Shown in pieces: positions 1 to 64,000 of a stretch of 64,000 bases of DNA. A program made the translations under genes and the position numbers. A model generated the notes under the pieces. It did no database searches. It was not told the origin of the DNA and saw only the letters and a program-made list of their open reading frames with translations. Each line of letters starts with the position of its first letter. Positions within the stretch are counted from its first letter, which is position 1. The stretch comes from Closterium sp. NIES-65 (taxonomy: Eukaryota > Streptophyta > Zygnematophyceae > Desmidiales > Closteriaceae). The DNA is taken from positions 186,001 to 250,000 of the forward strand of contig CANXME010002124.1 of NCBI GenBank assembly GCA_948144175.1, read 5' to 3'.

Positions 1-2188
1 TTGAGTTTGGTTGACCATGTCTTCCCAAACGAGGCTTATCATTATCATTTCTGGATTTAGACTTAGTTGTAGCTTTAGCATTCGTTTTTTTTCCTGCGAC
101 GAAAACCCAGACACATGCTTTGTGTTTGAGCATAAAATACAGCAAAAATCAACCAGGTTGAAAAGTAACACAAAGTAAGCCCTTGTTGGAACATAACTTG
201 TACCTTTGTGTGTGGAGAGTGGCCCATCCGTGTTACCCTGTTCTAGTCCAAGCTTGGCCTTTTCCACCTCTGCCTTATCCTCGTAGGTCTGGAAGTGGCA
301 GTTATAAGAACGTATGATACATGACTTTCTCACATACCCTCATAGTTAGCCACCTCACCTTTTTCTCCTCTTTGGGCAGGTTCCGCCATTGTTCACCGAT
401 TGCCTGCAAAAAAAAAGTGAAGCAAAGTGAAGCAGTTTCACAACTCTCACTCCCAGCCTTGAATGGTCGATATTCTTTCCACAAAGAGGTCCTGCAACTG
501 CTCACCTTCATAATGTCTGTTGGCTTCATGTCAGGATTCCTCTGTTTGATGGACTCGCGGATGTCATTGCTGCACAAACTCACATGAGTTGAGTTGAGAC
601 GGTCTGTTATGGAAAGGTACCATCAACTAAGCATGGGGAATCCTCAATACGTACGAGAATATAATATAGGGCGTAGGAGCCCTTGGTGGTTTGCCATCTC
701 CTTGGCGTTTGTGGGACTTTCCCGATGATGACTCCTTCTTGGATAACTTCTTCGCACTTGAACTCTTGGCTTCTTCAACATGGTCAGTGTCTTCCTCGGG
801 TGCATTCTTATCCTTGTCTCCAACCTCCGCACGTTTGACAGGTTCAGCGAAACTGTCATCTTTCTGTGCGTCAGCGTCAGAACCGTTAACGACTGCTGCA
901 GCTACTGTTGTTTCTGCCATAACAAATCCTTATGAGTCTCTATCCAGGAGCACTAGCGTTCAGATCGGGATTTTCTGACCAGGGTTATACTTACCTTCTT
1001 TTGATGGTCCAGCAGCATCACTGGCTGACTTGACAGCATAATTTGTCTCAACCTTCGAGTTTTGGTCGGGTTGCTTTGGTCCATCACTCATCGGTATTTC
1101 AGGAAATCTGAAATAATTAATGCGCTGGTCAAGTGCTCACGAAAGGCTTACTGTGCATACTACGTGTGCTCTTGTCACAAGACTTACTTTGGCTCTTCGT
1201 CAGAGTGTGCCTTCTCCGTCGGTACAGGGGTCGCTCCTGCAAATTCCATGGACTGTGAGTACGACGTTATCAAATCAGACTTTCAGATGCCAACATCGCA
1301 TATTAGTCATACCTTTCTTCGACTGACTCTGTGAGCCACGTGGACTTATGACATTTTCCGCACCATCAAGGTTTGAAGTCATGGCATCCACAGTCTTCAA
1401 TGCGTCATTAACCTCCAGCAGGGACCTTGAGTCATTGTTCTTTGAATCCACCTTGTCGTTCAGCTCCTCAAGGGTTGGGTTGGTTGGGTTGGTGGCCTGT
1501 GCAGTGTCTTCTGGTTGGGCCTTCGCCAATACTTTTTTCTCGGACTGAACTTCGATGTCAGTGTCTACCTTGATTTCTTTCCCGTTCTCAGTCGTGCTAG
1601 AGCCCGACGAGCTTGATGAGCTGAAGCATGGAGACAGTGATGAAAATTTGAAAAACAAATCAGGCGTTCAACGCGCAAATGATACTTACGCAGCAGGAGA
1701 CTTCGCTTTTCCCTTGTCTTCAACTCCACCCTTAGCAGCATCTGGGTGAATGGAGTAGCGCAATGGACTTAACCGTTAGGATTTTAGTTTAAACAAATGC
1801 GTGTAATCATGAGCGTCGAACATACCAGGAGTCGAGCATTTTGATGGCTCTGGTGCCTGATTCGTCGCACCATCTACAGAAGGAGGTCGTGGCACGGATG
1901 TAACTTCGTCTCCCTTGCATTCCTTTGTCACAGCTGCTGTTGTGTCGGAGCTTGAGCTTGAGGAGCCTGAGCTGGATGAACTGCAATAGTCGACAACAGT
2001 TGTGGGCGTTCAGCATCGCCGGAACGTTGTCTATTACGGATATTCAAGAATGCGGGATTTTGACACAGAAAACCAGACCTCGAAGAACCGCTAGGCGCTT
2101 TCGTCGGCGTCTTCTTTTCCTCAGCTTGCTTCTCCTGCGGAGGAGGCGATTTTAGCGTCGCGACCTGGAAGCCCGTGCGTTTCTTCAT
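1..2188 (-). CDS. HMG-box chromatin protein (3' end outside window)
   Basis: Spliced gene read right to left. The HMG box is split over small exons: about 655-913 ends in KPPRAPTPYIIFS, 506-569 gives NDIRESIKQRNPDMKPTDIMK, 359-403 gives AIGEQWRNLPKEEKK, and 237-288 gives TYEDKAEVEKAKLGLEQ. All are bounded by GT/AG. Exon 1-93 is Lys-rich and continues past the window edge. Upstream exons (about 993-1086, 1190-1239, 1314-1625, 1690-1743, 1831-1981, and a first exon from the ATG at 2188) encode a long acidic, Ser-rich low-complexity N-terminus. The proline after the basic stretch, the Trp in GEQW and the LPKEEKK turn are typical of HMG-box DNA-binding proteins, which bend DNA in chromatin. The donor of the first exon (near 2080) is uncertain. 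The N-terminus matches no family I know. Confidence 0.75.
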
Positions 2189-2665
2189 GGTGGATAGCAG
2201 AACTGATTCCAACTTCTCGACAAACGGGAAGCGAAACCTGGACTATGTCCGTGCAACGAGCTTATGTTAATGAGCTGGAGCCTCGAGTGCAAGACCTATG
2301 GAACCGAGGGAATGTCGAAGGAGTTTTTGCCTGTTCAAAGCTCAAATTGGTCCCTTCGGAACTTCAATCGCGGATGTGCAACTTTAATAAAAATCCTTCA
2401 CTTCACCCACAGTATTGTGAACACGTAATATGCTGTGGATAATGTGCTAACAGGAGGGAAAACTGGTGAAATTTTATTGTATTGCTTCGTTGCCATCTAA
2501 ATTTTGCAGAGATCATGTAGCGTTCAGACAATGAGATCAAATTTCATGCAGATAAGTGGTCAATTGCTCCTGTTGGGCAATTACTACCAATCAGAGCACC
2601 ACAAACATGTTGGGCACTTCAGCAAGGAAAGAAACACTTCTGAAACTCGACTTTCACAGTTTAAG

Positions 2666-4651
2666 CTATTTTGGTCCAGGCAATCTACCTAGGACAGTGC
2701 TTCTGGATACAAATGTGTGTGCCTGCCTCGCAATCCTTTCCTCTACTAGAGCTTCTGCCATTATATCAGACCCACTCAGAGCAAACCCACCTGTTGCAAA
2801 CGTGAGCAAGGAAAGTGATGGACGAACGCGGTTAGACTTAATGATACAAAAACGGGAAAAAACATCAGTGTAGACAATAATGTGCAATCTACCTTGAAGA
2901 ATGAACAATTTCAGGCTAGCTGCAAAGAAACCATAACAGAGGAGATGTGTACCTTTCGTTGGAGGCAGCAAACCAGCTGCAGCAGCAGAGACAGGCAGAA
3001 CCCATGGAGGCAAATCATTACCACCCGGTGACCCTGCTCCTGGTGCTCCTGCCACTCCTCCTACTGTTGCCGCTGCTCCTGCCCCTGCTTCCCCTGCTGC
3101 TCCTGCTGCCCCTGCAGCTGCTGCAGCAGAATCAGCTACAGCAGCCGCTACAGCCGGAGATAGATGTCTGGGGGGGTCCATGGGTGGGAAGCCTATGGGT
3201 GCATGTGGTGCAGCGTGGGCGGCATCTGACGTGGCATCGGAGATTGTGGGGTGTGGTTTAGATGAAGGGTATGTGTTTGGCGTGAATGGCATGTGCGATG
3301 CAGCAGGTGTGTGTGATGCATGTGGTGCATGGGGTGTGTGTGATGCATGTACAGCAAGGGGTGCATGTGATGCATGTGGTGCATGGGGTGTGTGTGATGC
3401 ATGTGATGCATGGGGTGCATGTGCAGCATGGGTTGCATGGGGTGCATGGGGAGCAGGCGGCATGTGCAGCAGGCTGACTCCTGAGTTCAGCTGGTGTCGA
3501 ATGGTCTGCAGCTGTGCCATCGCCTGCTGCACCTCCTGCTGCAACTGCGATAAACACATTTGGGGGAAATAAAAGAACTGGGATGGAAGCTGAGGGGAAC
3601 AAAGACGCTTCAATCAGCGTAACACAGCAGCTGAACCAACGCCTGCTGCCCCTCCTGCTGGAGAAAAAGACGAGATGACTTTTGAGTTGACCCAAGAGGC
3701 AGGAGGTCGAACTTTTTAGTCAACCCAACGCAATCGCCAGCTGCACCTGCTTCAGAAAAGGAAAGAGATGTCACACCACTTGAAAAGTTGCCACTTGTAT
3801 AAATCTACAAGAATTCTCAAGTGTTGTACCTCGGATAACTGTGACTGGTCGGCAAAAGAGCTGAATTTGGTTCGGGCAGCATGAACAAATCCCATGGCCC
3901 GTCCCGTGAGGCGTCCAGCTGCCCGGGCTATCACAGGGATATCCTTGGGGCCTGACGAAGCAGCAACGCGAGAAACAAGCGACCAAAAATTGGGGGGCGG
4001 GGGGAGCGGGGGGGGGGGGAAGGGGGGGGGAGAAGAAAAAAGAGGAGGGGAATGAAAGGGGTTGAGTGCAGTTGGGAGTGTATCAGAACGGAAAGAAATC
4101 ATCAAAGGGGAGGCGGCTCAGACAGAGGAAATGGGTGAGGCTACGGCCTTGTGGGAAACAGAAGCACATGCATACAGAGGGGTGGGTTGCAGTGCAATGT
4201 TAGGGACAGCCAGTCGGGTTGAGGACAGGAGTTAAGTACATGATTACCTATCGTTGGGAGTGGGGTACAAGAGAGGGATGCAGCGACATTATAAGTTTCC
4301 TGAGAGAGCAGGAGAGGAATGAGGGATCGAGCCTCTGAGCACAGGACGCTTTTTAGAATTCTCAAAAACTCCCTGCAACGTAGAGGAATGTGGGATCGAG
4401 CCTCCGCAGGGTTTTTTTGAGAATTCTCAAAAACACCCTGCAGGAGAGGAATGAGGGATCGAGCCTCTGAGCACAGGACCACGGTAGCAGCGAGGGATCG
4501 GGGGAGAGTGGAGGAAGATACGTGGCAGGAATAGGAAGGGAAGGAGCATTGAGAAAGGTCGGAGCACGGAGAAATGGCGGAACGGGTTACCAAAGGCGAC
4601 GATTCCCAGAAAGACGAGCAGCCCGATTTCGCCATTCGATAGGCCTAGCAT
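2666..4651 (-). CDS. TATB: Mitochondrial TatB-like protein, copy A (intact)
   Basis: Four exons: 4591-4651, 3830-3951, 2953-3544 and 2666-2790. Phases agree and give 299 residues. I start at the ATG at 4651 (MLGLSNGEIGLLVFLGIVAFG), as plant TatB-like proteins begin MLGISYGE; the frame is open upstream but has no nearer ATG. The order is one N-terminal membrane helix, then G-PKDIPVIARAAGRLTGRAMGF, an amphipathic helix, and QQEVQQAMAQLQTIRHQL. That matches the plant nuclear-encoded mitochondrial TatB, a component of the twin-arginine route that exports the folded Rieske protein. The C-terminal half is unusual: a His/Ala/Pro repeat (encoded at about 3275-3460) followed by an Ala/Gly-rich region, making the protein longer than I expect for plant homologues. 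The last exon (42 residues) is not a family signature I recognise. Confidence 0.8.
3270..3460 (-). repeat. His-rich coding minisatellite in TatB-like exon 3
   Basis: Degenerate GCATGTG/GCATGGG repeats read on the minus strand as PHA/SHA/THA triplets within exon 3. Copy B has a longer, shifted version at 14575-14800. Confidence 0.8.
4350..4441. repeat. Two EcoRI-centred palindromes in tandem-duplicated DNA
   Basis: TTTTTAGAATTCTCAAAAA at 4350-4368 and TTTTTGAGAATTCTCAAAAA at 4414-4433; the second stem is extended by flanking CAGGG/CCCTG. Around them the 35-base segment beginning GAGGAATG and ending in GAGCCTC(TGAGCACAGGA) occurs three times (about 4315, 4383 and 4445). This is the intron just downstream of TatB exon 1. 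Confidence 0.8.
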
Positions 4652-5245
4652 CTTCGCCGCCAAGCGCTACTAGACGAGGCGACTATCTATCTAAGGCGAA
4701 ATCCACCGCAAACTGAGAGGGAACTTTTGCGGCGCCTCAAATGCCATCCAATGGGCCTACTAGCATCGTCGCCGCCAAAGCGCTAGACGAGGCGACTATG
4801 TATCTAATGTGAAATCGATCGCCCACTGAGAGGGAAATTCCGTAACGAAAAACCGGGTCGCGGTTGTGATGTCGCGAATGTTTGCGCGCCGACGATCAGC
4901 GGGTAGCGCGCTTAGCCACACGTTGCGCGTTTCGTCTGGCCTTTTGAATCTGGGTGACGTGCTGAACGAGTATGCGGATACCGTGGGGCAAATTCGTTGA
5001 GGTTCTGGCTCAACTGCTGACGCGCACCGTACATAAATGGCTCGTATCGTGTTGCACCGCGCTAGAAAACAGCATCACCAGTTAACTCCAGAAATTCGTA
5101 CTGCCACGGAGCAGCTCCAGTAGAAGTGTGGAGGTTGTGGTCGTTCGAAACACACCATCTTATGGCCGTCAATATGGACCCACGGCACACTCTTCGACAA
5201 AGGGTTTGCAAGAGTAGTAGTCTAATCGAGCTACAAGTTATTGAT

Positions 5246-5363
5246 ATCAGTCGTGAGTCACACACATAGCGAACTATTCTTTCGCCTTTTACTAAAGAAT
5301 ACCGTGTGTGTTTCTCATCTAGCGGCATACAAGAATTTTTGGAGTGCCTTCTCGGAGGCACCA
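5246..5363 (+). ncRNA. U5: U5 spliceosomal snRNA, copy A
   Basis: The invariant U5 loop 1, CTTTCGCCTTTTACTAAAG, is present at about 5278-5296. It sits on a stem TATTCTTT/AAAGAATA stacked on CACACACA/GTGTGTGT. Downstream is an Sm site AATTTTTGG (about 5334-5342) and a 3' hairpin GTGCCT-TCTCGG-AGGCAC (about 5344-5361). Length near 118 nt fits U5. About 70 bp upstream (near 5173) GACCCACGGCA weakly resembles the plant upstream sequence element RTCCCACATCG. U5 holds exon ends in the spliceosome. The exact 5' end is estimated. The gene lies between the divergent-strand TatB-like and small-protein genes. Confidence 0.93.
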
Positions 5364-5587
5364 CAATTCAATGTTGAAATGGGAATGTAAATAGGAATAC
5401 CAACCTAGGAAGCGGGAATCAGAGGGCCGTAGCTGCCTACTATTGGTTGGCTGATCATGTGATCTGCCAACTCAGGACGAACCATGACTGAATAATAAGG
5501 AAAAGAAGGTTGAAAATGGCTATATCATTGCCTCGTTAGCAGCAGCATATCAGAAGTAGCCTAAATTTATGGTAGCGCACGATCACT

Positions 5588-5812
5588 TCAGTTTGTTCTT
5601 TTACCTAGTCTAAAATTAACATCCTCCATTATGGCTCTATTCCTAGCCTGCACCTTTGCAGCTATGCCAGGTGTTGCTTCCAGCAACACAGCACGGCCGA
5701 CAGCCATCACTGCCAGAGCAGCAGCAAAGCCTGCTACATACCGGGCAGTGCGGGCAGGGCGGTAATTTATCACTGCCCTGATCTCATCCCAGCTGGCTGG
5801 GTGATGCGACAT
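5588..5812 (-). CDS. Small single-span membrane protein, copy A
   Basis: Open frame of 74 residues starting MSHHPASWDEIRAV. A hydrophobic segment at residues 26-47 (YVAGFAAALAVMAVGRAVLL) is followed by a charged tail ending NFRLGKRTN. The copy-B homologue (17269-17493) differs at only a handful of residues although the surrounding DNA has diverged strongly, so the frame is under constraint and both copies may be used. I do not recognise the family. Size and topology suggest a small organellar or endomembrane subunit, but that is a guess. No upstream exon is evident, though one cannot be excluded. Confidence 0.7.
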   Translation of the reverse strand: MSHHPASWDEIRAVINYRPARTARYVAGFAAALAVMAVGRAVLLEATPGIAAKVQARNRAIMEDVNFRLGKRTN

Positions 5813-6059
5813 GTGAAATCAAAAGACGTGGTGGACCCAAATAAGGCCTGCAAACACACGAACGGGTCGCACAGGGTGAGAGCAACATTAGTGGGTAAAA
5901 ACGAGGGGAGCAACAGAGGGTGGGAGCAACAGATGGTCAGAGCAGTTAAGGGTGAGACATACTTTCGTGAAAAGGAACACCGGTGAAAAGAATGCCCTGT
6001 GAGGGAAATGAATGTGGAAAGAATGCAGCCCTGTGTGGTCCGAAACGGTGGAAGGGCAG

Positions 6060-6290
6060 AGAATGGGAGCAGTGGAATGGGGAATGCGGAGCAGTGGAGC
6101 GGGGAATGAGGGCAGTGGAATGGGGAATGGGAGCTGTGGAGTGGGGAATGAGAGCAGTGGAATGGGGAAGGCAGTGGAGCGGGGAATGAGGGCAGTGGAG
6201 TGGGGAATGAGGGCAGTGGAGTGGGGAATGAGGGCAGTGGAGTGGGGAAGGCAGTGGAATGGAGAATGGGAGCTGTGGAGTGTGGAGTGG
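6060..6290. repeat. Purine-rich minisatellite
   Basis: About ten tandem units of roughly 20 bp of the type GTGGAATGGGGAATGAGGGCA. Purine-rich on the plus strand. No coding function is seen; long frames here are repeat artefacts. The equivalent place in copy B carries a different purine-rich array (17590-18290). Confidence 0.9.
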
Positions 6291-6299
6291 GAACCGTTG

Positions 6300-8060
6300 G
6301 AGTAGTAGGAGGGTGAGACGCGAGGCAGAGGAAGGAGAGAGCGATGCCTGTGTGGCCAGAGAGGGAGGAAGAGCGGGAAGGGCGGTGGGGGCGGGGGGGA
6401 GCTGGGGGGAAAGGGCGGAAAGGAGGGTGGAGGCCAAGAGGGGGAAGGGGGGACGGGTGAGGGCGAAGGGCGAAGAGCGAATCACACCTAATTGACGGGG
6501 CGAGGCGACGAATGATGGATGGACGGACGAAAAGTTCGGAAAGCTTCTTTTAATGGGTTCGCGTCGCCGGAACAAGCGGCGCTGAAACTGGATTTCCGAA
6601 TTGGATTCGCCGCCTTCAATAAGATGCCAAAAGCAAAGCAATCCCCTCTGTTGATCGTTGCAAGACCGCGATTTGCGGACAGATTCCGAACGAGCTAACG
6701 GATTTGCGACTACCGAGAAAGCTTATACGGAGATACGAAACGGTACGACTACGTAGTGCGAAGAAGAGGCTGTAGAAGCAAACAAGGACGGGACACTAGA
6801 AGGTGCATGTGAGCCAGGGCCGTTCGTTTTGTGCCAGGACGCTTCTCATCGGACTGAGGGTACTGTACCATCTGACGTGTTACGATTCACGAATCTTAGG
6901 GTTGCTTTCAAAAGAGAGGGTTGCGCCACGACTTGTCGTCACTGATATGTGTTGCTAGAATCCGCGGTACCAGCGGTGCACACAACAGATAGCACCACGG
7001 AAAAAGCTGGAGAGAAACGAGTACAGAGATTCGTTATTAGCTGTGAGTCCCTTCGGCATACAACAATCTTTGGAGTCTCCAAGGCACAAAGAAGTGTCGT
7101 AAAATTCACAATCATTGATTTGTTGGCCTACCAAATTTAACGAAGTTGTATGCTCTGTGGCGATTCCTCGTCGACGTCGCTCGCACTACAGCATGTTTCG
7201 CAACGTGATGACGTTGGCACAAAATCCACACGTCATCCACTGTGGAGGATGCATTTTGCTGCCTTACACCTGATGCCCGTTTGAGTTCCCCGTACTTGGG
7301 CTGTGCTTTGGGCTCTTAAACGTTCTAGTAGTTTCGCCTGGTTCGTTTCATTTCGCCAGGGTGTTGAGGTGCTTCTAAAAAACACAGGTTGTAACGCGTT
7401 TGTTTTTTCCAAAACAAAGCTGGTGGGCCTGTGTTGTTGTCAGTCCAGGGTTTCGGGTTTATGCTTGTTTCTGACCAAGAAACAAGAACCTACCGGGTCA
7501 GCGTGGTTTGTTTTGCGCCTAAGATTCATACTTTGGCGTTTCCTCGCCCAAATGCAAGTTGATCCGCGTGCCTATAACCTGGGTGCAGCTGAGTGGGAAA
7601 AAAAACACGGGTGCAGAGTTTCTGAAATGTACAAGGCAAATTCGCGCGCAGTGGCTGGGCATCATGTGTACTGTGGTTGAATACATTCCGTCTGAATGTG
7701 CCCAGCATTCGAAGTTCAACATGAGTTGTGCACGGTTTCGTACGACGCAGAGCGTTGACATGCGCTTCAGTACGGTGAATGTTCACAGCCCAGCATATGA
7801 AGCATCCGAGTTCCCAAGACAAGCTAGCGTGTGGTTGTCATCTTCAACAGATGCGTCCTCCTTTCTCCGCATTTCCAGCCAGCTGTTTTCTGGGACAGGT
7901 GGAAAAGACCTTCCCTTCACCTCCCCCTCACGCACACCTTGCGCGAATCACGCTTCTACAGACTACTACTGTAGTACAACCTGTCGCCAACGGAGCTCTG
8001 GGAGGTTTGTGATTAGAAACCACCTGACTGCCACCTGAGGTTTTGCCTGATTGTCACCTG
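6300..8060. other. Intergenic, no gene recognised
   Basis: GC-rich purine DNA to about 6500, then mixed sequence. A segment around 7015-7095 contains GGCATACAACAATCTTTGGAG followed by TCTCC...AAGGCAC, which resembles the 3' end of the U5 gene and may be a decayed fragment. From 7190 to 7270 the sequence aligns with copy B at 19370-19450, and 7255-7275 is the uninterrupted target of the long-TIR element there. 7270-7860 is specific to copy A and holds nothing I recognise. Confidence 0.5.
7015..7095 (+). pseudogene. Possible decayed U5 snRNA 3' fragment
   Basis: CGGCATACAACAATCTTTGGAG resembles the U5 segment GCGGCATACAAGAATTTTTGGAG, including a damaged Sm site, and is followed by a GGCAC motif. 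Loop 1 is missing, so it cannot act as U5. The collinear copy-B segment at about 19130-19190 is more degraded. Similarity was judged by eye. Confidence 0.35.
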
Positions 8061-8063
8061 ACC

Positions 8064-8115
8064 GCATACTCCTCCATCCAATCACAGACCTAAAATGGCG
8101 GCTCGGGTTCTTTCT
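8064..8115 (+). promoter_or_regulatory. Conserved CCAAT / ATGGCGGC block upstream of beta-helix gene
   Basis: CTCCATCCAATCACAGACCTAA followed by AATGGCGGCTCGGGTTCTTTC is kept almost base for base in copy B (28741-28790), while neighbouring intergenic DNA has drifted. It lies about 600 bp before the ATG. A CCAAT-type promoter element or 5' UTR start is a reasonable inference; no transcript evidence is visible. Confidence 0.35.
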
Positions 8116-8713
8116 CACCATACACCCTCTTTCTCGCCATTGTGAATTCGGTTATAGTGAAGTCAAGATGGGAAAAGCACGGTTAACGGTGGTTAGATTA
8201 AGTCTAGGTATGGTTCAATCAGACAAATCGAAGGTAACTAGGTTTTCCATCAGTTCAGCACAGTTCAGTGTAGTGAGAAACAGGGTGTATTAGCTGGCCA
8301 TCGCTCATTGACCTGCCTTCGCGACCTGCTAGAATTCGCAGCTCCGCAGCAGACCCTCCTGATCGAACGTACCCTTCGCAACCTACATCTAGAGTCTCTC
8401 GCGCGCCATCGTTTCCCAACTCCAACACGCCCGACGAGACGATTTTTTAGGTGTCTCAAAAGTAGACTTTCGCGCGCCGTCGCGTCTAGCTACTACCTCT
8501 GAAACAGCTGACTTCGCCATAGAGCTGCGTTATCTCGGGCCTCCTCGCGACATAGTTAACGACATCAATAATCCGTGTCGCTCTCGGCTGCTGCCAGCCC
8601 GAGCCTGTTCATTTCCAATACACTGCGTAAAATTGCGTCATCCAGTTTGTTTCTCTCTGAATTTCGCGAAACTCGCGTGACTTTCGCTTCTCCTTCGCCG
8701 GCTCTATCTCGCC

Positions 8714-11700
8714 ATGATGGCCGCGGCACGCGGCGCGCGTCCGCATAGGGTACCTCTCTCGCTGCTCGTCTATCTCTCCGTCGCGCTCGCGCTCTCTCAC
8801 CGCGCCCTCGCTTTCACGTCCTCAGGTATGTCGATGCAATAGAGACGCCATACTAGCAGCGCAGCTTTTGTGGGTGTGCTCTCAACGGTTTGATGTCCTT
8901 CCCATCCGTGTATTTGAAAGTCCCCCTTCTTTCCTTCCTCCCCTTCTTTCTCTCCCGCTTCCCCCCCACCCAACCTTCTTCCGGTCCTCTTCCCCGTCTT
9001 CTCTCCCCCCCCCACCCTCCTCTCTCCCCGACCTCCTCACTCCCCCGCCTCCTCTCTCCCCCGCCGCCTCTCCCCCGCCTCCTTTCTCTCGCCTTCTCTC
9101 CCCCGCCTCCTCTCTCCCGCCACCTCCGCCACCTCTCTCTCGCCTTCTCTTCCCCGCCTCCTCGCGCCCGCCTCTCCCCCGCCTTCTCTCTCCACAGACG
9201 TACTCAACTACCGCGGGCTCGTCTGGCGCCTCCTGGACCAATGGCCGTCCTCGGCGCGTCCACGTCAGCAATCGCCTGACCTAACGGCGATATCGTCATC
9301 TTCCGCGTCTCTGTTCGCTTCGGGGAATGAGACGTGGGGGGAGACTTCCGAGACGTCTCAAGGTTCCGCGAATGCGACGTGGGATTCCTATGAACCATCT
9401 CAAGATGCGGCTCGTACAACATGGGCGACGCGGGACGGTTCGGAAATGACGATGGGGGAGTCAACCGGCGGCGAACACGCTACGACGTCGGATGCGGAGG
9501 GAGCGGCATCGGGCCGCGCCGAAGCCGCTGCTGTTGGGATGAGCCATGGGTGGAGGAAATGGAGGGGACACGTGGTGCGCGAGGAGAGGCCGTTGGGGCA
9601 GCGCAGGCAGATGGGTGAGTGCCGCAGAATTTGAGTTGTCGTATGTGAAAAATGCTTCCTCTGCTCACTCACCCGCTTTAGCCTGGAAATGATTTCTGCA
9701 TATTGTGCCTGAAGCCTATCTTCAATACCCAGTTCCTCTCATGTTCCTCCGTTGTTGTGTCTCCTCCCTTCCTTGCATTCCGTCAGCTGATTCGTGGCTG
9801 GATGGTCCCTGCTCCGACTACGTAAAAGCGCCCGTCATCAGTATATCTTCTCTCGCGGATTTCAACAAGCGACTGGACTACGGTCCCGTTACAACGGTCA
9901 TCCTCGAACTACAGAGAAACCTCGTTATAAGCAAGGGAATCCTCTTCGACAGCAAGTTCTCCTGCACGATTCTGCGATCCGCGAAGACCGCCGCGAACCC
10001 GTTTCAAATCACACACATGGGAGCTAATGAACCGGTGCTGCGTATATGGAACACAAGCAACGTGCTTGTATTGAAGGTCGATTTTAGGCTCAGCGTTCGC
10101 TCCTCCTCCCCAACCTGCACGACTGTTCCCGAAATTACGGCCAAGGCGCAGTGCCCGACGATTTCCGTTATCCGTTCGTACGGAATTCAAATCGCGAAGG
10201 GGAGTGTTTTCGGGAGAATCGATCTACACCGCTCGGCGTCGTCTCGAGTGGACTCCATGCGTGTAACGGGGATTCCGACATTCAACCAGTCGCCTGGCGT
10301 GATTCAAGTGACGTACAGTGGCCACGGGCCTACACTCGCGAAATCCTTCATTGCTATAACAAACAATGAAGTGTATGGTGAGTAAAACTTCACACTTCCC
10401 GTTTTGCTACATTAGGCCTAGCATTTGCATCTTCTCCTTGTGGCACTGTCGGCGCCATCGTGCGCAACAACTAAGTGCATGACTTCATATTCACGGGTAT
10501 CCCATCCTCACCTCTCCTCTCTTGCTCTCCCGTCGTCCCCCTCCACTCCGTTTCAGGCGTGAACACGCCCATTGTCGTCCACAGGGGATCCGTCGGCGTT
10601 ATCGTGAGAAACAACTACGTGCACGACTTCATATTCGCGGGTATCCGCTGCGGATCCGACGTGCATTTCGCGGGCGACTGCATGCTCACGCAAATCGACC
10701 GCAACCTGGTGGTTGCATCGGGAAGAAACAGATCAGGAGACCAGGATGCAGCGGGGATTTACTACTGCGTCCACTGGTTCAGCCCTGGTGAGTCGTGAAA
10801 TCTGGTTCAGTGCTGGTACAGCGTGTACCGACCCAATGAAGACTGCATGCTCACGCAGATCGACCGCAACCTGGTGGTTGCATCGGGAAGAAACAGATCA
10901 GGAGACCAGGATGCAGCGGGAATTTACTACTGCGTCCACTGGTTCAGCCCTGGTGAGTCGTGAAATCTGGTTCAGTGACGGTACAGCATGTACCGACCCA
11001 ATGAAGACAGCATGCTCACTCAGATCGACCGCAACCTGGTCTTGGCCTCTGGGAGAAACCGGAGTGGGGATCAGGATGCTGCTGGGATCTACTACTGTGT
11101 GCACTCGTTCAGCTCTGGTGAGTTTTGGTTCGGCTCCGGAGAAGCTTGGTTTGGCCCCGGTGAGCCCTGGTCTGATAAGGAGATTGAGGTGACAGGCAAA
11201 GACTGCACGCTCACGCAGATCGGCCGCAACCTCATGGTCTAGTTTTGAGCGCATGTTTTTGAGAATTCTCAAAAACAATACCCTAAAAAATGCATGCTCA
11301 CGCAGATTGACCACAACCTCGTGGTGGCCTCCGGAAAGAGCCGCCCTGCTACCACCTCCTTATAAACTCCCTGCTAAACGCCCTGCCCTCTCCTACCCCC
11401 CTGCTGCAGACAACACGGCGGAGTGCAATTATGTGTTCAATGAGGACCAGTGCTACAACCTTGGTGCCTGAGGTTTTTCTCTAACGAGCTCGGAGCTCCC
11501 TGCTTTTCCCCCTGCCTTACGCTATCCCTTTGCAGATAACACAGCGGAGTGCAGCTATGTGTTCAACGTGGACCATTGCTTCTACCTCGATTTCGTAACA
11601 CCCTATTCCCTCCTCCCCTTCCCCTTCCCCTTCCCCATCCCATTCCCCTCTGCTTTTTCCCCTCCGCCCTAACAGACAACACAGCAGAGTGTAACTACGT

Positions 11701-13186
11701 GTTCAACGGGGACCACTGTTACTACCTCGATTTCGTGACATCTGGAGTGGCGATCAAGGGAGGTGCCTGCATCAACACATACGATGGCATCAAAGTCAAC
11801 AATGGAAAATGGTATGCTTGCTGCTTTTCCTTTTCAACGTTCTAGTTCTCCACGTTCTAGTTCTCCTTACTTCTTTCCCTCTCCTGTGCCCTCCCCGCCC
11901 CTTCCCCCAACCCCCCTTGCCCATCTCCACCCTATCCTCCTCCTCCTCCTCCTCCTCCTACTTTTCTCCTCTTTATATTTTTTGGCCACCTCCAAGGGGT
12001 CTTACTTGTACCATTTTTTTTATCCCCCACTCCTCCGTTCAAACCTTCAGGAACAGGGCAGAGGATGTGATTATAAAGAAGGTTCCGGGGTCCCCGGGGT
12101 GGAGTGCGTGTCTGACTCCTCTGGTGCTCAACTGCAACAAGAACCCCGGCACGTACTGGGAGCTCATGAGGAAACAATACTACGATACGCCAGTCTTTAA
12201 AGAGGTAATTATGATCAATAGCCTGGGTCACATTGAGGCACGTACTGGGAGCTGATGAGAAAACAGTACTACGATACGCCGGTGTTCAAAGAGGAGAGGA
12301 GCGGTAGGTAAGGATCAAGAGGTAAGGATCATTGACCGCTACTGTAGCATCGAGGCAAGTTCTGGGAGCTCAAGATGAAACAGTACTACGATACACCGGT
12401 GTAGAGAGCGCCGGAGGAGTGAGAGTGGGGGTGGGAGTGAGAGTGAGGGTAGGATTGTGAGAGTGAGGATAGGTATAGATATTGCCAGTACCAACTGTGC
12501 ATTAAGCATTCCAAATATTCCTAAACTTTTTATGCAACTGACTTGCTTGATGTGAGGAGCGTTATGTGAGAAAACACATCCCCCCTTGCGCATAATAATA
12601 TGTTTCCGTCCCCTTGCACACCCAAACCTTCCCTTTCTCACTGTTGACCTACCCCCATATGCATGCCCCTTTCCAGAAATACCCTTTCTGGCCGGACGTT
12701 TGCGGACAAAAAACCGTCAACGGCAAGCCGTGCAACGTCAAGAGAAGAGGCACTCTGCCAGCCGAAAAAACCGGAGCATGCAGCGGCCTTCCTACTGAAA
12801 ACACCCTAAATGTCGTCTTGGTTGACACAGAAGGAAGGGACGTTGGGTACAAGTACTGCGAGGTTTTACCAGCTGTGGAGGAGGGACCACTGAATGACCA
12901 GCGACAGGTAAATATCACAAATATACCAGCTGCAAGGTTTTTGGATTACGCGAACGACGATCTGGGGGTGAACACGGGATCGTCGCTGTACAGCAGCATA
13001 AAAGATTTCAAGAGCTGCCCGAGAAAAGATGTGGGGCCGCGGCGGATCGACGACGCATTTTATTTTCTGAATTTCAACCGACCAGAGCCGGAGGTGCACA
13101 AGGTGGTGGTGGCGATGAGCATCAAGCACGTGCATGACACTGCTATCGTGAAGCTGAGTAAGCTGCCGAAAAAGAAAGGGAAGTAG
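8714..13186 (+). CDS. Secreted beta-helix-type protein, copy A (716 aa)
   Basis: Seven exons: 8714-8825, 9198-9614, 9787-10377, 10557-10787, 11676-11811, 12051-12204, 12677-13186. Every junction is GT/AG, and the phases sum to 717 codons including the stop. The N-terminus (basic start, then SLLVYLSVALALSHRALA) is a signal peptide. Next comes a Ser/Thr-rich acidic linker (exon 2), then repeated strand-rich segments such as ILELQRNLVISKGILF, NTPIVVHRGSVGVIVRNNYV and NCNKNPGTYWELM, the pattern of a right-handed parallel beta-helix (pectin-lyase-like fold). The C-terminal exon has several Cys and the ending KLPKKKGK. A cell-wall or extracellular polysaccharide role is inferred from secretion and fold only. 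Introns contain repeated pieces of exons 4, 5 and 6, listed separately; I excluded them because only this chain stays in frame. Confidence 0.72.
8905..9197 (+). repeat. Pyrimidine-rich intron 1 tract
   Basis: C/T-rich intron with repeated CCCGCCTCCTCTCTCC units ending in the acceptor CTCCACAG at 9197. It gives long spurious Pro/Ser open frames on both strands. Confidence 0.8.
10466..11335 (+). repeat. Exon echoes of beta-helix exon 4
   Basis: The 3' half of exon 4 with its donor (TGCATGCTCACGCAGATCGA onward, through ACTACTGCGTCCACTGGTTC and GTGAGT) is copied at about 10842-10960 and 11003-11125, and in shorter form at 11205-11240 and 11289-11335. A piece of mid exon 4 occurs before the exon at 10466-10505. 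The copies carry substitutions; the copy at 10842 is nearly identical. Confidence 0.85.
11255..11276. repeat. Palindrome GTTTTTGAGAATTCTCAAAAAC
   Basis: Perfect 22-bp palindrome located between two echoes of exon 4 (11205-11240 and 11289-11335). It belongs to the TTTTGAG-nnnn-CTCAAAA family. Confidence 0.9.
11409..11600 (+). repeat. Exon echoes of beta-helix exon 5 start
   Basis: The acceptor and first 50-60 bases of exon 5 (AG then ACAACACGGCGGAGTGCAA) occur at 11407-11462 and 11534-11600 before the full exon at 11676. Only the last copy continues into a complete exon with a donor. Confidence 0.85.
12238..12403 (+). repeat. Exon echoes of beta-helix exon 6 end
   Basis: The end of exon 6 (CTGGGAGCT..ATGA..AAACAGTACTACGATACGCC) is repeated at about 12240-12295 and 12358-12403 after the real exon. 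Copy B has the same behaviour with four or five repeats at about 33310-33580. Confidence 0.85.
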
Positions 13187-13189
13187 ACA

Positions 13190-14150
13190 AGAAAGCTTGT
13201 CCTGAAACAGAGTGTTAAGTAGAACCTCTGGTGGTGTAGATGAGAAAGCACTACATTGTCACATGTATTGTGAAGCTGTGTATTGTGAAGCTGTGTATCG
13301 TGAAGATGTGTATTGTGAAGATGTGTATTGTGAATCTGAGCAGTCTGCGGAAAAAGTAACAAGTCTAGACAAATTTCTCGGCTGACCTTTTTACTCCTGA
13401 TGGAAATCGCCTGGTGATGTGAAATGTTACGTTGTGGCAAGTGTCGGGTCGTGCTCATTTTTGGTTCAAGTCAGTACTTCCAATCCAGCGACAGTACTTA
13501 CCAATGGTATGCCCCATTTGTAGCCTTCCAAGGTGGGGATGAGTGATGAGCAGAAATGGATTGTGCTGATGAGTGAGACCCCTGCCATATGATCACTGCA
13601 GGACTGAATGAAAATGGGTCTAGCAGAAAATAACCTCTAAATTGATGTGCATAATGTGGTATTCGAAGGAAAATGGGAGTACTGACCATAATGTACGCAT
13701 CTGAAGCCATGTAGTGCACAAAGGCTGCTGATGTCAACTGCGATTGAGATTTATTCTTCCTTTGTTCATGTTAGACATTGAGAAAGCTTGCTTTCTGTTC
13801 TTGCAAAGGCAACGGGCTTCATTACAATTGCAGTAATACAACATTCTCGTCCAACTATGGATGGATTATACAGATATACAACTAGGGTGGGTGGGTGGGG
13901 AGTGGAACTGCAAAGTTCCGAAATGAAGTCGTGGGTGGAGGCCGAATGGCCTCCAACCCTCGTTATGTACTCGGCGAATTGTCATTCGCCGTTGCTTTGC
14001 TTCGTGACAGTCAGCTGCGCTTTCAAAATACGCATTTTTAGAAAGTGTTACACACTTTCAAAAAATTTCATGATTATTGCATTGCTGATGACACAGCAGA
14101 ATTGCACCAGACCAGATTTATGTTGTGTACTAAAAGAGCAAATAACCAAG
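13190..14150. other. Spacer between copies A and B
   Basis: Contains a short repeat of TATTGTGAAGATGTG (13265-13335), the 3' flank of copy A, and at 14035-14075 a hairpin in which TTTTTAGAAAGTGT pairs with ACACTTTCAAAAA. No gene recognised. Confidence 0.5.
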
Positions 14151-15267
14151 GAAGAAAAACTTCTGAAGCTCGGAATTCTACACTGTCCAGGCCGCTTACC
14201 TTTCTTTAGAGGGAGCAAACCAGCTGCAGCAGCAGAGACGGGCAGCACCCATGGAGGCAAATCATTGCCACCCGGTGACCCTGCTCCTGGTGCGCTTGCC
14301 ACTCCTACTACTGCTGCCGCTGCTCCTGCCCCTGCTTCGCCTGCTGCTCCTGCTGCCCCTGCAGCTGCTGCAGCGGATTCAGCTACGGCAGCTGCTACAG
14401 CGGGAGACTTGTGTCTGGAATAGTCTACGGGTGGGAAGTCCATGGGTGCATGCAAGTGGTGTAGTGTGGAGGGCATCTGACATGGCACTGGTAGTTGTGA
14501 AGTGCGGCGTGGGTGAGAGTTACATGCAGGGGGAAAAGTATGGTATGGATGGATGACATGTGGGAAAAATTAGGCGTGTGTGATGCATGGGGTGCATGTG
14601 GCGCATGGGGCGCTTGTTATGTATGTACAGCAAAGGGTGCGTGGGCAGCATGTGTGGCATGGGGTGCATGGGGGGCAGGTGATGCGTGGGGTGCATGGGC
14701 AGCATGTGCAGCATCGGGTGCACGTGGAGCAGGTGGCATGTGCAGCATGGGTTGCATTTGCAACATGGGTTGTATGGGGAGCATGGGGAGCAGGTGGCAT
14801 GTGCAGCAGGCTGACTCCCGAGTTCAGCTGATGTCGGATGGCCTGCAGCTGTGCCATCGCCTGCTGCACCTCCTGCTGCAACTGTTATCAGGCAGCCGGG
14901 AAAAGAAATGCAAACAGGAAAAGAGAGGAGAGAGGGAGGGGGAAAAACACATTTCAGTCACTGTACCATTGCACGTTGGCCGTTGCCTGCTGCATCTCCT
15001 GCTGCATCTCCTGCTGCAAGTCCAACAACAAAGCCCGAACAATTTTCAGTGGGAAAAGGGAAGAAGGAGAAGGGAGGGGAGCAGGGGCGCACACACGTTT
15101 CAGTCAGCATGGCACTGCAGCTCGACAGGGGGGGGAAATGGAAATGGGGGAGGGCAGTTTGGAAGGGCACAAACAAGCGCGTTACAATCAGTGTCGCATG
15201 CCAGCTGTACAGTCGCCCGCTGTAGCTCCTGCTGCAACTACAGCCCAACAACCGGGAAAAAAGTCTG

Positions 15268-15287
15268 GTTTTGAGGTGCCTCAAAAC
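15268..15287. repeat. Palindrome GTTTTGAGGTGCCTCAAAAC with about 85-bp flanking duplication
   Basis: The segment from GCGTTACAATCAGTGTCGCA through the CAGCCCAACA..CCGGG part occurs on both sides of the palindrome (starting about 15178 and 15291) with few mismatches. The centre GTGC is one base off perfect symmetry. Confidence 0.9.
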
Positions 15288-15532
15288 TAGGCGTTACAAT
15301 CAGTGTCGCATGCCAGCTGTACAGTCGCCCGCTGTAGCTCCTGCTGTAACTGCAGCCCAACAGCCGGGGAAACAAAAGGGAAAGGAAAAACAATTTGGCA
15401 CAGATGTGTTACCGTCAGTACACAAGAGCTTCGTGATCACGTGATCACCTGGGTCAAAGTGTACACTCCTGCTGGGGCTTCTGCTGGGGCTTCTGCTGCG
15501 GCTTCTGCTGGAGAAAAGGACGGGACATCACA

Positions 15533-15570
15533 CTTCTGAGTCGACTACGAGGCATTTGAGTCGACTCAAG
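15533..15570. repeat. Palindrome TTGAGTCGACTCAA at a tandem duplication junction
   Basis: TTGAGTCGACTCAA at 15556-15569, preceded by a second damaged half (CTTCTGAGTCGACTA). The unit GGGTCAAAGTGTACAC..CTTCTGCTGG..GAGAAAAGGA lies on both sides (from about 15453 and 15570). The second unit is again followed by CTTCTGAGTTGACTCAAAAG. Confidence 0.85.
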
Positions 15571-16503
15571 GGTCAAAGTGTACACTTCTGCTGGGGCTTC
15601 TGTTGGGGCTTCTGTTGGGGCTTCTGCTGGAGAAAAGGACATCACACTTCTGAGTTGACTCAAAAGAAACTGCCTGCTGCACTTGCAGCAGAAAGAAACA
15701 GGACGGAAACGCCACACCTGGGACAGTTCCGTAGTTAGTGAGCTTCTGGGTAATATTGCAGCGGCGTACCTCAGATCCGTACCTCAGATAGTTTGCGTCT
15801 GGTCCGCGAACGAACCGAATGTTGTTTGGGCAGCATGAAGGAATCCCATGGCCCGTCCCGTGAGGCGTCCAGCTGCCCGAGCTATCACGGGGACATCCTT
15901 GGGGCCTGACCGGGCAGCAACGCGAGAAACAGGAGACCCAGAAAAGGAAAATCAAGAAAAGGGAGAATGGAACGAAATTGTCGAACCGAGACGCCTCAAA
16001 AGGAGGCGAAGTGTGAGGATACAGCCTTGTTGGGGAAACAGAAGCAAATGCAGAGTACAGAATGGGTGGATTGAATGTGATGTTACGGACAGCTAGTCGA
16101 GGGGACAGGAGTGAGGAAGTTAGAGAGTGAGGGATTGGCGGCCGTCTAACCTGGGAATAAAGCACAAGACAGGGAAGGGGCGGCATGCTCTCTCAGAAGC
16201 TGGGAGAGGAGTGAGGGAGCTGATCGTCTAACCTGAGGCACAAGACAGGGAAGGGGCGGCATTCAATGTTCTCTCAAAAAGCGGCGAGAGGAGTAAGGGA
16301 GCGATCCTCTAAGCATAGGAGCAAGGGAGCAGCGAAGGAAGGGAGGAGAGTGGAGGGAGAATACGTGCGAGGGATGGGAAGGGACGGAGCACGGATAACT
16401 TTTCCCCGATTGTTTCTGGGATAAAGGGATGGGAGACGGAGCACGGAGAAGGGATGGGAAGGGAGTGGAACGAGTTACCAAATGCGACGATTCCCAGAAA
16501 GAC

Positions 16504-16631
16504 GAGAAGTCCAATCTCGCCATTCGATAGGCCAAGCATCGTCGCCAAACGAGGTGACTTTTGAGCCACTCAAAAGTCACCTCGAGAAGTCCAATCTCGC
16601 CATTCGATAGGCCAAGCATCGTCGCCAAACG
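16504..16631. repeat. Hairpin with 48-bp perfect flanking direct repeats
   Basis: The hairpin GAGGTGACTTTTGAG-CCA-CTCAAAAGTCACCTC at 16551-16583 separates two identical 48-bp copies (16504-16551 and 16584-16631) of the start of TatB exon 1. Copy A (around 4620-4665) has a single copy and no hairpin, so copy A is the empty site. Confidence 0.93.
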
Positions 16632-16952
16632 CTTGGCGAGGCGACTCTCTAATGTGAAATCGACCGCCCTCTGGAAGGAGATTACGTGAGGAAGGAAACG
16701 AGAATGCGGGTCGGTCGCAGGCTTGATATCGCAGATCGTCGCGTGCCGACGGTGAGCGCGTATCGCACTTCGACGCTTAGCGCGAAACTAAACTAGACCG
16801 TAGTTGTTTATGCTTAGAGTTGGGAATGGCTTGTGAGCGTGTTGAACCGAACAAGAACACGAAACGCCACGTGATCAATTCTTTCCCACAAAGCAGTCTC
16901 TACCACGCGGTTTCTGAGAGCAGTATCCAGATCGAGCTGCACATGATTCAAT

Positions 16953-17070
16953 ATCAGCCGTGAGTCACACACATAGCGAACTATTCTTTCGCCTTTTACT
17001 AAAGAATACCGTGTTTGTTTCTCATCAAGCGGCATACAATAATTTTTGGAGTGCCTTTTCGGAGGCACCA
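16953..17070 (+). ncRNA. U5: U5 spliceosomal snRNA, copy B
   Basis: Same elements as the copy-A gene: loop CTTTCGCCTTTTACTAAAG, stem TATTCTTT/AAAGAATA, Sm site AATTTTTGG at 17041-17049, and 3' hairpin GTGCCTTTTCGGAGGCAC. The outer stem has one changed base (GTGTTTGT for GTGTGTGT). About 70 bp upstream, TTCCCACAAAG (near 16884) resembles the plant snRNA upstream element RTCCCACATCG. It is as well conserved as a functional gene, and both copies are probably expressed. Confidence 0.9.
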
Positions 17071-17268
17071 CAAAGTAATGCTGAAATGGTATTCAAGTGG
17101 CAAACGCCAACCAAATGACACAAGATTGAGATGGAACAACAAGTGTTGTCAAATCAGGTTGAGTTGTGATGAACAATGAGTAAAACAATGGATAAGTGAA
17201 TAAATTCGCCTGCTTGTCTACATCACACCAACAGTAGCCCTGAATAGCATACTGAATAAACATACACA

Positions 17269-17493
17269 TCAGTTCGTCCTTTTACCAAGTCGAAAGTTAA
17301 CATCCTCCATTATCGCTCTATTCCTCGCCTGCACCTTTGCAGCTATGCCAGGCGTTGCTTCCAGCAACACATCACGGCCAGCAGCCATCACTGCCAGAGC
17401 CGCAGCAAAGCCTGCTATGTATCGGGCACTGCGGGCAGGCCAGTAATTTATGACTGCCCTGATCTCATCCCAGCTGGCTGGCTGATGAGACAT
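17269..17493 (-). CDS. Small single-span membrane protein, copy B
   Basis: 74 residues, MSHQPASWDEIRAV..., with the same hydrophobic core and the same C-terminus NFRLGKRTN as copy A. Differences are conservative (for example Arg to Trp near residue 18 and Tyr-Val to Tyr-Ile). An in-frame ATG 15 bases upstream (17508) is not shared with copy A, so I prefer the shared start. The intact frame inside an otherwise decaying copy argues for retained function. Family unknown. Confidence 0.7.
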   Translation of the reverse strand: MSHQPASWDEIRAVINYWPARSARYIAGFAAALAVMAAGRDVLLEATPGIAAKVQARNRAIMEDVNFRLGKRTN

Positions 17494-17589
17494 GTGAAAA
17501 GAACACAAGAAAGAGGACCCAGATTACACCTGCAGACACAAGAACGGTGACGGTGTATGATGGTTAGAAATCAATTGAGCTTCAGAAGG

Positions 17590-18290
17590 TGAGTACAGCA
17601 GTGGGGGGACAAGCAGAGGGTGAGAACAGCAGTGGGGGGAGAAGCAGAGGGAGAGAACAGGATTGGGGAGAGAAGCATAGGGTGACAGCAGCAGAGGGTG
17701 AGAACAACATAGGGTGAGAGAAACAGAGGGTGAGAGAAACAGAGGATGAGAGAAACAGAGGGTGAGAGAAATAGAGGGCGAGAGAAACAGAGGGTGAGAG
17801 AAACGGAGGATGAGAGAAACAGAGGGTGAGAGAAACAGAGGATGAGAGAAACAGAGGATGAGAGAAACGGAGGGTGAGGTCAGCAGGGGGTGAGAGCAAC
17901 AGAGGGTGAGAGAAACATAGGGTGAGCGAGACAGGGGGTGAGAGCAATAAAGGGTGAGTGAAAGAGGGGGTGAGATATACAGGGCATGAACGAAACATAG
18001 GGTGAGTGAAACAGGGGGTGAGCGAAACAGAGGGTGAAAGCAACAGAGGCCCAGAGGGTGAGAAAAACAGAAGGTGGGAGCAACAGAGGTGGGAGCAGCA
18101 GAGGGTGGGAGCAACAGAGGTGGGAGCAACAGAGGGTGGGAGCAACAGAGGGTGGGAGAAACAGAAGGTGGGAGCAACAGAAGGTGGGAGCAACAAAAGG
18201 TGAGAGAAACAGATTGTGAGAGAAACAGAAGGTTAGAGAAACAGAAGGTGAGAGAAACAGAGATTAGGGAAACAGAAGGTGAGAGTGGAT
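17590..18290. repeat. Polypurine minisatellite (GGTGAGAGAAACAGAG)n
   Basis: About 40 units of 14-16 bp, nearly all purine on the plus strand. Variant blocks (GGTGGGAGCAACAGAG) are at 18060-18190. Continuous purine bias continues to about 18560 as GGGGGCGAAGG-type repeats. Long frames here are artefacts. Confidence 0.9.
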
Positions 18291-20278
18291 TGGGGAACGC
18301 GAGGCCAGGAAGGAGAGAGTGTTGTCCGGGTGACCATGTGAGAGGAAAGACGCGAAGGGCGGTGGGGGAAGGGCGAGGGGGAGTTGGGGACGAAGGGCGG
18401 AAAGGGCGGTGGGGGCGAAGGAGGGGACGCGGGGTGGGGGCGAAGGGCAGTGAGGGAGGTGAGGGGGAAGGGCGGAAAGTGGGGTGTGGGCGAAGGCTGG
18501 GGAGGGGGTTTGGGGGCGAAGGGGCAGGGAGGGAGTTGGGGGCGAAGGCGTGAACAGTAAGTTGGCGAAGGAAGCAGTGGGCGGGGGCGAGCCTGGAAAA
18601 CTAAACAGAAAAGATTCTCGTATAAGAAGAATGGAGACAAAAACCAGAAAGAAACAAAAGAGCGCGGGGACGTGAAAAGGAACACAGCAGGAAAAAGCAA
18701 CATGCGCATAGAAACGACACATGCTGCGTCAGTCTCGGAATGGCGGAGGCCGAATCTGCTGCGGGTCGCACCTGACTGTTGGAGGGGCGCGGCGTTGAAA
18801 GATCTGGACAAAACAACTTCAATCTGTTTGCCGGAACAAGCAGAGAATTCGCCGTCTTTACTTTGTCGCCAAAACCAAGCGATCCATCTGTTGCTCGTTG
18901 CAAGACCTCAATTTGCGGAGAGGTTCGGAAACGAGCGAGAAAGCTAATACGGAGTTACGAAAGAATGCCACGGCTTAGTGTGAGAACGAACGGCAGAAGA
19001 AGCAAACAACGACTGGAGATAAGGTGCATCTGAGTCGTTCCGCCGTTCGTTCGTTCCGTGGCAGGGCGCCGCGCCCTAATTTTCCTGTGCTGCAAAACTG
19101 TTGTGACACTAACGATGGTAGAATACTCGTTATTACCTGCCAGTGTTGCGGCCTAAAACTATTCCTGAAATCCCGAAGGCACCGACGACACTAAAGAGGG
19201 TTTGAAGTTGACCAGAATTGTCTTTCAGACATCCTTCTGGTTGGGCGAAAGGAAATGTAAACGGTAACAGAGGCTTGGTGTCGCAAAATATGCAATTCCC
19301 CTGGAGATGCAACATCGCCTACGAGGTCTAGTGAATTCCTCATCAATTTCTCGTGACTCGTCGGTGTCGCTCGCACCACATCACGTTTCGCAACGTGGCG
19401 ATGGAGTTGCCATACAGTCTGCAGCACATCCCGCACAAAGGATGCATTTCGGGTTTTCAGCCTAGTGGGGAGAGGTACCTGGACCCCTCCGCTAAAAGGG
19501 CAGGGTTAGCGCTTTCTGCGCATGGTTTTCGCAAAAGGCTAGGCTAGGTGGGGAGGGTTATTGTTCAGGTTAGAGAGTCGAGCCCTCAATGAGCCACGTG
19601 TATCATCCTACGCTTGCTCGCTCACTGTACATCCCAACCACAGATTCCGCACTGCGCGCGCTTGTCTTTTCTACCGAACCCATCCCACGTTCCGGGTGGC
19701 ACGACGGGTCACTGTTCCCAAACCACTGTGGCCCTACCTTACGCGCCAATACTTGTTACAGCTTCACTGAAAACGCACAGAAACTCCGTCAAAGGACTTT
19801 CACGTCAAGGTTTGGCACACAGGAAAAGTGAAACACAATACAGAAAAAATCCGTTACGAGAGGTTGAATTGATTACGCATAGATTGAAAGTAGGGATATA
19901 AAATAAGAATGCCTAGGTCAGGTTTTCATATGCAAAACCTTGATTTGTGTTATTAAAACCTTGTCGGGTTTAGTATTGGATCAGTGACTATGTCGTATAT
20001 ATACATGACATCAAGTATAGAAATAAGTATATATGATAGATGTTTTTTTTAATGCTAAACAATTTATAGCTTTTCAGGTCTATGGTAAAATACATACAAC
20101 TACATATCTTCGTGAGGTCGAATCTGCATATCATTCTTTGGATACAATATAATTCGACATGCCGTTGCAATTTTTGGATCATCCTATCTTCCTACCAAAT
20201 GTGGCGAATGACAACAAACATGTACAGCTCGCTTAGAATAAAGTAAATGTTTGAATAGTAAAAAAATATGTATTGTTT

Positions 20279-20411
20279 TGTGAAAGAGAGAACGAGAATG
20301 GAAATGACTATGAACGAAGTGAGTACAAATAGGAAACCCTAATTGGGTTGTACCCCTTAATGGATACCCCACTATAGCCTACACAAATAAGTAAGCTATA
20401 ATGTTCTGACA
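20279..20411 (-). repeat. 3' LTR of copia element
   Basis: 133 bp, starting TGTGAAAGAGAG and ending TTCTGACA on the plus strand. It differs from the other LTR at one position (CTTAATGG versus CTTAAGGG). Confidence 0.95.
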
Positions 20412-20424
20412 CACCCCCATAGGC
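20412..20424 (-). other. Polypurine tract of copia element
   Basis: On the minus strand ATGGGGGTG lies immediately before the 3' LTR, the expected site for plus-strand DNA priming. Confidence 0.7.
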
Positions 20425-20623
20425 AAAGTGGGGGAGAACAAGGGGTCACAAGACCACTCAAGCAAAGCAAAGCAAAGCTCAAGGTGGATCACAAAGTCAC
20501 CACACATTCCGAGCACAAGTTCAAAGGCCAGAAGGCCAGTTCACATGCAAGATCATATATAGAGATATACAAGAGTCAAGCAAGCAAGAGCAGGAATATA
20601 TATAGGTGAAGGTACAAGCAAGG

Positions 20624-23600
20624 TCAAGAAGTGAGCAAGTGAGGCAAGACAGGCACAAGACCCAGCTGCGTGCAGCAACGCTGATGATCACAAGGCGCAA
20701 GTGCCTTGGTGAAGACATCAGCTGTGTTGGCCTCAGAGGCCACGTACGCAAGTCGCAACTGTCCACGCTGCTGTAGCTCACGAGCAAGAAAGTAGCGAAG
20801 AGCAATGTGCTTTCTCCTGTGCTCCAGTCGCTGCTCTCGACACAAGGCCAGCATGGCCTTGTTGTCTACGTACAGCACTGGAGGAGAACGAGGCGGCTCT
20901 CCAAGGTCGGTCAGCAGGTAGGTGAGCTAGCGTAACTCCTGTGCAGCCATAGCCCCGGCGTAGATCTCAGCCTCACAACTGGAGCCGAGAACAGAAGACG
21001 AGCGGGTAGCCCGCCACGAAACAGAGCCGGAACCAAGGCTGAAGGTGTAACCCTGTGACGACCGCTGCGTAGCCTGGTCGTCAGCCCAAGAAGCGTCCGC
21101 GTGCCCAGTGAGGACCACTGGACTCCGCCCTCCAAGCACTAGCCCCATGCCCGACGTACTGCACAAGTAGCGCAACACCCTCTTCGCTGCAGCCATGTGC
21201 TCTGGTCGGTGTCTCCCAGGAGCAACATAGCGTGCGAGAATGCTAAGAGGGTATGCAAGGTCAGGTCGTGTGCAGGTCATGGGGTACATGAGGCAGCCAA
21301 CAAGCTCTGCATACGGGCCACTCGACTCTACGGACTCATCTGAAGGCAGAGCTGAGAGCGAGTGGCGAGTAGACAGAGGAGTGGCCTGAGGCGAGGAGTA
21401 CGTGAAGCCGAAGCGCTGAAGGACCTGTTGCACCATGAGTGACTGAGTCAGGGTAATGGTGCGGCGTGCTCTGTCCCGGGTGATCTGCAAGCCAAGGTAG
21501 CTGCGCAGTTCACCCAGGTCAGTGCACGTGTGTCTCTTCAGCAGCTCGGACTTCACGTAGGCGAGTCCAGAAGTGTCAGCTGTGGCAAAGACCAAGTCGT
21601 CGACGTACACGAGGATGTAGAACGGCGGCAGAGAGGTGTCGGTGCGCAGAAACAGCGACGGGTCGGCAGTAGAAGGAGCAAACCCGAGTGCCGCCAGCGT
21701 AGTCCTCAGTGTGTCGTGCCACTCACGTGGCGCCTGGCGGAGACCGTAGACTGGACGCCGGAGACTCCACTGGGTACCAGGAGGGAAAGACCTAGTGAAG
21801 CCAGGTGGGCAACGCAGCCAGATCTCCTCGTGCAGGCTGCCCTGCAAGAAAGCAGTGCTGAAGTCGAGAGAGTGCAGCTCGTAGTCACGGTGAGCAGCAA
21901 CGTGCAGCAGTACCCGAAGAGTGGTCATCTTCGGGGTGGGGGAGAAGGTCTAAAAGTAGTCAACTCCCTGCCGCTGACTGAAGCCACGAGCCACGTAACG
22001 CGCCTTGAAGACAGGCGGAGAACCCGGCGGCCGCTTTACCCTAGAGATCCACATGCCACTAACTATGTTCGCCCCAGGAGGGGGAACAGCGTCAACGTAG
22101 GTGCCTGTGGACTTCCAAGAAGCCATCTCTGCATCCATAGCTGCCTGCCACTGAGAGGAGTAGGGACCCTCTATCGCCTCCGCGTAAGAGCGCGGAGTCG
22201 GGATGTCAAGTGCATCCGGGTCTCCCTCAGGGGCTAGCAGTACAGACGCGAGATGAGGTGAAGTGGCGGCCAGACACTGGAACTCCTCCTGCCTGTCCTC
22301 AAGGACGTCCGTGCCAAGGGCACACTCACCCCCGACGGACGGAGGACAGGCAGACTCAGACTCAGCGACAAGACTAGCAGCGTAGTCTAGACGACAGCGC
22401 GCAGCAAAGTCGACGAGCTCAGTGACAAGGGCAGACGCAGCAGAAGACTTGAAAAAAGGGTCACTAACAGCAGTAGCAAGGAGACGCGTGACAGTAGGAC
22501 TGGCAGCACGAAGAGAGTCCGACTCCGGGTCGGCAAGAGCAGGAAGAGAGGAAGCAGGAGGAGAAGGCAAAGGGGCACGCAGAGGAGCAGTGGACGGACG
22601 CAGAGACATCCGGTGCGTGCCAGGGACAGGAGGAGGACGCTGACGTGAACCGCGACCACTAGTGCGTGCAGTACGAACAGGCGACGCAGGACGAGACGCA
22701 GGCTCACGACGCTCAGTAAGACCTCCAGTCGGACCAGCGTAGGGAGAAGGAGCAGGAAAAGGGGAGGCAGGCTGTAGCTGTGACTGGGACTGGACAGGCT
22801 GTAGACCCTCTAAGGGAGGCGGAGGAGGACCAGGAGAAGGTGGAAGACCAAGAACCTGCTGCAGGAGCGGAACGAAGTACGGTCGGGGCCGCGTGGCGAC
22901 GCCAGAAACAGCAGGGACAGCACCAGTACCCCCAGCAGGAGTACCCGCTCCAGCAGCACCTCCAGCAGCACCAAAACCTCCAGCAGCACCAGGAACACTG
23001 CCAGGCGGACCACCAGCAGTAGTCTCAGCGCCAACACCCTCAGCAGCACCAGCTCCAGGAGAACCCTCAGGCCCAGTAGCTCCAGTACCCACAGCATGAG
23101 CACCTCCGGGACGCGCGGCAGCAGCACCCTCTGCAGCCGAAGAACCTCCAGTACCAGCAGCACGCTTCCAGCGCCGGGCAAACCACTCACGCAGCTCCTG
23201 TGGGGAGAGTGGCTCTCGGCGAGACGAAGCACCTCCAGGCGGAGAACCTCCAGGCCCAGCACCCTCAGGCAAAGGACCTCCAGGTGGAGCACCCCCAGGC
23301 TCAGCACCCCCAGTCTCAGCAACCCCAGGCCCAGCACCCCCAGGCTCAGCACCCCCAGACTCAGTACCCCCAAGCTCAGCACCCCCAGGCTCAGCACCTC
23401 CAGACTCCGCACCCCCAGGCTCAGCACCCCCAGGCTCAGCACCCTCAGGCTCAGCACCCCTAGGCGTAGCACCTCCAGTACCAGCACCCCCAGGCTCAGC
23501 TCCCGCAGCAGCACCAGAGTCACCAGTGACCTCGACAGGCTCGACCGCGTCTACCTGGGACACACCTGAAGCGGCAGGACCCTGAGGGGGGAGGGGGTCT

Positions 23601-25491
23601 ACCGCAGGGGTACCTGGTACCAAGAAGAGCAGGGGCGGGGGGAGGGACGGAGTGCGGTAGGGGAAGAGGCGGTAGTAGGGTACCGACTCCTCGAACGTGA
23701 CGTCCTGGGAGAACAGAACACGTCGAGAGGTGGGGTGGTAGAACTGCCACCCAGGCGCGTCGGGGGGGAACCCCAGGAAGACGCAGGGAGCAGCGCGAGG
23801 GGACAGCTTGTCCGCAGACAAGTCGCGGACAAACGCCCGAGATCCCCAGACCCGGAACGCCGACGCATCGCCAACCTTCCCCGTCCACAGCAGGGCTGGG
23901 GAGGTCTCCGGCCTGGAGACCCTGGGGTGGAGGTTGATCTGATGCGCCGCGTACCTGACCGCAAACGGCCACAGAAAATGGGGGGCAGCCGCATGCATCA
24001 TAGACGTACGAGCGACGTCCATGACCATGCCAATGCGGCGCTCTGCAATCCCATTTTGCTGCGTCCGGAAGCGTGAAGGTCTGGCGGATGCCTCGCGCAC
24101 GACAGAAGGCACGCAGAAGGCCAGAGGAGAACTCTCCGCCTCTGTCCGAGTGCAGACGCAACACAGGAAAGTCCGACCCAAAGCTCTGCCTGAGCTGGAG
24201 ACGAGCTGCGCGGATCCAGTCGATCAGCACCTCAGTGACATCACCCTTGCTGCGCAAGGGGAAGACTGTGGTGTAACGCGGGTAGTCGTCAACCACCAAC
24301 AGGAAGTAGCGCTCGTGACCGAGTCCACGGACGCGGGCAGGGCCCCACACGTCCATGTGAAGCGTCTGCAACGGAGCCTCTGTCGGAGGAAACTGGGAGG
24401 AGTGAGGGGCAGCACGCTGGCGCCCCTCGACACAGGGGACACAGGCAGGGCTAGGGCCCTGAGGAAGGGGAGGGAGGGACCGGGGGAGACCAGACACAAG
24501 AAGACGGGAGGCCATGCCTCTGAGCCGAAGCAGAGAGGGGTGGCCAAGGCTGTGGTGCCAGAGGAGAGTCTCGTGAGACAGACGGCGACACGAACAGGGG
24601 GCAGACTCAGGACCAGACCTGGACGTTGCAGCAAACACCTGACCAGACGAAGGGACTCTACCAGACTCAGCACCGGGAGGAGAAGCAGTGGTCAGTGTGT
24701 ACAGGCTCGACCCTGGCTGACGTGTAAACGTAGCCAGGTGGCGACCTGTGCTAGCCTCTGTGCAGTGTGTCACCCGCTGACGAGCAGGAGTGAACTGGTG
24801 GACACCCACATCCTGTAGGTCAGCACCACTCACCAGGTTCGTAGAGAACGAGGGGAGGTAGAGACCAGTCACGGTGCCAGAGGGAGCCGCCGGACACGGG
24901 AGGACTGTGGAGAAACGAGACAGGACAGGACCCCCAGAGGGGTCAGCCAGGGACACCGCAACCGGCCGACTAAGCGGCGTGAGAGTGGTGCGGTCCCGAA
25001 AGAAGGAGCGAGACGCCCCAGAGTCAAGGGTGAAGGTGTGAGAGGCAGAAGCCGACACAGTACCTGAGAGGGCAGACTCACTAGTACCTGAGAGCATAGA
25101 GGCACTGGCACCTAGAGCAGCTGCCTCACTGGCACCTGACGCAGCAGTACCAATGCCCGGGTCGGGCAGGAAACACCGGTAACAGTCACCATCATCACTA
25201 ACAGTCACAGCATACATGGCAGCAAGGATAACATCAAAGTCAAGATCAAAAACAGCTACACCAGCCCTAGACAGTTCTCCCCAGCGGGGGATCTCAGAGG
25301 CCTCCGGAAACTGCTGGCGCCAAGCGTCGGTCAAGCGGGCAAAGCAGCGGCGAGCGGTGTGGGTGCCCCCACACTGCTCACCCGCGCGGTCGCCGGTGCG
25401 AAGGACGTAGGTGCAGGGACCGAACGCCCCACCACACTGACGCTGCGAGTACCACTCACGGAGCTGCTGAGGGGCGGGGACGTCGCGAGAG

Positions 25492-25526
<35 letters not shown>

Positions 25527-26582
25527 CTGACCACCCCTAGTGCTGCTCCTCTGAGACGAGCCACTCCGACCACCTCCACCACCGCCACCCCCGCCTCCGC
25601 GGCCACCGCCGCCACCGCCACCCTCGCCCCCGCCGCTCCCACTGCCACCTCCGCCACCACCTCCGCCGCCACCTCCGCCTCCACTGCCGCCACCAGTACC
25701 TCCACTCCCGCCTCCACCCCCACCGCCACCCCCACTCCTCCCGCCGCCCCCACCTCCTTCGCCACCGCCCCCGCTAGCTCCACCCGCTCCCTTGCCCCCC
25801 TTGCTCCTGCTAGAGCGGCGCCTACCGCTGGGGGCAGACGCCGCACCGACCGACTCTAAACCAACGAGGTCGGTCGCAGCAGCAAAGGCGACAGAGGGTA
25901 ACACGGGGGAAGGAGAACACCCCTCAAAGATGGGGGTGCGCGGGTCACCACGAGAGGCCCCTATAGCGACTATGCTCTTCTCGGCCGCTAGCAGGGACTT
26001 CTCGAGGAGGTCGACAGTGAGGGTGGTGGGACAGACAGAGAGAAACTGGTCCCTAACAGCACGAAGGGACTCAGGGAGACGGGTGACTAGAAAGTAGAGG
26101 GTGATGTACATGGGAGGGGGGTTTTCAGCGAGGAAGGCAGCAGGAAGCGCAGCTCGGTTGCGAGTGTCACTAGCTCGAAGGTGGGTAAAGAGGTCAGTGA
26201 CTGTGGGAAAGGCAGCAAGGTCAGGGAAGAGGTACGTTAGCATGAGGCGGCTCAGTGTAGCAGTGGAAGGGGAGGAGTAGCGCGCAACTACAGCGTCGTA
26301 CAAGGCCTGAGCGGTCTTGCACTGACTAAAGTGTGCACGCTCGGAGGAAGGGAGGTGGCGACGCACAGCAAGACGTGCAGCAGCATCGCGTGTGGCCCAC
26401 TTGGAGCGAACAGTGGGGTCAGCATCAGCAGGAGGGGCAGGGACTGCGCCAGAGACAAAGTCAAAGAGAGAAACCTCATCGATCGCATCGCACAGTAAGT
26501 ACAGCTGCAGGTCCTCAATCCAGACTGCAAAGTCAATGGCGCGACCCTCAGCGTCAAAAGTCAGGACACTGGGGGTGGCCAT
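20624..26582 (-). pseudogene. Copia Gag-Pol polyprotein, interrupted
   Basis: Gag starts at the ATG at 26582 (MATPSVLTFDAEGRAIDFAV). A long Gly-rich stretch (about 25560-25790) follows, then a Cys/His segment, aspartic protease DSGAS (about 25010), GAG-pre-integrase HHSLGHPS, the integrase core with a DVWGP/SDRGGEF pattern, a Pro/Gly/Glu repeat (about 23230-23480), reverse transcriptase with YVDDL (about 21600), and an RNase H tail ending near 20624. Three lesions are visible: a frameshift at about 24060 in integrase, an in-frame TAG at about 21950 before RT, and a stop at about 20927 before the RNase H tail. The copy cannot produce a full polyprotein. Confidence 0.93.
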
Positions 26583-26699
26583 TGTAGCAGCTGACAGTCT
26601 CACCGGGCAGGAAGAGTCGGGTAGCACAGCGGCACAGCAACACGGCAGCACAGCAGCTGCGCCGGCCCAGGAGCAGTAGGAGCCCCACAGGAGCAGAAG

Positions 26700-27330
26700 A
26701 TCGGCTCCTCGGGCGGCTCGGGCGGCTCGGGCGGCTCGGGTGGCTCGGGCGGCTCGGGCGGCTCGGGCGGCTCGGGCGGCGCGGGCGTCTCGCGGGCGGC
26801 TCGGGCGGCCCGGGCGGCGCGGGCGTCTCGCGGGCGGCTCGGGCGGCACGGGCGTCTCGAGGGCGACTCACGGGCGGCCGCACGGGCGGCTGGGACGGCT
26901 CGCGGGCGGCTGCACGGGCGGTTGGGGCGGCTCGCGGGCGATGCACGGGCGGCTGCACTGGCGGCCGCACGGGTAGGTGCACGTGCGGGTGCACGGGCAG
27001 GTGCACGGGCGACGCGGCGGCGAGGCCGCGTAGCAGAGGGCGACTGGGTCGCGTAGCAAAGGGCGGCGGGGCCGCGTGAGCAAGGCGGCGGGGCCGCTTA
27101 GCAGAGGGCGGTGGGGCCGCGATCGAAGGGCGGCGGGGCCGCTAAGGAAGGGCGGCGGAGCCGCGATCGAAGGGCGGCGGGGCCGCGATCGAAGGGCGGC
27201 GGGGCCGCGATCGAAGGGCGGCGGGGCCGCGATCGAAGGGCGGCGGGGCCGCTAAGGAAGGGCGGCGGAGCCGCGATCGAAGGGCGGCGGGGCTGCTAAG
27301 GGAAGGGCGGCGCGACGGGCCGCTGGGGGC
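26700..27330. repeat. GC-rich repeats in the copia 5' leader
   Basis: GGGCGGCTC-type repeats (26700-26990), then units of 22 bp of the form GAAGGGCGGCGGGGCCGCGATC (about 27100-27300). They lie between the 5' LTR and Gag, so they belong to the RNA leader. Long frames here are artefacts. Confidence 0.85.
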
Positions 27331-27411
27331 GACACAACGGGTCGCTAAAAAAAAGGAAAACGCGCCTCGGGCGCGCTTCGGTGGGCCCTAGAAGCAGTCC
27401 CTAGGAGGGAA

Positions 27412-27426
27412 CCTGCTCTGATTCCA
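27412..27426 (-). other. tRNA primer-binding site of copia element
   Basis: Directly inside the 5' LTR the minus strand reads TGGAATCAGAGC, one base from TGGTATCAGAGC, the complement of the initiator Met tRNA 3' end used by many plant copia elements. Confidence 0.8.
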
Positions 27427-27559
27427 TGTGAAAGAGAGAACGAGAATGGAAATGACTATGAACGAAGTGAGTACAAATAGGAAACCCTAATTGGGTTGTA
27501 CCCCTTAAGGGATACCCCACTATAGCCTACACAAATAAGTAAGCTATAATGTTCTGACA
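27427..27559 (-). repeat. 5' LTR of copia element
   Basis: 133 bp, a direct repeat of 20279-20411 with a single mismatch. On the minus strand it begins TGTCAGAAC and ends CTTTCACA. Confidence 0.95.
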
Positions 27560-28740
27560 TGTTTAACATAACAAACGGAAGCAGAATTTGCACAGGCCTA
27601 TCCTTGCACAGTCCTCCCTGCTCGCATGTTTCATACATCATATGTCCTTAATAAATGCTGCGAATGACACCAAACCTGTCCAAATCATATCTCCCGGGCC
27701 TATCATAAAAAAGCATTAAAAAACATCTACCATATTAACATATATATTTATTTCTATTCTAGATGTCATGTATATATACGACATAGTCACTGATCCGAGA
27801 AGGTTTGAATAACACAAATCAAGGTTTTTCATATGAAAACCTGACCTAGGCATTCTTATTTTATATCCCTACTTTCATTCTATGCGCAATCAATTCAACC
27901 TCTCGTAACGGATTTACCTGTATTGTGTTTCACTTTTCCTGTGGGCCAAACCTTGACGTGAAAGTCCATTGACGGAGTTTCTGTGCGTTTTTAGTGAAGC
28001 TGTAACAAGTATTGGCGCGAAAGGTAGGGCCACAGTGGTTTGGGAACAGTGACCCGTCGTGCCACCCGGAACGTGGGATGGGTTCGGTAGAAAAGACAAG
28101 CGCGCGCAGTGCGGAATCTGTGGTTGGGATGTACAGTGAGCGAGCAAGCGTAGGATGAAACACGTGGCTCATTGAGGGCTCGACTCCCTAACCTGAACGA
28201 TAATCCTCCCCCCCTAGCCCAGCCTTTTGCGAAAACCATGCGCAGAAAGCGCTACCCCTGCCCTTTTAGCGGAGGGGTCCAGGTACCTCTCCCTGCTAGG
28301 ATGAAAACCCTTTGCTACCTGTTGCCAAACATTCGAATGATTTCATAATTAGCTATGCATGGTTCTGTGCATCGCAGAACGTTTCAGTGCGCTACAGTAT
28401 GGTTAAGTTTAAAAAACGAGCAGATGTAGCACGCTGAGCTCCAAACCTAAGGCTAGGTTTCATGTGATGTGGTCAACAGATAACGGCGCCATTGATGCGC
28501 TTCTCTCTGCATCTCCAGCCAGCTGTTATCTGGGACAGGTGGGGTGGGGAGGGGAACACCATTCCTTATCCTCCCTCTCCCCGCCCTCACCCTCTGACAT
28601 GCCGTACATTGCACTCCACATAAGCGCGAACCACGCTTTTAGTGCGCACGGATAAGATAGTACCACCTATAACCTGCAGACAGAATAGAAACAACCTGAC
28701 GGCCACCTGAGGTTCTACCGTCTATCACCTGACCGCATTT

Positions 28741-28790
28741 TCCTCCATCCAATCACAGACCTAAGATGGCGGCTCGGGTTCTTTCCAACC
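28741..28790 (+). promoter_or_regulatory. Conserved CCAAT / ATGGCGGC block, copy B
   Basis: Counterpart of 8064-8115, with CCATCCAATCACAGACCTAA and GATGGCGGCTCGGGTTCTTTC kept. It lies about 500 bp before the copy-B exon 1. Its function as a promoter is inferred from conservation alone. Confidence 0.35.
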
Positions 28791-29077
28791 GCAACAGCCG
28801 GCCAGCGCGCATTGACAAACCTTCGCGACCTGCCGCGAGAATACGCAGCTCTGCAGCAGACCCTCCAGATCGAACCTACGCTCCGCAACCTACAAGTAGA
28901 GTCTCCGACCCTAGAGTCTCTACGCGCGCCATCGTTTACGAACACCAACGCGTCACACCGAGACGATTTTTGAGGTGTCTCCATAGAATATCGCGCGCCG
29001 TCCCTTCCAGCCACCACCACTGAAACTGCTGATTTCCCCCACAAAGCTGCGCTATCATCTACGACTGTTACGCGACA

Positions 29078-29153
29078 AAGTTGTTCACCAATCATCTGTT
29101 GACTTTTGAGTCGACAGATGCTCAAAAGTCGAAGTTGTTCACCAATCATCTGT
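29078..29153. repeat. Hairpin with 22-bp flanking direct repeats
   Basis: GACTTTTGAG-loop-CTCAAAAGTC (29101-29130, loop TCGACAGATG) between two copies of AAGTTGTTCACCAATCATCT(GT) at 29078-29099 and 29132-29153. This member has a 10-base loop rather than a 4-base centre. Confidence 0.9.
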
Positions 29154-29304
29154 CACGCGACACGGTGTCGCTCTCGCCTGCGGCTTCCAGCCCGCGCCTG
29201 CGCTTTTGCAATACCGCTGCGTAATCTTCGTTATCCAGATTGCTCCACTCTCTATCGCCGGCTGTGTCTCGCCATGATGGCGGCGGCACGCGTCGCGCAT
29301 CTGC

Positions 29305-29700
29305 ATAATAGGGTTCCTCTTTCGCATAATAGGGTTCCTCTTTTGCATAATAGGGTTCCTCTTTCGCATAATATGGTTCCTCTTTCGCATATAGGGTTCC
29401 TCTTTCGCATAATAGGGTTCCTCTTTCGCATAATAGGGTTCCTCTTTCGCATAATAGGGTTCCTCTTTCGCATAATAGGGTTCCTCTTTCGCATAATAGG
29501 GTTCCTCTTTCGCATAATAGGGTTCCTCTTTCGCATAATAGGGTTCCTCTTTCGCATAATAGGGTTCCTCTTTCGCATAATATGGTTCCTCTTTCACATA
29601 ATAGGGTTCCTCTTTCGCATAATAGGGTTCCTCTTTCGCATAATAGGGTTCCTCTTTCGCATAATAGGGTTCCTCTTTCGCATAATAGGGTTCCTCTTTC
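29305..29700 (+). repeat. 21-bp minisatellite inside a signal-peptide exon
   Basis: About 19 units of GCATAATAGGGTTCCTCTTTC within exon 1 of the copy-B beta-helix gene. Copy A has one related unit at the same place (GCATAGGGTACCTCTCTC). Units of 21 bp would add seven residues (HNRVPLS) each, but a 20-bp unit near 29390 changes the frame to IGFLFRI repeats. Confidence 0.95.
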
Positions 29701-30633
29701 GCTGCTCCTCTGACTTTCCGTCGCGCTCGATCTCTCTCCCAACGTGCTCGCCTTCACGCCTTCAGGTATGTCGATGCAATAGAGACGCTTTAGCGGGTGT
29801 GCTCTTAGCGGGTGTGCTCTCCTCCTTCCGGTTTGAGGGTGTGCTCTCGACGGTTTGCAAGTCCCGCCTCTCTTCCTTCCTTCCGTTATTTCTCTCCCGC
29901 TTCCCTCCCACCCAACCTTCTTCCGGTCCTTTTTCACCACCTCGTCGTCCCCCGCCTCCTCTCTCCCCCGCCTGCTCGCCCCCGGCGCCTCCTCTCCCCC
30001 GCCTCCTCTCCCCGCCTCCTCTCCCCCGCCTCCTCTCCCCGCCTCCTCTCCCCGCCTCTTCTCTCTCGCCACCCCATCTCCTCCTCGCTTTCCCCCCCCC
30101 CCCCCCCGCCTTCTTTCTCTGCAGCCGTGCTCAATTACCGCCGGCTTGAGTGGCGCCTCCTACGTCTCAAAAGCCTCCTCTCTCTCGCCACTCCGTCTCC
30201 TCCTCGCTTCCCCCACCCCCGCCTTCTTTCTCTGCAACCGTGCTCAATTGCCGCGGGCTTGTGTGGCGCCTCCTCGACCAATGGCAATCGTCCGACCTAA
30301 CGGCGAAATCGTCGCCGTCCGCTTCTGTGTTCGCCTCGGGCAACGAGACTCAGGAGGAGACTTCTGAGGCGTTTCAGGACTCGGGCGGCAATGCCACGTG
30401 GGGATTCTTTGAACAATCTCAAGATTCGGCTCGTACAACTTGGGAAGCCCGGGACAAGACGACGAGGGGGGAGTCGACCGGCGGCGAACTCGCTGCGACA
30501 TCGGATGCGGAGGGAGCGGAGTCGGACCGTGCTGTTGGGATGAGCCGTGGGTGGAGGAAATGGAGGGGACACATGGCGCGAGAGGAGAGGCCGTTGGGGC
30601 AGCGCAGGCAGATGGGTGAGTGCTGCGGAATCT

Positions 30634-30684
30634 GCGTTGTCGTGTTTTGAGACGTCTCAAAACACTCCTTCTTTCACGTTGTCG
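30634..30684. repeat. Palindrome GTGTTTTGAGACGTCTCAAAACAC
   Basis: 30641-30664, AatII-type centre. CGTTGTCGT occurs on both sides (30634-30642 and 30676-30684). Confidence 0.88.
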
Positions 30685-30704
30685 TATTGAAGGAAAGCCC
30701 CCCC

Positions 30705-30803
30705 TCTGCGTTCACTCTCACCCGATTAATTCTGAAGGGTACGTTTTGAGTCGACTCAAAACACACCTGCGTTCACTCTCGCCCGATTAATTCTGAAGGG
30801 TAC
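30705..30803. repeat. Palindrome GTTTTGAGTCGACTCAAAAC with 37-bp direct repeats
   Basis: Palindrome 30743-30762. The flanking segment starting CTGCGTTCACTCTC and ending GAAGGGTAC is present at 30705-30741 and 30767-30803 with one mismatch. It lies in intron 2 of the copy-B beta-helix gene. Confidence 0.93.
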
Positions 30804-30901
30804 CTTGATTTTGTAGACATGACCTGCAGCGCAAATACCGTACCGTGTTTTTCGTCCCCTTGTTGCTCTCTTCCTCATTCCGTCAGCTGATTCGTGGCTG
30901 G

Positions 30902-31031
30902 ATGGTCCCTGCTCCGACTGCTCCGTGAAAGGTGTGTTTTGAGTCGACTCAAAACACACATGGTCCCTGCTCCGACTGCTCCGTGAAAGAAGGAGTGTTT
31001 TGAGACGTCTCAAAACATCCCTGCTCCGACT
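30902..31031. repeat. Two palindromes inside exon 3 of copy-B beta-helix gene
   Basis: GTGTGTTTTGAGTCGACTCAAAACACAC (30932-30959) between perfect 30-bp repeats (30902-30931 and 30960-30989). Then TGTTTTGAGACGTCTCAAAACA (30996-31017) between 14-bp repeats TCCCTGCTCCGACT (30964-30977 and 31018-31031). Copy A reads straight through GATGGTCCCTGCTCCGACTA at 9804-9823, coding for DGPCSDY. Confidence 0.95.
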
Positions 31032-31776
31032 ACGCAAGAGCGCCCGTCATCAACATATCTTCTCTCGCGGATTTCAGCAAACGATTGAGTTTTACACCCG
31101 TTACAACGGTCATCCTCGAACTACAAAGGAACCTCGTTGTAAGCAAGGGGATCCTATTTGACGGCACTTTCTCGTGCACGATTCTCCGATCCGCTAAGAC
31201 CGCCGCGGACCCGTTTCAAATCACTCACATGGGAGCGAACGAGCCGGTGCTGCGTATATGGAACACGAGCAATGTGCTTGTATTGAAGGTCGATTTCAAG
31301 CTAAGCGTTCGCTCGTCGTCCCCATCGTGCACCACTGTACCGGAAATATATTCTAAGGCGCAGTGCCCGACGATTTCCGTTATCCGATCGTACGGAATTC
31401 AAATCGCGAAGGGGAGTGTTTTCGGGAGAATCGATCTACACCGCTCGGCGTCATCTCCAGTGGACTCCATGCGTGTAACGGGGATTCCGACATTCAATCA
31501 GTCGCCTGGCGTGATTCAAGTGACCTACAGTGGCCACGGGCCTACACTCGCAAAATCCTTCATTGCTATAACAAACAATGAAGTCTTTGGTGGGTAAACA
31601 CTGCGCACGCTCTTTTTCCCTCCACTCGGCTTTCAAGCATGTAATGTATGCACAGTTCTCTCATTGTGTCTATGTGTGTGCTTAGTTTTCCCTCCACTCG
31701 GCTTTCCTTGGCTCTCGAGGTTTCCAATACACCATGACACATGTCCTCCCCTCATGGGTCAGGTCACCACGTGCAT

Positions 31777-31784
<8 letters not shown>

Positions 31785-31869
<85 letters not shown>
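31785..31869. repeat. (CT)n microsatellite
   Basis: About 42 CT units directly before an exon-4-like acceptor in copy B. Confidence 0.97.
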
Positions 31870-31870
<1 letters not shown>

Positions 31871-32170
31871 GGCGTCAACACTCCTATAGTGATCCACCGG
31901 GGAACTATCAGCGCCATCGTCACCCCTCCCCCCTCCTCCCCTCCTCTCCCCTTTCCCCCTTCAGGCGTCAACACTCCTATAGTGATCCACAGGGGAACTG
32001 TCAGCACCATCGTATGAAACTACTACGTGCACAACTTCATATCCGCTCTCTACTCCCCTGCTCCCCCTCCTTCCAACCCACCGGGCGTGAGCACCCCTAT
32101 AATCGTCCACAGGGGATCCCTGGGCGTCGTAGTTAGAAACAACTACGTATACGACTTCATATTCGCGGGG
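31868..32170 (+). repeat. Exon echoes of beta-helix exon 4 start, copy B
   Basis: The acceptor plus GCGTCAACACTCCTATAGTG is present at about 31870 and 31964, and diverged at 32085; the full version starts near 32228. Each copy keeps a pyrimidine tract and AG, so each could compete as an acceptor. Confidence 0.85.
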
Positions 32171-32369
32171 ATCCCATCCCATCTTCCTCTCCCCACTCAC
32201 CCCTTTCCCGCCCCTTCCCCCTTCCAGGTGTCAACACCCCAATCGTCGTTCACCGTGGCAGCGTGGGCGTCATCGTGAGAAACAACTACGTGCACGACTT
32301 CATATTCGCGGGGATCCGCTGCGGCTCCGATGCGCACTATGTAGGCGACTGCATGCTCACGCAGATCGA

Positions 32370-32408
32370 TCGCAACCTTTGAGTCGACTCAAAAGTCAAC
32401 TCGCAACC
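32370..32408. repeat. Palindrome TTTGAGTCGACTCAAA with 8-bp direct repeats
   Basis: 32378-32393, between TCGCAACC at 32370-32377 and 32401-32408, inside exon 4 of copy B. Copy A has one CGCAACCTGGTGGTTGC and no insert. Confidence 0.9.
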
Positions 32409-32952
32409 TGGTTGTCGCTTCCGGGAGAAATAGATCCGGAGACCAGGATGCGGCTGGGATCTACTACTGTGTGCACTGGTTCAGCCCTGGTGAGTCTTGA
32501 TTCGGGTCCGGTGAGGGTTGGCTCAACCCAGGTGAGGGCTGCTTCAGCTCTGGTAAAGTATGTGCCGACACAGGGCAACCAGAGTGCAACCAGCCTTTAC
32601 CACGGTGGAATGCAATTAGGGTACGTGTTTACCCCTCCCCTTACCTCTGCTCTTCCCTCTCCTCCTGCATATACAGACAACACAGCGGAGTGCAGTTACG
32701 TGTTCAATGGGGATCATTGCTACTACCTAGATTTCGTGACATCTGGAGTGGCAATCAAGGGAGGTGCCTGCATCAACACATACGATGGCATCAAAGTCAA
32801 CAATGGGAAATGGTATGTCTGCCGCTCTTCTCACTGAAAATATTACTCATCCTCACCTCATAACTCTCTTCATCCTTTTTCCCTCTTCTCCGTTTCCCCT
32901 CCCTTTCCCTTCCTCCAGACTTTCCTCTGCCCCGCTCTCTCTCCATGATTTC

Positions 32953-33022
32953 TTATTGTGTTCAGGAAATATTGAAATCACTTTTGAGAATTTTCAAAAG
33001 CGATTTTTTATTTGTTCAGGAC
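32953..33022. repeat. Hairpin ATCACTTTTGAGAATTTTCAAAAGCGAT
   Basis: 32977-33004, near-perfect palindrome with an AATT-like centre. TTATT(G)TGTTCAGGA lies on both sides (32953-32966 and 33009-33022). Confidence 0.85.
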
Positions 33023-33776
33023 AGCACAGAGCAGGTAGTTACATGTAAAATCTCTAACCACTCCTTCCTCCCACTCCCTCCACCCTCCATTCGAACCTCC
33101 AGGAACAGGGTAGAGGATGTGATTATAAAGAAGGTGCTCAGGTCCCCGCGGTGGAGTGCGTGTTTGACGCCTCTGGTGCTCAGCTGTGACATAAACCCCG
33201 GCACGTACTGTGAGCTCATGAGGAAACAGTACTACGACACACCCGTGTTCCAAGAGGTGAGTATGAGCGCGTGAAGTGCACCTGAGAGAGCACCTGAGTC
33301 ATGTCAAGACACGTACTGGGAGCTCATGAGGAAACAGTACTACGACACACCCGTATTCCAAGTGGTGAGAATCATTCACAGCCAGTGTAGCATCTATGCA
33401 ATGCACGTACTGGGAGCGCATGAGACACTCCGGTGTTCCAAGAGGTGAGGGAGAAAGAGAGGTGAGACTGGAGCAACTGAGGAGCATGTGAGGACATGGA
33501 GGTACTTACTGGGAGCTTATGCGGAAACAGTACTACGATACGCCCCGGGGACAGTACTATGATACGCCAGTTTTCCGCGGGGTGAGGAAGAAGCACCTGA
33601 GAATTCACCTGAAGAACACCTGAGACACGTCTGGGAGATCATGCGCCAGCAGTTACATGACAGACACCCTGCTCTTCCAAGAGATGAGACTTGAATTAAG
33701 AGCACCTGAGGAACACGTGAAAGTTTGAGAGCCTGAGTCGGCTTTAATGTCTCTGGGAGCGGCTAGGTGAGGTGAA

Positions 33777-33885
33777 TCAAAAGCATGGCGCTTCGCATGC
33801 ATACTCACCTCGTGCATTGAGGGGGTTTTTGAGGCGCCTCAAAAACCACCTCAAAAGCATGGCGCTTTGCATGCATACTCACCTC
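33777..33885. repeat. Palindrome GGTTTTTGAGGCGCCTCAAAAACC with 35-bp direct repeats
   Basis: 33824-33847. The 35-bp segment TCAAAAGCATGGCGCTT..CTCACCTC lies at 33777-33811 and 33851-33885 with one mismatch. Centre GCGC. Confidence 0.93.
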
Positions 33886-34419
33886 TCCACTTCACTGCCC
33901 CACCACGTCCCCCTCTTTTCAGAAATACCCCTTCTGGCCGGACGTTTGCGGGCAGAAAACCGTCAACGGCAAGCCGTGCAACGTCAAGAAGAAAGGCTCT
34001 CTGCCAGCCGAAAAAACGGGAGCATGCAGCGGACTTCCGACCGAAAACACCTTGAATGTCGTTCTGGTGGAGACAGAAGGAAGGGACGTTGGGTATAAAA
34101 CTGCGAGGTTTTACCGGCTGTGGAGGAGGGACCACTGAACGATCAGAGGCAGGTCGATGTCGCTGATATTCCGGCTGTGAAGTTTTTGGATTATGCGAAC
34201 GACGATCTCGGGGTGAATGCGGGATCGTCACTGTACAGCAGCATGAAAGATGTTAAGAGCTGCCCAAGAAAAAGACGTGGGGCCTCGGCGGATCGACGAC
34301 GGGTTTGATTTTTTTTTAATTTCAGCCGGCCAGAACCAGAGGTGCATAAGGTGGTGGTGTCGATGACGTGCATGACACTGCTACCGTATCGTGAAGCTGC
34401 CTAAGAAAGGGAAGTATGA

Positions 34420-34930
34420 CCCTTGTGAGTCTGATATCCGAGCTTCCGTCTGTTGTCCACTATGTATACAGGAAATGATTCATTCCTGCTCCGTGATTCC
34501 TCACAGCAATGTCGAGGTGATAGAATACTGTGCTGTTGGGAGGTGAACTTGAAGACTGAATATCATTCAGCATGCTCGGTTTCGGTTGCTGACGATTGGT
34601 GTGATGAAAACGTGCTAGGGAGGGAGGACTGATCTCAGAGCAGGCTGAAAAAGCAGAGTTGTCCGATTTTTTACGGAACCCTGATAACCTTCCAAACAAT
34701 ATACACTACACTTTCACGGCAATCTTATATAAAATGTTGAAAATTCAGCCGTTTAATGAGAAATAATGTTGGGAGTTTAACTAGGCTTATAAGGCTGCAA
34801 TACGAGGGCTTTGTACCAAGCATTGGTACCCATAATAAATTATATACACCAGATAGGTACTGACTGATGCCTACTGGCAAGTCGCTGGAAAACACACAAA
34901 TAATAACGTACAATCTTCTACAGTGCTAAC
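34420..34930. other. Intergenic, no gene recognised
   Basis: AT-richer DNA between the end of copy B and the convergent Cys-rich gene. Probably 3' flanks of both; no coding or structural signal seen. Confidence 0.5.
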
Positions 34931-34937
34931 ACCATAT

Positions 34938-37255
34938 CTACACTACGGTATCATCGGAAGGCACACACTTCTTCAGCTCGCGGTCGTACATAAACCCTGG
35001 TGCACAAACTGGCACGCACGCCGTTGTGTTGGGGTCGTAGTAAAACCCGGCCGGACAGCTGTTGTCATCTGCCTTCAAAACTTTTCCTGCTGCCCAAGCC
35101 ACTGCCTGCTGCCACCACGTACGCTTGGGCTCGTGGAAAGAACCCTGGAGCAAGGGAAGCATAGGCAAACACAACGACAGCATAGGAGCAAGAGGACCAG
35201 AGGCAATCAGGAGCAGAAAGGACTGACAGCAGGCAGAGAAACGAAATGAGCCAGGAGGTTACAGAGGATGCAGCCTGCAGGACTAAACTAGGTGGAAGGA
35301 TTCACTAGAGCAGCAAATCGTCGCCCCAGGCTGATGGGAAGGCAAGAGGATGAGGGAATGGCAAGAGCGTTGCAGTGGTGAAGTCAAGAGCAAGACGCAA
35401 GCTTTGGGGTTGGCAACGCCGACGTGACCTCTCAGGCCTACAGTGGTGGTACAAGTTTCTCACGACCTTTCTACTGATGCTCCCCAATCCAAGCTCCACT
35501 CCGCACCTGAGGATCCCAGAACAAAAGCATCAAGCCAGGCGTCGTACGCGTGGTGCCCCTGGTCTCACTCGTGGTTGCGCACGCATCGCCTGCCCTCGAG
35601 CAAGTAGCCCTCGCCGCATGGTGCTCCCAGTCCAGCCAAGACAAGGCCCCCCAATGCAAGCTCAACTCCCCACACCTGAGAGGCTCCATGTCAGGCGCTC
35701 ATCTAGGGGGGGCAATGCTCACCTGGGGAAGGACGCAGGCGTCCAGAGACGCGTCATACGAGTAGCCCTGGTCGCACTCGTGGTTGGGCACACAGCGCCC
35801 GCCCTTGAGCACGAAGCCCTCACCGCACGCGGGCATGATGCGCACGCACGACTTGGTGTCGTAGTCGTATGAGTACCCCGGCTTGCAGATGTACACACAT
35901 GCTTGGGCGTTCGGGTCAAGATACTTGCCAGGCCCACAGGGGTTAGAGGGGTAAACGCGTTCTGCTAGGACCTTCACGAGCCTGCGGGGGTGAGACGGGT
36001 GGAACGGAAGGGGATGGCATGCAGGGTTGTTTTGGTGGGGGGAATACGAGAGGGTTTCTTGTTGGGCCCTGGTCCTGTCCACGTAGCACGACTTGGTGTC
36101 GTAGTCGTATGAGTACCCCGGCTTGCAGATGTACACGCATGCTTGGGCATTTGGGTCCAGGTACTTGCCAGGGCCACACGGGTTGGACGGGTAGAAGCGT
36201 TCTGCTAGGACCTTGACCAGCCTGGAGGGGAGAGATGGGTGGGAAGGGAAGGGGATGAACATGCATGCACAGCTTGCAGATGTACACACACGTCTGCGCG
36301 TTGCAGATTCAGATACTTGCCGGGGCCACAGGGGTTGGAGGGGTAAACGCGTTCTGCTAGGACCTCGACCAGCCTGGAGGGGAGAGATGGGTGGGAAGGG
36401 AAGAGAGTTCGGATGGGCGTTCGGATCCAGGTACATGCACAGCTTGCAGATGTACACACACGCCTGCGCGTTGGGATTCAGGTACTTGACGGGGCCACGT
36501 GGGTTGGAGGGATACACGCGTTCTGCTAGGACTTTAACCAGCCTGCGGAAGGGAGAGAAGGACGGGAACGAGAGAGGAGGAGAGGAATGGGTGGGAAGGA
36601 ACGCGGGGTTGATTTAGGGGAAAATGCGAGCGATTCTTGACGAGGGTCCAGGTACTTTCCAGGTACGTGCCGGGCCCGCACGAGTAGAGTTAGTACGCGC
36701 GTTTCGCAGGACTTGACCAGCCTATGGGGAATAGACGAGCGGGAATGAGTGGACGGATAGGAGATGTTTCTAGTGAGAGGGTCCAGGTAAGTCCCGGGCC
36801 CACACGAGTTAGAGTGGTGCTCGCGGTTCACCACGACTTTGACCAGCCTATGGGGAAGCGAGCGGACGGAAAAAAAGAGTGGATGGATGGGTGGTAAGAA
36901 GGCCGTTCTTAGGAAGAGCAGAGCACGAGGGAGAATGGATGCGTGGCAGGCGACAGAACGAGCGAGGCTGGAACGGTTGTTGGGTAATTTCTTCCGGGCC
37001 TTCGAAGGCGTACCACGCGGGAACGGCAGTCCAGTCAACGAAGGCTTGAGAAGTCATGGCGCCGCCCCGTTGCCGACATTTTTGGTCTGACTTCCGCGCA
37101 GCACGGTTTCCTTTTGACTGCAATGAAGTCTGAGGAAGGCGAAACGGCGCTAGACTAACTCGGCAGGAACCTGTTCCGGTTACGAAGCTAGTCCCGAGGG
37201 ATCTAGAGGAAAGACTAGTGGGTGGTCGCGCGAATGCGACAGTCGTGGCAGCCAT
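34938..37255 (-). CDS. Cys-rich repeat protein with an N-terminal targeting sequence
   Basis: Exon 1 starts at 37255 (MAATTVAFARPPTSLSSRSL), Ser/Arg-rich and poor in acidic residues like a chloroplast transit peptide. It continues to about 36990 with QAFVDWTAVPAWYAFEG. The main downstream exon (35723-35981) encodes LVKVLAERVYPSNPCGPGKY, then YLDPNAQACVYICKPGYSYD and further CxxGYSYD / C-rich units ending CVLPQ. The last exon (34938-35144) encodes TWWQQAVAWAAGKVL and CPAGFYYDPNTTACVPVC, ending PSDDTVV. The repeated C-x-PG-[FY]-x-YD pattern resembles small EGF-like or metallothionein-like knots but I cannot name the family. The intron between exon 1 and the main exon holds several diverged copies of the main exon's start, so the exon choice is a judgement. 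Confidence 0.55.
35500..36850 (-). repeat. Exon echo array in Cys-rich gene
   Basis: The exon start with acceptor (CAG then GCTGGT(C/T)AA..TCCTAGCAGAACG, coding LVKVLAERVYPSNPCGPG) recurs on the minus strand near 36216, 36375 and 36541, and diverged near 36718 and 36846, in addition to the main exon at 35981. A second partial copy of its 3' part lies at 35540-35640. Members run from nearly identical to about 60 percent by eye. Confidence 0.8.
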
Positions 37256-37963
37256 GGATGAGAAAAGAGAGGAAGCGCGAGGGATACTGTATGGTACTGT
37301 GATGGCGAGAAGCCGAAATCTGCATGCAAAGAATGGATGGACGATTGGTGGGATGAATGCAGGAAAGCTTGAAAGCAAAGGGGGGGAGTTGAAAATGGGG
37401 AGAAGGAAGAATGGAACAGAAAGGATCATAGAGGAGTTGAAAACAGAAAGGCAGGAATGTGATGGTGTATAAAAGAGAGGAAAGAGAAAGGTGGGGGAGG
37501 GGAGGGAGGGTGTGGTTCTGCCCTACCCATCCGCTGGTGCCAAAAGCGAAGATGAACGAAAAAAAACAGAGAAGGGTAACCAGACAAATGTGTCGCTTCT
37601 TCTGTGTCAACTTCCCAACTGCTGGTCTGGCTGACGAATCAGGCGTGCACACGAACTTGCGAGTCATATTTGTAACAGCCAATGTGAAGCAAGTAGCGCC
37701 AAACCCCGAATCAAGTTCTTCCCTTCCGACTGTTTCTTCATGGATTTCGAACCAGCAGACCTTTTTTGTAGCTCCTAGGTGTACATTCATTTTCACACCT
37801 CCTAGGTCAACATTTGCTCGGTCCATTTATTGATCATTAGTGCATCCTCCCCAACGTGCAGCGCTCAGAGCATTGGCCTAAGGTTTTGCTGGAGGGAGGA
37901 TACCATCGAATCATTAAAAGCGGATATTTTTTTAAGGGTTGCATACATCAGCCAGCTGCTACC

Positions 37964-38722
37964 ATGTCGCAAGGTCAGCGGCTGACTGTTGTGCCTACTG
38001 TGACTGTTTTGACGGTCATCAAGGCCCGGCTTATTGGTGCTACGAAAGGACATCAGCTGCTGAAGAAGAAGAGCGATGCGTTGACGATGCAGTTCAGGCA
38101 AATATTGAAGAAGATCATGGAGACGAAGGAGAGTATGGGTGACATCATGAAGTCTTCAGCCTTCGCGCTGACTGAAGCAAAATACGCTGCTGGAGACAGG
38201 GTCAAGCACGTTGTTTTTGAGAACGTCGATCAGGCCATTATCAAGGTTCGCGCGAAGCAGGACAATGTCGCTGGCGTGAAGCTGCCGAAATTTGAGCATT
38301 TCGCCGAGGCAGGCGACAGCAAGAACGATCTGACTGGTTTGGGTCGAGGAGGACAGCAGATCCAGCTTGCGAGGTCGGCATTCGTCCGTGCTATTGAGTT
38401 GCTGGTTGAACTGGCATCTCTGCAGACATCCTTCTTGACACTGGACGAGGCCATTAAGACAACCAACCGCCGTGTCAATGCGCTTGAGAATGTGGTGGTG
38501 CCTCGCCTGGAGAACACGATTTCGTACATCAAGGGAGAGCTTGATGAGTTGGAGCGTGAGGACTTTTTCCGCCTGAAAAAGGTGCAGGCTTACAAGAAGA
38601 GGGAGGCTGACAAGCTGAAGAAGTTGAAGGAGGAAAGAGAAGCCGAGGAGGCCAAGGGCCCCAAGGCGATTGCGGACAAGTCCTGGTCTGCAACAGCCAC
38701 CGAAGAGGATGTTATCTTTTAG
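37964..38722 (+). CDS. VHA-D: V-type proton ATPase subunit D
   Basis: Single-exon frame of 252 residues from [20 protein letters not shown] to TATEEDVIF. The N-terminal coiled-coil helix with [21 protein letters not shown], the [17 protein letters not shown] region ([20 protein letters not shown]) and the C-terminal Lys/Glu helix are hallmarks of subunit D. Subunit D is the rotor shaft inside the V1 head and couples ATP hydrolysis to the membrane ring in vacuolar and Golgi membranes. Length is close to the usual 250-260. The ATG is in context ACCATGTC. Absence of introns stands out against its intron-rich neighbours; plant homologues are, as far as I know, often intronless too. Confidence 0.96.
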
Positions 38723-39766
38723 TATGCAGCTTCGCGTGTGCAGCTTCTCGTGTGCAGTGCTTGATAGGCTGCTCCTTCAATATTGGGTGTCCTGGAGCAT
38801 CAGTGAGCGGCAATGCGCAGCACCCGCAGAGGCCTTGTGATTGCAACCGAAGGAATGCTCAGTATTGCAGTGGCTCTGTGCTTATACGGTACAATTAGAG
38901 GACTAAAATGGTCTGTGTAAAGTCTTGAAGAGTTGATCTGACCCTGTTTTCATTCTTGTTTTGACACCAGTTCATAGCGAGTACTAGAGATTCTTTGACC
39001 TCAGCGCGTTGGAGCATTGCACGCTGGAAGTGTCGAGGCAGAACGCAGCATGTGATTGGTCAGTTCGACTCCCAAACACGTCAGTCTTGCCTCCAGACAG
39101 CAAGGCTGTCCCCGCTTGTATCAGCTCCAGCAGGTTTAGTTAGTTTTTCTCCTTGTCAGCCTAGATGTTAGCACACGTGGCAGTCTCGGGATGTATGTCT
39201 AAGTCCCTTCAGACTTCGCCCTGGACCTCGTGTTGCGCTCTTCGTCCTTGCTTCTTATTCAAGTCTTGCTTTCTCGGAATCCACGTTATCCGCGTCATCC
39301 TCGTAGTTCTCGAAGCGCAAGGCGGGACGCGCTCCTCCTCGCCACTATCTCCCAAAAGCTCTCCTCCGGCCTTGGTTGCCGAGTTCACGAGTTCGCCCGA
39401 TTCAGGTGGAACAGCAGTTCCATAGCAACACAATGATTACCGTTATTGCTCTAGTGTAAGCACAGAAGCTGGGACTGAGCCTGTGCCAACCTTCGAACAT
39501 CCCAAAATCACTCGTACTAGTGTCGTCTTCGCTTACACGGCCTGCCATCTCTCTCCACCATCCCACCGCCGTCTCCGTGTCCCGTAGCCACAGTCGTCTC
39601 AGCCCGTGTAGTCGTCTCTGCTCGTGCAGTCTCCGTCGATATCCCAGCCAGTTCCGCGCCTCGCTATCCTGGTCATCCGAACCAGCAATCTAGTCAGCCA
39701 GTCTCGTAATCTCATTGTCCCCAGGTCTTTTTCTTCCTCTCAAACGTTTGAGCGAACACCGGCGAG
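38723..39766. other. Intergenic / 5' leader of hydrolase
   Basis: 3' flank of the V-ATPase gene followed by the upstream region of the hydrolase. No additional gene, RNA or repeat recognised. Confidence 0.5.
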
Positions 39767-41518
39767 ATGGCGACTACCTCGATGGCGACAGCCTTCGCCT
39801 CGCCTTTCGCCGCAACCCCCTCGTCCGCATCCCTTCGCCGGTCCACGCAGCAGAGGTTCCGTTCCAGTTTTAGCTCGTCTCGCCTCGCACCCATCCTGCA
39901 ACGACACGTGGACCTGCGCCACGTAGACCACGCCGGCGCGGCCCACGTCAGCAGACCGTCCGGCGGCGGCGCTCTCGTGTGCACGGCCATGTCGAAGCGC
40001 CACCACCACCACCATAAGACGCAGCAGGAGCGGGCGGAAGAGGAGGGGGAGGAAGAGAGGAAACAGTCAGACGAAGCGGGAGCGTCTGGTGGGGTGGTGG
40101 AGACGACAAGAGAGGGGACAGCTGTGGCGCAAAAGACGAGGCTCGTCAATCTCACGTGGGTCCTCCGTTTTGAAATGCCTAGGAGAGTTTGGATGGAAGG
40201 TTTGAGGATCCAGTGTAGCTGTGAAGGGTGATTGGTTGTTTCCTGGCTCATACGCGTTTGAGTCTCTCTTTGCAATCTTTATTATCTTCATTCTCTCCTA
40301 TCGTTCCTTTCCCTTTGCATCACTTCCTCTCTTCACCTGTTCATCACCCCCACTCCCTGCGGGGAGTGACATTTGAGTCACTCTTTTTCGCCACTTCCTT
40401 TTACCCCCTGTTCATCCCGTCTTGCAGGGTGCACGGAGTGACGGATGAGTCGGACCTCCCCTGGTGAGTCTGTGACTCCATGGCATGGGATGGGATGGCA
40501 TGGCATGGCATGGGATGGATGGGATGGGATGGGATGGGATGGGATGGGATGGGATGGGATGGGATGGGATGGGATGGGATGGGATGGGATGGGATGGGAT
40601 GGGATGGCGTGGGATGGCATGGCAGTTTTTTAGAAGAATCAAGTTCTCAACACTCTCTGTTTTGCGCAAATTTTCACGACCCCATGTCTCGACTCAAAAG
40701 CATGATAATTTGTGCCTGTGTCTCACTCTTTCCCCGACCTTTCCCACCATTTCCCTGCCTCCTCGTCCCACCCCCGCTCCCCCCACCCTCCCTGTTCCCG
40801 CCCGCCTTTCAGGTTGGAAGATCAGTTGTTACAGCTGCCAGGGGTCACGTCCGTCCAAACCCTGCCGCCCACCCTGCGCACGGGCGGGCTGAGGGGCGGG
40901 AAGGTGGGGGTGGTGGTGGAGGCGGAGAGGGGGGTGGCAGTGAGAGATTTGGTTGCGGCAGTGCATGGGGTGGAAGAACGGCTGTTGGCTCTCCCGTTTA
41001 GATCACACTCGTGGATGTGGAGGTGAGTGAATGCAAATGTATATGCTTGTGCATGCGCAGCTACATAAGGTAGTGGTACGATGGAGTGGTGGTGGAGGCG
41101 GAGAGGGGAGTGGCAGTGAGGGACCTTGTCGCTGCAGTGCATGGGGTGGAAGAGAGGCTGCTGGCACTCCCGTTTAGATCACACTCGTGGATGTGGAGGT
41201 GAGTGGGTGGAACCTGGTCTCCCTTTTATGAGTCTTCACTTGATCCCAAGAGAGAAGTGAGTCGAAGAGTGGTGGTGGAGGCGGAGAGGGGAGTGGCAGT
41301 GAGGGACCTGGTCGCTGCAGTGCATGGGGATGAGGAGAGGTTGCTGGCTCTTCCTTTCAGATCACACTCGTGGATGTGGAGGTGCGCGAATCAAGGGCTG
41401 ATTTCAACTGCTTTCAAAAGGATCAGTGCTTGTTGCTTGCACTCGCAGTGGATGGGTATCCTCTCTCATGTGTAGTCTGCCTGTATCTTATCTCTCTCAT
41501 TTCCACCCATTCTCCTGT

Positions 41519-41598
<80 letters not shown>

Positions 41599-44500
41599 GT
41601 TTGATAAGTCGATTTTTGAGTTGACTCAAAAAGTTGACTAAAAAATCATCGTCTTTCTCTCACTCCCACCCGTTCTCAAGTCAATTTCTCTCGTTCCAAC
41701 CCGTCGCCTCTCCATCAGGGGTCACCGCATTCTCTATGCCGTGGCAGGGTGTGGCAAACCCGTCATTTCAAGTCTGCTGCCTGTGCATCTCTCTGCCCCA
41801 TCCACACATTACGCTCTAACATTTGCCACACTCCCCACCCTTCCCCACCGTTCTCCACACTTCCGCAGGGGTCATCGCATTCACTATGCTGTGGCAGGGT
41901 GTGGCAAACCCGTCATCCTTGTGCATGGCTTTGGTATGCTCTCGGACCCCCCTCTTTCGAGGTGAATCTAGATGTACTCGTATCACAACAAACAGGAATG
42001 CGTGCATCGTTACACTACAGCATGACAAAAAATGACGCTGCCTACTCATGCACCGCTTAGGATAAGCGATGTAGTGTGAGCGGATCTGGATGAGTACGGC
42101 CTAAGGCCGTGCAAGGTGATATGGGGCTCCTGATAAAGATCACCTTGCACGGCCATGGGCCGTACTCATCCAGTTTCGCCCACACTGCATCGCCTATTCT
42201 AAGCGGTGCATGAGGAGGCAGCGCCATTTTCTGTCACACTGCAACGACGGCTCTTAGATCCTGCTTTCAAACAGCCAGCACTTTCAGTTGCTTGTCCTTC
42301 CCACCCCTTTTCCAACCCTCTTCTTCCCCTCTCCCTCTTGCTCCTCCTCCCAACACTACAGGAGGTAGTGCAGGGCACTTTCGCAACCTTATAGCCCATC
42401 TCGCAGTCCACCATAAGGTGTACGCCGTCGACCAGCTCGGGATCATGTAGTGCCATTGCTGACATGTTCCTCACCCCCTTCATTGACTTTGTCCTTCACC
42501 CTCTTCCTCTCTTCGTTCTTCCTATCTGCACTTTCCCCCCTCCTCTCTCCCCTCCCCCCCTGGCACCCCTCGTCCTGCTTTCTCCAATTACCACAGGAGG
42601 CAGTGCAGGGCACTTCCGCAACCTTATAGCGCATCTCGCAGACCACCATAAGGTGTATGCTGTGGACCTCTTGGGATTCGGGGACTCTGACAAGCCGGGT
42701 GGCATCGAGTATGGACCCGAGCTGTGGGCTGACATCATCAACGGTAGGTGCTGACATCATCAACGGTAGGTGCTGACATCATCAACGGTAGGTGCTGACA
42801 TCATGGTCATCATCTTGCAGACCACCATAAGGTGTATGCCTGGGCTTTGGGGACTCTGACAAAGCCGGGCGGCATTGAGTATGGACCTGAGCTCTGGGCT
42901 GACATCATCAACAGTAGGTGCTGACATCATCAACGGTGGGTGCTGAGCTGACAACATAAACGTGAGGGTCTATCACAATCAACGCAGGTGCTGGCGTGCA
43001 GTGCATCATCCACAGTAGTGGTTGGGCATCACCAGCATCTGCCAGATCACCAGCATCTGCCAGATCACCAGCATCTGCCAGATCACCAGCGTCTGGCAGA
43101 TCACCAGCGTCTGGCAGATCACCAGCCTCTGGCAGATCACCAGCATCTGCCAGATCACCAGCGTCTGGCAGATCACCAGCGTCTGGCAGATCACCAGCGT
43201 CTGGCAGATCACCAGCGTCTGGCAGATCACCAGCGTCTGGCAGATCACCAGCGTCTGGCAGATCACCAGCGTCTGGCAGATCACCAGCGTCTGGCAGATC
43301 ACCAGCGTCTGGCAGATCACCAGCATCTGCCAGATCACCAGCATCTGCCAGATCACCAGCATCTGCCAGATCACCAGCATCTGCCAGATCACCAGCATCT
43401 GCCAGATCACCAGCATCTGCCAGATCACCAGCGTCTGGCAGATCCCCAGCATCTGGCAGATCACCATAAGGTGTACACCGTTGATCGGCTAGGGTTTGGC
43501 GACTCTGACAAGCCGGGCGGCATCGAGTACGGGTCAGAGCTCTGGGCTGACATCATCAACGGTAGGTGCTGACATCATCAACGGTAGGTGCTGTCATCAT
43601 CGACAGTGGGTGCTGACATCATCATCATCATCATCATCATCTTGCAGACTACCATAAGGTGTATCCTGTTGACTTTGTTGACCGGCTAGGGTTTGGCGAC
43701 TCTGACAAGCCGGGCGGCATCGAGTACAGGCCTGAGCTCTGGGCTGACATCATCAACGGTAGGTGCTGACATCATCAATGGTAGGTGCTGACATTATCAA
43801 GGTAGGTGCTGACATCATCAAGGTAGGTGCTGACATCATCAACTGCAGGTGCTGACACTGTCTTTCCAGTCACAGCCCCCTCCTCTTTCTCCTTCCTCTC
43901 CTCACTCTCGTTTCTCACCTACCTCACCCCTCTCACCTCTCTCAGTGCTGCTCCTTGCTCTCCCTGCTTTCCCCCATGTCCACCCCGCATCACCCCCCTC
44001 CCTCCTACCTACAGATTTCATGCTCGAGTTTTCACGGACGAGCCTGCTGCAGTGCTGATTGGCGATTCCTAGGCTCCCTCACCTCGCTCACTGCTGCCGC
44101 TTCCCGTTCCTGCCCCGCTTCCAACCCTTTTCTTGCCCATGGCCCCCCATTCACTCACAGATTTCATGCTCGAGTTCACGGACGAGCCTGCTGTGCTGAT
44201 AGGCAACTCTATCTGCTCTCTCACCTCACTCATTGCTCTCTCACTGCTGTTCCCTGCTCCCCTCACTCCTTCGCCCCCCTCCCTCCTACCTACAGATTTC
44301 ATGCTCGAGTTCACGGACGAGCCTACAGTGCTTATAGGCAATTCCATCGGCTCCCGCACCTCCCTCACTGCTGCCACCTCCTTCCTTCCTACCCCCCATA
44401 CTGACCCCCCCCCCCCCCCCCCCCCCCCGCCCCCCCCCTGTGCAGACTTCATGCTCGAGTTCACTGATGAACCCGCCGTGCTCATTGGCAACTCCATTGG

Positions 44501-47500
44501 CTCCCTCACCTCCCTCACTGCTGCTGCCTCCTCTGCTGCGCCTCTCTCGCTCTCAGACGGGGAGGGGCAGAGCGAAGGCGAGGGGGAGGGGAGCATTGTG
44601 CGGAGGGCAGAGAAGGGGAAGATCAGGTGAGTGATGTTTGCTTGTTTTTTGCGTCTCAATGCTTGGTGTGTTTAATCCTTTTAAACTCTATTTTTTTACA
44701 GTTGCCAGTAAAAAAAAAATAGAGAATGGATGAAAAGAACCTTTTTTTATAATATACAGATGCAAATTGGCTCACATAAAAGGGCACTCTGGTTGAGTAT
44801 TCTCAGCTGCTCTTTTAAACTGTCATGTGTAAAACCTGTCCCGTGTACTCCAGGGGTTTGGTGGTGCTGAACGTGGCTGGAGTCATGAACAGGAAGGGGC
44901 TGATGCGCGATGATGCGCTCCAGGTTAGCTGGTCGCAGCCAAGTAGCATCAAGTAGCAGCATGCGTCTCATCGTCTTCCCTTTCTCCTCCCCCCTTCTCC
45001 CTTCCCCCGTCGCTCACTCCACCCCCCCAGGGGTCTGGTGCTGCTGAACGTGGCGGGAGCAATGAACAGGAAGGGGCTGATGCGAGATGATGCGGTGCTG
45101 ACAGCGCTGTCTTGGTCCAGTAACCATGCTTTTTCGTTTTTCGTATACCCTTCCTTGCCCCGTTCCATTAGGGGTCTGGTGCTGCTGAACGTGGCGGGAG
45201 CAATGAACAGGAAGGGGCTGATGCGAGATGATGCGGTGCTGACAGCGCTGTCTTGGTCCAGTAACCATGCTTTTTCGTTTTTCGTATACCCTTCCTTGCC
45301 CCGTTCCATTAGGGGTCTGGTGCTGCTGAACGTGGCGGGAGCAATGAACAGGAAGGGGCTGATGCGGGACGATGCTGTGCTGACAGCGCTGTCGCCCATG
45401 TTTGTGGCCATTGAGTATCTGCTGCAGAAACCCAAAATTGCCTCATTTCTCTTTGAGCGGTGAGTGTGTTGATTTGGATGTGAGTGGAATACAGTCCAAG
45501 CTATGTTTATTATGTCTATGTTTTGTTGTCTATAGCTGTTCTTTCATGTCTTTTCTAATCATATCCTCGTTATTGCAGGTTTCGCAACAAGGCCAATGTG
45601 CGCAAGATACTCAGTGAGCAGGTGTACCGAGACGGCTCACAAGTCTGCGATCGGCTGGTAAGTGCTGGCCTTACCCATTTTTCCTGTTTTTTTTTTCCAT
45701 GGGATTGAGGGTACATTCCTGTGTCATCATTTGTGTCTCAATCCCCTTTTCCCGAGTCGCGTCGAAACATTTTGTCAATCTCGCATCACAAAAAATGAAT
45801 GTATCGCGAAACTAGGCAACTAGGCGAAACGCACAGTTGGGTTCATTTGATTGGGTGACACAAATGATTGTACACCCGTTTCTTCAACCGCTTGGCTGGG
45901 GTGTGCTATCGACGCGCGGGATTGTTTCCCGCGCGAAATTGGCATTGCAGGCTGTCCAGGTGCATTGACGTTTCGAACCGCGCGCGATTTTTTAACAATG
46001 ATGAGTCGGTTCACAATTCGTTGGCGACGTCAGCGCATTTCACGCTGACCAATAAAAAATGCAGTAATGGTCGCTGAAGGGCGACTCGCATTTGGGACGC
46101 ACTACAGTTTATGTTGTTTTTAGGTGTCACAAAGCGATTGAGAGATTTGTGTCGACACAGGAATGTACCCTGAGTCTATTTATGTTCAACATTACACCAT
46201 GCTTTCTTCTTTTTTGCATCAGATTGATTCCTCTTCATGTTTTTTATTTTCCTCAAAACTTTCCCCAGGTGGACATTCTGTACGAGCCATCCACCCATGA
46301 CGGTGCTCTAGACGTCTTTGTCAAGGTCTTCACCGGCGATCCAGGTCAGCATTGGGAGGGTTCAGGTCAGCATTGGGAGGGTTCAGGTCAGCATTGGGAG
46401 GGACCAGGTCAGCATTGGGAGGGACCAGGTCAGCATTGGGAGGGACCAGGTCAGCATTGGGAGGGACCAGGTTAGCATTGGGAGGGACCAGGTCAGCATT
46501 GGGACGGTCCAAATCAGTATGCTGCTGCTTCACCATGCTACCCTCTCTTTCTGCCTTCTCATTTTGCCTCAGTATTACCACTAGCTTCCTCTTGTCCTTC
46601 CTACCCTGTCCACATTCCGCCAACCGGAGGAGCTAGTGTATGTGCCCATGCTCGTGCTGTGCTGCTGGTGCTGCTGTAGATGTGCAGCTGATTCGCCACC
46701 CTCTCCTCCCACCCTCTCTTCCTACGCTTTCTTCCTACCCTCCCCCGTCCACAGGTCGCCATCCAGAGGAGCTGGTGGAGATGGTGGATGTGCCCATGCT
46801 CGTGCTGTTCGTGTTTCCGGTGCTGCTTGTGCTGCCTGGCTATGCAGCTGAATTACTGTCCTTTCTTCTCCCTACCCTGTCCACAGGTCCCCATCCAGAG
46901 GAGCTGGTGGAGATGGTGGATGTGCCCATGCTCGTGCTGTGGGGGGACAAGGACCCCTGGACGCCCATCGATGGCAAGGTGTGTTGTGATGGGTGTTGTG
47001 CGGTGCTGTGCGGAGCATGTCGGTGCGCTTCTGTGTTTCGGATGTGCCCATGCTCGTGCTGGGGGTGACAAGGACCCTTGGACGCCCATTGATGGCAAGG
47101 TGTGTTGCAAGGGGTGGGGTGTGGGTGCTGTGCGGTACTCTGCGGTGCATGTCGTTGGATGTGAGTAAGCTTATGATGTGCCCATGCTCGTGCTGTGGGG
47201 GGACAAGGACCCCTGGACGCCCATCGATGGCAAGGTGTGTTGCAAGGGGTGGGGCGTGGGTGCTGTGCGGTGCTCTGCGGTGCATGTCGGTGCATGTCGG
47301 TGCGGTTATGATGTGCCCATGCTGGTGTTGTTGGGGGACAAGGACCGCTGGACGCCCATCAATGGCAAGGTGCGTGCTTTGAATGGCGATGTTGATTATG
47401 TCTGGAGCGTTTGTGTTGAGTGGCAGTGCGTTGAGAATGCATGATGAGCTTTAGCAGCTGGATGCACTTAGTGATACCGTAAGATATGTTTCCGTATCCT

Positions 47501-47677
47501 GTGCTTGGCCAGGTGGCTCTGCTGTTTAAGCGATTAGAGGAGCAAAGGGGAAATGACAAGGTGGCAGTGGTACCGCTCCCAGATGTTGGTCATTGCCCGC
47601 ATGATGACAGGCCTGAGATTGCTGCCTCCCATATTTTGCCATGGCTTGAGAAACTGGACGGTGATGGTTCAGAGTAG
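39767..47677 (+). CDS. Chloroplast alpha/beta hydrolase (pheophytinase-like subfamily)
   Basis: Eleven exons: 39767-40155, 40428-40463, 40813-41022, 41869-41933, 42597-42743, 44446-44626, 45313-45459, 45579-45657, 46269-46344, 46887-46978, 47513-47677. All are GT/AG, phases are consistent, and the product is 528 residues. It has a Ser/Ala/Arg-rich transit peptide, oxyanion-hole motif ILVHGFG, YAVDLLGFGDSDKP, nucleophile elbow GNSIGS, catalytic Asp region LWGDKDPWTP and catalytic His in VGHCPHDDRP. The set matches plant plastid hydrolases related to pheophytinase, including the At5g38520-like branch whose substrate is, to my knowledge, unsettled. Chlorophyll-ester cleavage is possible but not shown. 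Almost every intron contains copies of the adjoining exon; the chosen copies are those with both splice sites and correct phase. Confidence 0.88.
40361..40386. repeat. Imperfect palindrome GAGTGAC-ATTTGAG-TCACTC
   Basis: 40364-40383. The segment CACTTCCT..ACC..TGTTCATC lies on both sides (about 40320 and 40392). A degenerate member of the palindrome family, in hydrolase intron 1. Confidence 0.55.
40480..40622. repeat. (GGGAT)n microsatellite
   Basis: About 25 units of TGGGA/TGGCA in hydrolase intron 2. Spurious GWDGM-type frames arise here. Confidence 0.97.
41085..41385 (+). repeat. Two echoes of hydrolase exon 3 (3' half plus donor)
   Basis: GTGGTGGAGGCGGAGAGGGG through CTCGTGGATGTGGAGGTGAG at about 41085-41202 and 41270-41383, following the real exon end at 41022. 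Frame VVVEAERGVAVRDLVAAVHG stays open in each; including one more copy would break the phase into exon 4 or lengthen the protein. Confidence 0.9.
41490..41695. repeat. (CT)n with palindrome TTTTTGAGTTGACTCAAAAA
   Basis: CT array 41521-41595, palindrome 41613-41632 (centre TTGA). The segment TCTCA(T/C)T(T/C)CCACCC.TTCTC..GTCAAT..CTCT lies on both sides (about 41496 and 41656), so the array lies inside a palindrome-split duplication. Confidence 0.75.
41719..41768 (+). repeat. Echo of hydrolase exon 4
   Basis: GGGGTCACCGCATTCTCTATGCCGTGGCAGGGTGTGGCAAACCCGTCAT precedes the true exon (41869) by about 150 bp. It lacks the LVHGFG end and its donor. Confidence 0.85.
42005..42248. mobile_element. Hairpin MITE-like element in hydrolase intron
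   Basis: Two arms of about 110 bp (about 42008-42118 and 42136-42245) are inverted copies. They include CTGGATGAGTACGGCC, GGCCGTGCAAGGTGAT and CATGCACCGCTTAG blocks, around an 18-bp loop. Ends GTTACACTA / CACTGCAAC are imperfect, and I see no clear target duplication. No coding capacity. The RNA would fold into a near-continuous hairpin, a possible small-RNA source. Confidence 0.75.
42355..42445 (+). repeat. Echo of hydrolase exon 5 start
   Basis: ACAGGAGGTAGTGCAGGGCACTTTCGCAACCTTATAG... CATAAGGTGTACGCCGTCGACC, ahead of the full exon at 42597. It ends abruptly without a donor. Confidence 0.85.
42744..43850 (+). repeat. Echoes of hydrolase exon 5 end and its donor
   Basis: GACCACCATAAGGTGTA..GGCGACTCTGACAAGCCGGG..GACATCATCAACGGTAGGTGCTG recurs at about 42822-42915, 43466-43564 and 43660-43760. 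The donor piece CATCATCAACGGTAGGTGCTGA alone recurs more than ten times. Some copies have single-base changes (for example GACAAAGCCGGG). Confidence 0.9.
43028..43465. repeat. 18-bp minisatellite from an exon-5 acceptor
   Basis: About 24 units of CAGATCACCAGC(A/G)TCTG(C/G)C. The last unit runs straight into CAGATCACCATAAGGTGTACACC, which is an exon-5 echo. Two unit types (CATCTGCCAG and CGTCTGGCAG) occur in blocks. Confidence 0.95.
44013..44350 (+). repeat. Three echoes of hydrolase exon 6 start
   Basis: Acceptor plus ATTTCATGCTCGAGTTCACGGACGAGCCTGC and GTGCTGAT(A/T)GGC at about 44013, 44158 and 44294, before the full exon 44446-44626. The first has an inserted T. Confidence 0.9.
44683..44725. 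repeat. AT-rich hairpin in hydrolase intron 6
   Basis: CTCTATTTTTTTAC-AGTTGCCA-GTAAAAAAAAAATAGAG, a 14-base stem. Its sequence is unrelated to the TTTTGAG family. Confidence 0.75.
44854..45305 (+). repeat. Three echoes of hydrolase exon 7
   Basis: GGGTCTGGTGCTGCTGAACGTGGC...GGGGCTGATGCGAGATGATG occurs at about 44854, 45031 and 45172, before the full exon at 45313. The 45031 and 45172 units, with the intervening CTTGGTCCAGTAACCATGC..CCGTTCCATTAG, are identical 141-bp repeats by eye. Confidence 0.92.
45660..46268. other. Long hydrolase intron 8
   Basis: About 600 bp, AT-richer, without exon echoes, palindromes or recognisable genes. It ends in the acceptor TTTCCCCAG. Confidence 0.6.
46344..46511 (+). 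repeat. 21-bp minisatellite made of a 5' splice site
   Basis: Eight units of GGTCAGCATTGGGAGGGACCA; the first begins at the exon 9 / intron junction (CCAG|GTCAGC). Each unit therefore carries a potential donor CAG|GTCAGC. Confidence 0.95.
46616..47372 (+). repeat. Echoes of hydrolase exon 10
   Basis: GAGGAGCTGGTGGAGATGGTGGATGTGCCC-type copies lie before the exon (about 46623 and 46757). ATGTGCCCATGCTCGTGCTG..GACAAGGACCCCTGGACGCC..GATGGCAAGGTGTG copies lie after it (about 47041-47102, 47177-47238, 47309-47372). The exon used is 46887-46978. Confidence 0.92.
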
Positions 47678-48060
47678 ACAAAAGAAAGACAGAATGTAAC
47701 TGTTTTGTTGCTACCTATTGAATTGATCGGTATCTCTGGTGCAGTTTCATTGATAAATAGAAAGGACAATAGGATAAATAAGGTTGCTTGCACTGCTTTT
47801 CAGGTGTAGCACAATTAAATTCTTGGACTGAATCTTGTCCAACAATTTCTTCATGACAGTACCCTGGCATAATCAGGGCTCTGCTATGAGGTTTTAAAAC
47901 TACTGTAGGTTCCCAGGAATACAGCTTCACAAGCTTGTGACAGAACCAACTTTTACTCCAACAGATTCTATGCAGCAGAAGATCTGTGAAATCACAAACC
48001 CCTCTAACGCAGCCTACTAAAGAACCATCGATAACTTAAAACCTCAGCCTACTAGTTCCT
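47678..48060. other. Convergent 3' region between hydrolase and ZIP copy 1
   Basis: 3' ends of both genes. From about 47850 rightward the sequence is an inverted match to the 3' flank of ZIP copy 2 (52817-53000). Confidence 0.6.
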
Positions 48061-49535
48061 TTAGTGCCACAGCTGAAGCAGTGCATTGGTCATCACACCA
48101 AGGCCTGCAACAAACCACTTGGCAAAAACCAACCACCCGGCGTCATTGGGTCCTGGCTTCATTCCCTTGGCGAGAAGATGGCCAAGAGCGATAAAGATGA
48201 AGACACCAGCAGCCATGCCATTTCCGAAACCCTTGATCCACTCCCTTGCCACCTTGCCGCTGGCGGAGTCAAGAGCCAGGCCAATAGCAATGCCAGTAGG
48301 AGCAACAAGGGAAGCCCCTAAGGCATAATAGAAGTGGTTGAGACCACTGCGGCGTGTGTCCTGTACACGAAGAGTGACACCAAGGGCCATGCCCTCGAAA
48401 AACTGCCAACACACAGAAGAATCAAAAGTTAATTTCTTACTCGCACCTAGCATGCGGAATTTCGAGTGAATGTGTCATGATTTAGTACTTTTGAGCTACC
48501 AACTTTCACGTCCCAACTTACCTCATTCACACCGATTTGTGCAGTCATGGACCAGACTTTGGAGACAGTCTGTGCAAGTCCGACAGCAATGCCCTCAAAG
48601 AAAGCATGGAAGCAGAGGCCGAAGAGCACGAGGATGACATCGACAATGGTGAGAGCCTGAATGTCAACCTTGACAACAGCAGTCTCAGCATCTGCATCAA
48701 CCACCTTCTTCTCTCCAACTCCCATTGCGCCAGCAATGGTGGGTCCCAGTTCGTCCTCCTGCAAACATAAAACGAGCGTTCAGCGAATCAAGAATCCAAA
48801 AACCACGGCATGTGACACGCAGACATTGAGTATTCCAAGACTTCACTTGCAATGAGGACTGTATTGGAAATGACGCTTACGTTATCATCGAGAGAGCCCG
48901 TGCGCTTTATCCACACAGACTTGACGATGAGGTCGCACACCCACGTCAGGTAAATACCCATCACGATGACAAGCATGCCGTACGGATAGTCTGCAACAGA
49001 AAACAACTAAGTGCTTCTTAGTTCAGAGCCTCTTGTGACAAGTGATTGATAATTCTAGAAGAAAATACGGTTCCGTTCAAAATATACGGATAGCGGCGCA
49101 CTCACCGTCTCCTGCCAGCTCCTCGAACTCCTCGAACGTCTCCACAGCGAGGTATAGGAGGGACATGCCGATGAAGAGGCCAGTGGAGAAGAGAATACCG
49201 AACTTGAGAAACAGCGGGTGCACGGGGATGAAGTACGGAACCCACACGCCCAAGAAACTGCACGCGAAAAAGACGAAGATGGCGCCGGCCTTGTTGGCAT
49301 TGAGAGTCTTGGTGTCATCAGGTTGCTGTCAAGCGCAACGATAAGGCAAAAAGGAAGAAGAAGCACATACGACGAACGTTAGGCCGCTTGTCGATCCACA
49401 ACTGTCAAAAACTGGACGGAAGACATGAGTCGAAAAGCTTACTTCGTTTGGGTCGGATTTAGGCGTGGCAAACGCGACGGAAGCAAAGGCTGCGACGCAA
49501 ACGAGAACGAGCAGAAGTCTCTTCCAGGAAGCCAT
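48061..49535 (-). CDS. ZIP-family metal transporter, copy 1
   Basis: Exons 49443-49535, 49106-49325, 48881-48990, 48522-48758, 48061-48402 give 333 residues. The start MASWKRLLLVLVCVAAFASV is a signal peptide ending near ATPKSDPNE. About eight membrane spans follow. The histidine/glutamate metal-site motifs HAFFEGIAVGLAQ (span IV) and FFEGMALGV (span V) identify a ZIP (Zrt/Irt-like) transporter moving Zn, Fe or related divalent ions into the cytosol. The loop between spans III and IV is short and lacks the usual His cluster. The gene is divergent from copy 2. Confidence 0.9.
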
Positions 49536-49559
49536 GGCTGACTGGTGCTTGTGAAGGTG

Positions 49560-51350
49560 GCTAAGACGAGTCGGAAGGAATGAGGAGGGTCGTGAGAGTT
49601 GAGCGGAGAATGAAATCAAGGCGAAAGGGGTGAGAATGGTTTCGTTCTAACGATAAACAGTTAGGAGTAGCAGATATAAAATCTGCAGGTAGATGCAAGT
49701 CTGACCAAATGGCGCTTCTTTTGTATCACAACAGAGGGGACTAGGGTCGGCGCGCAGGGGGTCAGAAGGTCTCTCTCTCATCCCGCATACTTTGGCGGCC
49801 GATGTAGGATATAGGGGAGGTTGCATTCGGTGTGGATTACTACTTCTGAACGCAAGGCTGTCCAAGAGGATTGGTGACATGGCTGCATTGCTGGAGATAA
49901 TTGGCGATTGCCTTTCCTGGAGCGCGTCCACTCTACTCGACGAGCTTGCTGGATGTTATTGCTTGGGAACTCTAGCGCTGCAGTCACGCTGTAAGAACGT
50001 GTAGAAGGCATGGATCAAATGTGGGTCACTTCAACTGGGTGCAGTGCTGCTGACGAGGCAGGTGGAAGCTTAGGTTCAGTTGAGACAAGACCGAAAAGTC
50101 CGAAAGGTATGAGAGGTGGAAACCCGGATGCGCAATGGTGTAAAGCGGTGGAAACCTCAAACCGCGTCAAGCGAACACTTCAAGAGAAGGTATGAACCGC
50201 GCCCGGAAAGCTTTGATCGGACCTCGTATTTGGAAACCTGGCTGGCGGCGTCAAATGTTGTGTAGGAATCGTTGGTCAGGTCTGGCTCTCCACTCCAACG
50301 CACCCCACCACTTCAGTATGACTTTACTCATCTCACCCCACAGCACCCCATTACACCCCCAATCCCTTTTCAAACCAGACCTCAAATCTCCCACAACACT
50401 ACCACCACCTCCTACTAAACGGATTCCTACATAACACAGGAAACGACAGAACCGTAGCAAACCTGTGATTCTCACTCCCGAGCCGAACATCTCCAAGCTT
50501 CCATGACTTCCGAACCTGACCGAGCATGAGCTGGCGTTGTCGAGTGCTGCTGACTCTGGCGTTATCTTAAAGGAGCGCGTTCGAGGTGTGCTCGCCTCGT
50601 TTCTCAGCGGTGACTTGTCCCAAGAAGCTGTTTTCCTTTCGATGACGTGCTAAGCCACTTTAGTTAGCCGTGTTCTTTCCACGTTTTTGCGGCGTGATCC
50701 CCTCCCTTACTAGTTCGCAGTGTTCTTCCACGTATCTCCATCATGGCGTTGCACTCATTCCTGCAGCCTTTCGTTCGGACTGGGTGGCAGAGAACCAAAC
50801 AGAACAGACCTCCCCCAGATGCCGAATTTCCGGTCGTGTCTGAACCTACGCTTCTGACTGCCTCGTCAGCGTTACAACCAGATGAAATAACCCTCTCGTC
50901 AAATCCATGCCTTCTCCACGCTCTTTCGGCATGATGAGATGAAGCGGAGCAGCAAGCTCATGGACTTTTAGAGAGTCAATGTAATCCAGGAAAGACAGTC
51001 GCCGATTATCGCCAGCGATGCAGCCATGTCACCACCCGCGATCGCGGGCTTGCATTCGGAACTGGTAGTAATGCAACCTCCCCTATACCCTACTCCTACC
51101 GCCATTTTTTTTTCTTCTCAACGAGAGAGAGAGAACGAGGGAGCGGGACCTTCTCGGACCCCCTGAACTATTCTAGTGCCTTCTTTCGTGGTACAAAAGC
51201 AGCGCCATTCGGTTAATTGCGCTTGTGTATGCTGATTCCATATTTCACGTTAGGACTCCATCGTCACTCCATTCTCCTGGACTACACATTCCGCTCCGCT
51301 CTCTCGCGCTTTTCGTTCCTACCGACTCGCCTTAGCCGCCTTGACGATCA
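49560..51350. promoter_or_regulatory. Divergent promoter region of the ZIP pair
   Basis: About 1.8 kb between the two start codons. The outer parts are inverted homologues (for example GGTTGCATT..GTAG.A.T.. near 49822 and its counterpart near 51070) and the centre (49930-50970) is unique. A GA-rich stretch, GAGAGAGAGAGAACGAGGGAG, lies near 51125. No extra gene recognised. Confidence 0.5.
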
Positions 51351-51362
51351 CCCCAGCCGACA

Positions 51363-52816
51363 ATGGCTTCCTGGAAGAGACAGCTGCTCGTCCTCATCTG
51401 CGTCGCAGCTTTAGCTTCCGTCGCATTGGCCACACCAAAATCTGACCCTAACGAAGTAAGTTTTTTCTACTGATCCCTTCCGACAGTTGATGTTGATCAA
51501 GAAGCGGGCTAATGTAACTCGTCTTTGTTTCCTTATCGTTGCGCTTGACAGCAACCTGATGACACCAAGACTCTCAATGCCAACAAGGCCGGCGCCATCT
51601 TCGTCTTTTTCGCGTGCAGTTTCTTGGGCGTGTGGGTTCCGTACTTCATCCCCGTGCACCCGCTGTTTCTCAAGTTCGGTATTCTCTTCTCCACTGGCCT
51701 CTTCATCGGCATGTCCCTCCTATACCTCGCTGTGGAGACGTTCGAGGAGTTCGAGGAGCTGGCAGGAGACGGTGAGTGCGCCGCTATCCGTATATTTTGA
51801 ACGGAACCGTATTTTCTTCTAGGATTATCAATCACTTGTCACAAGAGGCTCTGAACTAAGAAGCACTTAGTTGTTTTCTGTTGCAGACTATCCGTACGGC
51901 ATGCTTGTCATCGTGATGGGTATTTACCTGACGTGGGTGTGCGACCTCATCGTCAAGTCTGTGTGGATAAAGCGCACGGGCTCTCTCGATGATAACGTAA
52001 GCGTCATTTCCAATACAGTCCTCATTGCAAGTGAAGTCTTGGAATACTCAATGTCTGCGTGTCACATGCCGTGGTTTTTGGATTCTTGATTCGCTGAACG
52101 CTCGTTTTATGTTTGCAGGAGGACGAACTGGGACCCACCATTGCTGGCGCAATGGGAGTTGGAGAGAAGAAGGTGGTTGATGCAGATGCTGAGACTGCTG
52201 TTGTCAAGGTTGACATTCAGGCTCTCACCATTGTCGATGTCATCCTCGTGCTCTTCGGCCTCTGCTTCCATGCTTTCTTTGAGGGCATTGCTGTCGGACT
52301 TGCACAGACTGTCTCCAAAGTCTGGTCCATGACTGCACAAATCGGTGTGAATGAGGTAAGTTGGGACGTGAAAGTTGGTAGCTCAAAAGTACTAAATCAT
52401 GACACATTCACTCGAAATTCCGCATGCTAGGTGCGAGTAAGAAATTAACTTTTGATTCTTCTGTGTGTTGGCAGTTTTTCGAGGGCATGGCCCTTGGTGT
52501 CACTCTTCGTGTACAGGACACACGCCGCAGTGGTCTCAACCACTTCTATTATGCCTTAGGGGCTTCCCTTGTTGCTCCTACTGGCATTGCTATTGGCCTG
52601 GCTCTTGACTCCGCCAGCGGCAAGGTGGCAAGGGAGTGGATCAAGGGTTTCGGAAATGGCATGGCTGCTGGTGTCTTCATCTTTATCGCTCTTGGCCATC
52701 TTCTCGCCAAGGGAATGAAGCCAGGACCCAATGACGCCGGGTGGTTGGTTTTTGCCAAGTGGTTTGTTGCAGGCCTTGGTGTGATGACCAATGCACTGCT
52801 TCAACTGTGGCACTAA
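51363..52816 (+). CDS. ZIP-family metal transporter, copy 2
   Basis: Exons 51363-51455, 51552-51771, 51887-51996, 52119-52355, 52475-52816; same phases and 333 residues as copy 1. The signal peptide differs (MASWKRQLLVLICVAALASV), while the mature protein from exon 2 onward appears identical, including HAFFEGIAVGLA and FFEGMALGV. Separate promoters with identical mature proteins suggest dosage or regulatory division rather than different substrates. Confidence 0.9.
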
Positions 52817-53190
52817 AGGAACTAGTAGGCTGAGGTTTTAAGTTATCGATGACCATGTTAGTAGGCTGCGTTAGAGGGGTTTGTGATTTCACAGATCTTC
52901 TGCTGCATAGAATCTGTTGGTGTAATAAAGTTGGTTCTGTCATAAGCTTGTGAAGCTATATTCCCGGGAGCCTACAGTACCGTAGTTTGGAAACCTCATA
53001 GTCCTTTGTTTTTGCACCCCGAACTTCTTATTCAAATTATTAGTTGATTTAAAGCTGAAACAAGTAGCTGTAACCTGAGATCAGCCAAAATAGGTGGAGA
53101 GGTGATGATGTGCGTCTCTCGAAGATATACCGTAATTTGTTCCGGCATTGCCTTGCCTCGTGAATTTGATAGGTGTGAAGGCCATGCCTG

Positions 53191-56054
53191 TTAAACTGCA
53201 GTTAAAAACCTCTCAACACACAGGAGGAGCTCATCTTTCTTCCCACTGACTTTTCCTAGCCTGTGCAAGGTGATGAATGCTTTCAACCTTGGAAGGGTAA
53301 TATCCTTCAGCTTCCCTTCTTTTAACTTCTCTTTCACCTGAAAGATAAACCATGAATATCCTGTCGTACACCATGCACCATGTCGAAATAATTCTGCAAC
53401 GCTTACAAAGGTGGAGATGTCATCATCTTCAGGCTTTGCCTCTGGTTTCTTCTTGCCAGGAGTCTTTGATTGATTGGAAGCATCCAAAGCCTGCGTAGCA
53501 CACACAATTTAGGGACATATGGATTCTAGCACTTGCTTGTAAACCCTTACCTTTCCAGGGGTATGTGATGTCTTGGCTTTCTTGGGTGGTGGCTTATCTA
53601 CATCCAACTGCCACAAGTGAAAGCATACAAGTGCCGTACACGACACTAGGTTCATGATATGAGAAGCGGCAGAAAAATGCCTCCTTGCTCTCTGGCCCCC
53701 AACCACTCTCATTTTTCCTCACTGCCCTCACGCTCCTACCAACTCGCACCCGCATCCACTTTTTCTGCCGCACCTTCTTGTTTTTTGCTGCAGACACCGC
53801 TGGCTCCTTATTCTCCTTTGTGGAGGCTGTCAAAGAAGCATTCCACAGTGATTACTGGTATGCTGGGCACATTTTGTGGAATAACCAGGACAAGACAATG
53901 GAGTATACCAGCGGCAGATGACTGCTTAAACGTAGCATCCTTAGTGTTGAGAGTTGAAGACTTCGATAGTTTTGCTGATACCCCTGAAGAAGACGTACAG
54001 CTTGTTGAACAAAGAAAAGAAAGGATCAAATGGTCTAGCCTTAAGAAACCATAAAGTGGGTGGTTGAGAGGCCGAGAGGAAGGGAAGGACGGGAAGGTTA
54101 AAAAGGGTACATATCTAGATCTATATGTTTTTTAGAGAAGAAGAAACGTACCTGAACTGACTCGCTGCTTCCATGCTGTAAACGTAGGTATGGATAGCTT
54201 GATAACAGCTGGCACAAGTTCTGGTTTCTTTGCCACCTCTGGTCTCTCCTCAGCTGGCTCGTCGTGATTATTATCAGTTTGAATGTCACTGTGGACAGGC
54301 TTTGGTGGCTCGCGGATAATAGGAAGGATGGGCTTTGGGCGTCGAAAGCCCGAAACTGTAAAAGAGATACTTCAACTCTGAATAGAATACAAAACGTCAT
54401 GAGCGTCAAAACAGCCAAGCTATTACGTGAAGGCCGAGAAAACACAAGGCTTCGGGCTGACAACGAATCAGCCGAGGATAATCCAACAATCCCTTTAGCT
54501 GTTGTCCATGCAGTGGTTTGGACCATGACCGGCAACGACCCCGCTTCTGTGTTCTGAAATTTACAATGCATGTAAGTGCTGGGAATAAAAACTGTCAAGC
54601 ATGTGACTCTGCAAGGTTGCCGTACCTTAAATTGCACATTCCCGGCCCCAATAAAGTTGAAGGAGAAATCAGATCCAATGCTCGCAAACATGGATTGCAT
54701 CTCCCTTGAGCGTATTGTTCCTGGGACTGGCATAAATCCAGCCTCAGTGAGGACACACGTGGAAGGCAGCCTGTACAAAACAAGTTAGGGACGAAACTTC
54801 ATGTTTGGATGAAATGCTGTGTTGTGATGTACCTCAGCCTTTCACCATGATCTAGTTTAATTGTCACAGTGAAAAAGTCGTCTCCAATATCGATTCCTCT
54901 CTGCCAGACAGAATTTTGGGTGAGGGAGGTGGTGGTACAGAAGGATGCGTCATTATGGTGCACCTTTCGCCAGTAGGTCCTGGATTCAGTGTTGGGACCA
55001 GAATTCGAATCGTCCTTAGAGCAACCTGTGACGAGGAACATTGTGAGGTAATGCTCATGGGGTGATTTCGCATGACTATGCTTATCTTACCAATAATCTG
55101 GCCATGTTGAAGGTTTGGGATACAAAAGCAGCGAAACTGGGAAGAAGTTTCTTCGAGTTGGGTGTCCATCCACTCCTCTAAGTTCACAGGTTTTCCTTGG
55201 AAAAACTTCTCTCTGAAGGCCATCGGCAATACTTCAACAATCTGCAACATTTAAGGTGTCTCCATGAATGAGCAAGCAAACGGAAGGATTTGGCAACTTG
55301 CACGCAGTTTACATACCTTCATGTGACGGAATTTGATGACGTCTGGCCGTAGGACCAAGACAATCTTGTTTGGCGCCTCCAAGTGCATGCTCTACAACGC
55401 GACTTTATCAGCTTTATTCAACCAGCGTGACACAACTCTGAATGAAAGTAGCTCACCAGTCTGACGGAGTGCGCGGGCGTATTATCGTCGCCACATCCGA
55501 GATTCGACCGCAAATACAAGCCATTCTTGCAAGCTGACCAACCTTTGCCGATTAGGGAGTCTTCACAGAGCTTTTCCAAGCAGCTCCGAAGGACCTCGTG
55601 GTCCACAATGTCGTCAGCCTTCTTATTCACTGATATCTGTGACCATGAAAGGGTGAATTTGACGCTGTGGAACTCGGGGACCAACAGGTTTCCCCCCCAA
55701 AACTCACATTCATTGACTTTTTTCCCTTTTTCAATGCCTTCTTGATGGTCTTCTTCATCGAATCCTGAAACAGGTATCACTCCGCATGTAAAGAAAGTGG
55801 ATTGTAAAAGGTCGAAACGCGAACTTTCCGTTGCGCACGGTGCATATAACATCCAGCACTGAGTCTTCAACAATCTCGATGGCAACGTCGGGTCCGAGCA
55901 AATCCTGAATTCGTTCTTTCATTGCTCGTGCTTGAGGACCTCCTTGTGTTCGTCCCTTATCGTCACCCTCCTCCCCTTTCAGCTTCACTTGCAGCCTCTT
56001 CAAGTTATCGAACGCCACAGGCGCTAGGCCGATCACAACAAGCTGATCTGCCAT
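53191..56054 (-). CDS. SAP-domain protein, possibly C18orf63/DUF4708-like
   Basis: Multi-exon gene starting at the ATG at 56054 (MADQLVVIGLAPVAFDNLKR). Later segments include the basic KKTIKKALKKGKKVNE, FHSVKFTLSWSQISVNKKAD, SMHLEAPNKIVLVLRPDVIK, VLPMAFREKFFQGKPVNLEE, QFRCFCIPNLQHGQIIG, and near 54650-54780 LPSTCVLTEAGFMPVP with FASIGSDFSFNFIG. The last exon (53191-53340) reads LKEGKLKDITLPRLKAFI then LGKVSGKKDELL, a SAP DNA/RNA-binding motif. The order of short motifs resembles the uncharacterised animal C18orf63 (DUF4708) family, but this is tentative. A nuclear role is inferred from the SAP motif and Lys-rich stretch. Several exon borders between 53400 and 54900 are uncertain. Confidence 0.5.
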
Positions 56055-56729
56055 GCTTGGACCTTCCTGATCAGCAGGAACAAGAGCAGAGACGGGTTGA
56101 ACGAGCGTGGTGGAGAAAAAGGGTTGATGCGTCGGAGTTTTGTTTCTGGTTGATGCGTTAAAGCAGCTCGTTACAAATGGAAGGGTTTGCGCTCGAATCG
56201 ACCACGCTAAAAAACCTTGCAAACCTTGGGATTAGGGCGTGGGATCTGAAACTCTGGATGATGTTGGAACATGCTGCTCGAACGTCGGCGAACGGGACCC
56301 ATTCTCACGAGGCGTATCGAATGCTCCCAAATTCCAACAGTGAACATTCGTATAAGGATGCAGAGGAACCCGGTCGCGAACACATCTTGAGCAACGGCCT
56401 GTCTATCGCAACGACTGTTCATTATCAGCTAATGAACCCTTCCCTTCGCGAAATGTGTGCACGACGAAAATCGACGACGTCGGAGATCTTCTTACAGTCG
56501 CATCAGGTCGCATACCCGAAATTCAGACACCATCCGAATTTCAAAATCTGTCACGCCGTTCGACTTTTGGGGTTCTGAATTGGGAGTTCCACGCCTTTAT
56601 GCCACGCACCAGCACAAGTTTTCGCAGCCCACAACAGCTGCTTCGTTCATTTTCTCCAGTTCAGGCCAAGTTTCAAGGGCATTTGAGAACGCTCTGTTGG
56701 AGATACTTACCTGCTTTTCCTGGTGATCT

Positions 56730-58342
56730 ATGGCACTTGTTCCACGCTCGCGGGAGATTGCGGAGAGCTGCCTAGATTTTCTCAACATTGAGCTCGTTGC
56801 CACGTACGCGCGGCAGTCCAACTTGCGACCAGAGCTCGCTGGTCGTCGAATTGAGGCCATTGGCTTTCAAGTGGGTCAACAGCTGGTCGAAAGGTAGGTG
56901 CCTCAAATCATTCTGTAAAGGAGGTTGAGCGGCGAAACCTAGGCGTGTAATTTATCGCTGATGCAATCGACGATCATGAGGGATACGGACTTATCAGTAA
57001 TAAGTGGCCATCTGTCACCGAGAGAGTAAGGCCCAGAGTAGAGGCCAGTATTGAGCATGCTGCGCGGGGGTTGGCTGTGCTCCCCGCGTCTCCTTCCGAC
57101 AGTATATCACCTTTCAGATCACCTGGAGCTGTGCAGTTCTTGACGAATGGTCAAGTAAATGGAATGTTAGGTATTATCCAGGCTGATAGAGTTAGAATGC
57201 GGTCATGTTGATCCGAATGCTTCAACTACAACAGCCTTTCAGTTTATTTGAGACCCTCCTCCTGGTCCTTCTCAACTGTCGTTGCATCCCGCCCTTATCC
57301 CAGGTTCACCAAGGACAGAGCCCGATTCACAGATCACTTGGATGTGATAAAGTTCATCTGCAAGGACTTTTGGGCCGAGGTGTTTAAGAAGCAAGTGGAC
57401 AACCTCAAGACCAACCACAGAGTGAGAATAAGGCGCATGGCCAGCAGCAGCAAGGCATTTTTGGCAGAGGTTGCAAGCTTTAGCCGATGCAGGGACAGAC
57501 AGGATAGTTGGGTCGTGAGGTGCAAGACATTAGGTGGACAGTAACGGAGAGAACAAAGCACAGTCATTACGGGAACAGTGCAAAGTTGCAATTGTCGTAA
57601 GACACCAGCACAGCAGGTAAAATGCACTTCTGATCCTGTGCAAAAAGCATAGTCGATCTAGATTGCAACACACAGTCAGCTCAGGTCATAAGACTCAGCC
57701 TGCCCTCTTCACAGTCAGCCCACAGCACTGCATACTTGGTTAAGGGTTGAGGCACAGGGGGCGTCTCAGGCAGAGTCGCCGCACACAAACGTTATGCGTG
57801 CAATGCAATGCATGTTCAGCAGTGCTTGTTGCTGTCTTGCTGAGGTGCCGAGGAAGCTGATGAATGTCCCCCTTTTCAGCCGTGGATGAAACTTTAGTCC
57901 CATCAATTTTCCCCTATCCTTCGTTATTCTCGGGCTTGCTACTCATTGCCAGTTTTCTTTGCACGTGCCTAGTCCTAGCTTAACCTATCCCTCCTTCCTT
58001 TGCGTCCTTTCGTTACCCTTCCAGGGAGTATTCGTTCTGCAAGACAACAAGTTCAGATGGCTCACGAGAATATCAGCAGATGCTCCATCGTATGACGCGC
58101 TTACGCCTCTTCCAAACCCTAGTCCCAATCTTCGATCGCCGACGGAGCGCATGGCTGGAGCTGGAGGGGCAGTGGCAGGCAGCATGAAGGCGTCTGCTGT
58201 TGCAGGGCAGTTTCTGTATCTGCCATGTGGGCTTATAAAGGGGGCGCTTACCAACCTTGGAGTACCATGCACAGTCTCGGCGGAAGTCACTACACTTCCT
58301 GGTTGTAAGTGCAATAACATTGCTGACACTTTGATGAAGTGA
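56730..58342 (+). CDS. TRS33: TRAPP complex subunit 6 (Trs33/TRAPPC6)
   Basis: Exons 56730-56893, 57304-57421, 58025-58342, 199 residues, phases consistent. Signature segments are [82 protein letters not shown] and [13 protein letters not shown]. These match TRAPPC6, a Bet3-fold core subunit of the TRAPP tethering complexes that activate Rab1/Ypt1 at the ER-Golgi. An extra stretch of about 25-30 residues rich in Pro, Ser, Gly and Ala (around 58100-58200) lies between the two conserved halves of the last exon and is longer than in animal homologues. Introns here carry no exon echoes. Confidence 0.95.
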
Positions 58343-58893
58343 TTTGGATGGTCACGGGCGTGATTGAGGTGTGTGCTGGGTGCTGTGGATGTCATGCGGA
58401 TTCTGTTTTGAGAAATCAACTTTATTGTGTCTGAACCGAACCCATGTTTTTCACATGCCTTTCTGCCCTTGTCAGGTTCGTTCACAGTGAGAATCAAGTC
58501 ATGAGCACTACCTAGAGAATGTATGCGGTGCGGGTCCGTTGTTAATTTGTACGGTATTATTCTCTTGTCTAGTTGGTAGTTAATCACGTACATGGTTGTG
58601 TCATGACTGAAGCTGTTGCTAGAAAACCAGTATAAGAAGTACACAAACTTTTTATTGTACTAGTGTTTCTCAAGGTAGGTTGGTAATAACGAGTGCACGA
58701 GCGCGCCCTGCAGGGCTTCCCTTGGGATTGGCTTCAGGATTTGAGCGCGCACGAGTTCCTGTCATTGATAACAGGGAGTCCAGGACATTTCCGCATTCAC
58801 GAAGCCATATCATGGTGAAGTACCATATAGAGTGGGGCTTCAACATCGCATTCAGCTTGTTTTGAAGGGAGCTTGCTTTCATTGGTGGAGGAG

Positions 58894-60197
58894 ATGATGG
58901 CCGAAGCAAGATCCAAGAATGTCGTAACACCTCAGGTTCCTGGGCATCAATCATCACTAGAAAAGCTTCGAGTAGCTTGGGTTGTCATCGGTTACGCGCT
59001 AAGTTCCAGTTTGCTGGCCATTGTTAACAAGGTATGCCTCCCGAACGATTTCAGTACCTCTTGATGCATTCTGAAAAGCGTCTGACCAATTTTCCGTTTC
59101 CAGTATGCAGTGACTGTTTTCCCCTTCCCAGCAATTCTCACCGCGCTTCAGTACCTAGTGTGCACCATTGTTACGCTCGTGCTGGGAAGATTGAAGGTGT
59201 TGGAGCATGATTCTCTCAGCCTGGAAAAGATTGTCAAGTTCTTACCAGCAGCAGCGACGTTTTACGTTGCCATATGGACAAATACTCAGCTCCTCAAACA
59301 TGCCAACGTTGAGACATTCATTGTGTTCAGATCTTCTACACCGCTGCTTGTTGCGATAGCAGACTCAGTGTTCATGGGGAGATCATGGCCATCTGGTTTC
59401 ACATTTTTGTCCTTGCTGACGATATTTGGTGGTGCTGTTGGCTACGTTTTCTTTGACACTGGATTCACTGTCACAGCGTACGCGTGGGCTTGGGCATATC
59501 TGATCGTCATCACCTTCGAGGTGAGTGTCTCTGCTCTGCTTTCATTACGCAATGGAATTGCGTGGCCTTGTTCATTATCGAGCTTTTGGTGCAGATGGTC
59601 TACATCAAGTCAGTCGTTATGAGCATAGGGCTCAATACATGGGGTCTGGTGCTTTACAACAATATGCTAGCCCTGGTAAGACTCGGTGCACCACAATCGT
59701 GAAAGTGAGCTCTCCACACCCTTGCTAATACTGTTCTCTGATACGTTGTGCAGATATTCTTCCCTCCTGCACTGATTGGTATGAATGAGCCAAGTCAAAT
59801 TGCTGCCTATGGTCTGTCCCGGATATTCAGCATAGGGACTCTCTTCCCTGTTGCACTCTCCTGCATTTTTGGCCTAACCATAAGCTTCTTCGGCTTTGCT
59901 GCACGGAAGGCAGTCTCAGCAACTGCTTACACTGTTGTTGGAGTCACAAACAAGCTTCTCACTGTCCTCATTAACATGCTGATATGGGACAAGCATGCCC
60001 AAGCGCCAGGATTAGTGGCCCTCCTCGTATGCATATTTGGTGGAGTGTTATACCAGCAATCAGTTACCCAAACGCAGCCAACAAAGACCATCCCAGCTGA
60101 CATCGAGTCTGTCCCTCTGAAGAGCATTAAGTCAGAATTTGGTGACGGCAAGCCTGTTGTACGAGTTCAGTCTGCTGAGGCAGCTTCAGAAGAATAG
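58894..60197 (+). CDS. Golgi nucleotide-sugar transporter, GONST3/GONST4 type
   Basis: Exons 58894-59031, 59104-59520, 59595-59675, 59754-60197, 359 residues. The start is the first ATG in the frame (MMAEARSKN). Ten hydrophobic spans are apparent. Motifs VNKYAVTVFPFPAILTALQY and VTNKLLTVLINMLIWDKHA are typical of plant GDP-sugar carriers (GDP-fucose transporter / GONST3-4) in the drug/metabolite superfamily. It likely exchanges GDP-fucose or GDP-galactose for GMP across the Golgi membrane to feed wall polysaccharide and glycan synthesis. The exact sugar cannot be told from sequence. The C-terminal tail is polar (about 40 residues). Confidence 0.88.
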
Positions 60198-60665
60198 TGG
60201 ATGGCAGAAAAGGTGGATATGAGTCAGTCTGTGTTGGGAGTAGGGTACGGTAGATGTACCATAGTGCAATGTACCAATCTCAGTTTCTACATGCTCCATA
60301 ATGTTATATTTTCAAGCTTCAAGATCACAGTACCATGCATGGTAGGGTGGCTCTGACCTGAGCCCCAAATAGCTTCAGGTTGCTCCAGGCTTTGCGACAA
60401 GCTTCAGTCTCAAGCTCTTCCACACACTGTTATTTATAACTTGAACCAGTAACACAACCAAGAACACCACAGCAACCATTTGTCTAAAAAAACTTACTAC
60501 TAACACTAGGAAATTCACAAAGATGTGGGGAGAAACGGGTCGATTGAGGTATACCTTACATGACACAAGTGATGCACTCCTCCACACATCACCCTGTCTT
60601 GGTGCAGGAGCACTGGCAGCTCATGGGGTTGCTGGCACTAGCACAGTTGCAATCGCACCTCATCT

Positions 60666-62414
60666 TCACGCTGCCTCCAGTTGGCGGAGGGGGGGGGGGG
60701 AGTTCCCCCCCCCGCCACCACCAGCACTAGGCAGGGCACTCTGCAGGACGCACTTGCTCTTCACGCGGTCCCAGTTAAGCTGCACCAGGAACTTCATCCC
60801 ATTCAGCCCCACCACATTGTACTTGTAGCTCTGCCCGCTCTGCTGGTAACCAGTCTTTGTGGTGCCATATTCCCACGAGCATTTGTCCGCATTCTCCTCG
60901 CCGTCGTCGTCGAACCACCCCGCATTCGCATCAGGGTCGGTGGCAGCTTCGGTGAGCTCATGCGCGAGCGTGGAGATAGTAGCGTCAATACCCGGCTTCC
61001 CGTTGGGTGACGTGCTCTCTACCCCGCACGCGTCGGGGCACTGCCCACGGTGCCCCACAAAGGCATAGCGAAGAGGCGAGGAGTTGATTGAGTCTTCCGT
61101 GTGCCAGCCGCAGTACTCTGTGCAGTAGCCTTTGAGCGTGACGTCTGAACTGGTGAGCAGCACATAAATTCCGTGAGGGTCCAGCGCAAAGGGCTTGCCC
61201 GCACCGACTTTGCTCTTCACAACTGCATGAGCGGCACAGGACGGGTTAACGGTTGGGGAGGAGTGAGGGTTGGGGGGGTTGATAAGGAATGGATGCACCC
61301 ATGCAAGGTGCAGAGGCAAGGGGAGAATGAGTGGCGCACATGGGGGTGGAACGGAATGAATGGTCGGTAAGGAGCAGCACGTACCGGCGAACACGTCATT
61401 GTCCGTAAGCTGCTTTTTGATTGGCTCAAAACAGAATGAGAGCAGAGTTCTGAGTCAACTAAAAAAGGAATGATTGGCCAGGAGGGAGCAGCAAGTACTG
61501 GCAGGCACATCATTGCCTGTCAGCTGCTTCTTAGTCGGCTCAAAACAGAAGGAGAGCAGAGTTATTGAGTCGACTCGAAAAGGAATGGGTGGTCGGGAGG
61601 GAGCAGCACGTACCGGCGATCACGTCGTCGTCGGTCAGTTTTTTTCCGCGTGAATAGTTGTCACTCACTGTCCCCGCGAGACGAACCTGCATTCAGGCAG
61701 ATAGCCGGCAGCATGAGGAACGTGGATAAGGGAATGAATATGGACGCAGCCGAATAGCAAACACCACAGAAAGCAGCAGATGAGTGACTTGCTCCTCAAT
61801 CTTCCTCTCTCACCTTGGAACTGACATTCTTCTTCCCGCCAGAGCCTGACTGGTAGTAAGCGGTACTAATGGCCCACCACCCCTTCACACTCGCGTCCGC
61901 CGCGCTGCCCTGGCTGCCCGAGTCGCTGCTCAGCGCCTGCACGAACGCGTCTATCACCTCCTTGCCCGACCCCGACCCCCAGCTGCCGTAGTAGATGTGG
62001 TAAACGTTCACCGTCGGATTTCCCACGATCACCGGCCCTCCGTGGTACTTGATTGGTGGCGCGCTGGCGGCCGGGATGACGGCAGCGGCGGCGGCGGTGG
62101 CGGCGTGGGAGGCGCCGTCAGTGACTGAGGAGCGGAGGACAGCCGACGGCTGAAACGGTCGCGCCGCCACCGAAGCCGCCGCGAAGGACGGAGGTGGAGG
62201 CGGGCTGGTGATGGTGCTGCCGCTGGTGCCCTCGCGGCTGGTGCTGCTGTCGGCTCTGCATCAGCTGTGCGTGCGCGGGGCGTGTGAGAGACACGCGCTT
62301 CTTCGGGCCGGCGATCGACTCCGATTCGGCCGGTCGAAGCGCGCCGCCGGAGACGAGAAGCAGGAGGAGCGCGAGGCGAAGAGCAGGGGAGTGAGTCGCG
62401 AATTTCGCCGCCAT
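60666..62414 (-). CDS. EXORDIUM / phosphate-induced protein 1-like secreted protein
   Basis: Exons about 61814-62170 (continuing upstream), 61615-61686 and 60666-61222. Conserved features are YHGGPVIVGNPTVNVYHIYYGSW, WWAISTAYYQ, LTDDDVI, GIYVLLTSSDVTLKGYCTEYCGWH, VGHRGQCPDACG, STLAHELTEAATDPDANAGW and a Cys in KCSWEYGTT, all diagnostic of the plant PHI-1/EXO family of apoplastic growth proteins. The presumed start at 62414 (MAAKFATHSPALRLALLLLL) is a good signal peptide, but its frame hits a stop near 62118. The conserved body continues in another frame, entered after about 62240. A missed short intron or an indel must lie between. Confidence 0.85.
61375..61640 (-). repeat. Echoes of EXORDIUM-like exon 2 with degenerate palindromes
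   Basis: The segment GGGAGCAGCA(C/A)GTAC(C/T)GGC plus CATCA..GTC (exon end and donor on the minus strand) occurs near 61372, 61488 and 61603. Between them lie half-decayed family palindromes: TTTTTGATTGGCTCAAAA at 61417-61432, TTCTGAGTCAACTAAAAAA at about 61448, TTAGTCGGCTCAAAA at about 61532 and TTGAGTCGACTCGAAAA at about 61565. Confidence 0.75.
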
Positions 62415-62419
62415 GCCGG

Positions 62420-63618
62420 CGAACGTCGTCGAATGGCGAATGGAATGTCGTCGAGAGACGCCGCAAGTCAATAGCATCCGTTTACTACATTCCACTCAAT
62501 GTAGCTTTTGTTTACTACAGGCGCTCGAAGGCGTTGTGCTGATAGAAGAAGTGCCGCGACCAGGCATGCTTAAGAACATTATTAGTACCCGCAACCACGA
62601 CCCGTGCAATGCCCGAAGCGCGGCGGCGCCAATCAGACAGGTAGTAGTAACGGATTGCTCGGCGGATAGTAACGGTCAGGCGCGCGGTTGCGAGTTGTTG
62701 CAGCCGTCGCCGCCGTCGCGCAACGCTCATCGTGAAATCTCCTCGTGAAAATGCGGCGCGGTTCGGTTTGGTCTCGCTCGGCAGTGCGACTTTCGGACGG
62801 ATGGCTGGTGGATGAAACGCGAAGAAAAAAGGCTTTCACGTGGCAGTTGCTGGCAAAAGGCTCTCTCATTGACGTCCTCCATTCGCCATGTTTCCGCCGG
62901 TCCCTCGTCGCCACTTGCTGCCGAGCGTGGCACGACGAACGTGCTCAGCACTCGGCAGTGGCTGTGTCGCGTAACGCTATTTTCTACATAAAAGAGCAGA
63001 GCAGACATGGGATATACAACGACCCGAGTCCCGACATGGAACAGTGGAGAACAAGATGAGAACAGAGAGCAGAAAAATACGGCAAGACGGAGCAGCTGCT
63101 AGGAAGAAGAGAGAAGCAGATCAGGGAGGGAGGAAAAGAGCTGGTTCTTGGCGAATGGCGGCCAATCGCGAAAACCCTGGAGTGTGGGACACGGGTGTTC
63201 GCGAGGCAGACGCGACATTTCGACAATTCGCCAGCTACGGATGTGGGGTGGATGTACGCGTTTCTTGTGTGCTCAACAACGTAATAACCTTGGTGCTAAT
63301 GTCTCGTTAATACTTGGGGCTAGACGTGAGAGTGATTGGGCTGGAGTGAGAGGTGGGGCTAGGAGTGAGTCCCCTAACCAATGTTCACCTTTGCTACAGA
63401 CTGGTGGTACAAGCAAAGGATACTTGGAGAAAGAGGCTGAGAAATCAGTGCGGATAGACAAAGCATTCTTGCGTGAATAATCAGCAGCATCAGCAGTTAA
63501 GAAGACTGATGAATGACCAGCCTAGGTACAGGAAGGAGAAAAGCAGCTCCTAAAAAAACCCTCCCAGGTAAAGCCTGAACAACATTGTTCAAGGTCTTAA
63601 GGCCTGCTGCCTGTTAGC
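62420..63618. other. Intergenic, no gene recognised
   Basis: Upstream region of the EXORDIUM-like gene and 3' flank of the DRM gene. Open frames here are short and have no family features. No repeats of note. Confidence 0.5.
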
Positions 63619-64000
63619 CTATGGTGCAAGAAAAACCCTGTGACCAAGGCTCTCCTGAATGCTCGCAACATGACGAATCACATCCGCCATGAAAAAGAAC
63701 AAACTCGAGTCCCTCCCATCAAGCCCGCTTTTCCCAGCAGGGCTGTCCGCAGGCTGCCGGTTGTTACCAGTGAAATTAGTACACGGGCTCCCTCCGATGA
63801 TCAGATCAAACGGTCCGTATTCACTCACCAACGATTCCACAACCTCCCTGTTCAAAGACCTCACATTGTGATACAGCTGCAATAACTCCCCCAGCATCTG
63901 GTTGACCCCATCCCTCCCAGCCCTCTCCTCCGCCATTGCGGTTTCCCTCCACCACCTCCCCTCGGCATCGCGGCAGCTTTTCTCAAACTCCACACTCACG
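63619..64000 (-). CDS. DRM: DRM-type DNA (cytosine-5) methyltransferase, C-terminal end
   Basis: Minus-strand frame open to the window edge; the stop lies at 63619-63621. It reads EYGPFDLIIGGSPCTNFTGN, the methyltransferase motif IV with the catalytic Pro-Cys, followed after about 20 residues by SGLDGRDSSLFFFMADVI. In plant domains-rearranged methyltransferases the order of motifs is circularly permuted, so this motif block stands near the C-terminus, as here. DRM enzymes carry out RNA-directed de novo cytosine methylation in the nucleus. The N-terminal UBA domains and motifs VI-X would lie to the right, outside the window. Confidence 0.85.
   Translation of the reverse strand, partial: VSVEFEKSCRDAEGRWWRETAMAEERAGRDGVNQMLGELLQLYHNVRSLNREVVESLVSEYGPFDLIIGGSPCTNFTGNNRQPADSPAGKSGLDGRDSSLFFFMADVIRHVASIQESLGHRVFLAP

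Follow-up and report, generated by a model that had tools for sequence, protein, structure and literature searches.

Short palindromes with the arms TTTTGAG and CTCAAAA, which lie between direct repeats of local sequence in the genome of the green alga Closterium sp. NIES-65, are best read from their sequences as end-only copies of Penelope-like retroelements (PLEs). The most probable route to them, in our judgement, is that a PLE without its own endonuclease (EN-minus PLE) left end-only copies when its reverse transcriptase (RT) tailed both ends of staggered breaks and the tails annealed. The evidence comes from a 64-kb window (the whole stretch of 64,000 nucleotides analysed) and from genome-wide searches.

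A genome-wide family of palindromes

The palindrome family described in the original prediction is real. The pattern TTTTGAGN(0-10)CTCAAAA had 11 exact matches in the window versus 0.01 expected (100 shuffles), and the genome-wide enrichment check that had been proposed gave 30,700 sites in 874 Mb versus 56 for the reversed pattern. Fifteen sites had been listed, with coordinates correct to a few bases and arms said to be constant; this holds exactly for 11, whereas 4350 reads TTTTTAG, 15556 retains only TTTGAG..CTCAA, the first T is missing from 32378 and the right arm of 32977 is TTCAAAA. Extension of the stem by bases that differ from site to site was confirmed, as arms paired better within a site than when dealt among sites (left/right agreement, p 0.0002 and 0.00001, 14 sites). 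The four main centres are ACGT, TCGA, GCGC and AATT, and 57 of 64 sites have a perfect four-base palindromic centre. A member at 4725 and a half palindrome at 30162 were absent from the list, and 3680, 8444, 15648 and 61448/61563 are possible old remnants of the family. The features of the window are as follows.

Insertion L1, 4308-4374: target copy 4308-4347 (40 bp), insert 4348-4374 (GCTTTTTAGAATTCTCAAAAACTCCCT); AATT type; boundaries set by hand.
Insertion L2, 4375-4467: target copy 4375-4404, insert 4405-4439, next target copy from 4440; AATT type; boundaries set by hand; repeat as scored 23 bp with 1 mismatch.
Old insertion, 4640-4836: decayed palindrome TTTTGCGGCGCCTCAAAT at 4725-4742; GCGC type; target about 95 bp by eye, 54 bp with 7 mismatches as scored.
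Possible old remnant, 8444-8461: counterpart at 28968 in a paralogous segment.
Insertion K (palindrome at 11257), 11204-11325: repeat 11204-11238 / 11291-11325 (5 mismatches in 35), less sure and adjoining tandem exon copies; insert 11239-11290; AATT type.
Insertion F, 15179-15372: target copies 15179-15260 / 15291-15372 (82 bp, 4 mismatches), insert 15261-15290; centre GTGC.
Insertion N, 15451-15665: target copies 15451-15521 / 15570-15640 (71 bp, 4 mismatches; up to about 115 bp by eye), insert about 15547-15569 (by hand); TCGA type; older palindrome copy alongside at 15648-15665.
Insertion G, 16503-16631: target copies 16503-16551 / 16583-16631 (49 bp, identical), insert 16552-16582 (AGGTGACTTTTGAGCCACTCAAAAGTCACCT); complete arms, commonest type.
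Insertion H, 29078-29153: target copies 29078-29099 / 29132-29153 (22 bp, identical), insert 29100-29131; the centre contains the reverse complement of the target end CATCTGT, which we read as a fold-back scar.
Half palindrome, 30055-30274: insert 30162-30172 (ACGTCTCAAAA), ACGT type with a single arm; the target copies on either side are about 100 bp long and have diverged; boundaries by eye.
Insertion A, 30635-30685: target copies 30635-30643 / 30677-30685 (9 bp), insert 30644-30676; paralogue gap near 9647.
Insertion B, 30706-30803: target copies 30706-30742 / 30767-30803 (37 bp, 1 mismatch), insert 30743-30766; TCGA type, short left arm.
Insertion C, 30902-30989: target copies 30902-30931 / 30960-30989 (30 bp, identical), insert 30932-30959, a perfect 28-bp palindrome; TCGA type.
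Insertion D, 30964-31031: target copies 30964-30977 / 31018-31031 (14 bp, identical), insert 30978-31017; ACGT type; together C and D are 112 bp missing from the paralogue at 9806.
Insertion I, 32370-32409: target copies 32370-32378 / 32401-32409 (9 bp), insert 32379-32400; TCGA type, left arm cut; 31 bp missing from the paralogue at 10699.
Insertion M, 32959-33021: target copies 32959-32967 / 33013-33021 (9 bp), insert 32968-33012; AATT type, imperfect palindrome.
Insertion E, 33777-33885: target copies 33777-33811 / 33851-33885 (35 bp, 1 mismatch), insert 33812-33850; GCGC type.
Palindrome J, 41613-41632: centre TTGA; without a convincing flanking repeat.

Target duplications of variable length

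Fourteen of the 15 listed sites are flanked by direct repeats (9 to about 115 bp), in line with the claim that nearly all of them separate two copies of local sequence; in the repeat scoring of these sites, 41613 had no convincing repeat. A repeat score of at least 14 was reached at 11 sites (L1, L2, K, F, N, G, H, B, C, D and E; the palindrome core of N was placed out of register in this scoring) and at 10 of 600 control positions. Among unrelated viral matches to the palindrome core, none of the 105 that were usable had such repeats, and neither did any of 17 other palindromes in the window, a control set that omits those at 5275, 16982 and 31558, the poly-G rows and five palindromes of the 43-kb tandem repeat. 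The exact 9-bp repeats at 30642, 32378 and 32981 are weak alone, since 35 of 600 controls reach 9, and all three sites coincide with gaps in paralogue alignments, cleanly at 32378 and more roughly at 30642 and 32981. Across 27 scored sites, the target-site duplications (TSDs) measured 16-82 bp (median 30) and were mismatch-free in 9; TSDs of 9 bp and about 100 bp occur outside this set. Tandem duplications without palindromes are also present.

The inverted repeats and high copy number would suit a classical MITE or a foldback element that a cut-and-paste transposase mobilises, but the TSD spread of 9 to about 115 bp refutes such an origin, and the arms are shortened on either side; we consider it extremely improbable, and the earlier statement that no class with a fixed TSD fits still stands. 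Systematic assembly error had also been offered, and palindromes and tandem repeats are indeed prone to errors. We reject an assembly or library artefact, whose probability we regard as negligible, because the TSD copies have diverged to differing degrees between sites, paralogous genes within the window hold empty sites and the units of a 3.6-kb element have the same ends.

A probable Penelope-like source element

The arm GTGAAAGAAGGAGTGTTTTGAG has 470 copies over many contigs genome-wide and none in the control. At L156, an element with an RT frame lies between one pair of these arms spaced by 3.6 kb, and copies of its 204-bp repeat are likewise separated by 3.6 kb. Tandem units lie on C95, RT spacing is regular on several contigs, and two junctions between tandem units (L158 and L159) read ..GGGTTC|GTTTTGAGACGTCTCAAAACACTCCTTCTTTCACGT, that is, hairpin plus tail; terminal direct repeats or tandem units of this kind are a feature of PLEs. 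The RT model is closest to telomerase, and the RT, with its telomerase-like fold, is related to proteins in which RT and GIY-YIG are combined, another PLE character; its relatives include Selaginella and Cryptomeria proteins. The genome has at least 132 RT matches, some of the other copies having longer open frames, and the L156 copy has stops on both sides of its RT frame. No GIY-YIG endonuclease was found in the six ORFs of L156, the one copy read, or in six near relatives (P0138, P0144, P0141, P0150, P0176 and P0170). PLEs also carry a hammerhead ribozyme in the terminal repeat. A CTGANGA-stem-GAAAC core with a stem II of 3-5 bp was present in L156, L164 and L165 (3 of 7 pieces, of which L157-L159 are short), and 264 kb of other DNA gave two core matches, neither with the stem; an Rfam hammerhead search found none. 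Judged by these sequence features, the source element appears to be a PLE without its own endonuclease.

Palindromes compared with the element ends

A TTTTGAG/CTCAAAA hairpin lies 370-397 bp downstream of the RT match in all four element subfamilies examined. Three of these formed an out-of-sample check at one place each (RT identity 60, 54 and 57%), and had centres GCGC, TCGA and AATT at 393, 375 and 370 bp, compared with 397 bp in the first subfamily; in L163-L165 the hairpin was placed relative to the RT, not to the unit end. The 36-base element end (hairpin plus tail) is matched at 36 of 36 positions in site A (from 30644, the final bases being common to the target copy), L152, L161 and L162, at 35 in window site D (minus strand) and at 34-35 in L160, with no upstream element body at any of these six sites. 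Copies of the ACGT type that consist of the end alone stop at the end of the element's tail or within it.

Tail matching covered 45 of the 64 sites, setting aside later array members and odd centres. The tail of the TCGA element, GTCACCTCG, is the complement of AGGTGAC, the commonest arm over 126 arms, and 13 of 22 TCGA sites match it over at least 4 bases, versus 2, 0 and 0 for the other three tails. Own-tail matches of this length were found at 4 of 10 ACGT sites and 2 of 6 AATT sites (the TCGA tail also matched 2 of 6), and at none of 7 GCGC sites with the one GCGC element's tail, so either many subfamilies must exist or the arms are short. Identity with hairpin plus tail thus holds for the long-tail ACGT type and does not extend beyond the core for GCGC.

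These matches bear on two further explanations. A micro-transposon of about 20-52 bp that moves at the DNA level by an enzyme of its own, its palindrome merely picked up by a PLE, would account for palindromes far outnumbering elements (30,700 sites versus at least 132 RT matches), but we think it very unlikely: all four subfamilies carry the palindrome at the same distance, each with a different centre, TSD length is not fixed and the flanks of 63 sites have no long common body. Host template-switch or end-joining repair could instead have copied nearby palindromes as break filler without the element's RT, as local look-alike pairs in the window (three, chosen post hoc; p 0.0002), palindrome-free tandem duplications and microhomology might suggest. 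We consider this improbable, as the A/D look-alikes belong to the genome-wide subfamily marked by the 470 arms and the ACGT-type copies end at or inside the element's tail. Inserts of about 11-53 bp would be too short for the Pol III promoter of a SINE. Telomerase-made interstitial repeats were rejected, as the arms are TTTTGAG plus element tails and not telomere repeats; TTTAGGG and CCCTAAA each occur twice in the window.

Probable tailing of both break ends

In the mechanism that we favour, element RNA would end in the hairpin (TTTTGAG..CTCAAAA with a subfamily-specific centre) followed by a short single-stranded tail, with which the 3' DNA ends at a staggered break would pair via a few bases. 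The telomerase-like RT would then copy the tail and the near hairpin arm, usually stopping there. Because both ends would receive the same tail, self-complementary at its 3' end, the tails could anneal head to head, and fill-in of the overhangs would duplicate the target, with TSD length equal to the stagger (9 to about 115 bp seen). The product would be duplicated target, palindrome and duplicated target; longer copies have the 3.6-kb body behind the same hairpin end. The earlier description of a hairpin micro-element joined at staggered breaks is a fair one.

Target positions were in register with the tail at 38 of 84 positions (null 22.1, p 0.00025), a test that used the same arms from which AGGTGAC was derived, with which the element's tail later agreed; the first target base was in register at 11 of 19 (null 4.6, p 0.0018). 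Either arm or both may be shortened. Among inserted positions deviating from AGGTGAC, 29 are the same in the two arms and 27 differ, so outside the core the arms are far from fully symmetrical. At the only two element-target junctions seen (L156 and L157), an inverted copy of the tail lies between target and unit, and this copy is absent at three internal junctions (L156, L158 and L159).

The same PLE source might instead act from one side, with one break end tailed, the cDNA snapping back at the hairpin and copying itself outward before joining the other end. Four of six long-tail ACGT end-only copies have one arm of 16-17 bases and another of 2-7, as expected from run-out fold-back, and site H carries the reverse complement of CATCTGT. 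Site H also has a tail on each side, the left one seemingly folded back into target DNA, but a single tail could probably not supply both the fold-back and the normal tail opposite it, and most centres, being perfect palindromes, offer no loop. We regard one-sided snap-back as unlikely, if worth serious consideration, and tailing of both ends as the probable route.

Relation to known systems

Athena and Coprina are endonuclease-lacking PLEs, and known elements of this kind are located at telomeres. The Closterium element resembles endonuclease-lacking PLEs in its telomerase-like RT fold, its Selaginella and Cryptomeria relatives, its head-to-tail tandem units, its putative hammerhead-like core and the lack of GIY-YIG in what was read, but differs in its palindromic end and in tens of thousands of end-only insertions at internal sites with long TSDs. 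Target-primed insertion of LINEs and SINEs gives variable TSDs and 5' truncation. Both occur in the Closterium copies, whose truncation, unlike that of LINEs and SINEs, reaches the hairpin and can leave either arm short; no A-tail or target motif was seen by eye.

Plant EN-minus PLEs of Selaginella and conifers are among those treated in PMC9033089. Mammalian telomerase patches breaks with microhomology and some TSDs, and PMC2246262 includes target duplication at 6 of 130 rodent and 4 of 25 primate interstitial telomeric loci. As presented there, these loci resemble our proposed mechanism in telomerase acting at broken 3' ends, in microhomology at the break and sometimes in target duplication, whereas the Closterium insert is a palindromic retroelement end and duplication is the rule. 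PMC8355091 describes small tandem duplications at 3' overhang breaks in mouse and human cells through CST-Pol alpha fill-in. These too explain variable direct repeats by staggered breaks and, unlike the Closterium sites, appear in that account without an element-derived insert. Double-hairpin elements of fungal mitochondrial DNA are presented in PMC5910586. They are likewise short, mobile-looking palindromes but, as portrayed in that source, organellar. We know of no RT source or long TSD for them.

Implications

The first reading of an undescribed system stands for what appear to be new features, the end palindrome, tens of thousands of insertions of that end alone and apparent two-end tailing, but not for the source: the PLE family is known, and it is the mass of hairpin-only insertions that appears new. 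An abundant odd sequence pattern is thereby tied to a source; hairpin stubs as short as these would be easy to overlook in annotation. Tentatively, and with rather less confidence than we place in two-end tailing itself, we suggest that an EN-minus telomerase-like retroelement may serve as a general two-ended patch for staggered breaks, its tails zipping together, leaving tens of thousands of hairpin scars, seeding minisatellites (arrays of target plus palindrome) and allowing an element regarded as bound to telomeres to spread, and perhaps to help the host, at internal breaks. One genome offers a record of the possible actions of a telomerase-like RT at internal breaks, readable for which 3' ends were extended, how much pairing was used and how the ends were joined. 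The record bears on a long-standing question, by what route PLEs without an endonuclease move away from the ends of chromosomes and how far their action resembles that of telomerase; it also shows an origin for new tandem repeats. If the PLE reading is true, these palindromes would mark an unusual route both of element spread and of mending breaks in the genome.

A palindrome family between direct repeats

A family of small TTTTGAG/CTCAAAA hairpins, nearly all separating two copies of local sequence, had been proposed from the sequence of the window, and both parts of this original prediction held. The pattern TTTTGAGN(0-10)CTCAAAA matched 11 times in the 64-kb window against 0.01 expected, and in a scan for any perfect palindrome almost every loop-free one in the window proved to be a member of this family. 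Permitting two mismatches yielded 30 rows, some overlapping, compared with 4.4 expected (20 random sequences), indicating that the old members are partly real and partly chance. Direct repeats flanked 14 of the 15 predicted sites: strong repeats (score ≥14) at 11 sites, compared with 10 of 600 control positions chosen outside tandem arrays and family stretches (a first control of 400 positions was inflated by microsatellites), and exact 9-bp repeats at three others. The palindrome at 41613 had no convincing flanking repeat.

Paralogous gene segments at 8.3–13.2 kb and 28.8–34.4 kb provided empty sites, with 112 bp at 30906–31017 (two insertions plus target copies) and 31 bp at 32370–32400 missing from the paralogue. 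Divergence between target copies was unrelated to arm decay (rho −0.07; 13 sites, with non-standard centres at sites G (16503) and H (29078) and site N (15451) out of register). Members were clustered (p = 0.0004 under uniform placing, doubtful remnants included), and the window contains several other features.

Features of the window
28968–33844: dense segment, ten of 23 family members within 5 kb (28.9–33.9 kb)
5249–5361: U5 snRNA gene in a paralogous segment, score equal to the 16956–17068 copy
16956–17068: U5 snRNA gene in a paralogous segment, score equal to the 5249–5361 copy
20927–24181, minus strand: Copia-type retrotransposon, RVT_2 and retroviral SH3-like domains in two frames
47884–50100 and 50824–53001: inverted duplication of about 2.2 kb, 87% identity

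Genome-wide abundance and target duplications

The excess over control sequence, for which the original prediction proposed a genome-wide test, extends to the whole 874-Mb assembly, with 30,700 pattern sites against 56 for the pattern read backwards. We fetched 200 kb in 20 stretches containing 53 exact sites; because 17 stretches were placed at or between listed sites (the other three were blind picks on C1826, the contig of the window), their site densities are not typical. Together with the window they gave 63 usable sites, 39 of which had no other site within 110 bp; repeat scores reached at least 9 in 35 and at least 12 in 30 of these isolated sites. Target site duplications (TSDs), measured at the 27 isolated sites with scores ≥12 and divergence ≤15%, were 16–82 bp long (median 30), nine of them without mismatch. 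The four-base centre was TCGA at 25 of the 64 exact sites, ACGT at 15, GCGC at 11 and AATT at 6. The remaining seven sites have other centres, of which four are a single CpG-type change away. The commonest bases over 126 arms spell AGGTGAC-TTTTGAG. Among the matches listed for contig C10, in contig order, the first 350 kb had no exact site and several followed; the distribution there looks very uneven.

Comparison of flanks did not reveal a longer element, as those of the 63 sites have no long common body. Of 336 matching rows of at least 45 bp, 261 fell within one locus and 75 joined different loci; the latter spanned 45–84 bp around ACGT-type palindromes, the exceptions being a single 49-bp row of TCGA type and six rows, 69–96 bp long, that link window position 4415 with L154, a fetched piece of the same contig. 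The target and palindromes of insertions L1 and L2 (window 4308–4478) recur about 30 kb away in L154, at about 7600–7830 (97–99% over 69–74 bp); their arrangement there is suggestive of a permuted array. A viral carrier was rejected: TTTTGAGTCGACTCAAAA had 0 matches. A 14-base pattern in the viral search hit at least 120 loci, apparently by chance, and served only as a control; its 105 usable sites included two palindromic centres, one outer stem of at least 3 and no repeat score ≥14.

A Penelope-like element as the probable source

Genome-wide, the long arm of ACGT-type copies in the window (GTGAAAGAAGGAGTGTTTTGAG) was found 470 times, against 0 times in the control. Local copying of neighbouring palindromes had been considered for three look-alike pairs (A/D, B/C and L1/L2) within 400 bp in the window (p = 0.0002, 17 sites, pairs picked after looking); it was dropped because the arm common to insertions A (30635) and D (30964) belongs to this genome-wide subfamily, evidence that covers the A/D pair.

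One arm pair, on contig C73, lies 3.6 kb apart, and the stretch between (L156) contains a minus-strand reverse transcriptase (RT) frame of 296 aa. It also has a 204-bp direct repeat whose copies are 3.6 kb apart. We propose this 3.6-kb Penelope-like element (PLE) as the source. Contig C95 carries head-to-tail units at a spacing of 3.63 kb, where two internal junctions (L158 and L159) read, in RT sense, GGGTTC–GTTTTGAGACGTCTCAAAACACTCCTTCTTTCACGT–GGCTTC, the order being body, hairpin, tail, next unit. Hairpin and tail match this element end at 36/36 positions in window site A and in fetched pieces L152, L161 and L162, at 35/36 in site D and at 34–35 in L160; none of these six end-only copies has element body upstream. 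Against PDB sequences, the single RT frame retrieved nothing relevant; an RT profile recovered eight RT chains (E 0.0003–0.06), the best being a group II intron maturase RT. Rfam found no ribozyme in L156 or in other ends examined, and two weak microRNA matches lay far below threshold. RNA folding of the 3′ end of a unit predicts the hairpin, at a total energy that is not unusual (z −0.57).

Four element subfamilies

An RT search gave 243 candidate places, and all 132 scored were matches: seven at 96–100% identity and further groups at roughly 60, 57 and 54%. Long open frames, of 700–796 aa, occur at many places, and small contigs hold large regular arrays. For an out-of-sample test, one place in each of the three groups was picked blind to sequence and 501 bp downstream were fetched. 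All three contained a TTTTGAG/CTCAAAA palindrome, and their centres were the three remaining ones. The palindrome lies 370–393 bp past the RT match (range over the three elements), and 397 bp past it in the first element.

Elements sampled in the three further RT groups
C1650: GCGC-centre element
C1541: TCGA-centre element
C165: AATT-centre element

The TCGA element tail, GTCACCTCG, is the complement of the commonest arm. We compared tails (runs of at least 4 bases) at 45 sites, the rest of the 64 having odd centres or being later members of an array. TCGA sites matched their own tail in 13/22 cases and the other three in 2, 0 and 0; ACGT sites matched their own in 4/10 and the others in 0, 1 and 0. 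AATT sites matched their own tail in 2/6, but the TCGA tail also in 2/6, and none of seven GCGC sites matched any of the four. On these counts the link between palindrome and element is firm for the TCGA and ACGT types; for AATT and GCGC it rests on core and centre.

More diverged PLE-like RTs (38–44% identity) form regular head-to-tail arrays on C614, C714, C744, C1803, C919, C927, C969 and C2347, with spacings of about 6.0, 8.0 and 8.9 kb and, in some, open frames of more than 2,000 aa. These contigs may be chromosome ends.

Proposed tailing of break ends

TSD length is highly variable and no target motif is visible by eye, so that breaks or paired nicks fit better than a fixed enzyme. Arms are shortened from outside, on one or both sides. 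Past the shortened arm, target bases were in register with the tail at 38/84 positions compared with 22.1 under a null in which the junction was moved inward (p = 0.00025, 19 arms); a smaller site set gave 30/65 positions and 8/15 first bases. Such in-register bases are the mark of priming by microhomology, which is reported for telomerase at breaks (PMC2246262). A telomere-repeat origin of the tails was discarded.

Inverted tail copies occur at junctions between element or array and target (L156 and the fetched piece L157) and are absent from three internal junctions (L156, L158 and L159). Read most simply, both break ends would have gained a tail of their own, and these tails would have annealed at their self-complementary tips; fill-in of the staggered break would create the target duplication, a process described at such breaks in mouse and human cells (PMC8355091). 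The main alternative is that a single tail folds back, which may happen at some of the sites. Site H (palindrome 29101) fits tailing of both ends: on its right stands a normal tail, and on its left the tail apparently turned back to copy the end of the target.

Relation to known elements and possible minisatellite formation

The class of the source element is already known. In titles and abstract openings of the literature searched, mostly outside subscription journals and with Penelope and palindromes not paired as terms, no palindromic insertions of this kind were named; a palindrome common to four diverged subfamilies, mass end-only insertions and signs of two-ended tailing were not found described there.

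Target and palindrome also form arrays, each unit being one target copy and one palindrome.

Target-plus-palindrome minisatellites in fetched pieces
L142, 7990–8155: five 37-bp units
L145, 1439–1668: five 53-bp units
L151, 8176–8319: four 42-bp units

In other fetched pieces, half-units stand head to tail ahead of the partner arm (L148 about 9020–9060; L146 5030–5100 and 2548–2600), for example GAGGTGACTTTTGAGTC twice, which could reflect template re-use as by telomerase or plain tandem duplication. L145 6185–7500 holds degenerate arrays of ACTTTTGAGGC-like units (period about 20–24 bp), and ordinary tandem duplications without palindromes are numerous (window 3306–3448, 14584–14808, 29303–29702 and 43028–43466, among others). 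Judged by positions only, arms recur at regular spacing on C562, C448 and C277, up to 25 times, as for the long arm on C562 (25 occurrences, 45-bp spacing). Palindrome insertions thus seem to seed tandem repeats in this genome.
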